Positions 1-48,937 of a DNA stretch of 48,937 nucleotides are shown one piece after another. Position 1 is the stretch's first letter. Each line of letters opens with the position of its first letter. This DNA comes from Lishizhenia tianjinensis. Its GTDB lineage: Bacteria > Bacteroidota > Bacteroidia > Flavobacteriales_D > Crocinitomicaceae. The position numbers and the translations under genes are program-made. The stretch spans positions 1-48,937 of the forward strand of contig CALQIX020000026.1 of the NCBI GenBank assembly GCA_943330745.2. Direction: 5' to 3'. The notes beneath the pieces were generated by a model that ran no database searches, was not told where the DNA came from, and saw nothing but the letters and a program-made list of their open reading frames with translations.

Positions 1-35
1 ATTTCACCAGGATGTATATTGCTCAACTTTTCCAT
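1..35 (-). CDS. higA: HigA-type antitoxin, N-terminal fragment
   Basis: Only the first 11 codons are in the window (MEKLSNIHPGE); the gene continues off the left edge. The IHPGE motif is typical of the N-terminus of HigA-family XRE antitoxins. The ATG lies 11 bases after the stop of the HigB-like toxin, the usual toxin-first order of higBA operons. The antitoxin would bind HigB and also repress the shared promoter. The call rests on a short peptide plus context. Confidence 0.7.
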   Translation of the reverse strand, partial: MEKLSNIHPGE

Positions 36-46
36 AACTTCTTTTT

Positions 47-328
47 TTAATGGTAATCAACTATTTTAACATCGTAAGAATCATTATTAAGCCATTGAAA
101 GATGATTCTCCATTGGTTATTTATTCGAATACTATAATAATCTTCGAGGTTACCTTTCAATTTTTCCAGTCTGTTTGCAGGAGGAATTCTTAAGTCATTT
201 ACATCTTGTACATTATTAAGCATCCTTAATTTTCTGCGCGCTACATCCTGAATTTCATTTGGCAATTTTTTCGACCGAATTCCATTCCATATTTTTTCGG
301 ATTCTTTATCGCCAAAAGTCTTTATCAT
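47..328 (-). CDS. higB: HigB-family toxin (RelE/ParE superfamily)
   Basis: A 93-residue protein of normal HigB length. It has the family core near the C-terminus: YYSIRINNQWRIIFQW, followed by a short strand ending in VDYH. Family members are mRNA-cleaving toxins neutralised by HigA, whose start follows 11 bases downstream. Upstream lie a plausible Bacteroidota promoter (354-385) and a perfect 6+1+6 dyad (341-353), consistent with an autoregulated operon. The pair appears to be a cassette of the array, because the attC-like site 429-557 lies just upstream. It is the only cassette with a recognisable promoter of its own. Toxin-antitoxin cassettes are known to stabilise large integrons; that role here is inference. 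Confidence 0.88.
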   Translation of the reverse strand: MIKTFGDKESEKIWNGIRSKKLPNEIQDVARRKLRMLNNVQDVNDLRIPPANRLEKLKGNLEDYYSIRINNQWRIIFQWLNNDSYDVKIVDYH

Positions 329-340
329 TAATATTGATTT

Positions 341-353
341 ACGTTACTAACGT
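341..353. promoter_or_regulatory. Probable HigA operator dyad
   Basis: Perfect dyad ACGTTA-C-TAACGT, directly downstream of the predicted -7 box and 12 bases before the higB start. Position and symmetry fit an XRE antitoxin operator for autorepression. Confidence 0.5.
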
Positions 354-385
354 TAAAAGTAAGTAACTTATTTTAATTATGCAAA
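354..385 (-). promoter_or_regulatory. higBA promoter
   Basis: On the minus strand TTTGC (381-385), a 19-bp spacer and TACTTTTA (354-361) match the Bacteroidota -33/-7 pattern, one base short of TAnnTTTG. Confidence 0.5.
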
Positions 386-428
386 TTTTTATTGACTAGT
401 AGGTTTAACGGGAGTGTTTAATTGCCCA

Positions 429-557
429 AAACGGTTTCGCGCTTGGCGTTCGGGCTGGTTTTATAGCTATAAACGCAAACACGAAGATTGATTTTTCTAA
501 TTTACTTTTTCTTTTCTTTCGAAGAAAGATCTCAGCCTGACGCTAAGGGCGTGTTAT
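429..557 (-). repeat. attC-like site a
   Basis: Starts with AACGG and ends with GTTAT, with long imperfect arms (CGCGCTTGGCGTTCGGGCTG against CAGCCTGACGCTAAGGGCGT) and a CTTTCGAAGAAAG hairpin between. It is nearly the same sequence as site o (11518-11642). It separates the HigBA cassette from the TPR cassette. Confidence 0.75.
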
Positions 558-562
558 CTGCA

Positions 563-1288
563 TCATTTCTTACATTTCTTTTCATTCAAAATGAAGAAAG
601 CACCATCTTCGATACCTAATTCAATTGCCTTTTTACAGTCTGAACAATTTTCTTCTTGGTTTTGCAAATAGTTGTTCATTCTACATCTGTTATAATAAGC
701 ACTAGCATAGTTTGGGTCAAGGTTTATCACTTTTGAATACTGCTCTCTTGCTTGTTGGTATTTCTTCTGATTTTCATAATAAAGGCCCAAAACGTTTATA
801 ACCTCTATATTATTTGAATCTAAATCCATTGCATAGTTAAGAGTTTTTAGTGCTTGGTCGTATTTTTTCAATTTGCATTCAATCCATGCTTTACTAGACA
901 ATACCGACAAATTGTTTGGGTCACTATTGAGGTATTTTTCATAGTATGATAATGAATATTCAAAATTTGCAAGTCGATCATGCACTGTGGCTAGCATTCT
1001 CAAATTTACTAAGGCACTATCATTAAGGGATTCAGCTTTTTCAAGATAAATTAACGAACGATCTAAGTCCTTGGAATCATAATATGAAACACCCTTAAAA
1101 TAATAACCTAAAAAATTCAAGGAATCTTTTTCTATTGCTTTTTCCGCATAATAAATTGCTCTTTCAGTATTCCCTTGTTTCAAATAATTAGAGGCTTGTG
1201 TTATATAAAAATCGTAAAGTTGACCGAAGGATATATTCGCAAATCCTATTAGAAAAAAGGCAGTTAATAATTTAATCGTGTGTTTCAT
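563..1288 (-). CDS. Secreted tetratricopeptide-repeat protein
   Basis: A 241-residue protein with a signal peptide (MKHTIKLLTAFFLIGFANISFG) followed by about five TPR units over residues 27-215 (YYAEKAIEKD, YLEKAESLND, ALKTLNYAMDLDSNN, YSKVINLDPNYASAYYN) and a Cys-containing tail. TPRs are protein-binding scaffolds, and the partner is unknown. Cassette gene: the start is 20 bases from the GTT core of site b and the stop 7 bases from the core of site a. The cassette ends carry a perfect 10-bp inverted repeat (GTTATCTGCA / TGCAGATAAC). No own promoter is visible. Confidence 0.85.
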   Translation of the reverse strand: MKHTIKLLTAFFLIGFANISFGQLYDFYITQASNYLKQGNTERAIYYAEKAIEKDSLNFLGYYFKGVSYYDSKDLDRSLIYLEKAESLNDSALVNLRMLATVHDRLANFEYSLSYYEKYLNSDPNNLSVLSSKAWIECKLKKYDQALKTLNYAMDLDSNNIEVINVLGLYYENQKKYQQAREQYSKVINLDPNYASAYYNRCRMNNYLQNQEENCSDCKKAIELGIEDGAFFILNEKKCKK

Positions 1289-1308
1289 TTTGTTCTTCTA
1301 TTGCAGAT

Positions 1309-1456
1309 AACGGCAGCGGGCTTGGCGCCGTGCCGACTTTTTAAATAAATTGTTATTCCGAAGTTAGATTTTTTCATTCAATTTAATCATTGTTTAGCTG
1401 CGTTTCTTACTTCGTCGGGCGAAGTAAGATTGAAGGGTTGTCACTAGACAGCTGTT
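1309..1456 (-). repeat. attC-like site b
   Basis: AACGGCAGC...GCTGTT. Belongs to the same subfamily as sites s and u: GCCGACT(C)TTTAAATAAAT at one side, GGTTG...ACAGCTGTTAT at the other, with CGAAGTTAG in the middle. Confidence 0.75.
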
Positions 1457-1916
1457 ATGCATCGTTCATTTTTCGTTTAACCAATCTGTATAATATGTAG
1501 GATTCAATCAATAATAATCCCCATATGAACCATTTAAATATGTTGTAAAGGAATTCATCATAATAGTCGTCTATTCGAAATAATGGATAATAGTTTTCGT
1601 CTCCTTCCGAAATGCTTTCTTTTCCGATTACTTGGCCAGTAACAATATATTGATGAACTCCCATGGGATCATATGAAGTGCTGATTCCATCTTCAAAATA
1701 AATTTCAGAATAATTCAAATCATATCTTTTCAAACTATCTGGAGTAATTGATCTCAAATACTTTTCTCCACTTATAACTTCAGCATCTGGGCAAGTACAA
1801 CTTATTCCTTTAACAACTATTTTATGTGAAAGAAATGGTAGATATTTTCTGAATAATACAACTTGCGTTATAATTATTATTGATCCGATTATTATTGTCA
1901 GTTGTCTTTTGGTCAT
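1455..1916 (-). CDS. Membrane-anchored cassette protein, CxCPD family
   Basis: A 153-residue protein with an N-terminal membrane segment (about residues 7-25) and a C-terminal one (about 125-145). Between them lies an exported domain with the motif SCTCPD at about residue 40, then VTGQVIGKES and a PLFRIDDYYD stretch. The same order of motifs occurs in the cassette protein at 14652-15167, so the two are probable paralogues. Function unknown. The stop codon TAA is part of the recombination core itself (GCATAAC). The leader from the other core is 17 bases. The cassette ends are GTTATGCATC / GATGCATAAC, a perfect 10-bp inverted repeat. Confidence 0.8.
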   Translation of the reverse strand: MTKRQLTIIIGSIIIITQVVLFRKYLPFLSHKIVVKGISCTCPDAEVISGEKYLRSITPDSLKRYDLNYSEIYFEDGISTSYDPMGVHQYIVTGQVIGKESISEGDENYYPLFRIDDYYDEFLYNIFKWFIWGLLLIESYILYRLVKRKMNDA

Positions 1917-1933
1917 GGTTGTCTATGATGCAT

Positions 1934-2001
1934 AACGGTTTCCAAATACGCAAAGACGCCTAACAAATATAGTACTTTCGCTCTTTTGCTTATTTGGTGT
2001 T
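1934..2001 (-). repeat. attC-like site c (short)
   Basis: A 68-bp AACGG...GTT site with arms TTTCCAAATACGCAAAG against CTTTCGCTCTTTTGCTTATTT-like sequence. It is the shortest clear site in the array. Confidence 0.65.
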
Positions 2002-2013
2002 ATAGCATGTACT

Positions 2014-2520
2014 TTATTCAAGTCGTTTTACTTTTTGTTCATTATTTTTTCTGTCCACAACGGTCCAAGGTCCATTGTAATAATTCACATTCGTATTAAT
2101 AGAAATGCGATTGTTTTTATCAAATTCATAAAGGACTAGTCTATCTCGATAATCATAAATAGATCCGCTCGTCTCTCTCATTTGTCTTAGGATTTTTGTC
2201 CCTGATTCATTTGTACATACTTCTAGATTGCACCAATTTCCATGAGGATTGCCAACAAAAATGTCATTCCACATAGCGCCAAGAACGAAGAGAAGCGAAA
2301 GAAATCCTAAAACTAAATAGTTTGTTATTCGAAGTCCTTTATGATTTAATTTTCCGACTTGTCTAAACAAAAAGTAAAGCAAGGTAAATATCAGGACAAA
2401 TGAAATTGAGCGAAAGATTGCTTCTGTCGTTGAATTTTCAATTTCAAATGGGATACCGGAATAGATAAAAACAAATAGCAAGAGGATTCCAAGTAATATT
2501 TTAAATAATGGTTTTGTCAT
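2014..2520 (-). CDS. Integral membrane protein of unknown function
   Basis: A 168-residue protein with three membrane segments in the first 90 residues (about 8-25, 35-52, 65-85) followed by a soluble tail of about 80 residues with two cysteines (WCNLEVC). I do not recognise the family. It is a single-gene cassette: start 14 bases from site d, stop 12 bases from the core of site c. The ends carry a 9-bp inverted repeat (GTTATAGCA / TGCTATAAC). Confidence 0.78.
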   Translation of the reverse strand: MTKPLFKILLGILLLFVFIYSGIPFEIENSTTEAIFRSISFVLIFTLLYFLFRQVGKLNHKGLRITNYLVLGFLSLLFVLGAMWNDIFVGNPHGNWCNLEVCTNESGTKILRQMRETSGSIYDYRDRLVLYEFDKNNRISINTNVNYYNGPWTVVDRKNNEQKVKRLE

Positions 2521-2534
2521 GGTCTATGTGCTAT

Positions 2535-2660
2535 AACGGTTCCACGCCTGGCGAAGGAGCCGATTTTCTAAATTATTTTAGTTTGCGATCCAAGATCGTT
2601 TTGTTTTCAAATATTCTTTTTTCGTAACTGAAATTACGGCTTTTTTTCTAGACGTGTGTT
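2535..2660 (-). repeat. attC-like site d
   Basis: AACGGTTCCACGCCTGGCGAAGGAGCCG at one end pairs with CGGCTTTTTTTCTAGACGTGTGTT at the other, with bulges. It resembles site w (24378-24525) in both arms. Confidence 0.78.
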
Positions 2661-2943
2661 ATAAGCATTTTCTTCGTTTTCTATTTAAAATGAAAATCAA
2701 TGAAATAGCTGATAATATTGATAGAAATAGCATTCCATTAGTGCGAAATGTGCGAATCATTAATAATGCAATAATGAGATTAACTATGTAAGTCAATACT
2801 AAATAAAACTTTTTTAAAGTGTTTTGACTGTTTACATAAAGGTTAGAGCCACGAATATTATATAATATTACCATTGGATAAACAATCAAAATTGTCAAAG
2901 CAAACATTATATACAAGAAAAAACCTTCGCCTAATCCAATCAT
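2659..2943 (-). CDS. Small three-helix membrane protein
   Basis: A 94-residue hydrophobic protein with about three membrane segments (residues 8-27, 44-61, 68-86) and a basic end (NRKRRKCL). Function unknown. The stop codon TAA lies in the recombination core (TTATAAC). The cassette ends form a perfect 10-bp inverted repeat (GTTATAAGCA / TGCTTATAAC). The leader is longer than most (72 bases to repeat B1). Confidence 0.65.
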   Translation of the reverse strand: MIGLGEGFFLYIMFALTILIVYPMVILYNIRGSNLYVNSQNTLKKFYLVLTYIVNLIIALLMIRTFRTNGMLFLSILSAISLIFILNRKRRKCL

Positions 2944-3015
2944 TTTATTTAGTCATTTTTCATTTTTAACTATAACTATTAAATAGACACTTCGAGTTAC
3001 TCTGGAGTTGCTTAT

Positions 3016-3234
3016 AACTTGTTGCTAACCGCCACAGACCTTCTCAAAGCATACCAATTTAGATGCAAAAGCGAAAGTTCATTGCGCTTAACGAATATAC
3101 AACTAAACTACATAAAGTTATGAATATCAGATGCATTTATTGGAAGTAAATAAGACCTAGGCGATTGCTATCACGTTAAATAGACACAGAAATCTGTTGG
3201 CCTTAGTATTTTTAATCTATTCTTAGAGCTGTCC
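3016..3234 (-). repeat. 220-bp dispersed repeat, copy B1
   Basis: Nearly identical to 7918-8138, 10053-10272 and 12209-12427. It begins AACTTGTTGCTAACCGCCAC and ends CTGTCC. Inside are a hairpin CCAATTTAGATGCA / TGCATTTATTGG and a nested AAGCG...CGCTT. No open frame is convincing. Confidence 0.8.
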
Positions 3235-3358
3235 GTCGTTTTGGCGCTTGGCGAAAGTAGGGATTTTGGAAAACCAAATTTTCAACCAGCACGAATTTAC
3301 AATAGAAGCACAAACTTCCAATTAACCACGTTAGCCCCTGTTGCGCCAAATATGTGTA
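3235..3358 (-). repeat. Degenerate attC-like site f
   Basis: Directly follows repeat B1. Arms TTGGCGC (about 3239) and GCGCCAA (about 3341) and a GGCGCTTGGCG start resemble other sites, but the AAC and GTT cores are eroded. Sites 3235-3395 hold no gene that I can support. Confidence 0.45.
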
Positions 3359-3395
3359 AGAACCAGTTTTTCTTTTCTTGTCGGTTGTCATTGAT

Positions 3396-3881
3396 TTATT
3401 TGCCAAGCAAGTCAAGTATTAAGCTGTAACCACTTTTATCATCAAAGGTTAATGTCTCTCCGTTTAAAACAATGGTATAAAATGTTCTAGTGCCAGCAAA
3501 CCAAATTTGGTCACCAACAATGTTTTTATCATTAAAGTCTTTTCCAAATTTGTTCAGTTTAGTTAATTGAAGCCCACTCAGAGTAAAAACTGTGTCGATT
3601 TGTTTGTCTGCGGAATAGTTTGATTTTAGAACAGAATGAATTTTTACAATACTGTCTTGATGATAAACAACATTGATTTCTTTCCTATCGTATCGTTCTG
3701 CACCGTGTGAAACTTTGATAACTAAAAAGTCATTCCATTTTAGTTGTTCAATTAAGGACTTGTCGATTGATTTTGTCTGTGCAATGGTCGTTGTACTGCA
3801 TATAGTCAACAAAGTTAGTGACAGTCCGATTCTAATTATCCCAATCATTCCTTGTCGTGTATGTTTTAACTTTGTAGTCAT
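3396..3881 (-). CDS. Secreted protein of unknown function
   Basis: A 161-residue protein with a signal peptide (hydrophobic stretch at about residues 12-33, ending STTTIAQ), then an exported domain of about 125 residues with alternating strands (FLVIKVSHG, VNVVYHQDS-like region, GTRTFYTIVLNGETLTF). Family not recognised. Cassette gene with a short leader (about 14 bases) after site g. Confidence 0.75.
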   Translation of the reverse strand: MTTKLKHTRQGMIGIIRIGLSLTLLTICSTTTIAQTKSIDKSLIEQLKWNDFLVIKVSHGAERYDRKEINVVYHQDSIVKIHSVLKSNYSADKQIDTVFTLSGLQLTKLNKFGKDFNDKNIVGDQIWFAGTRTFYTIVLNGETLTFDDKSGYSLILDLLGK

Positions 3882-3895
3882 TTAATATGGTATTT

Positions 3896-4024
3896 AAGGG
3901 TTTACAGATTGGCGAAGGTGGCGATTTTCACCACACCGCGCAGCAGCCACGAAGTGAAATGTGTATGCGGAGCTCTGAACCGCCACTTTTGCCAATTGAA
4001 AATCAGCGAAGCTAAAACAGTGTT
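3896..4024 (-). repeat. attC-like site g
   Basis: Almost identical to site h (6003-6131) through the middle (CGCGCAGCAGCCACGAAGTG, CGGAGCTCTGAACCGCCACT). The left AAC core is mutated to AAG. It ends AGTGTTAGCAACTG. Confidence 0.7.
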
Positions 4025-4040
4025 AGCAACTGTATTTTTT

Positions 4041-5432
4041 CTATTTAGCTTCAAATTCTTTCCATTTATCATTCTGACCATTAAGCCAATCGTAGTAATA
4101 TTCAAGTATTATTGCTGACATTGAATCAGGGTGGTCAATTCCTTTCTTTATCAGGTATTGTTGAAGTCTGGAACCACCCCAAAGTCCCCAATTATTCCTT
4201 AGCCAAGTTCCAAATCCGTGATGATACAAAATTGTTTCATTTCGATCTTTAAGGTTTTTGATTGCTTCAACGTCTTTTGGTTTCAAAAGTTTGTTAAGTT
4301 CTATGAAACATTCTTCAAGATTTTTCGGAATGTATAGACCATTAAGTGAGTCTGCCACAATTCGTTTTTTATATGCCACCCTTTCTTCTACAATTTTCTT
4401 CTCTTTTTCTCCTTTCGCTTCTTTTTTGCTTTTATTCATAAATTGAACCCAGCCCGAAAATCTCCATTTTTCTACCTCTTTAGGGATTGAGGCAACCTCA
4501 AATTTATTCGATTTTATAAATGCATTTATTTTGTCTTCTGGAAGTTCTCTATAGTCATCTGTCTTATCAAGTGATGCGTTCCCAAGAGTGTCAACAAGTA
4601 TTTCTATGTACAAAGAATGTCGCTTGTACTTGTAGGAATTCCTTTTATCCTCGGGAAAAACTGCCATAGAAATATACTCTGCTAAACTCTTTTCAAAAGA
4701 TTTTCCATTGGATAAATTAGGCAAACCGTATAAAAATGAAGGTTTGAATTTCTCAGATTTAATTTTGACAGGAGTAATTTGTTTAAACCATTTTTCATCA
4801 GCTTCTGCGAATGGCGAAATTGAAAAGTTGGTAGAATTAAGGTCAATCATAATTAGTTTTCCTGTCTTAGCAAAAATATAGAGGGTGTCATTATTACAGA
4901 AAGCTGCTCTATCTGTAAGTTGCTTCTCGAAATCGGTAGCGTTCTCTTTAAATCTAATATCCCTTTTACCATTTTCCCAACTTATACTATCTATCGCATC
5001 TTTGTAAAACAAAAAACAGTCTTCATTGTCAGCGTTACAATTTATAAAGTCTGTCAATGCATACTTCTTGAAAGAAACCCCATTTTTGAAAATTTCAACA
5101 CAATTATTTTGAATTCCGTCCCACTTATATTCTCTGTCGATTACATAAGCAACGGTATTGCCGTCATTGCTAATAAAAAGATCTTTTCTATTCTCAATTA
5201 CCTCAAAATATCTTGGAATTTCTGAGACCTTTAAATTGTGAGAATCAAACACAACTGTATTGCCTGTTGTTGTTTCTCCAATATTGTCAAAAGGGATAGT
5301 CTGCAAGAAAAATTTATCATTCTGAGAGTATACAGTGTGAATATAGCACATTGAATACGTTGTCTGTCCGATAACCTTTCCGATGCTTATGAGCCATATA
5401 AAAAGAGGCAATATTTTGATTTGTGGCGTCAT
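4041..5432 (-). CDS. Secreted protein with C-terminal DUF6794-like domain
   Basis: A 463-residue protein with a signal peptide (ends GKVIGQ). Residues about 25-230 look like a beta-rich reporter or propeller region. The C-terminal 85 residues (from LYIPKNLEECFIELNKLL, including HHGFGTWLRNNWGLWGGSRL and HPDSMSAIILEYYYDWLNG) resemble the DUF6794 family; this is from memory, not a search. Its ATG overlaps the TGA of the decayed gene 5429-5975 (ATGA), so the two were probably a translationally coupled pair in one cassette. The cassette ends do not match each other (GTTAGCAACTG against CACATAAC), unlike most cassettes here. Confidence 0.75.
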   Translation of the reverse strand: MTPQIKILPLFIWLISIGKVIGQTTYSMCYIHTVYSQNDKFFLQTIPFDNIGETTTGNTVVFDSHNLKVSEIPRYFEVIENRKDLFISNDGNTVAYVIDREYKWDGIQNNCVEIFKNGVSFKKYALTDFINCNADNEDCFLFYKDAIDSISWENGKRDIRFKENATDFEKQLTDRAAFCNNDTLYIFAKTGKLIMIDLNSTNFSISPFAEADEKWFKQITPVKIKSEKFKPSFLYGLPNLSNGKSFEKSLAEYISMAVFPEDKRNSYKYKRHSLYIEILVDTLGNASLDKTDDYRELPEDKINAFIKSNKFEVASIPKEVEKWRFSGWVQFMNKSKKEAKGEKEKKIVEERVAYKKRIVADSLNGLYIPKNLEECFIELNKLLKPKDVEAIKNLKDRNETILYHHGFGTWLRNNWGLWGGSRLQQYLIKKGIDHPDSMSAIILEYYYDWLNGQNDKWKEFEAK

Positions 5433-5975
5433 TTAATAATTAATCTTGGATTCAAATTTAATAATTCAATTTCATTAGGATCAACGATAATTTTTAAATA
5501 TCCTGTAATCGAGTCATCATTTTTTATCAAAAAACTGAGTTTATCTTACCTCATAAAGAGTATGGATGAATCATATTTTACCATTTCTTTATCACCTTAT
5601 TCGAATTTTTCATACACACATATTTCTTTAAGTTCAGAACTTGCACCTAATCCAATTTTGCTAAAGTTCTGATAATGAACAAGGGAACCTCCCAAATTTG
5701 GATCAATTTGCGTTTTTATATCAGCTGGTTCTTTGTCTATTTTAACATTTAAAAAATAATAATCGATTGCCTCTACTGACTTATCTGCCCAATCATTTCA
5801 AATAATTAAATACTCATTTTTTCCCAGTCCAATTGAAATCGTTGTAGAAATAATGCTTTTCATATCAACATCCAGCTCGAAATTTCCTGACATAATTGTC
5901 TGTATTCTTCTGCCGATACTTTTTTTTAAGGGAAGCTTCACTTTTTGAGTCCAATTTTTGAGTTGTTTTATCCAT
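5429..5975 (-). pseudogene. Decayed cassette gene with one frameshift and three stops
   Basis: Starting at ATG 5975 (MDKTTQKLDSKSEASLKKK), the reading shifts by one base in an A8 tract. It then continues in a single frame through SIGRRIQTIMSGNFELDVDM, VEAIDYYFLNVKIDKEPADI, KIGLGASSELKEICVYEKFE and SITGYLKIIVDPNEIELLNL to TGA at 5429, interrupted by TGA, TAA and TAA. Restored, it would be about 180 residues. No signal peptide or membrane segment is obvious. Its end overlaps the start of the next gene by ATGA. The family is unknown. Three stops plus a frameshift make true decay more likely than sequencing error. Confidence 0.75.
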
Positions 5976-6002
5976 CAATTTAGTGTGGTTGTCATTACAC
6001 AT

Positions 6003-6131
6003 AACGGTTTCGAGCTTTGCGAAGGTGGCAATTTTCACCACACCGCGCAGCAGCCACGAAGTGAAATGTTGATGCGGAGCTCTGAACCGCCACTTTTGCC
6101 AATTGAAAATCAGAGAAGCTAAACGCCAGTT
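6003..6131 (-). repeat. attC-like site h
   Basis: AACGGTTTCGAGCTTTGCGAAGGTGGC pairs with GCCACTTTTGCC...GAAGCTAAACGCCAGTT. The middle is nearly identical to site g. Confidence 0.78.
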
Positions 6132-6783
6132 ATATGCCGTGTTTTTCAATTTGTCGATATGTATTAATCCTTTTTATTGCCGCTAAAAAAGTCACAAACG
6201 CTCCCAAAAATATTAAACAATTAGTATAATTAATGTCTTTATCAATAGCTGATTTTACAATAATGAAGATTGAAAATATTCCTGTCAATATGGCAATAAA
6301 ATTGGTTACAGAACTGTTCTGCTTTGATTGTTCCTTGTAATGAGTTATTGATTTGTCTAAATAGTTGTCGCCAAGAATGGAAGAAGCAATACTGTCAAAG
6401 TTTTCAAATTCAAAGTCGGATAATGAAACTTGATTTTTGCTTTTGTCTGTTATTGTCAGTGAAACAAACTTGTGTGCTTTAATCTCCCAAGTCGCCCATT
6501 TTGAAGTTGTTATTTCGTCTTTAAAAATTGTTGTCTTTTTAAGTCTAAACAAGTAAAGTGAAGTCAGTTTGTCTTTGGTTACAAATAGTAATCTTAATTT
6601 TATTAGAAGAAATATTATTGTTCCTAATGTCAGAATATAAACTAAAACAACGAAAAATTTAGCAATGAAAATTATGTCGGAGCTAACTATTTTGTCCCAT
6701 GTCATGTAGGTCAAAATGCTGCCACTACCTAGCATTAAAATAAACCATAAGGTTGTCAATATATTATAAATTCCAATTGTCAT
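6130..6783 (-). CDS. Membrane protein with central soluble domain
   Basis: A 217-residue protein with two N-terminal membrane segments (about residues 7-26 and 38-62), a soluble region of about 85 residues (KLRLLFVTKDKLTSLYLFRL onward, PH-like in pattern), and two C-terminal segments (about 160-180 and 186-203). Function unknown; the layout resembles small bacterial PH-domain membrane proteins (inference). The stop TAA lies within the recombination core (ATATAAC). The cassette ends are an 8-of-10 inverted repeat. Confidence 0.75.
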   Translation of the reverse strand: MTIGIYNILTTLWFILMLGSGSILTYMTWDKIVSSDIIFIAKFFVVLVYILTLGTIIFLLIKLRLLFVTKDKLTSLYLFRLKKTTIFKDEITTSKWATWEIKAHKFVSLTITDKSKNQVSLSDFEFENFDSIASSILGDNYLDKSITHYKEQSKQNSSVTNFIAILTGIFSIFIIVKSAIDKDINYTNCLIFLGAFVTFLAAIKRINTYRQIEKHGI

Positions 6784-6820
6784 TTTTTCATTGGTTTATG
6801 GTCGTCCTAATATGTCATTT

Positions 6821-6943
6821 AACGTTTGGGGCTTTGCGTTCGTGCGGGTTTCGGAGCACAAAGCTTCAATTTATTACTTAAGTTTATTAGAAGCACAAAA
6901 CTCTAATTTTGCACGTCACCCCGCCTGACGCAAAACCCGTGTT
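6821..6943 (-). repeat. attC-like site i
   Basis: AACGTTTGGGGCTTTGCGTTCGTGCGGGTTT pairs with CACCCCGCCTGACGCAAAACCCGTGTT, the longest clear arms in the array. An inner GAAGCACAAA...CTTCAATT stem is also present. Confidence 0.8.
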
Positions 6944-6954
6944 ATAAGCCGTTT

Positions 6955-7896
6955 TTATTGTCCCCATTGTGCTGAATATGCGTTACTAATTTTTTGTTCT
7001 TTTAATGACGTCAATTCAAGTAAGTATATTTTGCTAATCCAAGTATTTAATTTTCCTTCTTTCTGGTCACGGCTAAACAAAATAAATTTTCCGTCTGCAG
7101 AAAATGTTGGATTGTTAAAATCGCCAGTTTTTAATATCTCTATTTTCTTTGTCCGAATGTTAACCTTTTGTAATGAAGCGTCTTCTTTGAAGTTCAAAAA
7201 GCCTGGCAAATAATGGAAAACAGCATACTGTCCTGTCGGATCAAGCTGTGGTTGAAAATAACCGCTACCAAATTTGGGGTCAAAATGTCCTTTGTATTCA
7301 ACTAACAATATGGTATCGGATTTGTCTGTGTAATAAATACTACCACGAAGCGAAAAAACAGATTTGTCGCCTAAAGATTGTTTTGAAAAAAATCTCGGTT
7401 TGAAGTTATTATAAGAAACTCCTTTCGAAGTCGAAGATGAACCTTGATAAATCATTGATGTGTCTATGACAACATTTTGTTTGCCGTTGATATCAAATGA
7501 AAGAGTTTTTACATTCAATGTTGAATGTCCAATTACTTCGTAAAGTATTTTCTTGGTTAACCAACTTTTTCCAGTTTTCAGGTCGACGGAATAATACTCA
7601 TTGAAATATCTTTCTCCTCCTGATTCTGATGACGATGTTTCGGCAAAAACTAGGTCTCCCTTAATACCAAAAGTCAAAGTGTCACCAGATATTTTTAAAG
7701 GTTCATTAAGAAACACTTGTTTGTCTGTCGCCTTAAAAATAATTGTCTCTTTATCTGTTACCGGGTCGTAAGAATATAGTCCGTCCTTGTCTTTGAATAA
7801 ATAAATTGATTGTTTGGGTCTCGTAGACAGTACAGCAGAACAACTTATCAAAGTCGCAACTGTAAGGATTAATATGGTCATTTTTCTTGTTTGCAC
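6955..7896 (-). CDS. Lipoprotein with TolB-like propeller repeats
   Basis: A 313-residue protein with an SPII signal (lipobox LISC, Cys at about residue 19). Near the end it has a WD40/TolB-type repeat, NPTFSADGKFILFSRDQ, preceded by another (QPQLDPTGQYAVFHYLPG). Such proteins are envelope beta-propellers that bind peptides or report state. It is a single-gene cassette: leader 21 bases, stop 11 bases from the site i core. The ends are a perfect 10-bp inverted repeat (GTTATAAGCC / GGCTTATAAC). Confidence 0.78.
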   Translation of the reverse strand: MQTRKMTILILTVATLISCSAVLSTRPKQSIYLFKDKDGLYSYDPVTDKETIIFKATDKQVFLNEPLKISGDTLTFGIKGDLVFAETSSSESGGERYFNEYYSVDLKTGKSWLTKKILYEVIGHSTLNVKTLSFDINGKQNVVIDTSMIYQGSSSTSKGVSYNNFKPRFFSKQSLGDKSVFSLRGSIYYTDKSDTILLVEYKGHFDPKFGSGYFQPQLDPTGQYAVFHYLPGFLNFKEDASLQKVNIRTKKIEILKTGDFNNPTFSADGKFILFSRDQKEGKLNTWISKIYLLELTSLKEQKISNAYSAQWGQ

Positions 7897-7917
7897 GGTC
7901 TTTCTAAAATGGCTTAT

Positions 7918-8138
7918 AACTTGTTGCTAAACGCCACAAACCTTCATAAAGCATACCAATATAGATGCAAAAGCGAAAGTTCATTGCGCTTAACGAATAT
8001 ACAACTAAACTACATAAAGTTATGAATATCAGATGCATTTATTGGAAGTATATAAGACCTGGGCGATTGCTATCACGTTAAAAAGCACAGAAATCTGTTG
8101 GATGTAGTATTTTTAATCTATTCTTCGATCTGTCCATT
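7918..8138 (-). repeat. 220-bp dispersed repeat, copy B2
   Basis: Begins AACTTGTTGCTAAACGCCAC and ends GATCTGTCCAT. The hairpin CCAATATAGATGCA (7956-7969) pairs with TGCATTTATTGG (8034-8045). It lies upstream of the lipoprotein gene 6955-7896 and abuts site j. Confidence 0.82.
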
Positions 8139-8143
8139 GAGTT

Positions 8144-8258
8144 CAGCTGTATGCGCTATAGGGGTATGGAACTCGACATTTTCAAACTTCTCGAACCTTG
8201 ATACAAGACGATTAGATTAAACTACCACATAAACCCCTATTGCGCATGACAGCTCGTT
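8144..8258 (-). repeat. attC-like site j
   Basis: Arms CAGCTGTATGCGCTATAGGG (from 8144) and CCCTATTGCGCATGACAGCT (to 8254) pair over about 20 bp with one mismatch and one bulged base, as in folded attC sites. It ends CGTTATAGGG. The other core seems to have been replaced by the junction with repeat B2. Confidence 0.72.
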
Positions 8259-8270
8259 ATAGGGCATTTT

Positions 8271-8852
8271 TTATTCATCAATATCTTCAAATGTCAATTC
8301 ATTAGTTTTTTTACTGATTGAAATACGTCTTAAAGTCGGTGCATATCCTTCTTGTCCAATTGGTTCAAAGTATTCTCGAACGAATGAGTTTTCGGTTTCA
8401 TAATTCTGAATAACTTTTTTTCCGAAATATCTGCCTGGTGCTGGTTGATACATTAATGTCTCTATGGAACCATTGCTCGTTTTAAAATTGTCCGCACTTT
8501 TAATTTTAGTGATTGCGTTTTGTCTGTCTCGTTCAGTTATTTTTAATGTAAATGTATGGTAGTAGTCACCAATTGCAGACATAGATTCATTCTTTACTAA
8601 TTCAAAGTCGTCAGTCAGTTTAATGTCTTGTTCTTCAACTAATTCTTTTACATTATGCTTTGTGAAAAGTTGGTCTTCAAATGCAACATAAAGTCCTATG
8701 GTCAATACAAAAAGTCCGTATGCAATTGTCAGATATTTAGCAGTTTTTGGATAGCCGAGTTTTTTAGGAACAAAATAGAACAGGAGTCCAAGTCCAATTG
8801 GGATTCCTATGAAAACAAGTATAAAAAATCCAATCAATAAAAATGCGTCCAT
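8271..8852 (-). CDS. Two-helix membrane protein with exported domain
   Basis: A 193-residue protein with two N-terminal membrane segments (about residues 5-27 and 40-58) joined by a basic loop (VPKKLGYPKTAKY). An exported domain of about 130 residues follows, containing DDFELVKNESMSAIGDYYHT. The family is unknown. The layout is like that of the cassette protein at 15284-15802. It is a single-gene cassette with an 8-of-9 inverted repeat at its ends (GTTATAGGG / CCCTTTAAC). Confidence 0.78.
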   Translation of the reverse strand: MDAFLLIGFFILVFIGIPIGLGLLFYFVPKKLGYPKTAKYLTIAYGLFVLTIGLYVAFEDQLFTKHNVKELVEEQDIKLTDDFELVKNESMSAIGDYYHTFTLKITERDRQNAITKIKSADNFKTSNGSIETLMYQPAPGRYFGKKVIQNYETENSFVREYFEPIGQEGYAPTLRRISISKKTNELTFEDIDE

Positions 8853-8899
8853 TTACTTATTTTAATCGGTATGCATATCGTTATTTCAAAACTCCCTTT

Positions 8900-8986
8900 A
8901 ACGTTTTCGAGCTACAAGAAGTTAGCGATTTTGAAGCAAAAAACTTCATTTAACCACTGAACCGCCAATTTCTTGTAGCTGCTGTT
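8900..8986 (-). repeat. attC-like site k
   Basis: An 87-bp site. AACGTTTTCGAGCTACAAGAAGTTAGCG pairs with CGCCAATTTCTTGTAGCTGCTGTT, a very clear arm of 13 bp (AGCTACAAGAA / TTCTTGTAGCT core). Confidence 0.8.
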
Positions 8987-8997
8987 AGCAAACGTTT

Positions 8998-9453
8998 TTA
9001 TTTTATAATTCTGTTCTGTTTATATTCTTTCAAATGTTTACTTGCTTCTTCATTGCCTAATGAGTCAGCCTTAATCAAATATCTAATGACCATTTTCTTT
9101 GTATCATTATTCAATGAATCAAGAACATATATTCCGTTTTCTGAGTCTTTAATTAGTGGTGCGTCATACATCAAAACCAATTGATAGTAAACTGTCATTG
9201 AAGCGGACGCATTATTGTATTTGTCAGCCATTATCATAAATGTTGATAGGAAACCACCCGGGCGACAGTCCAAACTTGCAGTCTCCAATAAGTCGAAAGC
9301 ATGAACACTTCCATGATTTTCAACAGAGTCAATTAAAACATGAATTGGAATGCCCGGGTCATTCATAGACCTTGCTTCTTCATTTTTCTTAGTTTCCTGA
9401 TTTCCGCAAGAACTTAGAACCAAAATGAAAATGGGAATTAAAATTCTGTTCAT
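8998..9453 (-). CDS. Lipoprotein of unknown function, Sel1-like end
   Basis: A 151-residue lipoprotein (lipobox LSSC, Cys at about 16). The C-terminal part YLIKADSLGNEEASKHLKEY resembles one Sel1/TPR-like helix pair; otherwise the family is not recognised. Cassette gene: leader 22 bases, stop 11 bases from site k. The ends are a 9-of-10 inverted repeat (GTTAGCAAAC / GTTTACTAAC). Confidence 0.75.
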   Translation of the reverse strand: MNRILIPIFILVLSSCGNQETKKNEEARSMNDPGIPIHVLIDSVENHGSVHAFDLLETASLDCRPGGFLSTFMIMADKYNNASASMTVYYQLVLMYDAPLIKDSENGIYVLDSLNNDTKKMVIRYLIKADSLGNEEASKHLKEYKQNRIIK

Positions 9454-9475
9454 GATCTATCTTTAAATGTTTACT

Positions 9476-9599
9476 AACGGTTTGCCGCCTGGCGAAGAAG
9501 CGGATTTCGAAGCATAAAACTATCTGCCAGCACTGAACTTGATATGAAGCACAAAGCTTCATTTAAGCACTGAAGCCGCTTTTTTGCCAAACGCCTGTT
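9476..9599 (-). repeat. attC-like site l
   Basis: AACGGTTTGCCGCCTGGCGAAGAAGCGG pairs with CCGCTTTTTTGCCAAACGCCTGTT. The middle GAAGCACAAAGCTTCATT is shared with site m. Confidence 0.8.
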
Positions 9600-9615
9600 A
9601 GCAACTGCTTTTCTC

Positions 9616-10030
9616 TCAAACTGGTTGATAATCATCTTTGAATAATTCATAAACAGGTAATATTTCTTTTATAAATTACTTTATTTCCATTGTCATTTTT
9701 AACGATCAATTTGTTCTTTTTTATTTTTAGTATTTTTTGCATACTACCACCTCCAGTCAATTCAATCCATTCTATAAAAATGTCATTCCTAACTATTTTG
9801 AGATTGAAAATTGGAGCCGATGAATGAACTCTGCTTTTATATTCACTTCCAAGGTTTCTTTCCTTGTCATATTTGAATTGATAGTGCTTTGTTTTCCAGC
9901 ATCCTACAATTTGGTCTTTTATTGATTTAAATTTTATACTGTCAACAGCAGCAATATTCGTGTTTTGTGCATTAACAATCGATATTGTCGATACTAATGT
10001 CATAATTGCAAAGAAAATTTGTCTTAACAT
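9616..10030 (-). pseudogene. Secreted lipocalin-like protein, probably frameshifted near its end
   Basis: ATG 10030 gives a signal peptide (MLRQIFFAIMTLVSTISIVNA). A small beta-barrel-like domain follows (DQIVGCWKTKHYQFKYD, GGGSMQKILKIKKNKLIVKN), lipocalin-like in style. As written, the frame stops at 9647 (RNITCL). One base shift in the preceding A-run gives EILPVYELFKDDYQPV and a TGA at 9616, which fills the cassette to 16 bases from the site l core, as in its neighbours. I therefore think the gene carries a frameshift or a base-call error. The start at 10030 is preferred because the 14 upstream codons fall in the recombination site. Confidence 0.6.
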
Positions 10031-10052
10031 ATGGTTCTTCAAAGTTGTTGCT

Positions 10053-10272
10053 AACTTGTTGCTAACCGCCACAAACCTTCATAAAGCATACCAATAAAGA
10101 TGCAAAAGCGAAAGTTCATTGCGCTTAACGAATATACAACTAAACTACATAAAGTTATGAATATCAGATGCATTTATTGAAAAAAAAGGCATATGCAATT
10201 GCTATCACATTAAACAAGCTCAGAAATCTGTTGGATATAGTATTTTTTAATTAATTCTTCGATCTGTCCATT
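10053..10272 (-). repeat. 220-bp dispersed repeat, copy B3
   Basis: Begins AACTTGTTGCTAACCGCCAC and ends CTGTCCAT, directly abutting the AACGG core of site m. Like B2, but with a poly-A stretch (AAAAAAAGGCAT) in place of GGAAGTA. Confidence 0.82.
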
Positions 10273-10418
10273 AACGGTTTCACGCCTAGAGAATAAGCGG
10301 ATTTCGAAGCACACCGCGAATTAGCACCGAAGGTAAAACTGTCTGCCAGAACTGAACTTGGAACGAAGCACAAAGCTTCATTCAATTACTGAACCCGTTT
10401 TTTTGCCAAACGCCTGTT
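10273..10418 (-). repeat. attC-like site m
   Basis: AACGGTTTCACGCCTAGAGAATAAGCGG pairs loosely with CCGTTTTTTTGCCAAACGCCTGTT. The middle is shared with site l, with an extra insert holding a GCGAATTAGCACCGAAGG segment. The stretch 10031-10462 holds only repeat B3, this site and a short leader. Confidence 0.75.
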
Positions 10419-10462
10419 AGCGGCTGGGCTTCTGTCTGTGGATTTTGTAGTTTTCATATTTG

Positions 10463-10974
10463 TCAGCACCAGTTTTTAATCTGTTCAAGTTGAGTTGTTT
10501 GCTCGTTAGTCAGTCCTTTTAATGTAATGTCCGTTTTATAATGCTTGTGTTTCGGAGCGGTCAGTTTAATATCTACTTCTCCTTTTACAATTTGATTAAA
10601 AGTTATTCGGTCTGGTTTGTAAGTATCAAGATAGTTAAAGTTGTCTTTTGTTGATTCTATGTCTGAAGTCAGTAAAATGGGAGTAAAAAAACTTTGAAAA
10701 CAAAATCTTGTCTGCGAACAACTGCAAGGTAGTTGTCAAATAAATAAAGGTCGCAACGATTATTTGGATAGATATATGTTTTTAGTCCGCTGGTTTCAGA
10801 GTAACGAAGTTTTATGTTTTGGAAAACGGTCGGTCTCAAGCCGCTTGCCTGTCCAATAAATTTATCTATTACTGTCTGTGACCGCTTGTTGTAAAAAGTC
10901 AGAAAGATGTAAAGGCCCACCAAAACGATGAAAATGAAAATTGCGAAGAATGTCGAGATACTTACTATGGGCAT
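10463..10974 (-). pseudogene. Single-helix membrane protein gene with a frameshift
   Basis: ATG 10974 gives one membrane segment (about residues 5-27) and a soluble part to QDFVFKVF. As written, it stops at 10669 (LLPFY). Adding one base to a T7 run restores a continuous frame, TPILLTSDIESTKDNFNYLD, ITFNQIVKGEVDIKLTAPKH and TLKGLTNEQTTQLEQIKNWC, to TGA at 10463. Restored length is about 170 residues. Function unknown. The change in a homopolymer could be a real mutation or an assembly error. Confidence 0.72.
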
Positions 10975-11047
10975 TTTATTGTCTCTGGTTTTGTGTCAAT
11001 TTTTGTCTGTCATATAATTTGTCGATTGGTCGTCATGCCTTTCCGTT

Positions 11048-11119
11048 AAAGGTTTGCGGCTATGCTTAGTGCCGACTCTCGAATGTAGTGAATTTTCTGC
11101 ATAATGCATAGGTGGTGTT
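11048..11119 (-). repeat. attC-like site n (short)
   Basis: AAAGGTTTGCGGCTATGCTTAG...ATAATGCATAGGTGGTGTT, 72 bp. One core is AAA instead of AAC; CTATGC pairs with GCATAG. Confidence 0.62.
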
Positions 11120-11130
11120 ATAGTGACTAA

Positions 11131-11493
11131 TTAAGGCAAACCTTCTGTGAAGTTGAATAATTCATAGCAGAGAACCAATGAACAGATTAAGATCGACAAT
11201 ATGTGTTTATACCTCAACCCATAATATAAAATATACAAGAGTAATACTCCAATAATGAGTTCAGATAGGCCCATTAAAAAACTATATTCAGAGTATACCT
11301 CTTGTGATTTCATATACCAAGGCGATGGAGCGGAATCAGAACCAAGCACTTGGTAATGCGCATAATTTTCGTCACGCAATAGGTAAACAGTTTTCAAATT
11401 TAACCATGCAAGAAACAGAATAACGGAAATAAAGGAAACACTGACGTAGTTAAGAATCTTTGCTACGGAAAACATACTTCGCTGTTGAGTCAT
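11131..11493 (-). CDS. Small membrane protein
   Basis: A 120-residue protein from ATG 11493 (MTQQRSMFSVAKIL); upstream in-frame codons fall in site o. It has about three membrane segments (residues 12-32, 70-90, 95-112) with an exported loop (LRDENYAHYQVLGSDSAPSP). Family unknown. The cassette ends are a perfect 10-bp inverted repeat (GTTATAGTGA / TCACTATAAC). Confidence 0.72.
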   Translation of the reverse strand: MTQQRSMFSVAKILNYVSVSFISVILFLAWLNLKTVYLLRDENYAHYQVLGSDSAPSPWYMKSQEVYSEYSFLMGLSELIIGVLLLYILYYGLRYKHILSILICSLVLCYELFNFTEGLP

Positions 11494-11517
11494 TTTACAC
11501 AATTGTTTATTCACTAT

Positions 11518-11642
11518 AACGGTTCCGCGCTTGGCGTACGGGCTGATTTCAGCCCATAAACTCAAACACGAAGATTGATTTTTCTACTTTACATTTTCTT
11601 TTCTTTCGAAGAAAGATCTCAGTCTGACGCTAAGGGCGTGTT
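11518..11642 (-). repeat. attC-like site o
   Basis: Nearly the same sequence as site a (429-557), although 11 kb away and next to unrelated genes: CACGAAGATTGATTTTTCTA, TTCTTTCGAAGAAAGATCTC and GACGCTAAGGGCGTGTTA are shared. Confidence 0.8.
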
Positions 11643-12197
11643 AAAAGCATTTTTATTTAACCATTTTTTCAATCTCCATCCAAATAGTAGATGAGAAATG
11701 AAAGTAGGCGTATTTAATTTGAAACCATCCTGAATAAAAGTGTAATAGATTTGCGAGCCCTTTAAAATTAAAACTGCGGTTCGCCCGTATTTACCTTCCA
11801 AATGAGGTTTATCGAGGATTATACAGTCGTCTTCGTTTCTTTTCTTTCTTCTGATGACGAACTCTTCATTTTTAGCAAATTCTTGAATTAGTTGCTCATT
11901 TAGAATGTAAGTATTATTTGTCTCAATTTTTTTCAATCTTAATTGCGTGAACATTCGGATTGTCATATAAATCCCATTAAATACAACTAGCGGCAGCATG
12001 TAATATCCAACAAATCGCTCATTCACATTTTCAAAATCTAATTCGTAGAAAAAAATCAAATAGGGGCAAATTACAAACCCAAAAATTTGGGCAAACGGAT
12101 AGAAAATCAAATCAAGGTATTCCAGAAAATCTTTTGAATAAATTAATCTCTTCCTTGACAAACTCTTTTCTACGTCTATGTTTTTGAGGGATAACAT
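11619..12197 (-). CDS. Membrane protein whose end is encoded by an attC-like site
   Basis: A 192-residue protein with two membrane segments (about residues 32-52 and 66-86) and a soluble tail with a basic cluster (IRRKKRNEDDCIILDKPHLEG). Family unknown. The reading frame crosses the recombination core: the Asn codon AAC is the core, and the last six residues TPLASD lie in site o. The cassette ends are 9-of-10 inverted repeats (GTTAAAAGCA / TGCTTATAAC). The leader is only 11 bases. Confidence 0.75.
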   Translation of the reverse strand: MLSLKNIDVEKSLSRKRLIYSKDFLEYLDLIFYPFAQIFGFVICPYLIFFYELDFENVNERFVGYYMLPLVVFNGIYMTIRMFTQLRLKKIETNNTYILNEQLIQEFAKNEEFVIRRKKRNEDDCIILDKPHLEGKYGRTAVLILKGSQIYYTFIQDGFKLNTPTFISHLLFGWRLKKWLNKNAFNTPLASD

Positions 12198-12208
12198 CTA
12201 TTGCTTAT

Positions 12209-12427
12209 AACTCGTTTATAACCGCCACATAACTTCACAAAGCATACCAATATAGATGCAAAAGCGAAAGTTCATTGCGCTTAACGAATATACAACTAAA
12301 CTACATAAAGTTATGAATATCAAATGCATTTATTGAAAAAAAAGGCATCGGCAATTACTGTCACGTTAAAAGGCATAGAAATCTGTTGGATGTAGTATTT
12401 TTAATCTATTCTTAGATCTGTCCATAG
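12209..12427 (-). repeat. 220-bp dispersed repeat, copy B4
   Basis: Begins AACTCGTTTATAACCGCCAC and ends TAGATCTGTCCAT. It overlaps the 3' end of the LRR gene 12401-13000. Together with 12198-12208 it fills the gap between the flanking genes. Confidence 0.8.
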
Positions 12428-13000
12428 TTTACAGTCTGGCGGCAAGGATTTTTTTATCGTTTTTAGTTGATCGGACTTGTCTAATAGCTTATAATTACCA
12501 ATTAAATTCACTTTTTTTAGATTCTTTAATTGTGCTAATTCAAGTGGAACATCACTCAAATTGTTATAACACAAGTCAATTTCTTGAAGTTTGGTTAAAT
12601 TCTTAATTGTCACTGGTAGTTTTGTCAAGAAATTATAAGCGATATATTTTCCTTGCATTCTATCAAGATGCATGATTCCTCCACCAATTCTTTTAGATTT
12701 CCTTATGATTCTTTTTGGGGTTGAATCCTTTATTTTACAACCCAAGCGCAATAGTTGGAGATTTTTAAATTTATCAATCGAGTCTGGCAATTGGTTCAGT
12801 TTTTGTCCTCTCAAATCGAGAATAACAACCTCATCAGGTTTCTTGAAAGCACTGTATAAATCGTTATAAACCTTTACTTTTTTTAATGCTTGTTCATCCA
12901 AAAGTAAGGTGTCTGCTGGGGCTTGTCCGTTAGTTGTGATTGGCCAACAGGTTAAAATGAAGAAGCTAAAAATGGATAGCATTGTTATTCGTGTCTTCAT
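12401..13000 (-). CDS. Secreted leucine-rich-repeat protein
   Basis: ATG 13000 (MKTRITMLSIFSFFIL) gives a signal peptide ending NGQ. About four LRRs follow (VVILDLRGQKLNQLPDSIDK, LQLLRLG, LQEIDLCYNNLSDVPLELAQ, LKKVNLIGNYKLLDKSDQL). LRRs form binding surfaces; the ligand is unknown. The last codons (TDLRID) and the stop lie inside repeat B4, so the natural C-terminus may have been replaced when the repeat arrived. The upstream in-frame ATG at 13060 is less likely, because the signal peptide starts at 13000. Confidence 0.8.
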   Translation of the reverse strand: MKTRITMLSIFSFFILTCWPITTNGQAPADTLLLDEQALKKVKVYNDLYSAFKKPDEVVILDLRGQKLNQLPDSIDKFKNLQLLRLGCKIKDSTPKRIIRKSKRIGGGIMHLDRMQGKYIAYNFLTKLPVTIKNLTKLQEIDLCYNNLSDVPLELAQLKNLKKVNLIGNYKLLDKSDQLKTIKKSLPPDCKLWTDLRID

Positions 13001-13002
13001 GG

Positions 13003-13150
13003 TATTACGCCCAATATTCCTAGGCTTTGTGAAAGAGTAGATTTTTAAATTTTGTTTCATCTAGCAGAAGGTAATGCATCATAGTAAGTTCCAATGTCAT
13101 TTTTTGTTATCAAATAGTTGGATCTTTTACCAATCCCTCTTACCAACCAT
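13003..13150 (-). other. Probable eroded attC-like site
   Basis: No gene here. CCTAGGCTTTGTGAAAGAG and GATTTTTAAAT at 13018-13050 resemble the start of other sites. The segment ends TTACCAACCAT (13140-13150), which is exactly inverted at 14568-14578 (ATGGTTGGTAA), marking the ends of the next cassette. Confidence 0.4.
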
Positions 13151-13163
13151 CTTTTTTCTATTG

Positions 13164-14549
13164 TTAATGTTTTGACTTTATACTATTTGAAAAACTACCT
13201 GAACTGTCTTTGCTATTGTAATTTATCTGAACATGAAAATGCTTGTTTTTAGCAAATTTTTTAGTTCGAACAACAAAAGTGTTTATTCCCTTTTTTGCTT
13301 TTGTCTTTACGTTTCCATGTGCTTTGTTCGTTTCACTTTCTTGAATATTGATTTCAATCTCGGCGGCGTCCACAAAATAGACCTTAACTTCAAGTTCGTT
13401 TTTACTTTTAATTAGTATATCTCTGATGTTATTTTTATCTGTGATGTATGTTCTTTCTCGCTTCTTGCCCTTTTCAACTCCTTTAATTTTTGTGTAGGTA
13501 ATTACTCCTTGAACATTACCAAATTCAACGAAAGGCATTGGAAAGAAAGGTAAAATATAATTTCTGTAAGGATCGCTTTTGGCTTGAACGATTTTTTGGT
13601 ACGTGTTACCGTTAACTGTATCGAACGTAACCCCTTGAAGAAATAGGTCCTTCCCAGTTTCTGTTTCAACAATTTTCAATTCAGTTTTGAATTCTTTGTA
13701 TGGCACGAATTGATAACCTACAAAATAACCGCTATCCGTAACGGTTACAAAAAATTCTTCTGGACTGTCATAGGAGCCACTTAAATAATTGTATCCGTCC
13801 ACTTCGAATTTCATTGTTTTTTTATCATTCACCATGGTATCGCCTAAATATTTAAAATTCTTGAATTGCTTATCGCTATACTCGGCAAGATTGGTTGTGT
13901 CGTCATACCATTTCCTGCGATAAAACAATTGAATTTCGTCACCCTTTTGTATGTCAAATCTCGTGGAGGCTTTATAATTGTTTAGTAGTCCGTTTGATAT
14001 TTCATTGTAATTGTCTCCCAATAATTGCTTAGTATAAAACTCACCATTACTAGAAACAACCAATGATTTCAATGCTGGTATAATTATAAGATAGATTTCA
14101 GAATTGTCTTTGTGATAGTACTTTCTTGGTCTATAAAATGAAGGTTCAATACTGTCTTGCGTGCCCAAAAATTCAAGAAGGATAGTTGTTTGTTTGCCGA
14201 AGATGATTGCTGTTTGCTCTTCGTTAATTTGGTAGTTGATTTTATGAACTACTTTTTTGTTGTTATCAAGCATGCAATAAACGTCATTCGTAAAAGTTTC
14301 ATAGAATGTTTTTGTTTCTTGCTTAGCTGAATAATCTATAAAGTCTGCTGTTTGAAACTTGCGAAATTTTACGCTGTCAATAATTGTATCGCTTATGTCA
14401 GTCCGTGTTTGCAGTCCGATATATTCGTTTTTATCGTCAAAGTAGATTGCTCGAATATAAATTTTAGAGTTCGCTAGTTCAATTCTACTGTTTTGACCAA
14501 AAGCAAGGTAACAGAATAAAAGAGTCAAAAGTGTTAAAATCTGTTTCAT
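13164..14549 (-). CDS. Large secreted protein of unknown function
   Basis: A 461-residue protein with a signal peptide (MKQILTLLTLLFCYLAFG), then a beta-rich exported region with no membrane anchor. The C-terminal 80 residues (ELEVKVYFVDAAEIEINIQE, KKGINTFVVRT, HFHVQINYNSKDSSGSFSNS) look like a beta-sandwich of the kind used as an adhesion or sorting module, but no T9SS motif is clear. It is the longest intact-looking cassette gene after 4041-5432. The ends carry an 11-bp perfect inverted repeat in which both cores have changed together (TTACCAACCAT / ATGGTTGGTAA). Confidence 0.75.
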   Translation of the reverse strand: MKQILTLLTLLFCYLAFGQNSRIELANSKIYIRAIYFDDKNEYIGLQTRTDISDTIIDSVKFRKFQTADFIDYSAKQETKTFYETFTNDVYCMLDNNKKVVHKINYQINEEQTAIIFGKQTTILLEFLGTQDSIEPSFYRPRKYYHKDNSEIYLIIIPALKSLVVSSNGEFYTKQLLGDNYNEISNGLLNNYKASTRFDIQKGDEIQLFYRRKWYDDTTNLAEYSDKQFKNFKYLGDTMVNDKKTMKFEVDGYNYLSGSYDSPEEFFVTVTDSGYFVGYQFVPYKEFKTELKIVETETGKDLFLQGVTFDTVNGNTYQKIVQAKSDPYRNYILPFFPMPFVEFGNVQGVITYTKIKGVEKGKKRERTYITDKNNIRDILIKSKNELEVKVYFVDAAEIEINIQESETNKAHGNVKTKAKKGINTFVVRTKKFAKNKHFHVQINYNSKDSSGSFSNSIKSKH

Positions 14550-14576
14550 TGTGTCTTATGTTTTATTATGGTTGGT

Positions 14577-14670
14577 AAAGGTTTGGTCTGGCCGAAGTGA
14601 AGAATTTTCTGTACTAGACTTCATCAGGTGCAAAAAGCTCGATTGAACCACTTAACCGCCACTTTTATCG
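14577..14670 (-). repeat. Eroded attC-like site q
   Basis: AAAGGTTTGGTCTGGCCGAAGTGAAG at one side and GAACCACTTAACCGCCACTT at the other resemble sites k and h. The outer right arm and core are missing, so the next gene runs into the site. Confidence 0.5.
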
Positions 14671-15167
14671 ATTTCCCATACCAATGAAATAATAGACAAA
14701 ACGATAAGTACAAACCCAAAATAAAAATAAAAACACATCCAATGATAAGGAAGTTCCATGAATTTAAAATGAAATTCAGTTGGATGCCAACTTTCTATTT
14801 CCACAATAGGTCGTGCAGAAATTTGATTTTTTGGATTGGCTAGCGAGGAATCAATTCCGATTACTTTACCTATAATTATAAATTCATTATTCCCCTTTTT
14901 TAAATCCCATTGAAGCCCATTTAGTTTATGATCTTTTTCCAGGGTAATCTCGAATACGTTTTCAGTTAATTTTGACTTATATTTTTCGGGTATCAGTAGT
15001 TTTCCTTCTTTTAGATAAAAGTCAGGACATTCCGTACATTCCGGGCTGTAAATTAAAATCTCATCCTTGCTTTGAATTTTTTCCTGTGGTAATTTATAGG
15101 GCATAAATCCCAGTGTAAAATAGATCACAGTTAGTATCCACGGAATATTTCGAATTTTGTTTTTCAT
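14652..15167 (-). CDS. Membrane-anchored cassette protein, CxxCPD family
   Basis: A 171-residue protein with an N-terminal membrane segment (about 8-24), an exported domain starting SPECTECPDFYLKEGKLLIP, then IIIGKVIGIDSS, PIVEIESWHP, and a C-terminal membrane segment (about 142-163). The order CxxCPD, GxVIG, P-x-[VF]-x-I, membrane helix matches the protein at 1455-1916, so I treat them as paralogues. Function unknown. The last residues (DKSGG) and the stop are read from site q. Confidence 0.77.
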   Translation of the reverse strand: MKNKIRNIPWILTVIYFTLGFMPYKLPQEKIQSKDEILIYSPECTECPDFYLKEGKLLIPEKYKSKLTENVFEITLEKDHKLNGLQWDLKKGNNEFIIIGKVIGIDSSLANPKNQISARPIVEIESWHPTEFHFKFMELPYHWMCFYFYFGFVLIVLSIISLVWEIDKSGG

Positions 15168-15233
15168 TTTCGTTGAACATTTCTCTTTACCAAAATAGAC
15201 GTCTGATTAAATAAGTTGGCTTTGTTGGTAGAT

Positions 15234-15281
15234 AACGACTGATGCAAACTCCATATTATACGGTCAACCATCTTTTCTGTT
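15234..15281 (-). repeat. Possible minimal attC-like site r
   Basis: A 48-bp AACGACTGATG...CTGTT stretch between two cassette genes. Cores are present, but the arms are weak. Confidence 0.3.
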
Positions 15282-15283
15282 AC

Positions 15284-15802
15284 TTATTTGTCGAGAGGTT
15301 TCCATTTTCCTTTTTTGAAATAAACGTTATTAAATTTTGGGGATTGAAATACTAAATAAAAACTCCAAGCCCCTCTGTAAGTGGTCGGATTACTTGTCAA
15401 AATATGGTGAGTTGGTTGTTCCATTTTTAGTTTCAGTCGTTCCGAACTATATCGTTTAGTCGTTGTAATTGTACCACGATAAGTTTTTACTATTTTTTCT
15501 TTGTCAGTAAGGTAAAAGTAAATTGAGTCGTTTTCTTTAATTTCAAATCTGAAGTTATTGTATTGCCAGTCCGATTGACTGCCGTGGAAATAGTCACGAT
15601 TCACAATGTATTCTCCATAATAATCTTCTTTGTCAAGTACTTTCTGGTCTGTCAAAAGTTTAATTACAACTCCAAGACAAAAAAGTCCAAACAAACCAAG
15701 CCAGAAATATCCCAGAATTTTTCCAACTATTTTTTTCCTAGTAATTGCCCATATTACTATTAGAATAATTGTCAGTGGAAAAATAATAAGTATTAAAAAC
15801 AT
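15284..15802 (-). CDS. Two-helix membrane protein with exported domain
   Basis: A 172-residue protein with two membrane segments (about residues 2-20 and 28-48) around a basic loop (TRKKIVGK), then an exported domain (YYGEYIVNRDYFHGSQSDWQ, NNFRFEIKENDSIYFYLTDK, GAWSFYLVF, ending KPLDK), lipocalin-like in style. The layout resembles 8271-8852. Function unknown. The cassette ends share only GTTAC/GTAAC. Confidence 0.75.
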   Translation of the reverse strand: MFLILIIFPLTIILIVIWAITRKKIVGKILGYFWLGLFGLFCLGVVIKLLTDQKVLDKEDYYGEYIVNRDYFHGSQSDWQYNNFRFEIKENDSIYFYLTDKEKIVKTYRGTITTTKRYSSERLKLKMEQPTHHILTSNPTTYRGAWSFYLVFQSPKFNNVYFKKGKWKPLDK

Positions 15803-15855
15803 ACTGATGTCATGTTAATTCTATGGTCGTGTTGTAACGTCATAAGCTGCCGCCT

Positions 15856-15979
15856 AACGTTTTGCCATCAAGCGCTCGGCCGACTCTTTAAATAAATTAA
15901 TTTATAAATGTACGAATAGTTTGTTTTAAATTTAACGTTCAACGAAATATGAATTTTGGGCTGGTGCCGGACAGCTGTT
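15856..15979 (-). repeat. attC-like site s
   Basis: AACGTTTTGCCATCAAGCGCTCGGCCGACT pairs loosely with GGGCTGGTGCCGGACAGCTGTT. Same subfamily as sites b and u. Confidence 0.75.
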
Positions 15980-15983
15980 ATGC

Positions 15984-16533
15984 TCAGTATTTTTTTATCA
16001 AAGTTATTGTATCTATTATTTTTTCTGTTGTCCACGCTAAACTGTCATCAGGATTTCTTTCAATTATTTCAATTCTAATTGTGTCTGGTATTTCATTAAG
16101 TAAGAAAACGAACTCTTGGGGATCTGTCAGGGTGTTCGACATATTCATTCAGTTTTAAAGGTTTAAAAGGGATTAATCGGAATTTATGCAAATCATTTTC
16201 TGTGAGCCTATTAAAGTAGATACTTAGTATGTTTTTATAATCCGCTTCAGCCCAATAAATTTCCTTGTTATTTATATTTTTTTCGATCCAAATTTCAGAC
16301 AATTCAATTGAATCAGTTTTGTCAGAGGAGAAATATTTTTCAGAATCAGAAAAATATGTTCCAATCCAAACTTTATCTTTTTTTGCTTCTTTAATAGAAA
16401 TTGAAGAATGATATGGTCCATTTGGTTTTCCTTCTAATACCACTTGCCACCAATTTGAAATTAGAATTACCGCAATAATAATTGTCAAAAGAACAATTGC
16501 TATAATCAAACTGTTTTTCTGTCCTTTATTCAT
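15984..16533 (-). pseudogene. Single-helix membrane protein gene with a frameshift
   Basis: ATG 16533 (MNKGQKNSLIIAIVLLTIII) starts a one-helix protein with an exported domain (KDKVWIGTYFSDSEKYFSSD, FNRLTENDLHKFRLIPFKPL). As written, it ends at 16096 (PRVRFLT). Removing one G near 16140 gives NTLTDPQEFVFLLNEIPDTI, RIEIIERNPDDSLAWTTEKI and ITLIKKY, with TGA at 15984, four bases from the site s core. Restored length is about 182 residues. Upstream in-frame codons to 16650 lie in site t and are rejected. A separate overlapping 52-codon gene from ATG 16141 is a less likely alternative. Confidence 0.7.
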
Positions 16534-16564
16534 TGTAATTGTTTGGTTTTGCAATATTGAGCAC

Positions 16565-16686
16565 AACGTTTCGCGCATAGACCTTGTGGCGGCGAAGCGA
16601 GCTGAGTTGTCTCGGCTAAGATAATGTTTTTCGTAAAAAATAGAGTTCAAGCAACTGAAAACCAGCCATAAGTTCTATGCGCTGTT
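16565..16686 (-). repeat. attC-like site t
   Basis: AACGTTTCGCGCATAGACCTTGTGGC pairs with GCCATAAGTTCTATGCGCTGTT: GCGCATAGA / TCTATGCGC is perfect. Confidence 0.8.
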
Positions 16687-16697
16687 ATATGACGTAG

Positions 16698-17198
16698 CTA
16701 TTCAATTTTCCAGTTATCCAATACCAGAGTTATAATAGAATGTGGCCACATTTCAAAGTTTTCCAAGTCAGGTTGAATTGGAATTATGGAGGTCCTTTTC
16801 CATTGTTGGCTGGTAGGAGTAAACATAAGTGCTTTATAAGTAAGCTTCTTGTTAAAAGGATTTTTAACATGTAAATCTGTGCGGATATCTTTTCTGTTTT
16901 CTGAATCTTGAGTAAAATCAATAGCGATCGTTTTTTCGGGATTGATGATTTTCTCAACGACTTTCATTTTACTTATTGAATCACCTTGAATTTCACATTC
17001 CACAAAAATCTTTTCTCCGCAATATATTTGAAGAATTTTTTCTTTTACAAAATATGGACTTTCTTGTACATCCATTGCATATTGTTGAGTTTCATTAGCT
17101 GCAATTTCCAATCTGTATGCGCTTCTTTTGGGCTTTTCGTTTTGAGAATATAAAGCCAAGCTAAATATTGAAAATACGATAATGATAAATGTTTTCAT
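16698..17198 (-). CDS. Secreted protein of unknown function
   Basis: A 166-residue protein with a signal peptide (MKTFIIIVFSIFSLALYS), then a beta-rich exported domain (ILQIYCGEKIFVECEIQGDS, LTYKALMFTP, IITLVLDNWKIE). Family not recognised. It is a single-gene cassette with the longest end repeat in the window: GTTATATGACGTAGCT against AGCTATGTCATATAAC, 15 of 16 matching. Confidence 0.76.
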   Translation of the reverse strand: MKTFIIIVFSIFSLALYSQNEKPKRSAYRLEIAANETQQYAMDVQESPYFVKEKILQIYCGEKIFVECEIQGDSISKMKVVEKIINPEKTIAIDFTQDSENRKDIRTDLHVKNPFNKKLTYKALMFTPTSQQWKRTSIIPIQPDLENFEMWPHSIITLVLDNWKIE

Positions 17199-17234
17199 GT
17201 TCTAATTTTATACGGTTCTTAAGCTATGTCATAT

Positions 17235-17361
17235 AACGTTTTGCTGCCTGGCGAGTGGCTCGACTCTTTAAATAAATCATTTTTTCGAAGTTAGAAATAT
17301 TTTCTTTTAAATTTTTCGTTTTTTCGAAGCGAGATTGGAGGGTTGGTGCTTGACAGCTGTT
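17235..17361 (-). repeat. attC-like site u
   Basis: AACGTTTTGCTGCCTGGCGAGTGGCTCGACT...GGTTGGTGCTTGACAGCTGTT. Same subfamily as sites b and s. Confidence 0.78.
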
Positions 17362-17884
17362 ATAGGTATTCCTTTTTCAATTCTTTTGAATCGAGTATAA
17401 ATCCTATTGCCAACAAAATAAGAGCAATTAAACTTAGCACCAACATCGGACCAGCATAAGGCCAATGCTGAGTTTTAAAAATAACATGGGCAATTGTAAT
17501 TAACATCCCAATCAATTGTGGGAAGTTAGCGCGTTCTGATTTAGGCTTTTTCCTAATGATATCCCAAACTTCTAAAGCTAACCAAGTGCTACCTGAAACT
17601 TCAAGAATGATTCGAACATATACCAAATTATTCATTTTGTAAATCGCAAATACACTTAAGAGTACCCATGATAAAACCATAATAGCTTTTGCCGAATCCT
17701 TGATGTTTTTTGATTTCTTAAACCCGTATCTTATAGCATATAATACCCCAATTGCTATCAAGCTTGTTAGCTTTAGCTCAAAACCAAATGGCCAGTGCAT
17801 TATTTTAAAAATCGAACCAATTGCCAAAACGCAAAGGGCAATAGCTATAGGAGTACTTAATATTTTTTTTTGGTTGTTGGTCAT
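17360..17884 (-). CDS. Multi-helix membrane protein with two HWP motifs
   Basis: A 174-residue protein with about five membrane segments. The motif FKIMHWPFG (about residue 26) recurs as FKTQHWPYAG (about residue 137), so the protein looks like an internal duplication of a two-helix unit. FKxxHWP-type helices also occur in GldL-like gliding/T9SS proteins; a relation is a guess. It is the first cassette in the reading direction of the array, and its leader is only 10 bases. The stop TAA lies in the recombination core (CTATAAC). The end repeat is GTTATAGGTA / TACCTATAAC. Confidence 0.75.
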   Translation of the reverse strand: MTNNQKKILSTPIAIALCVLAIGSIFKIMHWPFGFELKLTSLIAIGVLYAIRYGFKKSKNIKDSAKAIMVLSWVLLSVFAIYKMNNLVYVRIILEVSGSTWLALEVWDIIRKKPKSERANFPQLIGMLITIAHVIFKTQHWPYAGPMLVLSLIALILLAIGFILDSKELKKEYL

Positions 17885-17894
17885 TATTACCTAT

Positions 17895-18019
17895 AACGGT
17901 TTGCAGCTACCCGCAGGTGCAGCTTTTATAATTTTCTAATATTCGAATGTAGGAATTAGTTTGATTCCATGAAATGATTTCTACGAAGAAAGATTCTGCG
18001 CTTGTGGGTAGGTGCTGTT
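17895..18019 (-). repeat. attC-like site v, promoter-proximal end of the array
   Basis: AACGGTTTGCAGCTACCCGCAGGTGC pairs with TGCGCTTGTGGGTAGGTGCTGTT: CTACCC / GGGTAG plus flanks. It is the last site on the right. Beyond GTTATGAGAGGG the DNA has no matching partner, so this is the position where an integron attI would be expected. Confidence 0.75.
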
Positions 18020-18343
18020 ATGAGAGGGGGCGATCCACCAAATCTCCCAGTTTAGCACTGAGTTTCAAAATACTGCCCCACGCAAAATCACCCAATTAAT
18101 TTTAAATTGTGCACGTCATTAAACACTTTGTTTGTCAATTGGAAATGTACTTCACATTCAGATTTCGTAATTATCCAAGTTATTTAATTTAATTGACGGA
18201 AATTCATTTTTTGTCAGTATTGAAATAATATAATTGATGAGAAATACAAAAGAATAGATGTAAGGGAATAGGCATTTAAATAATTCTGGGATGATGCATT
18301 TAAAATTAAGATTTCCTTTAGATTTTAATTATTATTTTGTTCT
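18020..18343. other. Gene-free boundary region
   Basis: Between the array and the two-component operon I see no gene, no integrase remnant and no clear promoter. A GGGGGCGATCCACC stretch follows the last site, and an AT-rich stretch precedes the regulator start. Confidence 0.5.
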
Positions 18344-19024
18344 ATGAAGATCTTGGTAATTGAGGACGAGTTGGAATTGAATAAAACATTGGTCAAATAC
18401 TTGACGAATGAAGGATATATTGTAGAATCTGTAGAGGATTTTGATAAGGCTATCTTTAAAGTTGTTGACCATTCTTACGATTGTATTTTAGTTGACATCA
18501 CCCTTCCCAAAGGAAACGGTCTTGATATCATAAAGCAATTAAAGGTAGATCGTTCAAAGGCAGGTATAATAATTATTTCAGCAAAAAATTCTGACGATGA
18601 TATAATTTTAGGATTGGATCTAGGAGCCGATGACTATTTAGCGAAACCGTTTAATTTGGCCGAATTGAATTCAAGAATAAAGGCCTTATTTCGAAGAAAA
18701 CATTTTGACGGGGATCATGAGATCATATTTAATGAATTGACCGTTAAACCGGAAGAACGTATTGTCAATGTGAATGAACAACCGGTTATTCTAACTGGAA
18801 AGGAATTTGATCTGTTGTTATTCTTTTTGATTAACAAAAATAGGGTGGTTTCTAAAATAACCATTGCTGAACACTTATGGGGGGATGAAAATGATCATTT
18901 ATTCAATCATGATTTCATTTATGTTCATTTACGCAATTTGAGAAAAAAACTGAACGAGAAAGGATGTCAGGATTATATTCAAACGATTTATGGAATTGGT
19001 TACAAATTCAATACAAGTCTATGA
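18344..19024 (+). CDS. OmpR-family response regulator
   Basis: A 226-residue protein. The receiver domain (1-120) has the acidic pair E7-D8/D9 region (VIEDE), the phosphoacceptor D51 (ILVDITLP), S79 and K101 (LAKPF). A winged-helix DNA-binding domain follows (about 128-224; LTGKEFDLLLFF, HDFIYVHLRNLRKKL, IQTIYGIGYKF). It would be phosphorylated by the kinase encoded next, which it overlaps by ATGA. The downstream envelope proteins in the same operon suggest an envelope-sensing role. The regulator probably also controls its own operon. Confidence 0.95.
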   Translation: MKILVIEDELELNKTLVKYLTNEGYIVESVEDFDKAIFKVVDHSYDCILVDITLPKGNGLDIIKQLKVDRSKAGIIIISAKNSDDDIILGLDLGADDYLAKPFNLAELNSRIKALFRRKHFDGDHEIIFNELTVKPEERIVNVNEQPVILTGKEFDLLLFFLINKNRVVSKITIAEHLWGDENDHLFNHDFIYVHLRNLRKKLNEKGCQDYIQTIYGIGYKFNTSL

Positions 19025-20283
19025 AATTGATTTCAAAAACCATCATTATCTTCTTTCTTATCAGTTTACCAGTTCTTGTGTTGGCGACTTGGTTTTCCTA
19101 TTCCGTATTGAAAACTGAAATAGCAAAGGACGAATTAGAAGGAATTAGCAAAGATCGACAGTACCTAAAACATTTAATTGATCAAAATTCATTCGATAAA
19201 AACTCACCCCTAAGTGCCGATGGATTGTCAAAAATTGAAATTATCCCAAATAAAAACAATCAGCTTAATTATGTCAAAGACACTTTAATTTTCGACAATG
19301 AGGAGCAAGAATATATTACTTACAAATTGTATGTGACATTCTATCAAAATAACAAACATACTTTCAAAGTAACCCTAGCTAAAAATCAGAAAACAAGTAC
19401 TGAGTTTCTTGAAAATTTAATTGTAGCCATAGCTTGGATTCTAATATTGTTGGTTATAGTTTTTCTATTTGCCAATTGGATTATTTCGAAAGTTGTATGG
19501 AAACCCTTCATTAAAACTTTGAACCAACTCAATGAGTATTCTATTAAAGATCATCGAGCTGAACTTTTTGAACCGACTACGACTTATGAATTCAATCAAT
19601 TAAATGAAGCTTTAACTGAAATGACGAATGCGGTTTATAAAACTTATCAGGAACAAAAAGAATTTACTGAAAATGCATCACATGAAATGCAAACTCCATT
19701 GGCAGTAATTAGGGGAAATATGGAAATGCTTATGCAATCGCCACACCTCTCAGAAAATGACATGGCACATATTGAACGTATAGAGCGGTCTATTCAAAAG
19801 TTAAGTTCATTAAATAAGACTTTGCTTCTTCTTGCGAAAATTGAAAACAAACAATTTAAAGACACTCAGAAATTGAGAATTGCACCAATTCTTTTAGAAA
19901 CTATTGGTCAATATGAAGATAGGATCAAGACCCAAAATATCACTTTAGAAATAGATGTATTAAATGAAATTGAAATTGCCATGGATCCGGTTTTAGCCGA
20001 AATTCTTTTCAATAATTTAATATTAAACGCAATACGACACAATCTTGTTGGAGGGAAAATTATAGTGACATGTTCAAAAAATGAGCTGAGAATTTCTAAT
20101 TCGGGTAAACCATTACCCTTTAATGAGACTGAACTTTTTGATCGTTTTAAAAAAAGTCATGAATCAACAGATTCAACGGGTCTTGGACTTTCAATAGTTA
20201 AGGGTATTGTAAATTCTTATGGATATTCCATTGAATACTCATTTGACAATCATTTTCACTTGTTTATCTTGACTTTTTCATGA
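19021..20283 (+). CDS. Sensor histidine kinase
   Basis: A 420-residue kinase starting at the ATG that overlaps the regulator stop. It has membrane segments at residues 5-27 and 133-153, with a short exported sensor region of about 105 residues between them. The H-box holds His221 (NASHEMQTPLAVIRGNMEML), the N-box is at 331-341 (NNLILNAIRHN), and the G-box is STGLGLSIVKG (385-395). It is a classic membrane kinase for the preceding regulator. The linker lacks a clear HAMP. It overlaps the next gene by 4 bases. Confidence 0.94.
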   Translation: MKLISKTIIIFFLISLPVLVLATWFSYSVLKTEIAKDELEGISKDRQYLKHLIDQNSFDKNSPLSADGLSKIEIIPNKNNQLNYVKDTLIFDNEEQEYITYKLYVTFYQNNKHTFKVTLAKNQKTSTEFLENLIVAIAWILILLVIVFLFANWIISKVVWKPFIKTLNQLNEYSIKDHRAELFEPTTTYEFNQLNEALTEMTNAVYKTYQEQKEFTENASHEMQTPLAVIRGNMEMLMQSPHLSENDMAHIERIERSIQKLSSLNKTLLLLAKIENKQFKDTQKLRIAPILLETIGQYEDRIKTQNITLEIDVLNEIEIAMDPVLAEILFNNLILNAIRHNLVGGKIIVTCSKNELRISNSGKPLPFNETELFDRFKKSHESTDSTGLGLSIVKGIVNSYGYSIEYSFDNHFHLFILTFS

Positions 20284-21038
20284 AAAGAGTTTTAAGATAT
20301 TTATTCACTATGCTGACCTTTCTTGTATGCATGAATTGTTCGTTACAAGCTCAAAATCTTACCTTTTTCGGAACATTACCTGCAATTAATCTAAGTGGTA
20401 GTATTAGTGAAAAGTTCGATTATAATTTCTTTGGGTCAACAACGATTGATGCGTTTAACAAAGAAATAGACGGAATTTATTATCCTTCGACCGATCTTCA
20501 GCTCTACATCCAGCCAAGTTTGATCTATAAGTTCAAAAAACAGCTTAATTTTTCTTTTAGTTATACCTATCAGCGGAACAATCCTTTTAGAACAATTTTT
20601 GTGAATGAGCATCGATTATGGCAACAGGCCATGTTTACCAAGAATTTGAAATTGGGAAAATTGACAAATCGGATTCGCTTTGAGGAACGGTTTATTGAAA
20701 ATAAGGTGATTGGGAATTATCCTTTATCCACCCGATTACGGTATCAAATAGGATTTACAATGCCCTTGAAGAAAAATGGAAAGGAAACAAATTTATATTA
20801 TTTGAATACGTCCAATGAATTTTATTTCAGTCTCAGTGGTCAAAAAAATGCTCTTTTTAGTGAAAATTGGGCCTATTTTGGATTGGGAGTAAATCTATCG
20901 GCCAAAAGCAAATTTGAAATGGGCTATTTGTTCCAAACTTTAGTGCGAAATCCAGAGAAAGATCTTCGTTTTTTGAATTTAATTCAAGTCACCTGGATTA
21001 CAAATTTCAGTTCTCCTCAACGGAAGCAAAAAAAATAA
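20280..21038 (+). CDS. DUF2490 outer-membrane beta-barrel protein
   Basis: A 252-residue protein with a signal peptide (ends SLQAQ) and alternating aromatic strands (LQLYIQPSLIYKFKKQLNFS, NFSFSYTYQRNNPF-like, LTNRIRFEERFIEN, RLRYQIGFTMPL, AYFGLGVNLSAKSKFEMGY). Length and HRLWQQ / RIRFEER motifs fit DUF2490. It is cotranslated with the kinase (ATGA overlap), so it is probably a target or partner of the two-component system. Confidence 0.83.
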   Translation: MKRVLRYLFTMLTFLVCMNCSLQAQNLTFFGTLPAINLSGSISEKFDYNFFGSTTIDAFNKEIDGIYYPSTDLQLYIQPSLIYKFKKQLNFSFSYTYQRNNPFRTIFVNEHRLWQQAMFTKNLKLGKLTNRIRFEERFIENKVIGNYPLSTRLRYQIGFTMPLKKNGKETNLYYLNTSNEFYFSLSGQKNALFSENWAYFGLGVNLSAKSKFEMGYLFQTLVRNPEKDLRFLNLIQVTWITNFSSPQRKQKK

Positions 21039-21110
21039 GTCAAAATTATTCTCTTAAGAATTGCTTTAGAATCTGTTCCTAGGTTTGTTTAAACTTTAAA
21101 AATAGAGATT

Positions 21111-21470
21111 ATGAAAAAAATGATTGTTTTAGCAGGTTTAATGATTGGATTTGCGTCTTGTGAAAAAATGGATTTATTCCACAAAGACAAAGAGTGTCCA
21201 ACAATATCAAGAGAAGCTTTGCCATCTGGATTGGCTGCAAAATTTGCTACTGCTTACCCGAATGCAACTGCGACCATTTGGTTTGACCAAGATGGTAAAA
21301 ACTATGTAGCTGTTTTTATGAATAATGGCGTTGAAACGGATGCAGTATATGACCGATCTGGAAATTTTGTTTCACAGGAAGTTGAAACTGAAGATGATGC
21401 AGATGGAGAGAATGAAGATGAAAATGAACAAGGATGCGATTGTGATCTTGAAACTGAAGACGGAGAATAA
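21111..21470 (+). CDS. PepSY-like lipoprotein with acidic tail
   Basis: A 119-residue lipoprotein (lipobox FASC, Cys18). It has one PepSY-like (BLIP-fold) unit at about 33-88: LPSGLAAKFATAYPNATATI, WFDQDGKNYVAVF, YDRSGNFVSQEVE. A very acidic tail follows (EDDADGENEDENEQ). Such proteins are periplasmic and of unknown activity; they are often linked to two-component operons in Bacteroidota. The gene lies 72 bases after the DUF2490 gene. Confidence 0.85.
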   Translation: MKKMIVLAGLMIGFASCEKMDLFHKDKECPTISREALPSGLAAKFATAYPNATATIWFDQDGKNYVAVFMNNGVETDAVYDRSGNFVSQEVETEDDADGENEDENEQGCDCDLETEDGE

Positions 21471-21498
21471 ATTTAATTAATCAAATAAAAAAACTAAA

Positions 21499-21966
21499 AT
21501 GAAAATAATACTTCTAACAGGTATCATCGGGTTTACGGTAGGATGCTCGAATGCTCAAAAACCAACTGAAAACAAAACGCCTGAAGCTGTCACTTCAGCT
21601 TTCTCAAAAAAATATCCTGATGTAAAAAAGGTAGATTGGGAAGATGAAGGTAAAACGTTTGAAGCAGCGTTCACCATGAATAAAATTGAATATTCTGCTG
21701 TTTTTGATTCAAATGGGAATTTTAAGGAAGAAGAATCTGAAATCAAAGCTTCCGAACTTCCTAAAGCAGTAACTGAATATTGCGCAAAGACGTATGCCGA
21801 TCATAAACTATCAGAAGCTGCGAAAATTATCAATGAAGCCGGAGTTGTAACTTACGAAGCGGAATTATCGAAAGATAAAATGCATTTTGATGTTATCTTT
21901 GATGCATCCGGAAATTTTATTTCTAAAGGCGAAGCAGTGTCTGAAGAGACAGAAGACGAAGATTAA
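21499..21966 (+). CDS. Lipoprotein with two PepSY-like repeats
   Basis: A 155-residue lipoprotein (lipobox TVGC, Cys16). It has two PepSY-like units (VTSAFSKKYPDVKKVDWEDE...VFDSNGNFKEEE, and VTEYCAKTYADHKLSEAAKI...IFDASGNFISKG) and an acidic end. It is related to the preceding protein, with a second repeat added. It closes the operon before the terminator. Confidence 0.86.
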   Translation: MKIILLTGIIGFTVGCSNAQKPTENKTPEAVTSAFSKKYPDVKKVDWEDEGKTFEAAFTMNKIEYSAVFDSNGNFKEEESEIKASELPKAVTEYCAKTYADHKLSEAAKIINEAGVVTYEAELSKDKMHFDVIFDASGNFISKGEAVSEETEDED

Positions 21967-21984
21967 CATTTGGTTTGGTTTTAG

Positions 21985-22016
21985 AAAAGCTCATGATGCG
22001 TTCATGGGCTTTTTTG
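21985..22016 (+). terminator. Rho-independent terminator
   Basis: Twelve-base-pair stem AAAAGCTCATGA / TCATGGGCTTTT, loop TGCGT, then a T-run. It closes the 18344-21966 operon. From 22017 to 22502 there is no gene, only the diverged repeat at 22269-22412. Confidence 0.88.
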
Positions 22017-22268
22017 GTTTTATAAATTATAAGAAGTAGTATGGTAATAGATTGAATTGTTCAACAATTAAGCTGATTTAGTTTAGGGAATATAAGAAGG
22101 AAGGAAGGTTGTGAAAAGTCGAGCTTAATTGATTAGTAGTGAGTTGATTTTTTATGGTTGAACTTTAAATATTTTGGGTTTTGTTTCTTCGGATATGGGA
22201 AATTTCGATGTATTTTACTTCATTAATATTTTATTAGAAGTACCGAGAAGACTTTCATCGACTCTCTC

Positions 22269-22412
22269 ATAACTTACTTATAACCCCCACAATTTCTCTG
22301 AAGCACAACATACACTTGTTTGCTTTACCTCATAAAGTAGGGATTTACGAATATACCAATAAACTTCCTAAATCTATGACTATCAGATGTATTTACTGGA
22401 GAAAAAGCAAAT
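22269..22412 (-). repeat. Diverged relative of the 220-bp repeat
   Basis: Shares with copies B1-B4 the start AACTTACTTATAACCCCCAC, ACGAATATACCAATAAAC, and the CTATGACTATCAGATGTATT / TACTGG end, but differs in about a third of positions. It is closest to 24976-25107. Confidence 0.6.
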
Positions 22413-22502
22413 TTTGAAGAAACATGAAGTAGTATTCAACCTATTATTTTCAGTTGTTTACTATCACTTTTTTTGAATCGTTTTTGCTCCTTTGTAACTG
22501 TA

Positions 22503-23027
22503 TCATTTTTTCTGAACGTTTTTCACTTTATGCGAAATCAGTTCTTTTAACGCATGAAATTCTGATTCATTCATTGAACTTTTTGGTAATAACACATTGG
22601 TATCTGAAAAGAGCCAGATAAAATCCTCATCAATGATTGCTTTTTCTAGTACGCTCCAATTTTGCTTGAGCTCTGCCCTATCTTCCACATAAACAAAGAA
22701 CTCATCATTGTATTTTAGTCTCAAATCAGTTATTTTTTCGGCCTTTTTCAAAAATGTTTCAACTGATTTTTTCCAGACAAGGATTGGTTTAACCACCCTC
22801 CAAAAGTCATAGACTAATAAAGAAAGTGACATTGACCCAATGATAAAAAACCAACTATCATTTGAATTCAAGGCATAAAAAGCAAAAAATGGATAAACAA
22901 TGATCGCAAGTGTCAGATAAATGGATTGTTTCTTGGTGTTTGGACCAAAAAAAATCTTTTGATGATTATCTCGGTAATAAATCGCACGTAAATCTGCACT
23001 GTTATTTTTTAGTTTAATTTCAATCAT
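22503..23027 (-). CDS. YcxB-like membrane protein
   Basis: A 174-residue protein with two membrane segments (about 37-53 and 60-77), then a soluble domain with the pattern of YcxB-like proteins: strands LRLKYNDEFFVYVEDR and LKQNWSVLEKAIIDEDFIWL, then NVLLPKSSMNESEFHALKEL. Function unknown. It stands alone, with repeat 22269-22412 downstream. Confidence 0.7.
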   Translation of the reverse strand: MIEIKLKNNSADLRAIYYRDNHQKIFFGPNTKKQSIYLTLAIIVYPFFAFYALNSNDSWFFIIGSMSLSLLVYDFWRVVKPILVWKKSVETFLKKAEKITDLRLKYNDEFFVYVEDRAELKQNWSVLEKAIIDEDFIWLFSDTNVLLPKSSMNESEFHALKELISHKVKNVQKK

Positions 23028-23303
23028 AGAGCCGTTCTTGTATTTTTTGAAGTAATGTTACCAATGTTGGCAACGTACTGCGAACAGTTTGCTAAGTTAT
23101 ATTATTTTCTCATTGCAAGAATACTAAATTGAAACTGGACAAGGAACTACGCATTTACTCTCTTCACGCTTGTTATTTTGTCAATGGGCATAAAAGATAA
23201 CTACAAAAAGTAATTGTGATTTGATTGTGGTTACAAATACCCTTCTACACTGAGGGAGTGAGCAGTAGGTTTCTTTCGTTCTCGAAGTTACTGTTTTTTG
23301 GTT

Positions 23304-23816
23304 TCAAGATTCCTTTTTATTTCTACTCAATCCTTTAATAATTTTACTTTTTTCTTTGGCATAAGAAGAAGTAAAACCACATTGACTAGTATTAACTTTT
23401 AAACTGTTTTTTGTTCTTTCCGGTTCATCCCATTCAACATATTTATTTTGACTTGCAAACACGATATACTTTTGTCCCACCGTGAACGTAAAACCACAAT
23501 CTATGTCTCCAAATCCAGCGTAAATTATAATTTGATCATTTTTGATTCTTCCTTTAAACCGTTTTTCAATTTGGATTGTTGTACGAACTAGTTGAACCGA
23601 ATCGCGTTCAGCACTACCGGCTTTTAAGTATCCTTTTTCTACCAATATTGGATATAGGGTATCTTTAACCCAAACAATTTCTTTAGATATAACTGTACCC
23701 TCAAAAATATAAGCTGATTGTTTAAAATCTTCTTCCATTGTTTCTGGACCTAAACAGGTACAGCAGTAAGAATAAATGTTGTTTGCAAGAAAAAAGAAAA
23801 TAATTAGTGTTCTCAT
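23304..23816 (-). CDS. Secreted TIMP/NTR-like cysteine protein
   Basis: A 170-residue protein with a signal peptide, then CCTCLGPETMEEDFKQSAYI at the mature N-terminus, a beta-barrel pattern (FEGTVISKE, TTIQIEKRFKGRI, GQKYIVFASQN) and paired cysteines (DCGFTF, SQCGFT). The CxC start and the KYIVFA strand are typical of bacterial NTR/TIMP-like domains. Such proteins are exported with disulfides; the activity here is unknown. The region 23028-23303 upstream of the next gene holds nothing that I recognise. Confidence 0.65.
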   Translation of the reverse strand: MRTLIIFFFLANNIYSYCCTCLGPETMEEDFKQSAYIFEGTVISKEIVWVKDTLYPILVEKGYLKAGSAERDSVQLVRTTIQIEKRFKGRIKNDQIIIYAGFGDIDCGFTFTVGQKYIVFASQNKYVEWDEPERTKNSLKVNTSQCGFTSSYAKEKSKIIKGLSRNKKES

Positions 23817-23914
23817 GGTATTTTAATTCTAGTTAGTTGACACTTCAGATGGATGCAACGATTCTCAACTAGGAGACTTGGGCTTCTCGGAAAGGGTAGT
23901 TCAGCCCGTGGATT

Positions 23915-24358
23915 TTAGTTGAAGTTACAAACCTTTATTTTTTTTGATAATTCTTCATTTAATTGATGAATATATTCAAGCCATTTCATTGCTATCTTTT
24001 CGTTAAACTTGAACCAAACATCATCAAATAATTCTCCCTCAATTACCCTAATAGGTGCTGGTAATCCTGGTAAAATTTGAATTATAATAGCTCTGGAATC
24101 ATTAAATATTATATTCGCATAATTTTGAGCGCCTTTTGGAAAAAATTCGTTGGATTTTTTTGATTTATTCAAAAATTCAGATATTGTTTTCACATCTGCT
24201 ATTATATAAGCAGAATCTTTTTTCTCTAAGGGATTATTTCTTCCATAAAATTTGAATTCTTTTATTTCATTCCAATTATATTTTTGAAACACTTGACTAG
24301 TACAAGATAAATGTATAATAACAATAAATACTACTGACAATAAATTTAAATTTCTCAT
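23915..24358 (-). CDS. Lipoprotein of unknown function
   Basis: A 147-residue lipoprotein (lipobox HLSC, Cys19) with an exported domain: IADVKTISEFLNKSKKSNEF and SRAIIIQILPGLPAPIRVIE. Family not recognised. The gene starts 19 bases from the attC-like site 24378-24525, so it may be part of a small outlying cassette cluster. Confidence 0.68.
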   Translation of the reverse strand: MRNLNLLSVVFIVIIHLSCTSQVFQKYNWNEIKEFKFYGRNNPLEKKDSAYIIADVKTISEFLNKSKKSNEFFPKGAQNYANIIFNDSRAIIIQILPGLPAPIRVIEGELFDDVWFKFNEKIAMKWLEYIHQLNEELSKKIKVCNFN

Positions 24359-24377
24359 ACTCTGATTTTTATGGTTT

Positions 24378-24525
24378 AACGTTTCCGCGCTTGGCGAAGA
24401 AGCCGATTTTTAAAATTAATATTATTTACCTTCGGTGCTGCTTCGCGGTGCGATCAATGATCTAAAGTTTTTATGTTAATCGTTTTTCGTTAAATAGATT
24501 TCGGCTTTTTTGCTAAGCGTGTGTT
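24378..24525 (-). repeat. attC-like site w, outside the main array
   Basis: AACGTTTCCGCGCTTGGCGAAGAAGCCGAT pairs with ATTTCGGCTTTTTTGCTAAGCGTGTGTT. It resembles site d and sits 6 kb away from the main array. Confidence 0.78.
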
Positions 24526-24957
24526 AGAGGTATCTTGTTTTAAGTTATAATCATTAATAAGTATTCTTTTCTGAATTTCTTTATTTTTCAACCAAAACTT
24601 CCATTTCGGGAAATTCAATTTGTGTAATGTGTCCCAAGTTCCATTATCGTTTATTGTTTGAAAATGAAATCTTTTAGGTTGACCGTCCCATGAGTACTCA
24701 ATAATTCTCATTCTGCCAATTAGTCCTTCAAGGAGATTTAAAATAAGTTCTTCAAAACTTCTTTCATTATGATTGAAATGATCATGTACGCCTCCATTTC
24801 CGTAAACAATAAAACTCTCTCGCGGATGAAAAAAGATTTTAATATCAAATCCGTCTTCATTTGAAGCTTTAAGCACTAAATCATCTTCATTTAGATTATA
24901 TTTTAAATCTTCAACTAAGTCGCTTAGTTCAATAATTATATCTTGAATGTTTATCAT
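24490..24957 (-). CDS. Cytoplasmic-looking cassette protein, end encoded by attC-like site
   Basis: A 155-residue protein with no signal peptide or membrane segment: an acidic N-terminal helix (DIIIELSDLVEDLKYNLNED), then RESFIVYGNGGVHDHFNHNE and WKFWLKNKEIQKRI. Family not recognised; the size and pattern recall small immunity-type proteins (guess). The frame crosses the recombination core, and the last ten residues TRLAKKPKSI come from site w. The cassette ends are a perfect 10-bp inverted repeat (GTTAGAGGTA / TACCTCTAAC). Confidence 0.7.
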   Translation of the reverse strand: MINIQDIIIELSDLVEDLKYNLNEDDLVLKASNEDGFDIKIFFHPRESFIVYGNGGVHDHFNHNERSFEELILNLLEGLIGRMRIIEYSWDGQPKRFHFQTINDNGTWDTLHKLNFPKWKFWLKNKEIQKRILINDYNLKQDTSNTRLAKKPKSI

Positions 24958-24975
24958 GGATATCTCATTACCTCT

Positions 24976-25107
24976 AACTTACTTAACCCCCCACTATCTC
25001 CCAGAAGTATAACATACACTTGTTCGCTTTGCCTAATAAAGTGGAGATTTACGAATATATTAATAAACTTCCTAAATCTAGTAATATCAAATATCATTGT
25101 TGAAACG
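24976..25107 (-). repeat. Second diverged relative of the 220-bp repeat
   Basis: Begins AACTTACTTAACCCCCCACT. Shares GTATAACATACACTTGTTCG and ACGAATATATTAATAAACTT with the copy at 22269. It lies upstream of the cassette gene 24490-24957, the same position that B1-B4 take. Confidence 0.6.
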
Positions 25108-25244
25108 TGTAATTATTAAGAAAATCCCTTTTTAAAATTGACTTAAACAAAACTGGGAGCTTTATTCTGCCTTCAAGGTGGTTCCAAGCACTTTGATTGA
25201 TTTGGACAAATCAATGAATGCAGGAATCTCAATACATTTCCCTT

Positions 25245-25664
25245 TTATTTTCCATGCGTAAGTTTCAATACCTTAGCATTTCTAGCATCAACAATAATCA
25301 AAAAAGTTCCCCCATTCATTCCTTTGGGCAACGTACCCGAAATTACCCAATGATTATCAATCAGATAGCTTTCATATGGCTTTTGAATTTCGATATTATT
25401 TTTTCCATATACGCTGTAAAGAATTGGTTCAATAACTTGTTGAGCCGTTTCTTTATCCTTGATGATAATCGTATTTGTATCAATTACGTTGTGTTGCGTT
25501 TGATCTGTTCGTGCTGTTTTGAGTTCTTTTTCAGCATATGACCTACCCAGTATAATTCTTTCATGTTGATTTGTTTTTTCGCTATCAATTTGACAGCAAG
25601 CAGTTAATGCAAGTGCAAAGAACATCAATAGACTAAGGTATTTTGGATTTTTTAGAACGATCAT
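25245..25664 (-). CDS. Lipoprotein with NTF2-fold immunity-like domain
   Basis: A 139-residue lipoprotein (LALTAC lipobox). The last 70 residues, IIIKDKETAQQVIEPILYSV, YLIDNHWVISGTLPKGMNGG and TFLIIVDARNAKVLKLTHGK, match the pattern of NTF2-fold immunity proteins (recalled, not searched). These usually guard against polymorphic or contact-dependent toxins, but no toxin gene is next to it. It starts 11 bases after the TPR gene and is probably cotranscribed with it. Confidence 0.7.
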   Translation of the reverse strand: MIVLKNPKYLSLLMFFALALTACCQIDSEKTNQHERIILGRSYAEKELKTARTDQTQHNVIDTNTIIIKDKETAQQVIEPILYSVYGKNNIEIQKPYESYLIDNHWVISGTLPKGMNGGTFLIIVDARNAKVLKLTHGK

Positions 25665-25675
25665 CTTTTTTAAAT

Positions 25676-27010
25676 TTAATATTCGTTTTTATTGATTTCA
25701 TTCATTTTAGCAACGGCTTCTGGCTCTCCTTTATCTATGGATAAATTCAAAAATTCAATCCCTCTCTCCAAATCACCTTTCTTTATCAAGAAATCTGCGT
25801 AATGATACTCCAATAAATCAACAGGGACAGTTAATGATTCAAATGATTTTATGAAGTAATTTTCAGCTTGCACATTATCTCCTTTCGATTGATAATAGAG
25901 GGCTAAATTCCTAAATGAATAAGCAATATCATTGTATTTAGTGGCCATTGCTTTATCAATCCATTTTTTACCTTCCTCCCACTCTCCTATCTGAATCAAC
26001 GCATATCCTAAATTATCATTGGCAAATGCATTTTCTGGATTCAACTGAATTGAACTTTTAAAATATTCGACACTTCGTTGATAGTGTTGCAGCATGATGC
26101 AATTATATCCCATATCGTTGTAGGCATCAGATTTCAACAAAATATTTTTTGTCAGTTCTACTAACCTTTCCAATTTGCCAATGGCGTCTTCATATTCCTT
26201 CAAAAAATATTTGTCATTTGCCGACTTTAATAGCTGGTATGCTTCTAATTCATTCTTATCAAAAAGATTTGTTGGGTTTTGTGACAAATACTTCATGTTA
26301 ATTTCAAATTGCCGTTTTATTTCAATTGGTAATTCATTTTTCCAATGAGGTGAGTTGTCATTTTGTAACTTAGCATATAAAGCGAGTGCATAGGCCATAA
26401 TTTCAATAGGCATTTCGGATTTATATTTCCATTTTTGCACCCACATTCCAACTTCTACCGAACCTGAATCTTCAAGATGTTGCGACAATAATACTCCAAA
26501 GCCAAAAAAGATTCCAGCTATATATATAAACAATTGAGAATCTTCATTTTGCTCTAATTGAATGGAATACACATTTAGCTTGATAAAAACGAATTCAAGT
26601 ATTAAAAAGTAAACCAATCTTTTCGGTTGTTGAAGTAAAAAGTTTGCCACATAAATTTTATAATTCCCATCAAGAATTTCTACTTCTGTTTCGAATGTGT
26701 TTCCTTCAACAGATAAAGGCATTCCTGAGATATCCCTCAAGTCTTTATGTAATTCAAACGTTATACAATCCCTATTTATCCGAAATAATGTACATAAGTC
26801 AGCAAGTATATTTTCTAGTAAAACCGCTTCATTTTCAAATGTTTTAGGGAAGAAGTCTTTTGAAAATAGAATGGGATTACTTTCAGGATGAGGATAACTA
26901 AAGGCATTGATTAACCAATGAAAATTTTCTTCCACCCAAAGTTGTTCCGTTGCTGAAATGAGAATCTTTGAGTCCTCCTTCTTCTTATTAAAAAAACCAA
27001 ATAATTTCAA
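25676..27010 (-). CDS. TPR protein with unknown N-terminal domain
   Basis: A 444-residue cytoplasmic protein. Residues 1-200 form an unfamiliar domain (WVEENFHWLINAFSYPHPES, FETEVEILDGNYKIYVANFL, PKRLVYFLILEFVFIKLNVY). Residues about 255-430 are TPRs (AYNDMGYNCIMLQHYQRSVE, YFKSSIQLNPENAFANDNLG, AYSFRNLALYYQSKGDNVQA). It is probably cotranscribed with the NTF2-fold lipoprotein 11 bases downstream and preceded by the SanA-like gene 87 bases upstream. Confidence 0.8.
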   Translation of the reverse strand: MKLFGFFNKKKEDSKILISATEQLWVEENFHWLINAFSYPHPESNPILFSKDFFPKTFENEAVLLENILADLCTLFRINRDCITFELHKDLRDISGMPLSVEGNTFETEVEILDGNYKIYVANFLLQQPKRLVYFLILEFVFIKLNVYSIQLEQNEDSQLFIYIAGIFFGFGVLLSQHLEDSGSVEVGMWVQKWKYKSEMPIEIMAYALALYAKLQNDNSPHWKNELPIEIKRQFEINMKYLSQNPTNLFDKNELEAYQLLKSANDKYFLKEYEDAIGKLERLVELTKNILLKSDAYNDMGYNCIMLQHYQRSVEYFKSSIQLNPENAFANDNLGYALIQIGEWEEGKKWIDKAMATKYNDIAYSFRNLALYYQSKGDNVQAENYFIKSFESLTVPVDLLEYHYADFLIKKGDLERGIEFLNLSIDKGEPEAVAKMNEINKNEY

Positions 27011-27097
27011 ATCCTTGATACTAACTAATTACTATTCATTCAAAAAACGAATCAAACCGTTCAAACTTTTGTGAGTAAAATCGTTTACCCTTGCTCT

Positions 27098-27742
27098 TTA
27101 TTCACCCATAGGTATTTCAATCTTTTTCCCGAGAAATTTCGGTTCGTTGCCAATGATGAAATCCAAAAACAACTTCACACGCGCAAACTTTTCTCTTACC
27201 TTAGTTTTAAATCCATTATAGGCAGTTACATCTTTGGCGTTGTATCCAATGGCTTTTATTCCGTAATGCCTTGCGATTACAATGGCACGTTCATTATGAA
27301 ATTGCTGTGAAATGACGGTGAATTCTGTTTGTGAAAACACTTTCTGTGCCCTAATAACCGAATCAAAGGTCCTGAAACCGGCATAATCTAGAAAAATGAC
27401 TGATTCCGGAATTCCCCGTTTGACTAACTCATTTTTCATGTCTGTTGGCTCGTCATAGGTTGATTTACTGTTGTCGCCACTGATTATCACATATTTGATT
27501 TTTGATTTTTTGTAAAGCTCCACCGTAGCGTCAATCCGATATTTCCAATACCCATTTATTTTACCATTACTTAAGTATTTGGATGTACCCAGCAGTAAAC
27601 CCACTCTATTTTTGGGGATTAAATTTGGATTGTCGTACAAATACGTTTTTGTAGAACTAGAAACATAGTAATCACATGAAAATAAGGTAATTATCGAAAT
27701 CACCAAGAGGATTGAAACCCCAATAACTAGTTTTTTTATCAT
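27098..27742 (-). CDS. sanA: SanA/YdcF-like DUF218 membrane protein
   Basis: A 214-residue protein with one N-terminal membrane segment, then the DUF218 signature: VGLLLGTSKYLSNGKINGYW, RIDATVELYKKSKIKYVIIS, GDNSKSTYDEPTDMKNELVK, LDYAGFRTFDSVIRAQKVF, FTVISQQFHNERAIVIARHY. SanA-like proteins affect the envelope permeability barrier (vancomycin at high temperature in enterics); the exact reaction is not known. Length and motifs are complete. Confidence 0.88.
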   Translation of the reverse strand: MIKKLVIGVSILLVISIITLFSCDYYVSSSTKTYLYDNPNLIPKNRVGLLLGTSKYLSNGKINGYWKYRIDATVELYKKSKIKYVIISGDNSKSTYDEPTDMKNELVKRGIPESVIFLDYAGFRTFDSVIRAQKVFSQTEFTVISQQFHNERAIVIARHYGIKAIGYNAKDVTAYNGFKTKVREKFARVKLFLDFIIGNEPKFLGKKIEIPMGE

Positions 27743-27975
27743 GAAATGAAACTCACCGTTTGTAGTTGCTAATCTATTTATTTTTAAGCGAACACCATAA
27801 CGAATGTATAAATAATTTCTCCATTCTAATTAGTCGAAAACGTAATAATTGTAATTTTCTTAAGTGATAAATGTTTTAGCCTTTTTAACTTTGTTCAATT
27901 TTTGTATATTTATTTAAACTTACCATTTTAACAAAATAGAATGATTGTTATTCAGAGAATAAAAAAACAAAAACC

Positions 27976-28539
27976 ATGAAGTTTATCTCTTTCATTGCTG
28001 CCAGTTTAATCCTTTTTAGTTGCCATCAAAGAACTGAAACGGTTAAGGAAGCAACAAAAAATCTAAAAACGGGAAATACAAAAATTGGTAAAAAGTTCTT
28101 CGAGTATGATGAAATCGAGTATTATACCAACGCAATTGATGAGGAAAACATTGAAAAATTATACGATAATCAATCAAAATCAGTGTTAGACTCCTTGAAA
28201 ATGGGTGTAATTTTAGGTGAAATACCAACCTCTATTTCAGATTTAGTATTCATAGATCAGCTAGGCAAATTTGGGTATCAAAAGTTTTCCATCGATAAGT
28301 CCAAATTTAGGGAGGTTGACGCTATTTTCGTTGAAAAAGTTAAAAATGAAGGTGTTGTTTCTGCATGTATTTATGTTTATCGTGACATTCTCATTTTTAA
28401 AAAGAAAAATAAAGTAGTTGGTATAGCTAAAATTTGTTTTGGGTGCAATGCCCTTCATATTACTGGCACTAAAGCCCACACTCAAAATTTTGGAGAAAAT
28501 GGAGATTATGAAAAACTTGCTAAATTGCTTGGAAAATAA
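27976..28539 (+). CDS. Lipoprotein of unknown function
   Basis: A 187-residue lipoprotein (lipobox LFSC, Cys16), divergent from the SanA-like gene. Exported domain includes FFEYDEIEYYTNAIDEENIE, KVKNEGVVSACIYVYRDILI and KICFGCNALHITGTKAHTQN. A CFGC motif is present, but I do not recognise the family. It may head a small operon with the next three genes. Confidence 0.75.
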   Translation: MKFISFIAASLILFSCHQRTETVKEATKNLKTGNTKIGKKFFEYDEIEYYTNAIDEENIEKLYDNQSKSVLDSLKMGVILGEIPTSISDLVFIDQLGKFGYQKFSIDKSKFREVDAIFVEKVKNEGVVSACIYVYRDILIFKKKNKVVGIAKICFGCNALHITGTKAHTQNFGENGDYEKLAKLLGK

Positions 28540-28592
28540 AATTAAGAATTAATAAAACTGTTTCCTTTATGCGGAATGAAATTAACTCATGT

Positions 28593-28712
28593 ATGAAATA
28601 TCTTTTCGCACTATTTATTACTCTGGGACTTGTTTCTTGCGGAATTTGGAAAAAAGATACCCTTGCCAAAATTAGATTATCTATACCTATAACATTTTGT
28701 CCTCGAAAATAA
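28593..28712 (+). CDS. Short lipoprotein-like peptide, possibly a remnant
   Basis: Thirty-nine codons from ATG 28593: a lipoprotein signal (LGLVSC) and then only about 24 residues. It overlaps the next gene by 16 bases in another frame. It could be a truncated lipoprotein or a real small lipoprotein. Confidence 0.4.
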   Translation: MKYLFALFITLGLVSCGIWKKDTLAKIRLSIPITFCPRK

Positions 28713-29077
28713 ACCAAAATAACATACAAAATACGATTGGAATTCTAATTCTACTGCTTGGAATGCTGTTGTTGCCTTGTGTATTTCAAAAAGGAGGAGT
28801 TGAAAATGAAGTGCTAGTATCTATTGGGGGTGTCTCACTTATGAGTTGTTTGCTTTTATTGGTCCGCACATTAAATTATAAAGAGCTTCTACTCGCCATT
28901 TGTATTTTCCCTATCTTACTCTTTTTAGGTTTGGCACTACAATTTCTGATTGTGATTGTACTGTATGGGGATAAAACCTGGTGGTTGTGGGAAACGAAAC
29001 CAAGAATTATTTTGAACGGTTTCTTGTTTGGAACGATAGGAATTGGAACTTGGATAATTAAAGCAGTTAAACAATGA
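28697..29077 (+). CDS. Four-helix membrane protein
   Basis: About 126 residues with four membrane segments (about 14-30, 40-58, 66-88, 105-122). The start is unclear: the first in-frame candidate is TTG at 28697, and a later ATG would cut the first helix. Function unknown. It overlaps the next gene by ATGA, so the two are coupled. Confidence 0.65.
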   Translation: MSSKINQNNIQNTIGILILLLGMLLLPCVFQKGGVENEVLVSIGGVSLMSCLLLLVRTLNYKELLLAICIFPILLFLGLALQFLIVIVLYGDKTWWLWETKPRIILNGFLFGTIGIGTWIIKAVKQ

Positions 29078-29589
29078 AAAAACATACTGTATTGACTTTA
29101 GCTTTCCTTTTTATTGGATTAAATTTTAGTTCTTTCGCTCAAAATATTGAAAAAAAAGATGTTGCAAAAACAGAAAACTTGGTCTTCGATTTTAGTGCAC
29201 AACGAATTAATACATATAAAGAGACGGTTGAAATTTTAGGGTCAATCATCAATCCAGGGGAGGATACAGTTTACTTTCTAACCACTTCTTGTGATGGTGA
29301 ACAGTATTCTATAGTTTTTGACACCACGCTTTTCACTTTAACTCCTACCCTTTTTTGCAACTTCAGTATGCCTCAAATTGGTAAAATTGCACCAAAGAGT
29401 AATTACAATTTTATGGCTCGTTTTCATTGCTCAAGCTTTCAATCTAAAATGAAATTGGGTTTTGACATTTGTTTAGTCAATAAGTCTTATACAACAATGC
29501 GACAAGAAGAATGGAATAAAATCCGAATTTTCAATCGGCCACCTGAGAATCAATACATTCTTTGGGCTGAGGAAAAAGAGATAAAATAA
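29074..29589 (+). CDS. Secreted protein of unknown function
   Basis: A 171-residue protein with a signal peptide (ends SSFAQ), then an Ig/DUF1573-like beta-sandwich pattern: ETVEILGSIINPGEDTVYFL, SCDGEQYSIVF, IAPKSNYNFMARFHCSSFQS. Cysteines are paired. Translationally coupled to the membrane protein upstream. Confidence 0.72.
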   Translation: MKKHTVLTLAFLFIGLNFSSFAQNIEKKDVAKTENLVFDFSAQRINTYKETVEILGSIINPGEDTVYFLTTSCDGEQYSIVFDTTLFTLTPTLFCNFSMPQIGKIAPKSNYNFMARFHCSSFQSKMKLGFDICLVNKSYTTMRQEEWNKIRIFNRPPENQYILWAEEKEIK

Positions 29590-29765
29590 GAGCTTTTGAT
29601 TTTTTGTTCTTCTTATACATTTTGTATATCTGAACTAGAATTCATTCCTGAAAATTTTATGGAGCCAGGTATCTAAAAAGGACTAACGTAGACAATCCAA
29701 TTGCCAAATAGAGGCTGATGTCGTTTTCGATTCTCGAAAATACGTGTTTCAGGGTGAAAAAGCAA

Positions 29766-30335
29766 CTTTTTTTTTCGTTTTACAACTGCATAAAAAAGGA
29801 CAACCTTTCACCCTGCAGTATTTAGAGCCCTAATAACATGCTTTTTTTCCTCGTCTAAAAATAAAGCACCACTCCTTTTTTCACCAAAAAACCAATGAAA
29901 CCAACAAGTAAGTCATGACTAGGTAAAAAACCTTTTTTTTCGTTTTTAACCAGCAAAAAAAGGACAACCTTACAGCCTGTAAGTAGAATCTTAAAAGCAT
30001 GTTTTTTTTCCTTGACTAAAAAAAGCACAATTCCTTTTTTTACAAAAAAACCTTTTGACACAATCTAAAACCTCTAATACAACCGACAAGTAAGTCCTGA
30101 CTGGGTAAAAAACCTTTTTTTTTTCGTTTTTAACCAGCAAAAAAGGACAACCTTACAGCCTGTAAATAGAATCTTAAAAGCATGTTTTTTTCCTTGACTA
30201 AAAAAAGCACCACGCCTTTTTTACCAAAAAACCTTTTGAGTAACCTTTCCCCCCACGTAAAAATACCCCATATAAATGTGACTGGCCAAAAAAGCTTTTT
30301 TTTCGTTTTTCAACTGCATAAAAAAGGACAACCTT
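29766..30335. repeat. Tandem repeat, about four units of 163-183 bp, rich in A/T runs
   Basis: The anchor AAGGACAACC recurs at 29797, 29960, 30143 and 30324. Units also share TTTTTTTTCGTTTTT, CAGCCTGTAA, AATCTTAAAAGCATG and CCTTGACTAAAAAAAGCAC. A CTGGGTAAAAA / TTTTTAACCAG stem flanks the T-run in the third unit. No gene is supported in 29590-30326; short frames there are made of homopolymers. Confidence 0.82.
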
Positions 30336-30637
30336 ATTTATACCAAATTCAGTGAAAAGTACAAGAAACAAATTTCTGAATTGGAAGAAAAATTAATGAA
30401 TCCAAGCCTTAGTAGTACTAACCTTAAAAAATGCATTTTAAACGGAGTCGAAATGGCTAAAAAACTCAGTGAAATATGGGCTTCTGGAGATTTATTTGAT
30501 AAGCATAAATTACAACATCTCCTGTTTCCTGATGGATTTGCTTATGACAAGCAAAATGGACGAGTTCTAACTTTTCGGACCAATGTGTTTTTTGAGTTAA
30601 CACGTTCAATATCAATGATTTTATCGGAAATAAAAAA
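30327..30637 (+). pseudogene. C-terminal remnant of a serine recombinase
   Basis: From about 30327 the plus frame reads DNLIYTKFSEKYKKQISELE, a coiled-coil segment, then EMAKKLSEIWASGDLFDKHK, LQHLLFPDGFAYDKQNGRVL and FRTNVFFELTRSIS. This order (coiled coil, LFPxGxxYD, TxxxNxxFxLxxS) is typical of the C-terminus of large serine recombinases in Bacteroidota. The catalytic N-terminus is absent and replaced by the tandem repeat. The frame stays open to 30710 only by running through the tRNA terminator and into the tRNA gene. Confidence 0.68.
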
Positions 30638-30669
30638 CGGAGATCCAATCAATATTGATCAAATCTCCG
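30632..30669 (-). terminator. Terminator of tRNA-Arg
   Basis: CGGAGAT / ATCTCCG stem (30638-30669) with an inner ATCAATATTGAT dyad, followed on the minus strand by six T. Directly downstream of the tRNA. Confidence 0.82.
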
Positions 30670-30675
30670 CTCGAG

Positions 30676-30749
30676 TGACCTTGTCAGGATTCAAACCTGA
30701 AACCTCCTGAGCCGTAATCAGGTGCGCTATTCAGTTGCGCCACAAGGCC
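30676..30749 (-). tRNA. tRNA-Arg(ACG)
   Basis: A 74-nt cloverleaf: acceptor GGCCTTG / CAAGGTC (one G-U pair), D-arm GCGC...GCGC, anticodon stem CCTGA / TCAGG with loop TTACGGC (anticodon ACG), T-arm TCAGG-TTTGAAT-CCTGA, discriminator A. CCA is not encoded. Confidence 0.95.
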
Positions 30750-30767
30750 ATTTTGTTTAATGGAATG

Positions 30768-30775
30768 CAAATATA
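30768..30775 (-). promoter_or_regulatory. -7 box of tRNA-Arg
   Basis: TATATTTG on the minus strand, a full TAnnTTTG match 19 bases before the tRNA. No clear -33 TTTG is present. Confidence 0.5.
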
Positions 30776-30845
30776 CTAGTTTTTTATTATTTTTTATTTT
30801 TTAAACTCAATTATTTTTTACTACCTTTATTTAAAATTTAGCAAA

Positions 30846-31058
30846 ATGAAAAAATTAATTTTAGTATTGGCTTTAACCGTTTATTCTGGTTCAATGATTT
30901 CAACGGCAATTGCAGCGAATAATGGAGCTACAGTTGTTTTAAATGACGACGATAAGAAAAAGAAGAAAAAGAAGAAATCTTGTTGCTCTTCAACTGAAGC
31001 GAAATCTTGTCCTGCTAAAACAGAGACTAAGTCTTGTTGTTCTTCAAAAAAGAATTAA
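30846..31058 (+). CDS. Small secreted Lys- and Cys-rich protein
   Basis: A 70-residue protein with a signal peptide (MKKLILVLALTVYSGSMIST...AIAA), a run of eight lysines after DDD, then three Cys clusters (SCCSSTEAKSCP, SCCSSKKN). This could be a metal-binding or disulfide-rich peptide; that is inference. It has its own strong terminator at 31075-31107, so it is probably expressed alone. Confidence 0.75.
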   Translation: MKKLILVLALTVYSGSMISTAIAANNGATVVLNDDDKKKKKKKKSCCSSTEAKSCPAKTETKSCCSSKKN

Positions 31059-31074
31059 TAACACATTAAATCGT

Positions 31075-31107
31075 AAAAGCTGTCTTATTAAAGGCAGCTT
31101 TTTTTTT
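31075..31107 (+). terminator. Rho-independent terminator
   Basis: Twelve-pair stem AAAAGCTGTCTT / AAGGCAGCTTTT, loop ATTA, then T8. Ends the small secreted-protein gene. Confidence 0.9.
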
Positions 31108-31126
31108 GCCTCAATATTTTTAGTCC

Positions 31127-31150
31127 AAAAAAAAAGGTCGTAAAACGACC
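31127..31150 (-). terminator. Rho-independent terminator
   Basis: On the minus strand GGTCGT-TTT-ACGACC followed by nine T. Ends the T9SS protein gene 31175-32935. Confidence 0.85.
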
Positions 31151-31174
31151 CTTTCCTTCTATAATAAATCATTC

Positions 31175-32935
31175 TTATTTATTCACAACAAACTTTCGAG
31201 TTGATGTTGATTTGCCATCAGACAATAAAATAAAATAAATGCCATCGCTAAAATGAGTAATATCAATTGATTTTGACAATCCATTCAATAAATATGAACC
31301 CAACAACATTCCTTTAGAATCTAAGATTGAAAGAGTCGCCGTTGTTTCTTTTACAACTTCAACCGTTATTTCATTTGAAGTAGGATTTGGAAATAGCGAT
31401 ATCCCCGTTTCTTGAGAAATGTTTTCAATACTTAAGGCTGGATCAAAATTCATTCGTACCATTACGTTTGATGTCGTGTAATACCACGTATTGTCTGTAT
31501 AATCAAAATAATAGGATGTTTGTGGCTCAGATGCGCCTGAGGATGCCGTTACTAAGTCATTTGTAGCGCCACCATCACCATAAGAACCAACCATTGCTAG
31601 GTAAGACTCATTTGCATTTAACAGAATTGGAGTCGCAAGTGGCAATGAAATTTTTTGGCCTAAATCCGATTGTGTAAGAATATACGGTGCAGATTCATCA
31701 ACAAAAACAAAATTTCCTGTTGCGGGGTCTATTGAATAAAGTTTGATAAAAATCTCTGCGCCTGGTTCAGAAGTTGCATTTATAATGGCGTCAATCCCAT
31801 ATATTGTTGCTGATGTGAAAATATCAAAAATATGCCCAACCTCGTATCCTTGTCCTGTGTTACTAATTCCACCTAAAATTTGACCATTGTCTCTTGCATA
31901 AATAAAAGGATTTACGTCAACTTGAAAATATGGTAATAAATTATTTAATCCATCAGGCTCACTATTACTTGTTGTAGCTGCTACTTGAACCGAATAAATT
32001 GCATTACCCGCGGATGGTGTGAACGTAGCAGAACAGAAAATAGTATCCTGCGATGCAGCTTGAATAACAATTGGACCACCTACTCCAGCATAAATGCCAC
32101 TAATATCTGCCGTAAAACCTGCATCATTGATGTCTTGAACTCCAATATTTTTAATCACACCTCCAATGTTTATAGGAGCAATTTGAGCTGTTGGCACTTG
32201 AAAATAAGGTAATCTTGCACCATAAGCGCCATCCGATCCAAATGATGTTGTTTGTAGTTTTAAGTCATATTGATCTGTTTCAATTATTTTCATATCATCA
32301 ATTGCCCAATACCAACCCCAATTTCCTTGGTAATTAATCTGAACTTTCACATTTGACTGACCTCCAGCAACAGCGGAAATATTAATTGAATAAACATCAG
32401 GATTTGGCGAATTTTGAGCGGTTGGTTCAGTTCCATCAGTTACAACAAAATCAGTCCAAGATGTTCCACCATCATTACTAATACGGATAATTCGAGTATC
32501 CAGATAGGTGCGATAAGATTGTTCAAAAACGATACTTACATTTGAATAAGCGGAACAATCAATTGTTCCCGTGTAGGTCATATTTGAATTTTGAATCCCT
32601 GCATTCCCTTGTGCATCTGAATTAATAAATGCAAAACCATTAGTTACTGTAGTAAAAACCGCTGGACTAAGGGTAGTAACAGGAATTGTATCCGCATTCG
32701 TTGTAATTGTCCAATCCAGGTAGGGAGATGAAGTGTTGTCATAAGCCCAATCAGATCCGACTGAAAAATCATTTTGCCAAATAACAACTCCTTTTGGATT
32801 ATTTACTTTGGCTGGTTTTAATTGATATTCAAAACTTGCGTATTTATTTTTTGTTTGAATACTCTGAGAGGGCAATTGTGCATTTAATTGAATTCCAAAA
32901 GTGGAGCACATCATCAACATATAAATTTTCTTCAT
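31175..32935 (-). CDS. T9SS-secreted surface protein with MAM/jelly-roll-like domain
   Basis: A 586-residue protein with a signal peptide. Residues about 48-220 form a choice-of-anchor/MAM-like jelly roll (GVVIWQNDFSVGSDWAYDNT, ISNDGGTSWTDFVV, NWGWYWAIDDMKI). A CARDB/Ig-like middle follows, then a domain ending LVTASSGASEPQTSYYFDYT, and a C-terminal type A sorting domain (ISLFPNPTSNEITVEV...DGIYFILLSDGKSTSTRKFV). It is exported by Sec, then by the type IX system, and attached to or released from the cell surface. It is a close paralogue of the gene 33019-34812, upstream on the same strand; each gene has its own terminator. Confidence 0.9.
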   Translation of the reverse strand: MKKIYMLMMCSTFGIQLNAQLPSQSIQTKNKYASFEYQLKPAKVNNPKGVVIWQNDFSVGSDWAYDNTSSPYLDWTITTNADTIPVTTLSPAVFTTVTNGFAFINSDAQGNAGIQNSNMTYTGTIDCSAYSNVSIVFEQSYRTYLDTRIIRISNDGGTSWTDFVVTDGTEPTAQNSPNPDVYSINISAVAGGQSNVKVQINYQGNWGWYWAIDDMKIIETDQYDLKLQTTSFGSDGAYGARLPYFQVPTAQIAPINIGGVIKNIGVQDINDAGFTADISGIYAGVGGPIVIQAASQDTIFCSATFTPSAGNAIYSVQVAATTSNSEPDGLNNLLPYFQVDVNPFIYARDNGQILGGISNTGQGYEVGHIFDIFTSATIYGIDAIINATSEPGAEIFIKLYSIDPATGNFVFVDESAPYILTQSDLGQKISLPLATPILLNANESYLAMVGSYGDGGATNDLVTASSGASEPQTSYYFDYTDNTWYYTTSNVMVRMNFDPALSIENISQETGISLFPNPTSNEITVEVVKETTATLSILDSKGMLLGSYLLNGLSKSIDITHFSDGIYFILLSDGKSTSTRKFVVNK

Positions 32936-32971
32936 CCATTAATTTTTAATAAGTTAGCATTCAAATGTAAT

Positions 32972-33000
32972 AAAAAAAGGGTCGCTTTTGGCGACCCTTT
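32972..33000 (-). terminator. Rho-independent terminator
   Basis: Perfect ten-pair stem AAAGGGTCGC / GCGACCCTTT with loop CAAAA on the minus strand, then a T-run. Ends gene 33019-34812. Confidence 0.92.
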
Positions 33001-33018
33001 CCTATTTTCTTAAAGAAA

Positions 33019-34812
33019 TTATTTTTTGATAACTACTTTCTCAGTTGATACAGAAGTTCCATCAGTGATATTTACATAGTAAACACCATTTGATAAACCA
33101 GCAGTATTAATAGAAGTAGATACACCATTGATTGCAGTTGTTTTAACCACTTTTCCTGTTACGTCAACAACTGTAATTGTTGCTGTTACTTCTTTATTTA
33201 ATGTTACGTTAATAACATCAGAAGCAGGATTTGGATAAACATTTAATCCGAATACATTCGCTACTTCATTAATTGAAGCAGAAGGATCAAAATTCATTCT
33301 TACCATTGGAGTTGAAGTAGTGTAGAACCATGTTGCAGTTTCATCTAAATAGAAAGATGTTTGTGCTTCAGAAACACCAGCAGTTCCAACAACTAAGTCG
33401 TTTGTTGCTCCACCGTCACCTAATGAACCAGCAACAACTAGATAAGACTCACCGCCATTTAATGTAGCAGCACCGTTGATCAATGGTAAAGTAACTTTCT
33501 GACCTAAATTAGCCGCTGTTAATGTGTAAGGATTCGATTCATCAACATATACAAAAGCACCAGTCGCATCAATTGAATACAATTTAACAAACATTTGAGC
33601 TCCTACTTCAGCTGCAGCATTAACAACCACATCTATAGCAGTTAAATCAGCTGTTGCAACAATATCAAAGATATTTCCAACTTCGAAACTTAAACCAGAA
33701 TTGAACGATCCAGAAGCAATAGTACCTTTGTCACGTGCATAAATATAATTTTGAACGGCAATTGTTGCAGCACTTGTAATTGCATTATTTGCAGGATCAG
33801 CATCAGTAGCACCAGATGCAACAGAAAGATTCACTACGTGATTCGCAGCAACAGCTGGAGGAGTTACAGCAGCAGTTACTTCTAATGTATCAAAAGAACC
33901 TGCTAACACTGTACTTGGAGCAGAAGTTCCTGTATACGCTCCACTTGCTAATGCAGCAGTGAAAACAACATCAGTTTGATCCAAAGCTCCTAAGTTTGAA
34001 ATAATACCACCAAAATTAATTGGGGCAACTTGAGCAATTGGAATTTGATAATATGGTAAACGAGCACCCCAAAATCCTGTAGAACCCCAATAAACATCAG
34101 TCATTTCTAAATCATAATCTTCAGGAGTAACAATTTTCACATCATCAACTGCCCAAAACCAATCCCAATCTCCAGTGTACTTGAAACCAATTTTAACGGA
34201 AGCTTGGTTACCAATTTCACTTGACAAATTAACTTGTACTAAGTCAGGATTTGTTGTGTTCGTATTGGTCATCATATTTGCATTCACCTCTACTTCTAAC
34301 CATGTAATTCCACCATCCAAACTATAAATCACAAATGTTGATTCAGCGAATCTTCTGTGCGTTTGTTGAAAAGTCATAACAACATTAGGCTGACCTGTTA
34401 AATCGATATTACCTGTGTAATAAATCCATGCGTTTTGCGTTTGACCACCTCCAGCTGCATCTGAATTAATGATTGCATAACCATTAGCTGCAGTTGTGTG
34501 TCCAGCTGGAACCAAGGTAGCAATTTGAGCAGAAGCAGTTTGATTGGCTGAACCCAAATCTGTTGTTATTTGCCAATCACCAGCTGTGTGAGGAGGAGTC
34601 CCTGTACTTCCTGCATTTCCTGTAGCCCAATCAGCTTGAACCGAGAAATCATTTTGCCAAAGTGTAATACCTTTAGGCTGAGCAAATACACCTTTTGGTG
34701 CTTTTTCTTGAATAAATGAATTATTCTTACCATTAAGAACTGGTGAATTTTTTTGAGCCACCAAAGTTCCCGCAGCAAGTAATCCTACTAAACAAACGTA
34801 AATCTTTTTCAT
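33019..34812 (-). CDS. T9SS-secreted surface protein, paralogue of 31175-32935
   Basis: A 597-residue protein with the same layout as its neighbour: signal peptide (ends GTLVAQ), jelly-roll domain (GITLWQNDFSVQADWATGNA, YSLDGGITWLEVEV, DWDWFWAVDDVKIVTPEDYD), middle region (QIPIAQVAPINFGGIISNLG), LVVGTAGVSEAQTSFYLDET, and a sorting domain (LNVYPNPASDVINVTLNKEV...NGVYYVNITDGTSVSTEKVV). It is richer in Ala and Gly codons and better matched to a strong promoter (34832-34863), so it may be the highly expressed copy (inference). The pair arose by tandem duplication. Confidence 0.92.
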   Translation of the reverse strand: MKKIYVCLVGLLAAGTLVAQKNSPVLNGKNNSFIQEKAPKGVFAQPKGITLWQNDFSVQADWATGNAGSTGTPPHTAGDWQITTDLGSANQTASAQIATLVPAGHTTAANGYAIINSDAAGGGQTQNAWIYYTGNIDLTGQPNVVMTFQQTHRRFAESTFVIYSLDGGITWLEVEVNANMMTNTNTTNPDLVQVNLSSEIGNQASVKIGFKYTGDWDWFWAVDDVKIVTPEDYDLEMTDVYWGSTGFWGARLPYYQIPIAQVAPINFGGIISNLGALDQTDVVFTAALASGAYTGTSAPSTVLAGSFDTLEVTAAVTPPAVAANHVVNLSVASGATDADPANNAITSAATIAVQNYIYARDKGTIASGSFNSGLSFEVGNIFDIVATADLTAIDVVVNAAAEVGAQMFVKLYSIDATGAFVYVDESNPYTLTAANLGQKVTLPLINGAATLNGGESYLVVAGSLGDGGATNDLVVGTAGVSEAQTSFYLDETATWFYTTSTPMVRMNFDPSASINEVANVFGLNVYPNPASDVINVTLNKEVTATITVVDVTGKVVKTTAINGVSTSINTAGLSNGVYYVNITDGTSVSTEKVVIKK

Positions 34813-34831
34813 GTTAATTAATTTTAGGTTA

Positions 34832-34863
34832 CGAAAATAAAAAGAAATTTATTCTTTAACAAA
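34832..34863 (-). promoter_or_regulatory. Promoter of the T9SS gene 33019-34812
   Basis: On the minus strand TTTG (34860-34863), a 20-bp spacer and TATTTTCG (34832-34839), one base from TAnnTTTG. About 19 bases remain to the start codon. Confidence 0.6.
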
Positions 34864-34890
34864 CCTAAATCGTTAAAGTTTTTTGAATTA

Positions 34891-35757
34891 TCAAATAAAT
34901 TGAAAATCAACCCGTCGATTTCGTTTTTTACCTTCCGAAGTTTCATTACTTTCTACCGGTTTTTTTTCTCCTTGAAATTCATATTCTATGCGGTCTCGGC
35001 TGAGTCCATTGGTCTCTAAAAAATGAATAATTGTTTCAGCTCGTTTTAGTGAAAGTTTTTCATTGTAGGAATCTGATCCATCCCAATCGGTATGTCCAAT
35101 AACCTTTAACCTCAAATCTGTATGTCCATTCACCACTTGGATTACTTTTTTCAAATATGTTTGAAATTCCTCCTTCAAAATATCTTGTGCAGGGTCAAAA
35201 TAAACCGATTGAAACTGAAAATTCTTCCGTACCTCATCGCGCAAATCAGGAGCAACTAAGCCAAGTTTATATTCTTTTTGAAATAAATAGAACCAAGCGT
35301 GACTCGTTTCTTTTTTATCCAACGCATCTATTTTTCCTGTAGATTTGAATAATACGATGCGTTTGGAGGAAATTGTTTTGTTGGCTGAGAACAATTCGCC
35401 TTCCATGTAGCCAGTAGAATCAATATATTTCAACCGCATACCCCACGGTTCAGCAGAAATTTGATCCTTAGACTTCTTATCCAACTGGGATTTATTAAAG
35501 GTTAAAATTGAATCCAAAAAATCTCCTTGCGTCTTGAACGTGTAAAATGATACGGTTCCTTTTTTCTCTATTCGTATGAAAGCTTCCAAATTGGATTTGT
35601 ATTTACTCATGGAAACAAAAACAACCTGTTCAGTTGAGTCATCAATTTTGGCAGAAAATACAGCTCCTTTCCACAAACCATTATAGGTTACTTGACCCCA
35701 AGAATATTGGAGTAAAAAAGTAAAAACAACAGTTAGCTGAAGAAGATTGTTTCGCAT
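34891..35757 (-). CDS. OmpA-C domain outer-membrane protein
   Basis: A 288-residue protein with a signal peptide (ends YSWG). Residues 22-150 are a beta-rich region (YNGLWKGAVFSAKIDDSTEQ), and 175-288 an OmpA/MotB-like peptidoglycan-binding domain (FQSVYFDPAQDILKEEFQTY, VIGHTDWDGSDSYNEKLSLK, RAETIIHFLETNGLSRDRIE, GKKRNRRVDF). It would tie the outer membrane to peptidoglycan through the diaminopimelate-binding D and R residues. Confidence 0.9.
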   Translation of the reverse strand: MRNNLLQLTVVFTFLLQYSWGQVTYNGLWKGAVFSAKIDDSTEQVVFVSMSKYKSNLEAFIRIEKKGTVSFYTFKTQGDFLDSILTFNKSQLDKKSKDQISAEPWGMRLKYIDSTGYMEGELFSANKTISSKRIVLFKSTGKIDALDKKETSHAWFYLFQKEYKLGLVAPDLRDEVRKNFQFQSVYFDPAQDILKEEFQTYLKKVIQVVNGHTDLRLKVIGHTDWDGSDSYNEKLSLKRAETIIHFLETNGLSRDRIEYEFQGEKKPVESNETSEGKKRNRRVDFQFI

Positions 35758-35845
35758 TATTTTCTTATTCGTTACTTTTGAAAAAAAGTTCCGGTTTAGA
35801 GCTTAAACTTTTTTGCATTTGTTTTGTTTCATTAAAAACATAAAA

Positions 35846-36427
35846 ATGAAGATTTTAGCTTTAATATCCTTTTCTTGTCTCATCATGGCTTGTAGTAATA
35901 GTCAGAAAGCCCAAGTAAATCCAACGAACATGCCAAATACAGAAAAACAAAGTATTCATCAATTTAGTGCACAAACTATTACAGGTGAAACAGTTTCCTT
36001 GTCAACATTCAAAGGAAAAAAAATAATGGTTGTCAATACCGCCTCTAAATGTGGATTAACGCCTCAATATGAAGGTTTGGAGGCATTATACAAAAAGTAT
36101 CAAGGTTCAGATTTTGTGATTGTCGGTTTTCCAGCAAACGATTTCATGGCGCAAGAACCAGGGTCAAACGAAGAAATTGCGACATTTTGCCAAAAAAATT
36201 ACGGCGTATCATTTCCAATGATGAGTAAAATATCTGTTAAAGGAAAAGATATGCATCCCGTTTATCAATTTCTGACGGAAAAATCGAAGAATGGTTTAGA
36301 AGACAATTCAGTTCAGTGGAATTTTCAGAAATACTTAATCGATGAAAATGGATATTTGGTAAAAGTTATAGGTCCACGCACCAGTCCTGATGATGCTGAA
36401 ATAACAAACTGGATTGAAGAGAAATAG
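35846..36427 (+). CDS. Glutathione-peroxidase-family lipoprotein
   Basis: From ATG 35846 a 193-residue protein. The lipobox IMAC (Cys16) predicts membrane anchoring outside the cytoplasm. The GPx fold shows the peroxidatic Cys69 (NTASKCGLTPQYEGLEALY), GFPANDFMAQEPGSNEEIAT, and VQWNFQKYLIDENG with the active-site Trp-Asn. The usual GFPCNQF has become GFPANDF, so the resolving Cys and the catalytic Gln of that motif are missing. This suggests a one-Cys-type enzyme reduced by another thiol partner. The frame could extend up to 35813, but the signal peptide marks the start. Confidence 0.9.
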   Translation: MKILALISFSCLIMACSNSQKAQVNPTNMPNTEKQSIHQFSAQTITGETVSLSTFKGKKIMVVNTASKCGLTPQYEGLEALYKKYQGSDFVIVGFPANDFMAQEPGSNEEIATFCQKNYGVSFPMMSKISVKGKDMHPVYQFLTEKSKNGLEDNSVQWNFQKYLIDENGYLVKVIGPRTSPDDAEITNWIEEK

Positions 36428-36431
36428 AACG

Positions 36432-37349
36432 TTACTTTCCTATTTCGATTATCATGCCGTCCTTAGCGAAAATAGAATTTTCAAAGACATTCCTTGCTTC
36501 TTTAACGTGTTCCAATTCATTTGAATACCGGGCGCTAATGTGTCCCATAATCAATTTCTGAACATTGGATTTTAACGCTATAGTTGCGGCGTCGTTTGCT
36601 GTCGAATGAAAAGTTTTTTTTGCCCGTAGTTTGTCTTTTTCAATAAACGTGGCTTCATGATACAAAACTGTAGAATCTGTTATGTATTCAATAATTCGCT
36701 CATCGAATTTAGTGTCTGAACAATAGGCATAGGAAAGTAATTTCTTAGGAGGCAATGTGAATTCTTTAAATTTCCAATACCTACCCTGCTCATCTAGCAC
36801 ATCTTTTCCCGCTTTTAATTGATGAATTACCGCCAATGGTATTTGAAAATCAATTACTTTCTGCTTTTTCAGGTTCAATTCAGTGGCTTTTTCTTTAATC
36901 AAAAATCCATGTGTTGGAACCTTATGATTTAGAGGAAATGTATGAATTTCAATTAATTTATCGTCATAAACGCTGGAGATTTCTCCTTTTTCTAATAGTT
37001 TAAATTCAATTTCAAAATCCAATTTACGATGGCCAATTTCCAATTGGGACCGAATGATTTCTTCCAATCCTTTGGGTCCCACAATCGTTAAACCACTATT
37101 TCTACCCAAGAGGTGCATGGTACTTAACAAACCAACCAATCCGAAAAAATGATCTCCGTGTAAGTGCGAAATTAAAATCACTTGCAAAGATTGAATTTTG
37201 ACACCGTATTTACGCATCTGAAACTGCGTTCCTTCGCCACAATCAATTAAAATATTGCGGTTATTACACGAAACAAATTGGGCTGTAGGAAATCTAGATG
37301 GGGTGGGAACGGCTGATCCGCTTCCCAAAATAATCACTGAAAAAATCAC
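36432..37349 (-). CDS. rnz: Ribonuclease Z
   Basis: A 305-residue metallo-beta-lactamase-fold enzyme that removes 3' trailers from tRNA precursors. The zinc motif HLHGDH is at residues 62-67. Other family marks are ILGSGSAVPTPSRFPTAQF at the start, NHKVPTHGFLI, YCSDTKFDE, YHEATFIEKDKLRAKKTFHS and MGHISARYSN. Length is normal. It overlaps the STAS gene upstream by ATGA and is probably cotranslated with it. tRNA-Arg without an encoded CCA, elsewhere in the window, is a suitable substrate. Confidence 0.96.
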   Translation of the reverse strand: MIFSVIILGSGSAVPTPSRFPTAQFVSCNNRNILIDCGEGTQFQMRKYGVKIQSLQVILISHLHGDHFFGLVGLLSTMHLLGRNSGLTIVGPKGLEEIIRSQLEIGHRKLDFEIEFKLLEKGEISSVYDDKLIEIHTFPLNHKVPTHGFLIKEKATELNLKKQKVIDFQIPLAVIHQLKAGKDVLDEQGRYWKFKEFTLPPKKLLSYAYCSDTKFDERIIEYITDSTVLYHEATFIEKDKLRAKKTFHSTANDAATIALKSNVQKLIMGHISARYSNELEHVKEARNVFENSIFAKDGMIIEIGK

Positions 37350-37687
37350 GAATGAAATCTTTCCAAAGATGTTTTATGAGAGGATTCAATATCAATTACT
37401 TTATCCAATTGAGCAATGCGTATCATTTTCATTACTGTTGGTTGAACATTGCATAAAATGAATTTGCCATTCGTATCCTTGCACAATCGGTTAGCCATTA
37501 GGATTGCACTCAAACCAGAAGAATCACAATATTTTGTTTTCGACATATCAAAAATGACGCGATTACGGTTATTTTTATTGATGTATAAAAAATGTCCTTT
37601 TAGTTCAGGAGCCAAAGAAGCATCCAGTTTTTCGACATGTGAAACCACCGTAACGATGTTTTCATTGTGTTGCAATTCAAAATTCAT
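37346..37687 (-). CDS. STAS-domain anti-sigma-factor antagonist-like protein
   Basis: A 113-residue single STAS domain: N-terminal strands (NIVTVVSHVEKLDASLAPEL), RVIFDMSKTKYCDSSGLSAI with the phosphorylatable Ser at 56/57, and FILCNVQPTVMKMIRIAQLD. Such proteins bind anti-sigma factors or act in partner switching. It is first in a two-gene operon with rnz, a common Bacteroidota pairing. Confidence 0.9.
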   Translation of the reverse strand: MNFELQHNENIVTVVSHVEKLDASLAPELKGHFLYINKNNRNRVIFDMSKTKYCDSSGLSAILMANRLCKDTNGKFILCNVQPTVMKMIRIAQLDKVIDIESSHKTSLERFHS

Positions 37688-37703
37688 AACACGATTGTTT
37701 TGC

Positions 37704-37741
37704 CAAATGTAATAAAAATCTAAATCACTCGATTAATTTTG
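37704..37741. promoter_or_regulatory. Divergent -7 boxes
   Basis: Minus strand TACATTTG (37704-37711) before the STAS/rnz pair and plus strand TAATTTTG (37734-37741) before gene 37768 are both full TAnnTTTG matches. Neither has a clear -33 box. Confidence 0.5.
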
Positions 37742-37767
37742 CATCTTTGTCTTGAAACAATTTTCAC

Positions 37768-38400
37768 ATGAATAAAATAGTACCATTTCTTTTTTTGTTT
37801 GTTTTTACCTCCAGTTATTGCCAACTCAAAAAAACGTTTGTTGGAACTCTTGTTTATGAGATATCCAATTTGGATCGTCCCGAGGATAAACCATTGGAAA
37901 TGATCGTTTTTTCACTCGATTCCTTGGTTCGAATTGAAACACCATCTCCTGTATTTGGTGCACAAATATTCATCAAACACATACCTCGAAAAAAATCCTA
38001 TTTATTGATTTCATTGAGTGAAACTGATCATTATGCCATTAAAGATGAATTTAAAAATCCGGATAGCTCCAAAATTCAAGTAAAATATATTTGGAAGAAA
38101 AAATGGGGTAAAAAAAACATTGGTGGATTGATGGGTAAAAAATTAAAACTCACCTTCCTGAAATCCAATCAATCATACGATTGCTATTATAGTAAAGAAT
38201 TTGCTGCAAAATACCAAGATGCCTATCTCGATTTTCCTGGGATTCCATTAGAGTACTACGTTGAAACCGAAGATGGAATTTTAAAATACGCATTAAAAAA
38301 ACACAACAAGATTGCTCCTAACTACGATCTATTTGGTATTCCAAGTAATTACAAGCGAGTTACTTTTGATGAATTTGTTGATCTGTTAAATAAAGAATAA
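37768..38400 (+). CDS. Secreted protein, DUF4412/GLPGLI-like
   Basis: A 210-residue protein with a signal peptide (ends SSYCQ), then a beta-rich domain: GTLVYEISNLDRPEDKPLEM, SLDSLVRIETPSPVFGAQIF, YYSKEFAAKYQDAYLDFPGI, PLEYYVETEDGILKYALKKH. The repeated thin beta-strands around a YD(C/S)YYSKEF-type turn resemble lolA-like DUF4412/GLPGLI proteins; this is a family-level guess. Its stop overlaps the thioesterase start by one base (TAATG), so they are coupled. Confidence 0.65.
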   Translation: MNKIVPFLFLFVFTSSYCQLKKTFVGTLVYEISNLDRPEDKPLEMIVFSLDSLVRIETPSPVFGAQIFIKHIPRKKSYLLISLSETDHYAIKDEFKNPDSSKIQVKYIWKKKWGKKNIGGLMGKKLKLTFLKSNQSYDCYYSKEFAAKYQDAYLDFPGIPLEYYVETEDGILKYALKKHNKIAPNYDLFGIPSNYKRVTFDEFVDLLNKE

Positions 38401-38948
38401 TGTCAGTTTTTAAAAAAAATAGCGAATCAGAAACTACTCTTACCGAGCTAATGATTCCAAGTTACGCGAATTTTGGAGGCAAAGTTCATGGAGGTATTTT
38501 ACTTTCATTGATGGATAAAATCGCTTATGTATGCGGCACCAAGCATGCTGAAAACTATTGTGTAACCGTTGCTGTTGAAGGGGTAGAATTTTTAAACCCG
38601 GTGGAAGTTGGCGACTTGGTACATTTAATGGCATCGGTCAATTACGTGGGTAATACTACGATGATTATTGGTATTCGCGTAGAATCGTTAAATCCAAAAA
38701 CCAAAGTCACCAAACACACCAATTCGTGCTATTTCACGATGGCAGCAAAAGATGAAACTGGAAAACTAACACAAGTTCCAGGTTTGATTCTTGAAAACGA
38801 AACTCAACTCAGGAGATTTTGTGAAGGAAAAATGATCAAGCAGTTTTCACACGAAAAACGGAAAATACTTAAATCGGATTTGTTAAACTTATCCGACAAT
38901 GAAATTTTAGCGCTTTGCGAAAACGAAAGGTGCGAAATTAAAATTTAA
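38400..38948 (+). CDS. Acyl-CoA thioesterase, hotdog fold (YciA/BFIT type)
   Basis: A 182-residue protein. The hotdog domain (10-130) has the signature NFGGKVHGGILLSLMDKIAY with the catalytic Asp, then VEGVEFLNPVEVGDLVHLMA and VESLNPKTKVTKHTNSCYFT. It hydrolyses acyl-CoA thioesters in the cytoplasm. A C-terminal extension of about 45 basic residues is beyond the usual fold. The last four bases overlap the converging phosphoesterase gene. Confidence 0.9.
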   Translation: MSVFKKNSESETTLTELMIPSYANFGGKVHGGILLSLMDKIAYVCGTKHAENYCVTVAVEGVEFLNPVEVGDLVHLMASVNYVGNTTMIIGIRVESLNPKTKVTKHTNSCYFTMAAKDETGKLTQVPGLILENETQLRRFCEGKMIKQFSHEKRKILKSDLLNLSDNEILALCENERCEIKI

Positions 38949-39442
38949 ACTCGTTTTCCTAATTCAATTACTTCAAGGTCATGAATTCGATCTCCTGTAA
39001 TGGAAAATCGCAAAATGGTTCGCACTTGATGAAAGCCTTTAATCCCACACGCTCCAGGATTCATCCAAAGCATATTATAACGTGCATCCATTTTAACTAA
39101 TAATATGTGCGAATGCCCACAAATAAACAACTTGGGCGAACCTAATTGTAGCTCTTCATAAGCAGGCTTGGAATAGTTACCCGGTTTACCACCAATATGC
39201 GTAATGAGCACCTCGACATCTTCACACTTAAATCGAAGAAATTCTTTTGTGTCTTTTCGTATAATATGATTATCTATATTGCCCCAAACGGCTCTCGTCG
39301 GTTTGAATGCTTTTAGTTCATCCAACAACTCGATATCTCCAATATCTCCAGCGTGCCAAATTTCATCTACATTTTCAAAATGATGTAAGATTCGATCGTC
39401 CAAATAACCATGGGTATCTGATAATAAACCAATCCGTTTCAT
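38945..39442 (-). CDS. YfcE/MJ0936-type metallophosphoesterase
   Basis: A 165-residue phosphoesterase with all metal motifs: SDTHG (D9, H11), WHAGDIGD (D33), WGNIDNH, THIGG and CGHSH. It hydrolyses phosphomono- or diesters with two metals; the natural substrate is unknown. It overlaps the end of bioF by ATGA, so it is the third gene of the bioB-bioF operon, though no biotin role is known. Confidence 0.92.
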   Translation of the reverse strand: MKRIGLLSDTHGYLDDRILHHFENVDEIWHAGDIGDIELLDELKAFKPTRAVWGNIDNHIIRKDTKEFLRFKCEDVEVLITHIGGKPGNYSKPAYEELQLGSPKLFICGHSHILLVKMDARYNMLWMNPGACGIKGFHQVRTILRFSITGDRIHDLEVIELGKRV

Positions 39443-40527
39443 TCAGCTAGTTCTTGAGTGAGTAGCGCGGCTAAGCTTGAAATATCCTCCTGTAAATCAA
39501 AGGAATGCAAACAAATCCTTAGGCATTCTTGTCCCTCTGGCACGGTGGGAGCAAAAATTGGTTTTACTATTAAATTACTTTGGTTTAATGTTGAAGCAAT
39601 TTTTTTTGTTTTTTCTATATTACCTATATGAATTATTTGAATAGGCGAATTGATCTCTGAAACACAGGCTTCATGTTGGAAATTATTGCGAAATAAAGCA
39701 ATGTTTTTGTGTAACTCCGATTGTTGTTGAGCAACCAAATTGGACCCAACATTTTCTTGAATCAACTGATAAATAGCATTTGGAAGCGCTGTAGTGTAGA
39801 TAAACGAACGTGCAAAATTAATCAAGTATTTTTTCAGATTTTCAGACCCAAGAACAGCTGCACCTGCCAATCCGTATGCTTTCCCGAAGGTAACAATACG
39901 AGCAAAAACATCATTTTCTAGTTCCAATGCACTCACTACTCCCCTGCCCGCTTCACCAAAAATCCCTGCACTGTGCGCCTCATCCACAATCAAAAAAGCT
40001 TTAAATTCTTTGCAAAGTGCTGTCAATTTTCGAAAATGAGTCATTGTTCCATCCATTGAATACAAGGATTCCACCACCACATATACCACCTTATCTTCAA
40101 ACTTTCTAAGTTGACGCTCTAAATCGATATAATCGTGGTGTTTGAAAGCAAATGAATCCGCAAATGACAAACGCATTCCCTCTTTTGCACTGGCATGAAT
40201 TCTTTCATCGTAAAGAATTACGTCGCCTCGTTGAGGAACAGAACTCAGTAAGCCTAAATTTGCTGCATAGCCTGAATTAAAAACTAAAGCCGATTCAGCA
40301 TTAAAATGGGTTGCTAAAAAAGTCTCGCAATTTACCGCTTCGAGTGAATTTCCAGAAATCAAGCGAGAACCAGTCGCGCCCTTTAAATTGAGTTGAATAG
40401 TATTATTTCGAGCGAAACCTAAATAATCATTTGAATAAAAATCAATACCTGATTCACTACTACTTAATTCACGAAATGTACCAAGATGCTGGCGTTTATT
40501 CAGTTTATCAAGGAGTTTTTGATGCAT
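39439..40527 (-). CDS. bioF: 8-amino-7-oxononanoate synthase
   Basis: A 362-residue PLP enzyme condensing pimeloyl-ACP/CoA with alanine in biotin synthesis. The Schiff-base Lys is K216 (IVTFGKAYGLAGAAVLGS); D182 of VDEAHS contacts the cofactor ring. Other marks are SNDYLGFA, GSRLISGNS and NSGYAANLGLL. A close relative, 2-amino-3-ketobutyrate CoA ligase, is less likely given the direct linkage to bioB. No gap separates it from bioB. Confidence 0.94.
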   Translation of the reverse strand: MHQKLLDKLNKRQHLGTFRELSSSESGIDFYSNDYLGFARNNTIQLNLKGATGSRLISGNSLEAVNCETFLATHFNAESALVFNSGYAANLGLLSSVPQRGDVILYDERIHASAKEGMRLSFADSFAFKHHDYIDLERQLRKFEDKVVYVVVESLYSMDGTMTHFRKLTALCKEFKAFLIVDEAHSAGIFGEAGRGVVSALELENDVFARIVTFGKAYGLAGAAVLGSENLKKYLINFARSFIYTTALPNAIYQLIQENVGSNLVAQQQSELHKNIALFRNNFQHEACVSEINSPIQIIHIGNIEKTKKIASTLNQSNLIVKPIFAPTVPEGQECLRICLHSFDLQEDISSLAALLTQELAE

Positions 40528-41637
40528 TTACAAAGATTCAACTGAAGTCACTTTTCGAGGTTCAAAACCTTCTTGAATCGCATTTTCTCGAGCCAATTTC
40601 AATTCGGCCTCACGTTCTTCTTCCTTTCTCTTACGTGCTTCAATTTGAGCATCCGGCATACTAACAGGTTGAACGGCATCTTTGAATGGCTCTTTTGGCA
40701 CCAAGCCTAAAATATCGAACATTTCTTTGTCTTCGTTGAATTCTGGATTTGGTGTAGTCAACAATTTATCTCCAGCAAAAATAGATCCCGCACCGGCCAT
40801 AAAACACAATGCTTGTCCTTCCATATTCATTTTTGTTCTTCCCGCAGATAAACGTACGATTGCTTCGGGAAAAAGGATTCTTGTAGTTGCAACCATGCGA
40901 ATCATTTCCCATTGTTCAATGGGTTTTTGATCTTCAAGCGGCGTACCTTCAACCGCCACAAGTGCATTAATCGGAATAGATTCAGGAGGAGTTTCCATTT
41001 TCATGTAGCTCATCAATAAACCAATACGATCTTCCACTGCCTCACCCATTCCAATTATTCCACCAGAACAAACGGATATTCCTGCTTTTCTGGCGTTTTC
41101 AATCGTGTTTAATCGATCTTCATACTCTCTGGTTGAAATGACATCACCGTAAAATTCGGGCGATGAATCCAAATTGTGATTATAGGCAAACAAACCCGCA
41201 TTTTTTAGTCGCAACGCTTGATTTTCGTTCATCATTCCTAGTGTGCAACACACTTCCATTCCAAGGTTATTCACCTCTTGCACCATTTCAACTACATTAT
41301 CAAAATCTTTGTTGTCGCGCACTTCTCTCCACGCAGCACCCATACATAAACGAGATGAACCATTGGCTTTGGCATTTTTAGCTTGTTCAATAACCGATTC
41401 AACAGTCATCAACTTGTGCGCCTCCACATCTGTATTATAGCGGGCCGCTTGTGGACAATACCCGCAATCTTCAGAGCATCCACCTGTTTTAATGCTCAAT
41501 AAAGAAGACATTTGAACTTCACGCGGATCATGAAACTGACGATGAATGGTGGCCGCTTCAAAAACCAATTCCAATAAAGGTTTATTGTATAAATCAAGAA
41601 GCTGCTGTTTGGTTTGATAGGCTGGATTCACTTTCAT
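40528..41637 (-). CDS. bioB: Biotin synthase
   Basis: A 369-residue radical SAM enzyme that inserts sulfur into dethiobiotin. The [4Fe-4S] motif is C54-x3-C58-x2-C61 (GGCSEDCGYCPQAARYNTDV). Other marks are CMGAAWREVRDNKDF, YNHNLDSSPEFYG, SGGIIGMGE and RLSAGRTKMNMEGQALCFMA. A charged C-terminal tail (EARKRKEEEREAELKLAREN) of about 45 residues is beyond the core enzyme. It is first in the bioB-bioF-phosphoesterase operon; bioA, bioD and the pimeloyl genes are not in the window. Confidence 0.97.
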   Translation of the reverse strand: MKVNPAYQTKQQLLDLYNKPLLELVFEAATIHRQFHDPREVQMSSLLSIKTGGCSEDCGYCPQAARYNTDVEAHKLMTVESVIEQAKNAKANGSSRLCMGAAWREVRDNKDFDNVVEMVQEVNNLGMEVCCTLGMMNENQALRLKNAGLFAYNHNLDSSPEFYGDVISTREYEDRLNTIENARKAGISVCSGGIIGMGEAVEDRIGLLMSYMKMETPPESIPINALVAVEGTPLEDQKPIEQWEMIRMVATTRILFPEAIVRLSAGRTKMNMEGQALCFMAGAGSIFAGDKLLTTPNPEFNEDKEMFDILGLVPKEPFKDAVQPVSMPDAQIEARKRKEEEREAELKLARENAIQEGFEPRKVTSVESL

Positions 41638-41655
41638 GTTTCAAATTTTGAAGTA

Positions 41656-41663
41656 CAAATATA
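41656..41663 (-). promoter_or_regulatory. -7 box of the bioB operon
   Basis: TATATTTG on the minus strand, a full TAnnTTTG match 18 bases before the ATG. No good -33 box. Confidence 0.5.
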
Positions 41664-41692
41664 AGGATTGTTGGTAGGAAGGAAAGCGAACA

Positions 41693-41723
41693 ATAAAAAA
41701 AAGAGGCCACCGAAGTAACCTCT
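41693..41723 (-). terminator. Rho-independent terminator with UUCG loop
   Basis: On the minus strand AGAGGTTAC-TTCG-GTGGCCTCT (nine pairs, two G-U) and then eight T. Ends the glucosaminidase gene and insulates bioB. An A-run on the other side may let it act both ways. Confidence 0.9.
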
Positions 41724-41772
41724 TTTTATTTAAACAAACAACAACAAACAAATTCTTAACTATCTGAAACAG

Positions 41773-42666
41773 CTATTTTAGGAATATTTTCGTGCCTTTT
41801 GGCAAATGTTGATCGGGTGTAGTACTGTTGTTTTTTCGTAAAAGCGTTTTTAATCGAATACCTTTTTCTTGAGAGATTTCACGCAATGTTTTTTTCTCTT
41901 TCAAAACCATTTGCTTTTCCGTTTTCGATTTCCAACTTTTTGGTTGCAAATAAATAATATCTCCCGGCACTAAAAATTCTTTATTTGGATGAAAGTTATT
42001 ATAACGTCTTAATAGCGCGGTTGAAATTCCAAATTCTTGAGAAACTTTAAAGAAGGTATCTCCTTTCCTAGCAACGATATATCTTACTCCATTGGCGTTT
42101 ATACTCTGCAGATGTGTTTTTGACACTACAGTATTTTCTGTAGAAACAAGTAGCGAAGAAACTCTTTGTGAATCATATTGATTTAGTTTTTCATCTTCAA
42201 TTAATTTTATAAGTGCTTCTGCATAGGTTGAACTTGTTGCATATCCCGCATCCTTCAATCCTTTTGCCCAATTTTTATAATCTGTTGATTTATAATTAAA
42301 TAAAAAAGCATATCGCTGGTGTTTCTTTAAAAAAGCACTGTGATCTAAATAAGATTCCTTGGCATTTTTATATACCCGAAAACATTCATTTTTAGTATCA
42401 TCATCCTGATACATTTTTTCACCCTCCCACCCATGACATTTAATGCCAAAATGATTATTTCCTTCCTTGGCTAATTTTGAATTCCCATTTCCGGATTCCA
42501 AAATACCTTGAGCCAACGTAATACTCGCAGGAATTCCATGTACATTCATTTGTTCGATAGCAACCATTTTCCAAGCAGAGATATATTCCGATCGCGAAAT
42601 CGTTTTTTCACTCGCTGCTGCACGAAAGACGGTTAGAACAAATAATATGTGAATTGTTATTTTCAT
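41773..42666 (-). CDS. Secreted glucosaminidase with LysM domains
   Basis: A 297-residue protein with a signal peptide (ends RAAAS), a mannosyl-glycoprotein endo-beta-N-acetylglucosaminidase-like domain at about 25-160 (IPASITLAQGILESGNGNSK with the catalytic Glu, LAKEGNNHFGIKCHGWEGEK, YKNAKESYLDHSAFLK), and two LysM modules (YIVARKGDTFFKVSQEFGIS at about 190-235; KEKKTLREISQEKGIRLKTL at about 250-295). It cleaves peptidoglycan glycan strands and binds the wall by LysM. Family members act in cell separation or wall turnover. Confidence 0.93.
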   Translation of the reverse strand: MKITIHILFVLTVFRAAASEKTISRSEYISAWKMVAIEQMNVHGIPASITLAQGILESGNGNSKLAKEGNNHFGIKCHGWEGEKMYQDDDTKNECFRVYKNAKESYLDHSAFLKKHQRYAFLFNYKSTDYKNWAKGLKDAGYATSSTYAEALIKLIEDEKLNQYDSQRVSSLLVSTENTVVSKTHLQSINANGVRYIVARKGDTFFKVSQEFGISTALLRRYNNFHPNKEFLVPGDIIYLQPKSWKSKTEKQMVLKEKKTLREISQEKGIRLKTLLRKNNSTTPDQHLPKGTKIFLK

Positions 42667-42781
42667 AAGGTTTCAATTGGACAATACGCAACTTATCCTA
42701 GTTTCGTTACATTTTACGCAGTCAAATTTTGGTTTTTAATGCGAACCTGAGTGAAACCAATCAAAATTGACTAGAAATTAG

Positions 42782-42789
42782 TAATTTTG
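42782..42789 (+). promoter_or_regulatory. -7 box of the reductase operon
   Basis: TAATTTTG, a full TAnnTTTG match 20 bases before the ATG at 42810. Confidence 0.48.
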
Positions 42790-42809
42790 GAACCCTAGAA
42801 ACATACAGA

Positions 42810-43880
42810 ATGACTCCAACCTTTCATGAGCTAACCATCAGTGACCTTCGACGTGAAACGGAGGATACCGTATCCATTGCTTTCTCCATTCCGGAATCGT
42901 TAAAAAGTGATTATCATTTTCAATCTGGCCAATATTTAACGTTACGTTCTACCATTGACGGAAAAGATACGCGTAGATCCTATTCCTTGTGCTCTTCTCC
43001 CTTTGAAAATGAATGGCGCGTTGCAATAAAACAAGTAGAAAATGGAGTTTTCTCTACCTATGCCAATCATGACTTAAAGAAAGGTGATGTCCTTCAGGTG
43101 ATGACTCCCATGGGTAATTTTAAAGTAGAAACCAATACTACTGCTAAAAAATCGTATGTTTTGTTTGCCGCTGGAAGTGGTATCACCCCTATTCTATCGA
43201 TTATAAAAACTGTTTTACGAGAAGAACCAAATAGCGATGTAACCTTATTTTATGGTAACAAAGGATTCTCAAGCATTATTTTCCGGGAAGAACTCGAAGC
43301 ATTAAAAAGTAAGTATCTCAGTAAATTTAGAATCATACATGTTTTATCGCGTGAAAGTTTGGGTAATAAAATTCAAAAAGGAAGAATTGACGCGGACAAA
43401 TGTTCTCAATTATACGATGCTTTTTTGCAAAACCAATCCATTGATGGAGTTTATCTTTGTGGACCGGAAAGCATGATTTTAGATGTGCAAAAAACACTAA
43501 AATTAAAAGGCGTTTCAGAAGAAAATATTCATTTCGAATTATTTACAACCGAAGGAGGAAAGCGCACCATTGAAAAAAAGGAAAACATTGAACCATCCTT
43601 TGATTCAAGTGTTTCGATTATATTAGACGGAGATGTGTACGATTTCAATATGTCGTCACAAGGAAAATCAGTTTTGGATGCTGGATATGAAGCTGGAGCA
43701 GATTTACCTTTTGCTTGTAAAGGAGGAGTTTGTTGTACGTGTAAAGCTAAAATAGTGGAAGGAACAGCCCAAATGGATGTCAACTATGCATTGGATAAAG
43801 ACGAAGTAGAAAGAGGATATATATTAACATGCCAAGCACATCCAACTAGTGATCGATTGGTAGTATCATTTGACGATTAA
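42810..43880 (+). CDS. PaaE-type ferredoxin-NADP reductase
   Basis: A 356-residue flavoprotein in three parts: FAD domain (RRSYSLCSSPFENEWRVAIK at about 52), NAD(P)H domain (FAAGSGITPILSIIKTVL; YLCGPESMILDVQ), and a plant-type [2Fe-2S] domain with C303, C308, C311 and C341 (CKGGVCCTCKAK, YILTCQAHP). It passes electrons from NAD(P)H to an oxygenase or desaturase partner. The gene lies two bases from its paralogue. No paaABC-type oxygenase is nearby, so a fatty-acid desaturase or hydroxylase elsewhere is a more likely partner (inference). Confidence 0.92.
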   Translation: MTPTFHELTISDLRRETEDTVSIAFSIPESLKSDYHFQSGQYLTLRSTIDGKDTRRSYSLCSSPFENEWRVAIKQVENGVFSTYANHDLKKGDVLQVMTPMGNFKVETNTTAKKSYVLFAAGSGITPILSIIKTVLREEPNSDVTLFYGNKGFSSIIFREELEALKSKYLSKFRIIHVLSRESLGNKIQKGRIDADKCSQLYDAFLQNQSIDGVYLCGPESMILDVQKTLKLKGVSEENIHFELFTTEGGKRTIEKKENIEPSFDSSVSIILDGDVYDFNMSSQGKSVLDAGYEAGADLPFACKGGVCCTCKAKIVEGTAQMDVNYALDKDEVERGYILTCQAHPTSDRLVVSFDD

Positions 43881-43882
43881 TT

Positions 43883-44962
43883 ATGGGATTATTTAGTATG
43901 TTTAAAAAGAATGCAGAAGCTCCTTTGCACAAGGGTTTTCATGCAATTCAAGTAGTTGAAAAACAACAACTGACTCCTGATTCGGTGAAACTTGTATTTG
44001 ATATCCCCGCTGAATTAAAAAAGGAATTTTCTTTCGTTCCCGGTCAATACATTAATTTAATTGTAACCCTGGAAGGTAAAGAATACAGAAGGTCCTACTC
44101 GATTTGTACCGGTCCAACAGAGCAACTTTCGATTGGGGTGAAAGCCATAGAAAAAGGCAAAGTATCTACGTTTTTAGTACGTTCATTACAAGTGGGTGAT
44201 TTACTACATATTTCAAAACCGGAAGGTAATTTTGGATTGAAAGAAACGGACAAAACGATTGTTGCCTTTGCAGCTGGAAGTGGAATCACGCCCATTCTTT
44301 CCATTGCTAAATCATTAGAGGGATCGAATAAGGAATTGACTTTGTTTTATGGAAATCGAAATTTTAATGAAATTCTTTTCCGTTCAGAATTTGACACCTT
44401 GAATCAAACAAATACATCCTTTTATCTCAGTCAAGAAAAACGGGAGGGATTCAAGGAAGGTAGATTAGATGAGGCGAACATTCGTGGGGAGATTAAATCA
44501 AATTTAGACCTTTTGAAAGCGGATGCATTTTTAATTTGTGGCCCAGAAGAAATGATTCAAACAGTTGATGAAAATTTACGGTTTTTTGGAGTTTCAAAGG
44601 AGAAAATCAGGTATGAACTTTTTACTACGCCAGTTTTATTAGCACCATTAGCCGTTGAAAATACGCATTCAGATTTTTCAGGAGAAAGCACCGTTAAAAT
44701 TATTTTAGAAGGAGAAACAGTAGAATTTAATTTACAAACCGAAGGAGACACTATTTTACAAGCCGCAGAGAATGAAGGACTAGACGTACCTTTTTCCTGT
44801 CGCGGTGGCGTTTGTTGTTCATGTAAAGCAAAAGTAACTGAGGGTTCTGCCTCCATGAAATTAAATTATTCATTGACAGATGAAGAAGTGAAAAAAGGAT
44901 ACATTTTAACCTGTCAAGCCCATCCAACAAGTAAAAACGTAACCATTTCATTTGATGCATAA
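43883..44962 (+). CDS. PaaE-type ferredoxin-NADP reductase, second copy
   Basis: A 359-residue paralogue of the preceding protein with the same three domains: RRSYSICTGPTEQLSIGVKA, FAAGSGITPILSIAKSLEGS, LICGPEEMIQ, and the iron-sulfur cysteines C306, C311, C314 and C344 (CRGGVCCSCKAK, YILTCQAHP). All catalytic residues are kept, so both copies should be active. The overall similarity is moderate, which suggests an old duplication and separate partners. It overlaps the SDR gene by eight bases. Confidence 0.92.
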   Translation: MGLFSMFKKNAEAPLHKGFHAIQVVEKQQLTPDSVKLVFDIPAELKKEFSFVPGQYINLIVTLEGKEYRRSYSICTGPTEQLSIGVKAIEKGKVSTFLVRSLQVGDLLHISKPEGNFGLKETDKTIVAFAAGSGITPILSIAKSLEGSNKELTLFYGNRNFNEILFRSEFDTLNQTNTSFYLSQEKREGFKEGRLDEANIRGEIKSNLDLLKADAFLICGPEEMIQTVDENLRFFGVSKEKIRYELFTTPVLLAPLAVENTHSDFSGESTVKIILEGETVEFNLQTEGDTILQAAENEGLDVPFSCRGGVCCSCKAKVTEGSASMKLNYSLTDEEVKKGYILTCQAHPTSKNVTISFDA

Positions 44963-45638
44963 AACGATTGTTGTTGTTGGAGCAAGCCGAGGTATTGGGT
45001 TTGAAATCGTGAAGCAATTTGCGGAAGCTGGACATTCAGTTTTTGCCCTATCTCGAGATTTATCCAAAATGAATGTTGCTTTTAAGGAGTATAAAACGAT
45101 TCATCCCCTTGCATTTGATTTATCCAAATCGGTGAGCGATCAGATTCAGGTATTATCCGAAAAAATAGGTGCAATTGACATTCTTATAAATAATGCTGGT
45201 TTTTTAGTAAACAAACCTTTTGACTCAATCACTCATGATGAGTTGCAATCCTCTTATCAGATTAATGTAATTGGGGTAATGGAAACGGTTCAAGGGTTTT
45301 TACCACAATTGAAATCAGCTGCTCATATTGTAAATATTAGTTCAATGGGTGGTTTTCAAGGTTCCATGAAATTTGCAGGATTGAGCGCCTACTCTACTTC
45401 CAAAGCAGCATTATGCAGTTTTACAGAGCTATTTTCGGAAGAATATAAAGAAACTAACCTTGCAATGAATTGCTTATGCTTGGGTGCGGTACAAACAGAA
45501 ATGTTGCAAGAGGCTTTCCCGGGATATAACGCCCCTACTTCACCAGATCAAATGGCAGCATTTATCGTAGATTTCGCACAAAATGGCAATCGGTATTTCA
45601 AAGGGAAAATATTGCCTGTTTCGTTGAGTACACCTTAA
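44955..45638 (+). CDS. Short-chain dehydrogenase/reductase
   Basis: A 227-residue SDR from ATG 44955 (MHKTIVVVGASRGIGFEIVK). The Rossmann motif is VGASRGIG; NNAG, NISSMGG and YSTSKAAL (catalytic Ser, Tyr, Lys) follow. It is a cytoplasmic NAD(P)-dependent oxidoreductase of unknown substrate. It overlaps the second reductase, so the three genes form one operon. Confidence 0.92.
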   Translation: MHKTIVVVGASRGIGFEIVKQFAEAGHSVFALSRDLSKMNVAFKEYKTIHPLAFDLSKSVSDQIQVLSEKIGAIDILINNAGFLVNKPFDSITHDELQSSYQINVIGVMETVQGFLPQLKSAAHIVNISSMGGFQGSMKFAGLSAYSTSKAALCSFTELFSEEYKETNLAMNCLCLGAVQTEMLQEAFPGYNAPTSPDQMAAFIVDFAQNGNRYFKGKILPVSLSTP

Positions 45639-45674
45639 TGGAGTAAGATTTTTTTATCGCATACTTTAATGATT

Positions 45675-45807
45675 TTTTTTCAAAAAACAAATGGTTTTTA
45701 ACGATTCCGTTTGCTCATAACAAACGCTTTTTGTTATTTTCGTTTGCTAAAAACAAATGGTTTTAATTTATTCCGTTTGTTTATACCAAATGGTTTTGTT
45801 ATTTTTG
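45675..45807 (+). promoter_or_regulatory. 33-bp periodic dyads overlapping the ATPase promoter
   Basis: Dyads CGTTTG-N7-CAAAYG start at 45708, 45741 and 45774, exactly 33 bp apart; a fourth half-site CAAATG lies at 45688, also in register. The last dyad's TTTG (45776-45779) is followed after 20 bp by TATTTTTG (45800-45807), a full promoter. The first has TTTG-N21-TATTTTCG. The array therefore looks like a multiplied promoter and operator. Confidence 0.65.
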
Positions 45808-45832
45808 TTCCTGAATTACTAATTGAAGAGGC

Positions 45833-47020
45833 ATGGACAAAGATCTTTATCGCTATAATCCTTGGTGGGAAGATGATTTTGAGAAATTAACTATCTTGAA
45901 GGAACGAACTGATTTTCGGAAGAGATTACTTCCAAATCTAACCAACAAACAAGTGATTTTTCTAACAGGCCTGAGGCGCATCGGAAAGACAAGTCTTATG
46001 AAATTAAGCATTAAACACTTGATTTTTGAGCAAAAATTCCCAGCAAAAAATATTCTATACGTCAGTTTAGATGATTACTTATTGCAAGAAAAAACGATTT
46101 TAGAAATCGTTGAATATTTCCGTGAAATGAATGCACTGAGCATTAAGGATCAAATCTATTTGTTCTTGGATGAAATAACCTTTTGTCCAAACTACGAGCA
46201 ACAGCTGAAAAACTTGTACGATGCTGGTAATGTTAAAGTAATTGCCTCTTCTTCCAGTGCTTCTTTATTAAAATCTCAAAGTGGCTTGCTTACAGGAAGA
46301 TCTATAACGTTTGAAGTTTTGCCTTTGAATTACGAAGAATTCCTTGATTTTAGAAATATCAAAATCGCCAAATCAGATGCTCATTTACACGAAACTTATT
46401 TTAAGGAATATCTCGTAAAAGGTGGAATTCCCGAGTACGTTTTAACGAACGATGATGCGTATATCCGGGAATTAATGGACAATATTATCTACAAAGATAT
46501 TGCGGCGGTTCATGGAATTCGTCAGATCAGTGTGTTGAAAGACTATTTTCTCTTACTGATGGAACGGAGTGGAAAAACATTAAGCATCAATAAAATTGCT
46601 AAAATACTTGGCATTTCAACAGAGTCTTCTAAAAGATATTTTGATTTGTTTTGCGATACATTCATTATTTATCCGGTTTCACGACATGGAAAATTGAACG
46701 AACAACTTGTTTCTCCAAAGAAAATTTATTGCTGCGATACTGGAATTAGAAATTATTACACGGGTGAACGGGATTGGGGTGCTATGTTTGAAAACTATGC
46801 TTTTTTGAGCTTGAAACAGTTGAATTTGAAATACATCTACGAAAATACCATTGAACTGGATTTTTATTCAGAATCTAAACTATTGATTGAATGCAAATTC
46901 CACAACGAAGCATTATCCAAAAAACAGCAAACCTTATTCGATAAGGTGGAAGCAAAAGAAAAGTTTATCGTTCGAAATTACAAGGATCTACAGGAGGTGG
47001 TAAAATTAGTTAGGGACTAA
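45833..47020 (+). CDS. AAA-family ATPase, DUF4143 type
   Basis: A 395-residue protein. N-terminal P-loop GLRRIGKTSLM (K52, T53), Walker B IYLFLDE (D113, E114), a sensor-like IASSSSASLL, GRSITFEVLPLNYEEFLDFR and YLVKGGIPEYVL. A winged-helix region (LSINKIAKILGISTESSKRY) and a nuclease-like C-terminal domain (ENTIELDFYSESKLLIECKF) match the DUF4143 families. Such ATPases are widespread, often mobile and of unclear function. The gene is preceded by an unusual tandem promoter/operator array and followed by an XRE gene on the other strand. Confidence 0.9.
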   Translation: MDKDLYRYNPWWEDDFEKLTILKERTDFRKRLLPNLTNKQVIFLTGLRRIGKTSLMKLSIKHLIFEQKFPAKNILYVSLDDYLLQEKTILEIVEYFREMNALSIKDQIYLFLDEITFCPNYEQQLKNLYDAGNVKVIASSSSASLLKSQSGLLTGRSITFEVLPLNYEEFLDFRNIKIAKSDAHLHETYFKEYLVKGGIPEYVLTNDDAYIRELMDNIIYKDIAAVHGIRQISVLKDYFLLLMERSGKTLSINKIAKILGISTESSKRYFDLFCDTFIIYPVSRHGKLNEQLVSPKKIYCCDTGIRNYYTGERDWGAMFENYAFLSLKQLNLKYIYENTIELDFYSESKLLIECKFHNEALSKKQQTLFDKVEAKEKFIVRNYKDLQEVVKLVRD

Positions 47021-47024
47021 ACTA

Positions 47025-47255
47025 TTACTGGCCTGAGTTTGGAGTTGTAAAAAATTCTTGAACGGTTATTCCAAGCAATTTACAAATACGAAAAAGCGTT
47101 TTCATTTCAAAATTAGATCCTTTCTCTATGCGCCAATAAGCAGATCTACTCATGCCTAATTCGTAGGCAAAATGTTTATAATTCTTATATCCTTTCTCCT
47201 TTCGAAGCTGCTTTAATCGTTGTGAAATCCACTGAAAGTCTTCTTGCACTTGCAC
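47025..47255 (-). CDS. XRE-family transcriptional regulator
   Basis: A 76-residue protein that is nearly all helix-turn-helix: ISQRLKQLRKEKGYKNYKHF, AYELGMSRSAYWRIEKGSNF, LFRICKLLGITVQEFF. It converges on the ATPase gene (4 bases apart at the stops) and could regulate it through the dyads at 45675-45807, or its own promoter; neither is shown. Confidence 0.9.
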   Translation of the reverse strand: MQVQEDFQWISQRLKQLRKEKGYKNYKHFAYELGMSRSAYWRIEKGSNFEMKTLFRICKLLGITVQEFFTTPNSGQ

Positions 47256-47338
47256 AAGGAAAAAGTCTTTAAGTTTTACTTTTTTTAGTACACTAAGATA
47301 AAATGTGCTTTAATAAGAATACTTATGTAAATAAATTA

Positions 47339-47346
47339 TAAATTTG
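47339..47346 (+). promoter_or_regulatory. -7 box of the LamG/T9SS gene
   Basis: TAAATTTG, a full TAnnTTTG match 22 bases before ATG 47369. No clear -33 TTTG. Confidence 0.45.
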
Positions 47347-47368
47347 CGTGAAACAATTACAAATCGAC

Positions 47369-48721
47369 ATGAAAAAACATGTATTAATCGCCTTCGCAAT
47401 TGGGCTTTGTTTAACTGCGAGTGTAATGGCACAGGTCCCCAACTATGTGCCGACGAATGGTTTGGTTGGTTATTGGCCGTTTAATGGGAACGCCAACGAC
47501 GAAAGTGGGAATGGGAATAATGGAACAGTGAATGGAGCCACATTGACAACAGATAGATTTGGAGTGGCGAATAAAGCGTATAGTTTTAATGGTGGCAATC
47601 AAAAAATTCAAACTAACTATGCTGGTATTTTAGGTCAGAATGCAAGATCAATTTCTTTATGGTATTTGTCAAACACTAATGAGGGAGGTTTGATGTATTA
47701 TGGTTTAACATCACCTGGTTCAAGAATGAATATTTATTTATATCCAACCAATTCAGGTGGTCATTCTCCAACTATTGATAATTCAAATAGCCAAGTTGCA
47801 CATAATCCAATAACCCCTATTGGAACTTGGAATAATTTAATAATTACTTATCAACCTTCTTTTGGGACATCGACAAGTTCATTTAAATTTTATATTAATG
47901 GGGTTCTATCAACAAGTGAATATTTTAATTATAACGCAAATCAGAATTTTAACACTCAATTAGGAGATTTGGTTTGGTTTGGCTCTCTAGTTGGACAGGA
48001 TTTATATGGAAAACTAGATGATATTGGAATATGGAATCGTGCATTAACTCAACAAGAAATTACCGCTTTGTACAATTCATGTTCAGGAACTAATATCACT
48101 TCTCAACCATCAAATTCATCAGTAACCATTGGTTCAACTGCTCAATTTTCTATTGGTTCAACTGTTGGAGGCTCGTTTCAATGGCAAAGTAATCCCCTAG
48201 ATTTAGGTTGGCAAAATGTGGTTGACAATTCAACCTATTCAGGTGGAACAACTAATATATTGTCAGTTGCAAATACTTCGGTATCCAATAATAATCAACC
48301 TTTTAGAGCAATTGTAAATACAGGAAACTGCTCTGACACTTCTAATATGGCCACCATCCAAATTGCTGATACCTGTATTACAAATGTTACAATTTATGAC
48401 ACCCTTCTAACCACCGTAACTGACACGCTCATCATCAATACCACCTTAAGTTTACCTGCTCCAAATAATGAAAATACGATTTTGATATATCCAAACCCGG
48501 CAAGTGACCACATCACCATTGATAATGGAAATTTTGCAGCTATGGCGGGCTATAGCATTAAAATTGAAAATAATGCAGGTCAACAAGTATTTCAAAACAC
48601 CATTAATCAGGCGCAGTTTTATGTGGATTTAAGCACATGGACAGGTAACGGATTATATTTTGTTCATTTGATTGACGCACAAGGAAATACGGTTACCGTT
48701 AGGAAAATTGTATTGCAATAA
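47369..48721 (+). CDS. T9SS-secreted LamG-domain protein
   Basis: From ATG 47369 a 450-residue protein with a signal peptide (ends ASVMAQ), a LamG/concanavalin-like domain (LVGYWPFNGNANDESGNGNN at the start, DLYGKLDDIGIWNRALTQQE at the end; about 30-235), an Ig-like segment (ITSQPSNSSVTIGSTAQFSI), and a type A sorting domain (ILIYPNPASDHITIDNGNFA...LYFVHLIDAQGNTVTVRKIV). Probably a surface carbohydrate-binding or adhesion protein exported by the type IX system. An upstream GTG at 47348 is in frame but gives a poorer signal peptide. Confidence 0.9.
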   Translation: MKKHVLIAFAIGLCLTASVMAQVPNYVPTNGLVGYWPFNGNANDESGNGNNGTVNGATLTTDRFGVANKAYSFNGGNQKIQTNYAGILGQNARSISLWYLSNTNEGGLMYYGLTSPGSRMNIYLYPTNSGGHSPTIDNSNSQVAHNPITPIGTWNNLIITYQPSFGTSTSSFKFYINGVLSTSEYFNYNANQNFNTQLGDLVWFGSLVGQDLYGKLDDIGIWNRALTQQEITALYNSCSGTNITSQPSNSSVTIGSTAQFSIGSTVGGSFQWQSNPLDLGWQNVVDNSTYSGGTTNILSVANTSVSNNNQPFRAIVNTGNCSDTSNMATIQIADTCITNVTIYDTLLTTVTDTLIINTTLSLPAPNNENTILIYPNPASDHITIDNGNFAAMAGYSIKIENNAGQQVFQNTINQAQFYVDLSTWTGNGLYFVHLIDAQGNTVTVRKIVLQ

Positions 48722-48816
48722 AAAGACAAAGTCCACCTCGACAAGATCGGGTGACTTTGTGACAATTAATTTAAAATCTTTTGGCCCGCCGAGCATTCTA
48801 AGATAAAACCAAATTT

Positions 48817-48937
48817 TTAAGCTACTAATTTTACAAAAGGTTCATTTCTGTTTGCTACGGCAAAAATCCGAAGTACGATTTTGTTTGCCACGGCGTTCAG
48901 AACGGATAGTTTATGTTTGCCTTCTGCAACTTTTCGC
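48817..48937 (-). mobile_element. IS110-type transposase, 3' end only
   Basis: The last 40 codons are in the window: RKVAEGKHKLSVLNAVANKI, VLRIFAVANRNEPFVKL, stop TAA at 48817. KHKxSVLNAVxNKxxLRxFA is typical of the C-terminus of IS110/IS116/IS902 transposases in Bacteroidota. The rest and the other end of the element are off the right edge. Confidence 0.8.

Follow-up and report, generated by a model that had tools for sequence, protein, structure and literature searches.

What is the run of small genes that opens this contig, and which enzyme could have assembled it? In the window (the whole stretch of 48,937 nucleotides analysed here, from Lishizhenia tianjinensis), small, unrelated minus-strand genes alternate with hairpin sites. 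A first-pass annotation had read them as an integron-like system, or an attC variant, and counted about 22 cassettes with some 19 sites. A covariance model (R1) was built from 16 hand-chosen sites, whose alignment made no use of structure. Within the window it matches 18 strong sites (E<=3.5e-8), all on the minus strand and spanning 430-24529; 16 of them are its own training sites, and 3237-3362 and 24375-24529 are new. With one further weak site, this count is close to the annotated one. The array was rightly placed in the first 18 kb, but that extent is too short, as attI-like copies are found up to 25.06 kb (Table 1). At the other end the array leaves the contig at position 1 and continues into contig C49 and then C11, the contig ends sharing 80 and 120 bp without a difference, and so extends over three contigs; the whole genome contains 32 R1 sites at E<=1. 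Some decayed-site lookalikes seen by eye near 15.27, 14.65 and 8.2 kb were missed by the R1 search, and an Rfam scan of the window returned tRNA only. A naive scan for arm complementarity was discarded, its matches being mostly due to chance.

Table 1. Cassette-array features of the window, with the evidence for each.
Feature	Position	Strand	Evidence
HigB-like toxin (type II toxin-antitoxin), cassette ORF; contig end inside cassette	47..328	-	Pfam PF05015; C49 overlap
attC-like site, 87 bits	430..559	-	R1
TPR protein, cassette ORF	563..1288	-	Pfam
attC-like site, 72 bits	1307..1460	-	R1
attC-like site, short form, 48 bits	1931..2005	-	R1
attC-like site, 109 bits	2532..2664	-	R1
~210-bp repeat b1, attI-like end, core AAGTTATAAGC	3010..3240	-	matches G250 attI
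attC-like site, 41 bits, outside training set	3237..3362	-	R1
attC-like site, 65 bits	3893..4028	-	R1
Cassette ORF with DUF6794	4041..5432	-	Pfam
attC-like site, 72 bits	6000..6135	-	R1
attC-like site, 76 bits	6818..6947	-	R1
~210-bp repeat b2, attI-like end	7905..8140	-	matches G250 attI
attC-like site, 60 bits	8897..8990	-	R1
attC-like site, 93 bits	9473..9603	-	R1
~210-bp repeat b3, attI-like end	10052..10280	-	no separate attI match at E<=1e-3
attC-like site, 77 bits	10270..10422	-	R1
Body of one cassette	10414..11055	-	88% identical in G099
attC-like site, short form, 43 bits	11046..11123	-	R1
attC-like site, 93 bits	11515..11646	-	R1
~210-bp repeat b4, attI-like end	12207..12414	-	no separate attI match at E<=1e-3
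attC-like site, 84 bits	15853..15983	-	R1
attC-like site, 58 bits	16562..16690	-	R1
attC-like site, 109 bits	17232..17365	-	R1
attC-like site, 97 bits, terminates 4.4-kb cassette	17892..18023	-	R1; G090 homology stops at core
4383-bp cassette, attC at 3' end	17893..22275	-	99.8% identical to G090:C9:122913-127295; ends = GTT cores
Response regulator, cargo of 4383-bp cassette	18344-19024	+	Pfam
Histidine kinase, cargo of 4383-bp cassette	18964-20283	+	Pfam
DUF2490 protein, cargo of 4383-bp cassette	20280-21038	+	Pfam
PepSY-like protein, cargo of 4383-bp cassette	21499-21966	+	Pfam
attI-like copy directly upstream of 4.4-kb cassette	22271..22355	-	89%/85 bp to element downstream of G099 recombinase
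attC-like site, short, weak, 13 bits	23854..23930	-	R1; 84% identity/71 bp to contig C47 site
attC-like site, 68 bits, beyond first-pass range, outside training set	24375..24529	-	R1
attI-like copy, array's upstream end; then gene 24490-24957	24976..25059	-	84%/85 bp to G099 element

The sites are built around a covarying stem. Among 16 window sites, changes on both sides of a pair occur in 31 cells vs 13.0 in shuffles (none of 500 shuffles reaches 31, and slid partners give 6-12); together with the R1 matches, this confirms the layout of small minus-strand genes spaced by hairpins. A wider set (A4) comprises 100 sites, 83 with both cores readable and 74 of these distinct. In the 66 sites with enough bases past the core, 78% of L-stem pairs are Watson-Crick vs at most 56% with shuffled partners. 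Broadly, the arms covary across 10 bp and are accompanied by an inner stem and a fixed asymmetric spacer with a conserved AAACC. Most sites have AAC/GTT cores, and the annotated core holds: among 89 sites with a readable R' heptamer, GTTA is found in 82 and the canonical GTTRRRY in six. The spacer is 1/5 nt in 58 of 75 sites (not deduplicated); 56 of these 75 show no bulge, 19 show at least one, and nine of the 19 have it on the R''-L'' arm, though R1, being bulge-free itself, may favour bulge-free sites. The same script applied to two class-1 attC controls gave a 5/6 spacer and two bulges on the R''-L'' arm in each, and canonical attC sites are described with 2-3 extrahelical bases on that arm (accessible part of PMC2727003). 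The comparison of bulge positions with known attC sites, proposed with the annotation, thus yields a different, mostly bulge-free pattern.

The units between the sites behave like cassettes, tandem, in the same orientation and of variable content, as in canonical integrons. The homology of the 4383-bp cassette with genome G090 stops at the site core, where a different cassette follows; its left edge in G090 adjoins an IS91-like element, so that the attC edge alone is clean evidence of site-specific exchange. The cassette body at 10414..11055 recurs in G099 with a different attC, and its G099 flanks (1.5 kb on each side) match nothing in the window. Tandem cassette copies (98.7% over 847 bp) occur in G026, and an exact repeat of 1394 bp in locus L117. 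Site-only matches between genomes, at 73-98% identity, are also seen beside unrelated genes. No known family was found for 14 of the 20 cassette genes scanned, and the arrays thus amount to an unexplored store of genes that are likely mobile.

The covariance-model search suggested at the outset finds the sites in many Bacteroidota, arranged in arrays. R1 matches occur in 103 of the 249 genomes of the window's order (stricter filters, best 13 candidates per genome), against the one complete integron, in Salinibacter ruber, given for Bacteroidetes proper in the accessible part of a 2022 survey (PMC9024848). R1 also matches 40 of 44 records found with a pattern that is part of its own consensus; 35 of them carry Bacteroidota titles. 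The single contig of G126 holds 26 sites (E<=0.1), all on the strand of its recombinase and spread over roughly 110 kb of the 140 kb examined.

In related genomes, including named strains, a Xer/IntI-like recombinase without the I2 insertion is in most cases encoded upstream of the array and in its orientation. Co-localisation was computed from at least 122 recombinase matches (>=250 bits) and at least 143 sites, the window's genome excluded; the 143 include four added sites (G009:C70, G033:C2 and two of G026), on which contigs G009:C70 and G026:C1 depend for their place in the count. Among the matches listed, a recombinase and a site fall within 12 kb in 18 pairs on 14 contigs; with G090 dropped, since its recombinase is IS91-type, 17 pairs on 13 contigs are left, 14 of them, on 12 contigs, with the sites downstream on the same strand. 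A divergent layout is found on one contig (G231). At least 107 genomes have the recombinase and at least 56 a site, 35 having both, most of these with no pair within 12 kb on one contig, again among the matches listed. The recombinase lies at most 5 kb upstream of the sites, on the same strand, in six of eight named genomes, picked since both had already been seen there. The 35 site-bearing genomes from which these eight were taken (found by the pattern, titled as Bacteroidota and matched by R1) include eight others with no recombinase at E<=1e-60, among them Flavobacterium sp. CF136, Olivibacter sp. XZL3 and Pedobacter frigidisoli, and one whose best match reaches just 233 bits. A motif search for recombinases at the 44 pattern-found loci gave a single find, L065. 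The tyrosine recombinase that the annotation had proposed to look for thus adjoins a good part of the sites.

The motif distance in these proteins is 58-59 residues (readable in 31 of 38 rows), vs 100 in IntI (7 of 17 rows) and 62-66 in Xer (5 of 6 rows). A stretch of about 41-43 residues is missing, 23 residues standing opposite 66 of 2a3v. A C-terminal SP(F/I/L/V)D motif is common to array recombinases and IntI. In many array recombinases about 80 residues form an additional domain at the N terminus; a HARP-like assignment of it was rejected, as Pfam gave it no support and, across eight proteins, a single weak match, to DUF5710 (E 0.09). The structure comparison covers mainly residues 90-359. 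Phylogenetically they do not make up a single clade, G124/G148 clustering with IntI (92/81), in a tree from which 9 of 70 extracted rows were dropped (duplicates, bad extractions), in which L101, L208, L217 and L219 have no row, and in which the IS91-associated B_L199 is still present. The recombinases L199 (G090) and L116 (G018) were discarded as array integrases for their IS91 association (Pfam Zn_Tnp_IS91 in L199); among the recombinases inspected beside sites, only these two have an IS91-type transposase immediately after them. XerD-level genes exist besides the array recombinases and appear as separate, weaker profile matches in the searched genomes. The window's own genome gives a XerD-level profile match only, and the recombinases examined there at first look were set aside as XerD- and XerC-like.

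A hairpin ending in AAGTTA is common downstream of the recombinase, with its core 93-105 nt after the stop codon in 18 of 30 loci, many from one genus; the pattern is absent at that distance in the other 12. Four of six contigs ending within 150 nt of the recombinase stop do so 0-2 nt after GTT. This putative attI-like element adjoins the recombinase gene as attI adjoins that of an integron integrase. The window contains six attI-like copies and its assembled genome no matching recombinase, which makes of it an orphan array. The upstream halves of the ~210-bp repeats offer suggestive frames only, and they are not claimed as relics of a recombinase 3' end.

Other readings have to be weighed against this material. 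Static intergenic repeats of REP or MITE type in a stable gene cluster, in line with the site-only matches beside unrelated genes, are scarcely credible: the listed matches in the 61 congeneric genomes (own included; best four stretches per genome) are single cassettes or sites, with no multi-cassette run in the same order in the 60 others, so that the gene-order conservation named beforehand as refuting a cassette system did not appear; the identical cassette that gives way, precisely at the core, to different neighbours, and the tandem copies, speak against it as well. It is very improbable that housekeeping XerC/XerD recombine the sites with the neighbouring recombinase being incidental; the window's genome has XerD- and XerC-like proteins and no array recombinase, but elsewhere a dedicated enzyme lies directly upstream of arrays, followed by the common element at 18 of 30 loci.

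Barely more probable is that the array is a CALIN, a cluster of orphan attC sites of the usual kind belonging to canonical integrons, with IntI mobilising it in trans. The general layout, the AAC/GTT cores and the cassette behaviour would fit; CALINs are common and integrons are known in Bacteroidota (accessible parts of PMC9668308 and PMC8618304), and intI genes have been reported in the Bacteroidetes/Chlorobi group (accessible part of PMC2426708). Yet no IntI passes the cut-off in the 249 genomes of the order or in 39 site-bearing genomes, vs 84 of 296 genomes across the phylum in the same search; canonical IntI with I2 is likewise not what the motif distance and the 2a3v comparison reveal. 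Furthermore, R1 run on a class-1 integron gives no match (E<=10), the sites mostly have no extrahelical bases, and a different recombinase adjoins many arrays. That recombination takes place in double-stranded DNA at the GTTA core, the hairpins having a separate function (transcription termination, for example), is unlikely, if the least so of the four; against it stand the 10-bp arm covariation, the inner stem and the fixed asymmetric AAACC spacer, which together point to recognition of a folded strand.

We conclude that the window very probably carries a cassette array, mostly with hairpin attC-like ends, of a Bacteroidota integron class whose likely integrase is a dedicated tyrosine recombinase lacking I2, predicted to join attC-like sites to an attI-like hairpin ending in AAGTTA. 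The cassette system proposed in the first-pass annotation is thus supported by the arrays, the recombinase beside the sites and the cassette-precise breaks. With somewhat less assurance, we consider it probable that Bacteroidota hold a second integron class, combining an integrase that never had or has lost I2 with bulge-free folded sites, the strand being chosen through the asymmetric spacer. The recombinase would act on the folded strand of the site, cut at the GTT core and insert cassettes at attI; strand choice may derive from the 1/5-nt spacer (A facing AAACC) and not from extrahelical bases. Such an enzyme, since lost or acting in trans, would have built the window's array, and its six attI-like copies could be additional points of entry, or what is left of arrays that fused.

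The I2 helix has been described as necessary for cassette capture, docking extrahelical attC bases, and as restricted to integron integrases, with intermediates lacking (accessible part of PMC7790495). A widespread system without I2 and extrahelical bases offers a direct test of this docking model, and suggests that there is a different way for recombination at hairpin sites to proceed. If true, lock and key (extrahelical bases and I2 helix) are absent together, and the system is a natural counterpart of the intermediate said to be lacking in integron evolution. Surveys that look for the IntI insertion and for canonical attC sites may miss such arrays. In open-licence papers other than preprints no description of such a system was found, and for the insertion-less members of the "integron-like" simple tyrosine recombinases the accessible part of PMC8138268 describes no cassette arrays or attC sites.

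With CALIN elements the window shares an array without integrase in the assembled genome, but the arrays of its relatives have a non-IntI recombinase, and the sites differ. XerA/XerC/XerD (NF040815, TIGR02224/5) are approached by recombinase P0001, which at 224.3 bits is barely above the NF040815 threshold of 220 and resembles XerA 5hxy, but array recombinases adjoin cassette arrays and many bear the additional N-terminal domain. Canonical integrons likewise have cassettes in tandem on a single strand, most of them with one gene and each bearing an imperfect hairpin that closes with a GTT core; they also share an integrase adjoining attI (here a candidate pair) and the SP(F/I/L/V)D motif. They differ in the missing residue stretch of the recombinase and in attC sites mostly without extrahelical bases, with a 1/5 instead of a 5/6 spacer and GTTA instead of GTTRRRY. 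Also, intI in canonical integrons is usually divergent from the array, whereas the recombinase here is co-directional with it on 12 of 13 contigs (G090 dropped), among the matches listed.

Sixteen minus-strand sites of the window were chosen by eye and aligned from sequence alone, and a covariance model of attC-like hairpin sites (R1) was trained on them. A two-helix structure pairs 85% of the cells of this alignment, with 31 cells of double-sided change vs. 13.0 in shuffles, and sliding the pairing partners lowers pairing to 23–38%. R1 recovered 18 window sites at E ≤ 3.5e-8, every one of them on the minus strand. At E ≤ 1 the count is 32 for the whole genome (3.06 Mb, 54 contigs, 99.94% complete), of which the window makes up the complete contig C26 (48,937 bp). 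A class-1 integron gave no R1 match at E ≤ 10; a Chryseobacterium plasmid gave one (28.5 bits), about 13 kb downstream of an array-type recombinase and on the same strand.

The consensus of 66–75 sites from many genomes reads YTAAC-A-GSVGTTWGGC ... GCCAAGCNSC-AAACC-GTTA, where the spacer following the R stem opposes a single unpaired base (A, 96%) to five (AAACC), the L stem has 10 bp (register kept in 66 of 74 sites) and the inner stem is 80% paired. Watson-Crick pairing amounts to 78%, vs. at most 56% with shuffled partners. A bulge-tolerant pairing script scored 56 of 75 sites as free of bulges, a count to be read knowing that R1 is itself bulge-free and may bias which sites are retrieved. 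With the same script, each of the two class-1 attC controls had a 5/6 spacer and an R''-L'' arm with two bulges, in agreement with the extrahelical bases and 5-nt spacer that passages of a published account describe for attC (PMC2727003). The R' core is GTTA in 82 of 89 readable sites, and GTTRRRY fits six of the 89.

These sites are widespread: 23 of 40 relatives (the window's genome counted) give R1 matches at E ≤ 0.01, and 103 of the 249 genomes of the order (34 of 64 genera) do so at E ≤ 1e-4. An exact 22-base pattern matched 44 stretches among 84,980 species genomes; 40 of them carry R1 matches (E ≤ 0.01), 35 under Bacteroidota titles (Flavobacterium, Pedobacter, Olivibacter, Algoriphagus, Hymenobacter, Sediminibacterium, Saprospiraceae and others). 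The remaining five are a pair of Chlorobi MAGs, a single deltaproteobacterial MAG and two contigs from the same Limnohabitans MAG; binning errors may play a part. Since records titled Crocinitomicaceae and other Bacteroidota share these sites, the window's host is probably a Bacteroidota member too. Two records titled Chitinophaga pinensis (L073) and Chryseobacterium gleum (L084) have recombinase matches identical in place and score to those of G242 and G173, genomes of the window's own order; these deposits may therefore be mislabelled. On the complete chromosome of UKL13-3 (G298, CP012155.1) there are 40 sites (at E ≤ 0.001), together with several loci that combine a recombinase and an array.

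In the window, the array extends between about 25.06 kb and the contig end. As a three-contig chain based on contig-end overlaps (C26-C49-C11), it runs onward into C49 (80-bp identical overlap) and C11 (120-bp identical overlap), where R1 sites reach as far as 9.5 kb. Its length is thus about 40 kb, or about 33 kb from the start given by the first-pass annotation, which had placed the array at 429–18019. Pfam matched 6 of 20 scanned cassette ORFs, and no array-type recombinase was found in the assembled genome.

Features of the array and of related loci
Feature	Position	Content
4383-bp cassette	17893–22275	two-component system, DUF2490, PepSY-like genes
~210-bp repeats	3010–3240, 7905–8140, 10052–10280, 12207–12414	last ~110 bp attI-like
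~210-bp repeat, other loci	L125 3270–3482; L126 3356–3484	
Further attI-like elements	22271–22355, 24976–25059	
Cassette body shared with G099	10414–11055	
IS91-like transposase with own tyrosine recombinase	L199 (G090) 9574–11621; L116 (G018) 784–2831; L135 16948–18890	
MEL- gene	L191 10566–11078	ORF6N domain

The recombinase gene is often followed by an inverted repeat that ends in TATAA..AAGTTA. The attI-like core of this repeat lies 93–105 nt past the stop codon at 18 of 30 loci, many of which come from the window's genus and are hence not independent. In 6 of the 30 the contig ends within 150 nt of the stop, four of these 0–2 nt after GTT, and such breaks at the attI core are expected if the sampled population carries different cassettes there. 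The four ~210-bp repeats of the window and its two further elements share homology with the attI of congeneric genomes, some of the repeats directly following an attC; since the repeats recur in the array with attI-like ends, several entry points are possible.

Regarding mobility, comparison of the first 18.1 kb with 61 congeneric genomes (own counted, up to four candidates scored per genome) gave, among the matches listed, single cassettes or sites only. One cassette body is 88% identical in G099, where it is joined to another attC and the 1.5 kb on either side have no match in the window. The 4383-bp cassette is 99.8% identical to its copy in the congeneric G090; on the attC side homology ends right after AAACCGTTAT, followed by different cassettes, and on the far side at AAGTTA, preceded by an attI-like copy in the window and by an IS91-like end in G090. 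The genes of this cassette, the two-component system among them, are oriented against attC. In G026 one cassette is duplicated in tandem (98.7% over 847 bp), and locus L117 has a 1394-bp exact repeat 3' of its recombinase. IS91-like transposases with their own tyrosine recombinase recur near arrays, in G090 adjoining the attI core position.

Among the matches listed for the order, 122 recombinase matches reach 250 bits or more, in 107 genomes; set against 143 sites, they give 18 recombinase-site pairs within 12 kb on 14 contigs. With G090 left out, where an IS91-type transposase follows the recombinase, these matches leave 17 pairs spread over 13 contigs, the site being downstream on the same strand in 14 of 17 pairs and 12 of 13 contigs; the other three pairs listed are divergent, all on G231. 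There, at L200 (G231:C12), a long-branch recombinase faces away from the array, the layout usual in classical integrons. The single contig of G126 carries 26 sites (E ≤ 0.1) over about 110 kb, all on the recombinase strand, as are 101 of 114 ORFs of at least 70 residues. Among eight named genomes, chosen because recombinase and sites had already been seen in each, six (UKL13-3, O. sitiensis, F. franklandianum, P. glucosidilyticus, A. boritolerans and F. muglaense) have the recombinase no more than 5 kb upstream of same-strand sites; among the matches listed, the nearest downstream site in S. salmoneum is 36 kb away, and H. rubripertinctus has none on the recombinase contig. Small genes starting MEL- lie just upstream of the recombinase in the window's genus (L191, L192, L114, L121).

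A search for canonical IntI (TIGR02249) gave nothing over cut-off in the window's genome, in any of the order's 249 genomes or in 39 genomes known to bear sites; across the phylum, 84 of 296 genomes were positive, 83 belonging to other classes. One locus instead carries P0001, a tyrosine recombinase of 376 aa lying 0.7 kb upstream of a site, which passes NF040815 (224.3 bits) and falls below the TIGR02249 cut-off (197 of 265 bits, split in two pieces). IntI (100/100) and Xer (100/98) each form one side of a branch in the tree, and none of the 38 array rows falls within either; 30 of these rows cluster together (97/91), and G124/G148 stand weakly beside IntI (92/81). The best matches of a predicted recombinase model (mean pLDDT 81.5, pTM 0.50) are XerA and IntI4. 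Residues 1–73 of P0001 make up an extra N-terminal domain (predicted b-b-a-b-b-a-b) that many of its relatives also have; Pfam gave no clear match to it, and the 279-residue recombinases of the window's genus are without it.

The C-terminal SP(F/I/L)D motif of IntI also occurs in relatives of the array recombinase, whereas two of their catalytic motifs lie 58–59 residues apart, vs. 100 in IntI and 62–66 in Xer. Aligned to the IntI4 structure 2a3v, 23 residues of the recombinase stand opposite 66, and the place of the absent stretch in the alignment suggests that it is the I2 helix, the integron-specific insertion of IntI. Passages of one study describe I2 as docking the extrahelical bases and blocking a harmful second strand exchange, and as required for capture and confined to integron integrases (PMC7790495). 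These two contact partners of canonical integrons, I2 and the extrahelical bases, are both missing here. The simplest interpretation is a recombinase that would still act on the folded strand of the site, with polarity putatively set by the 1/5 spacer.
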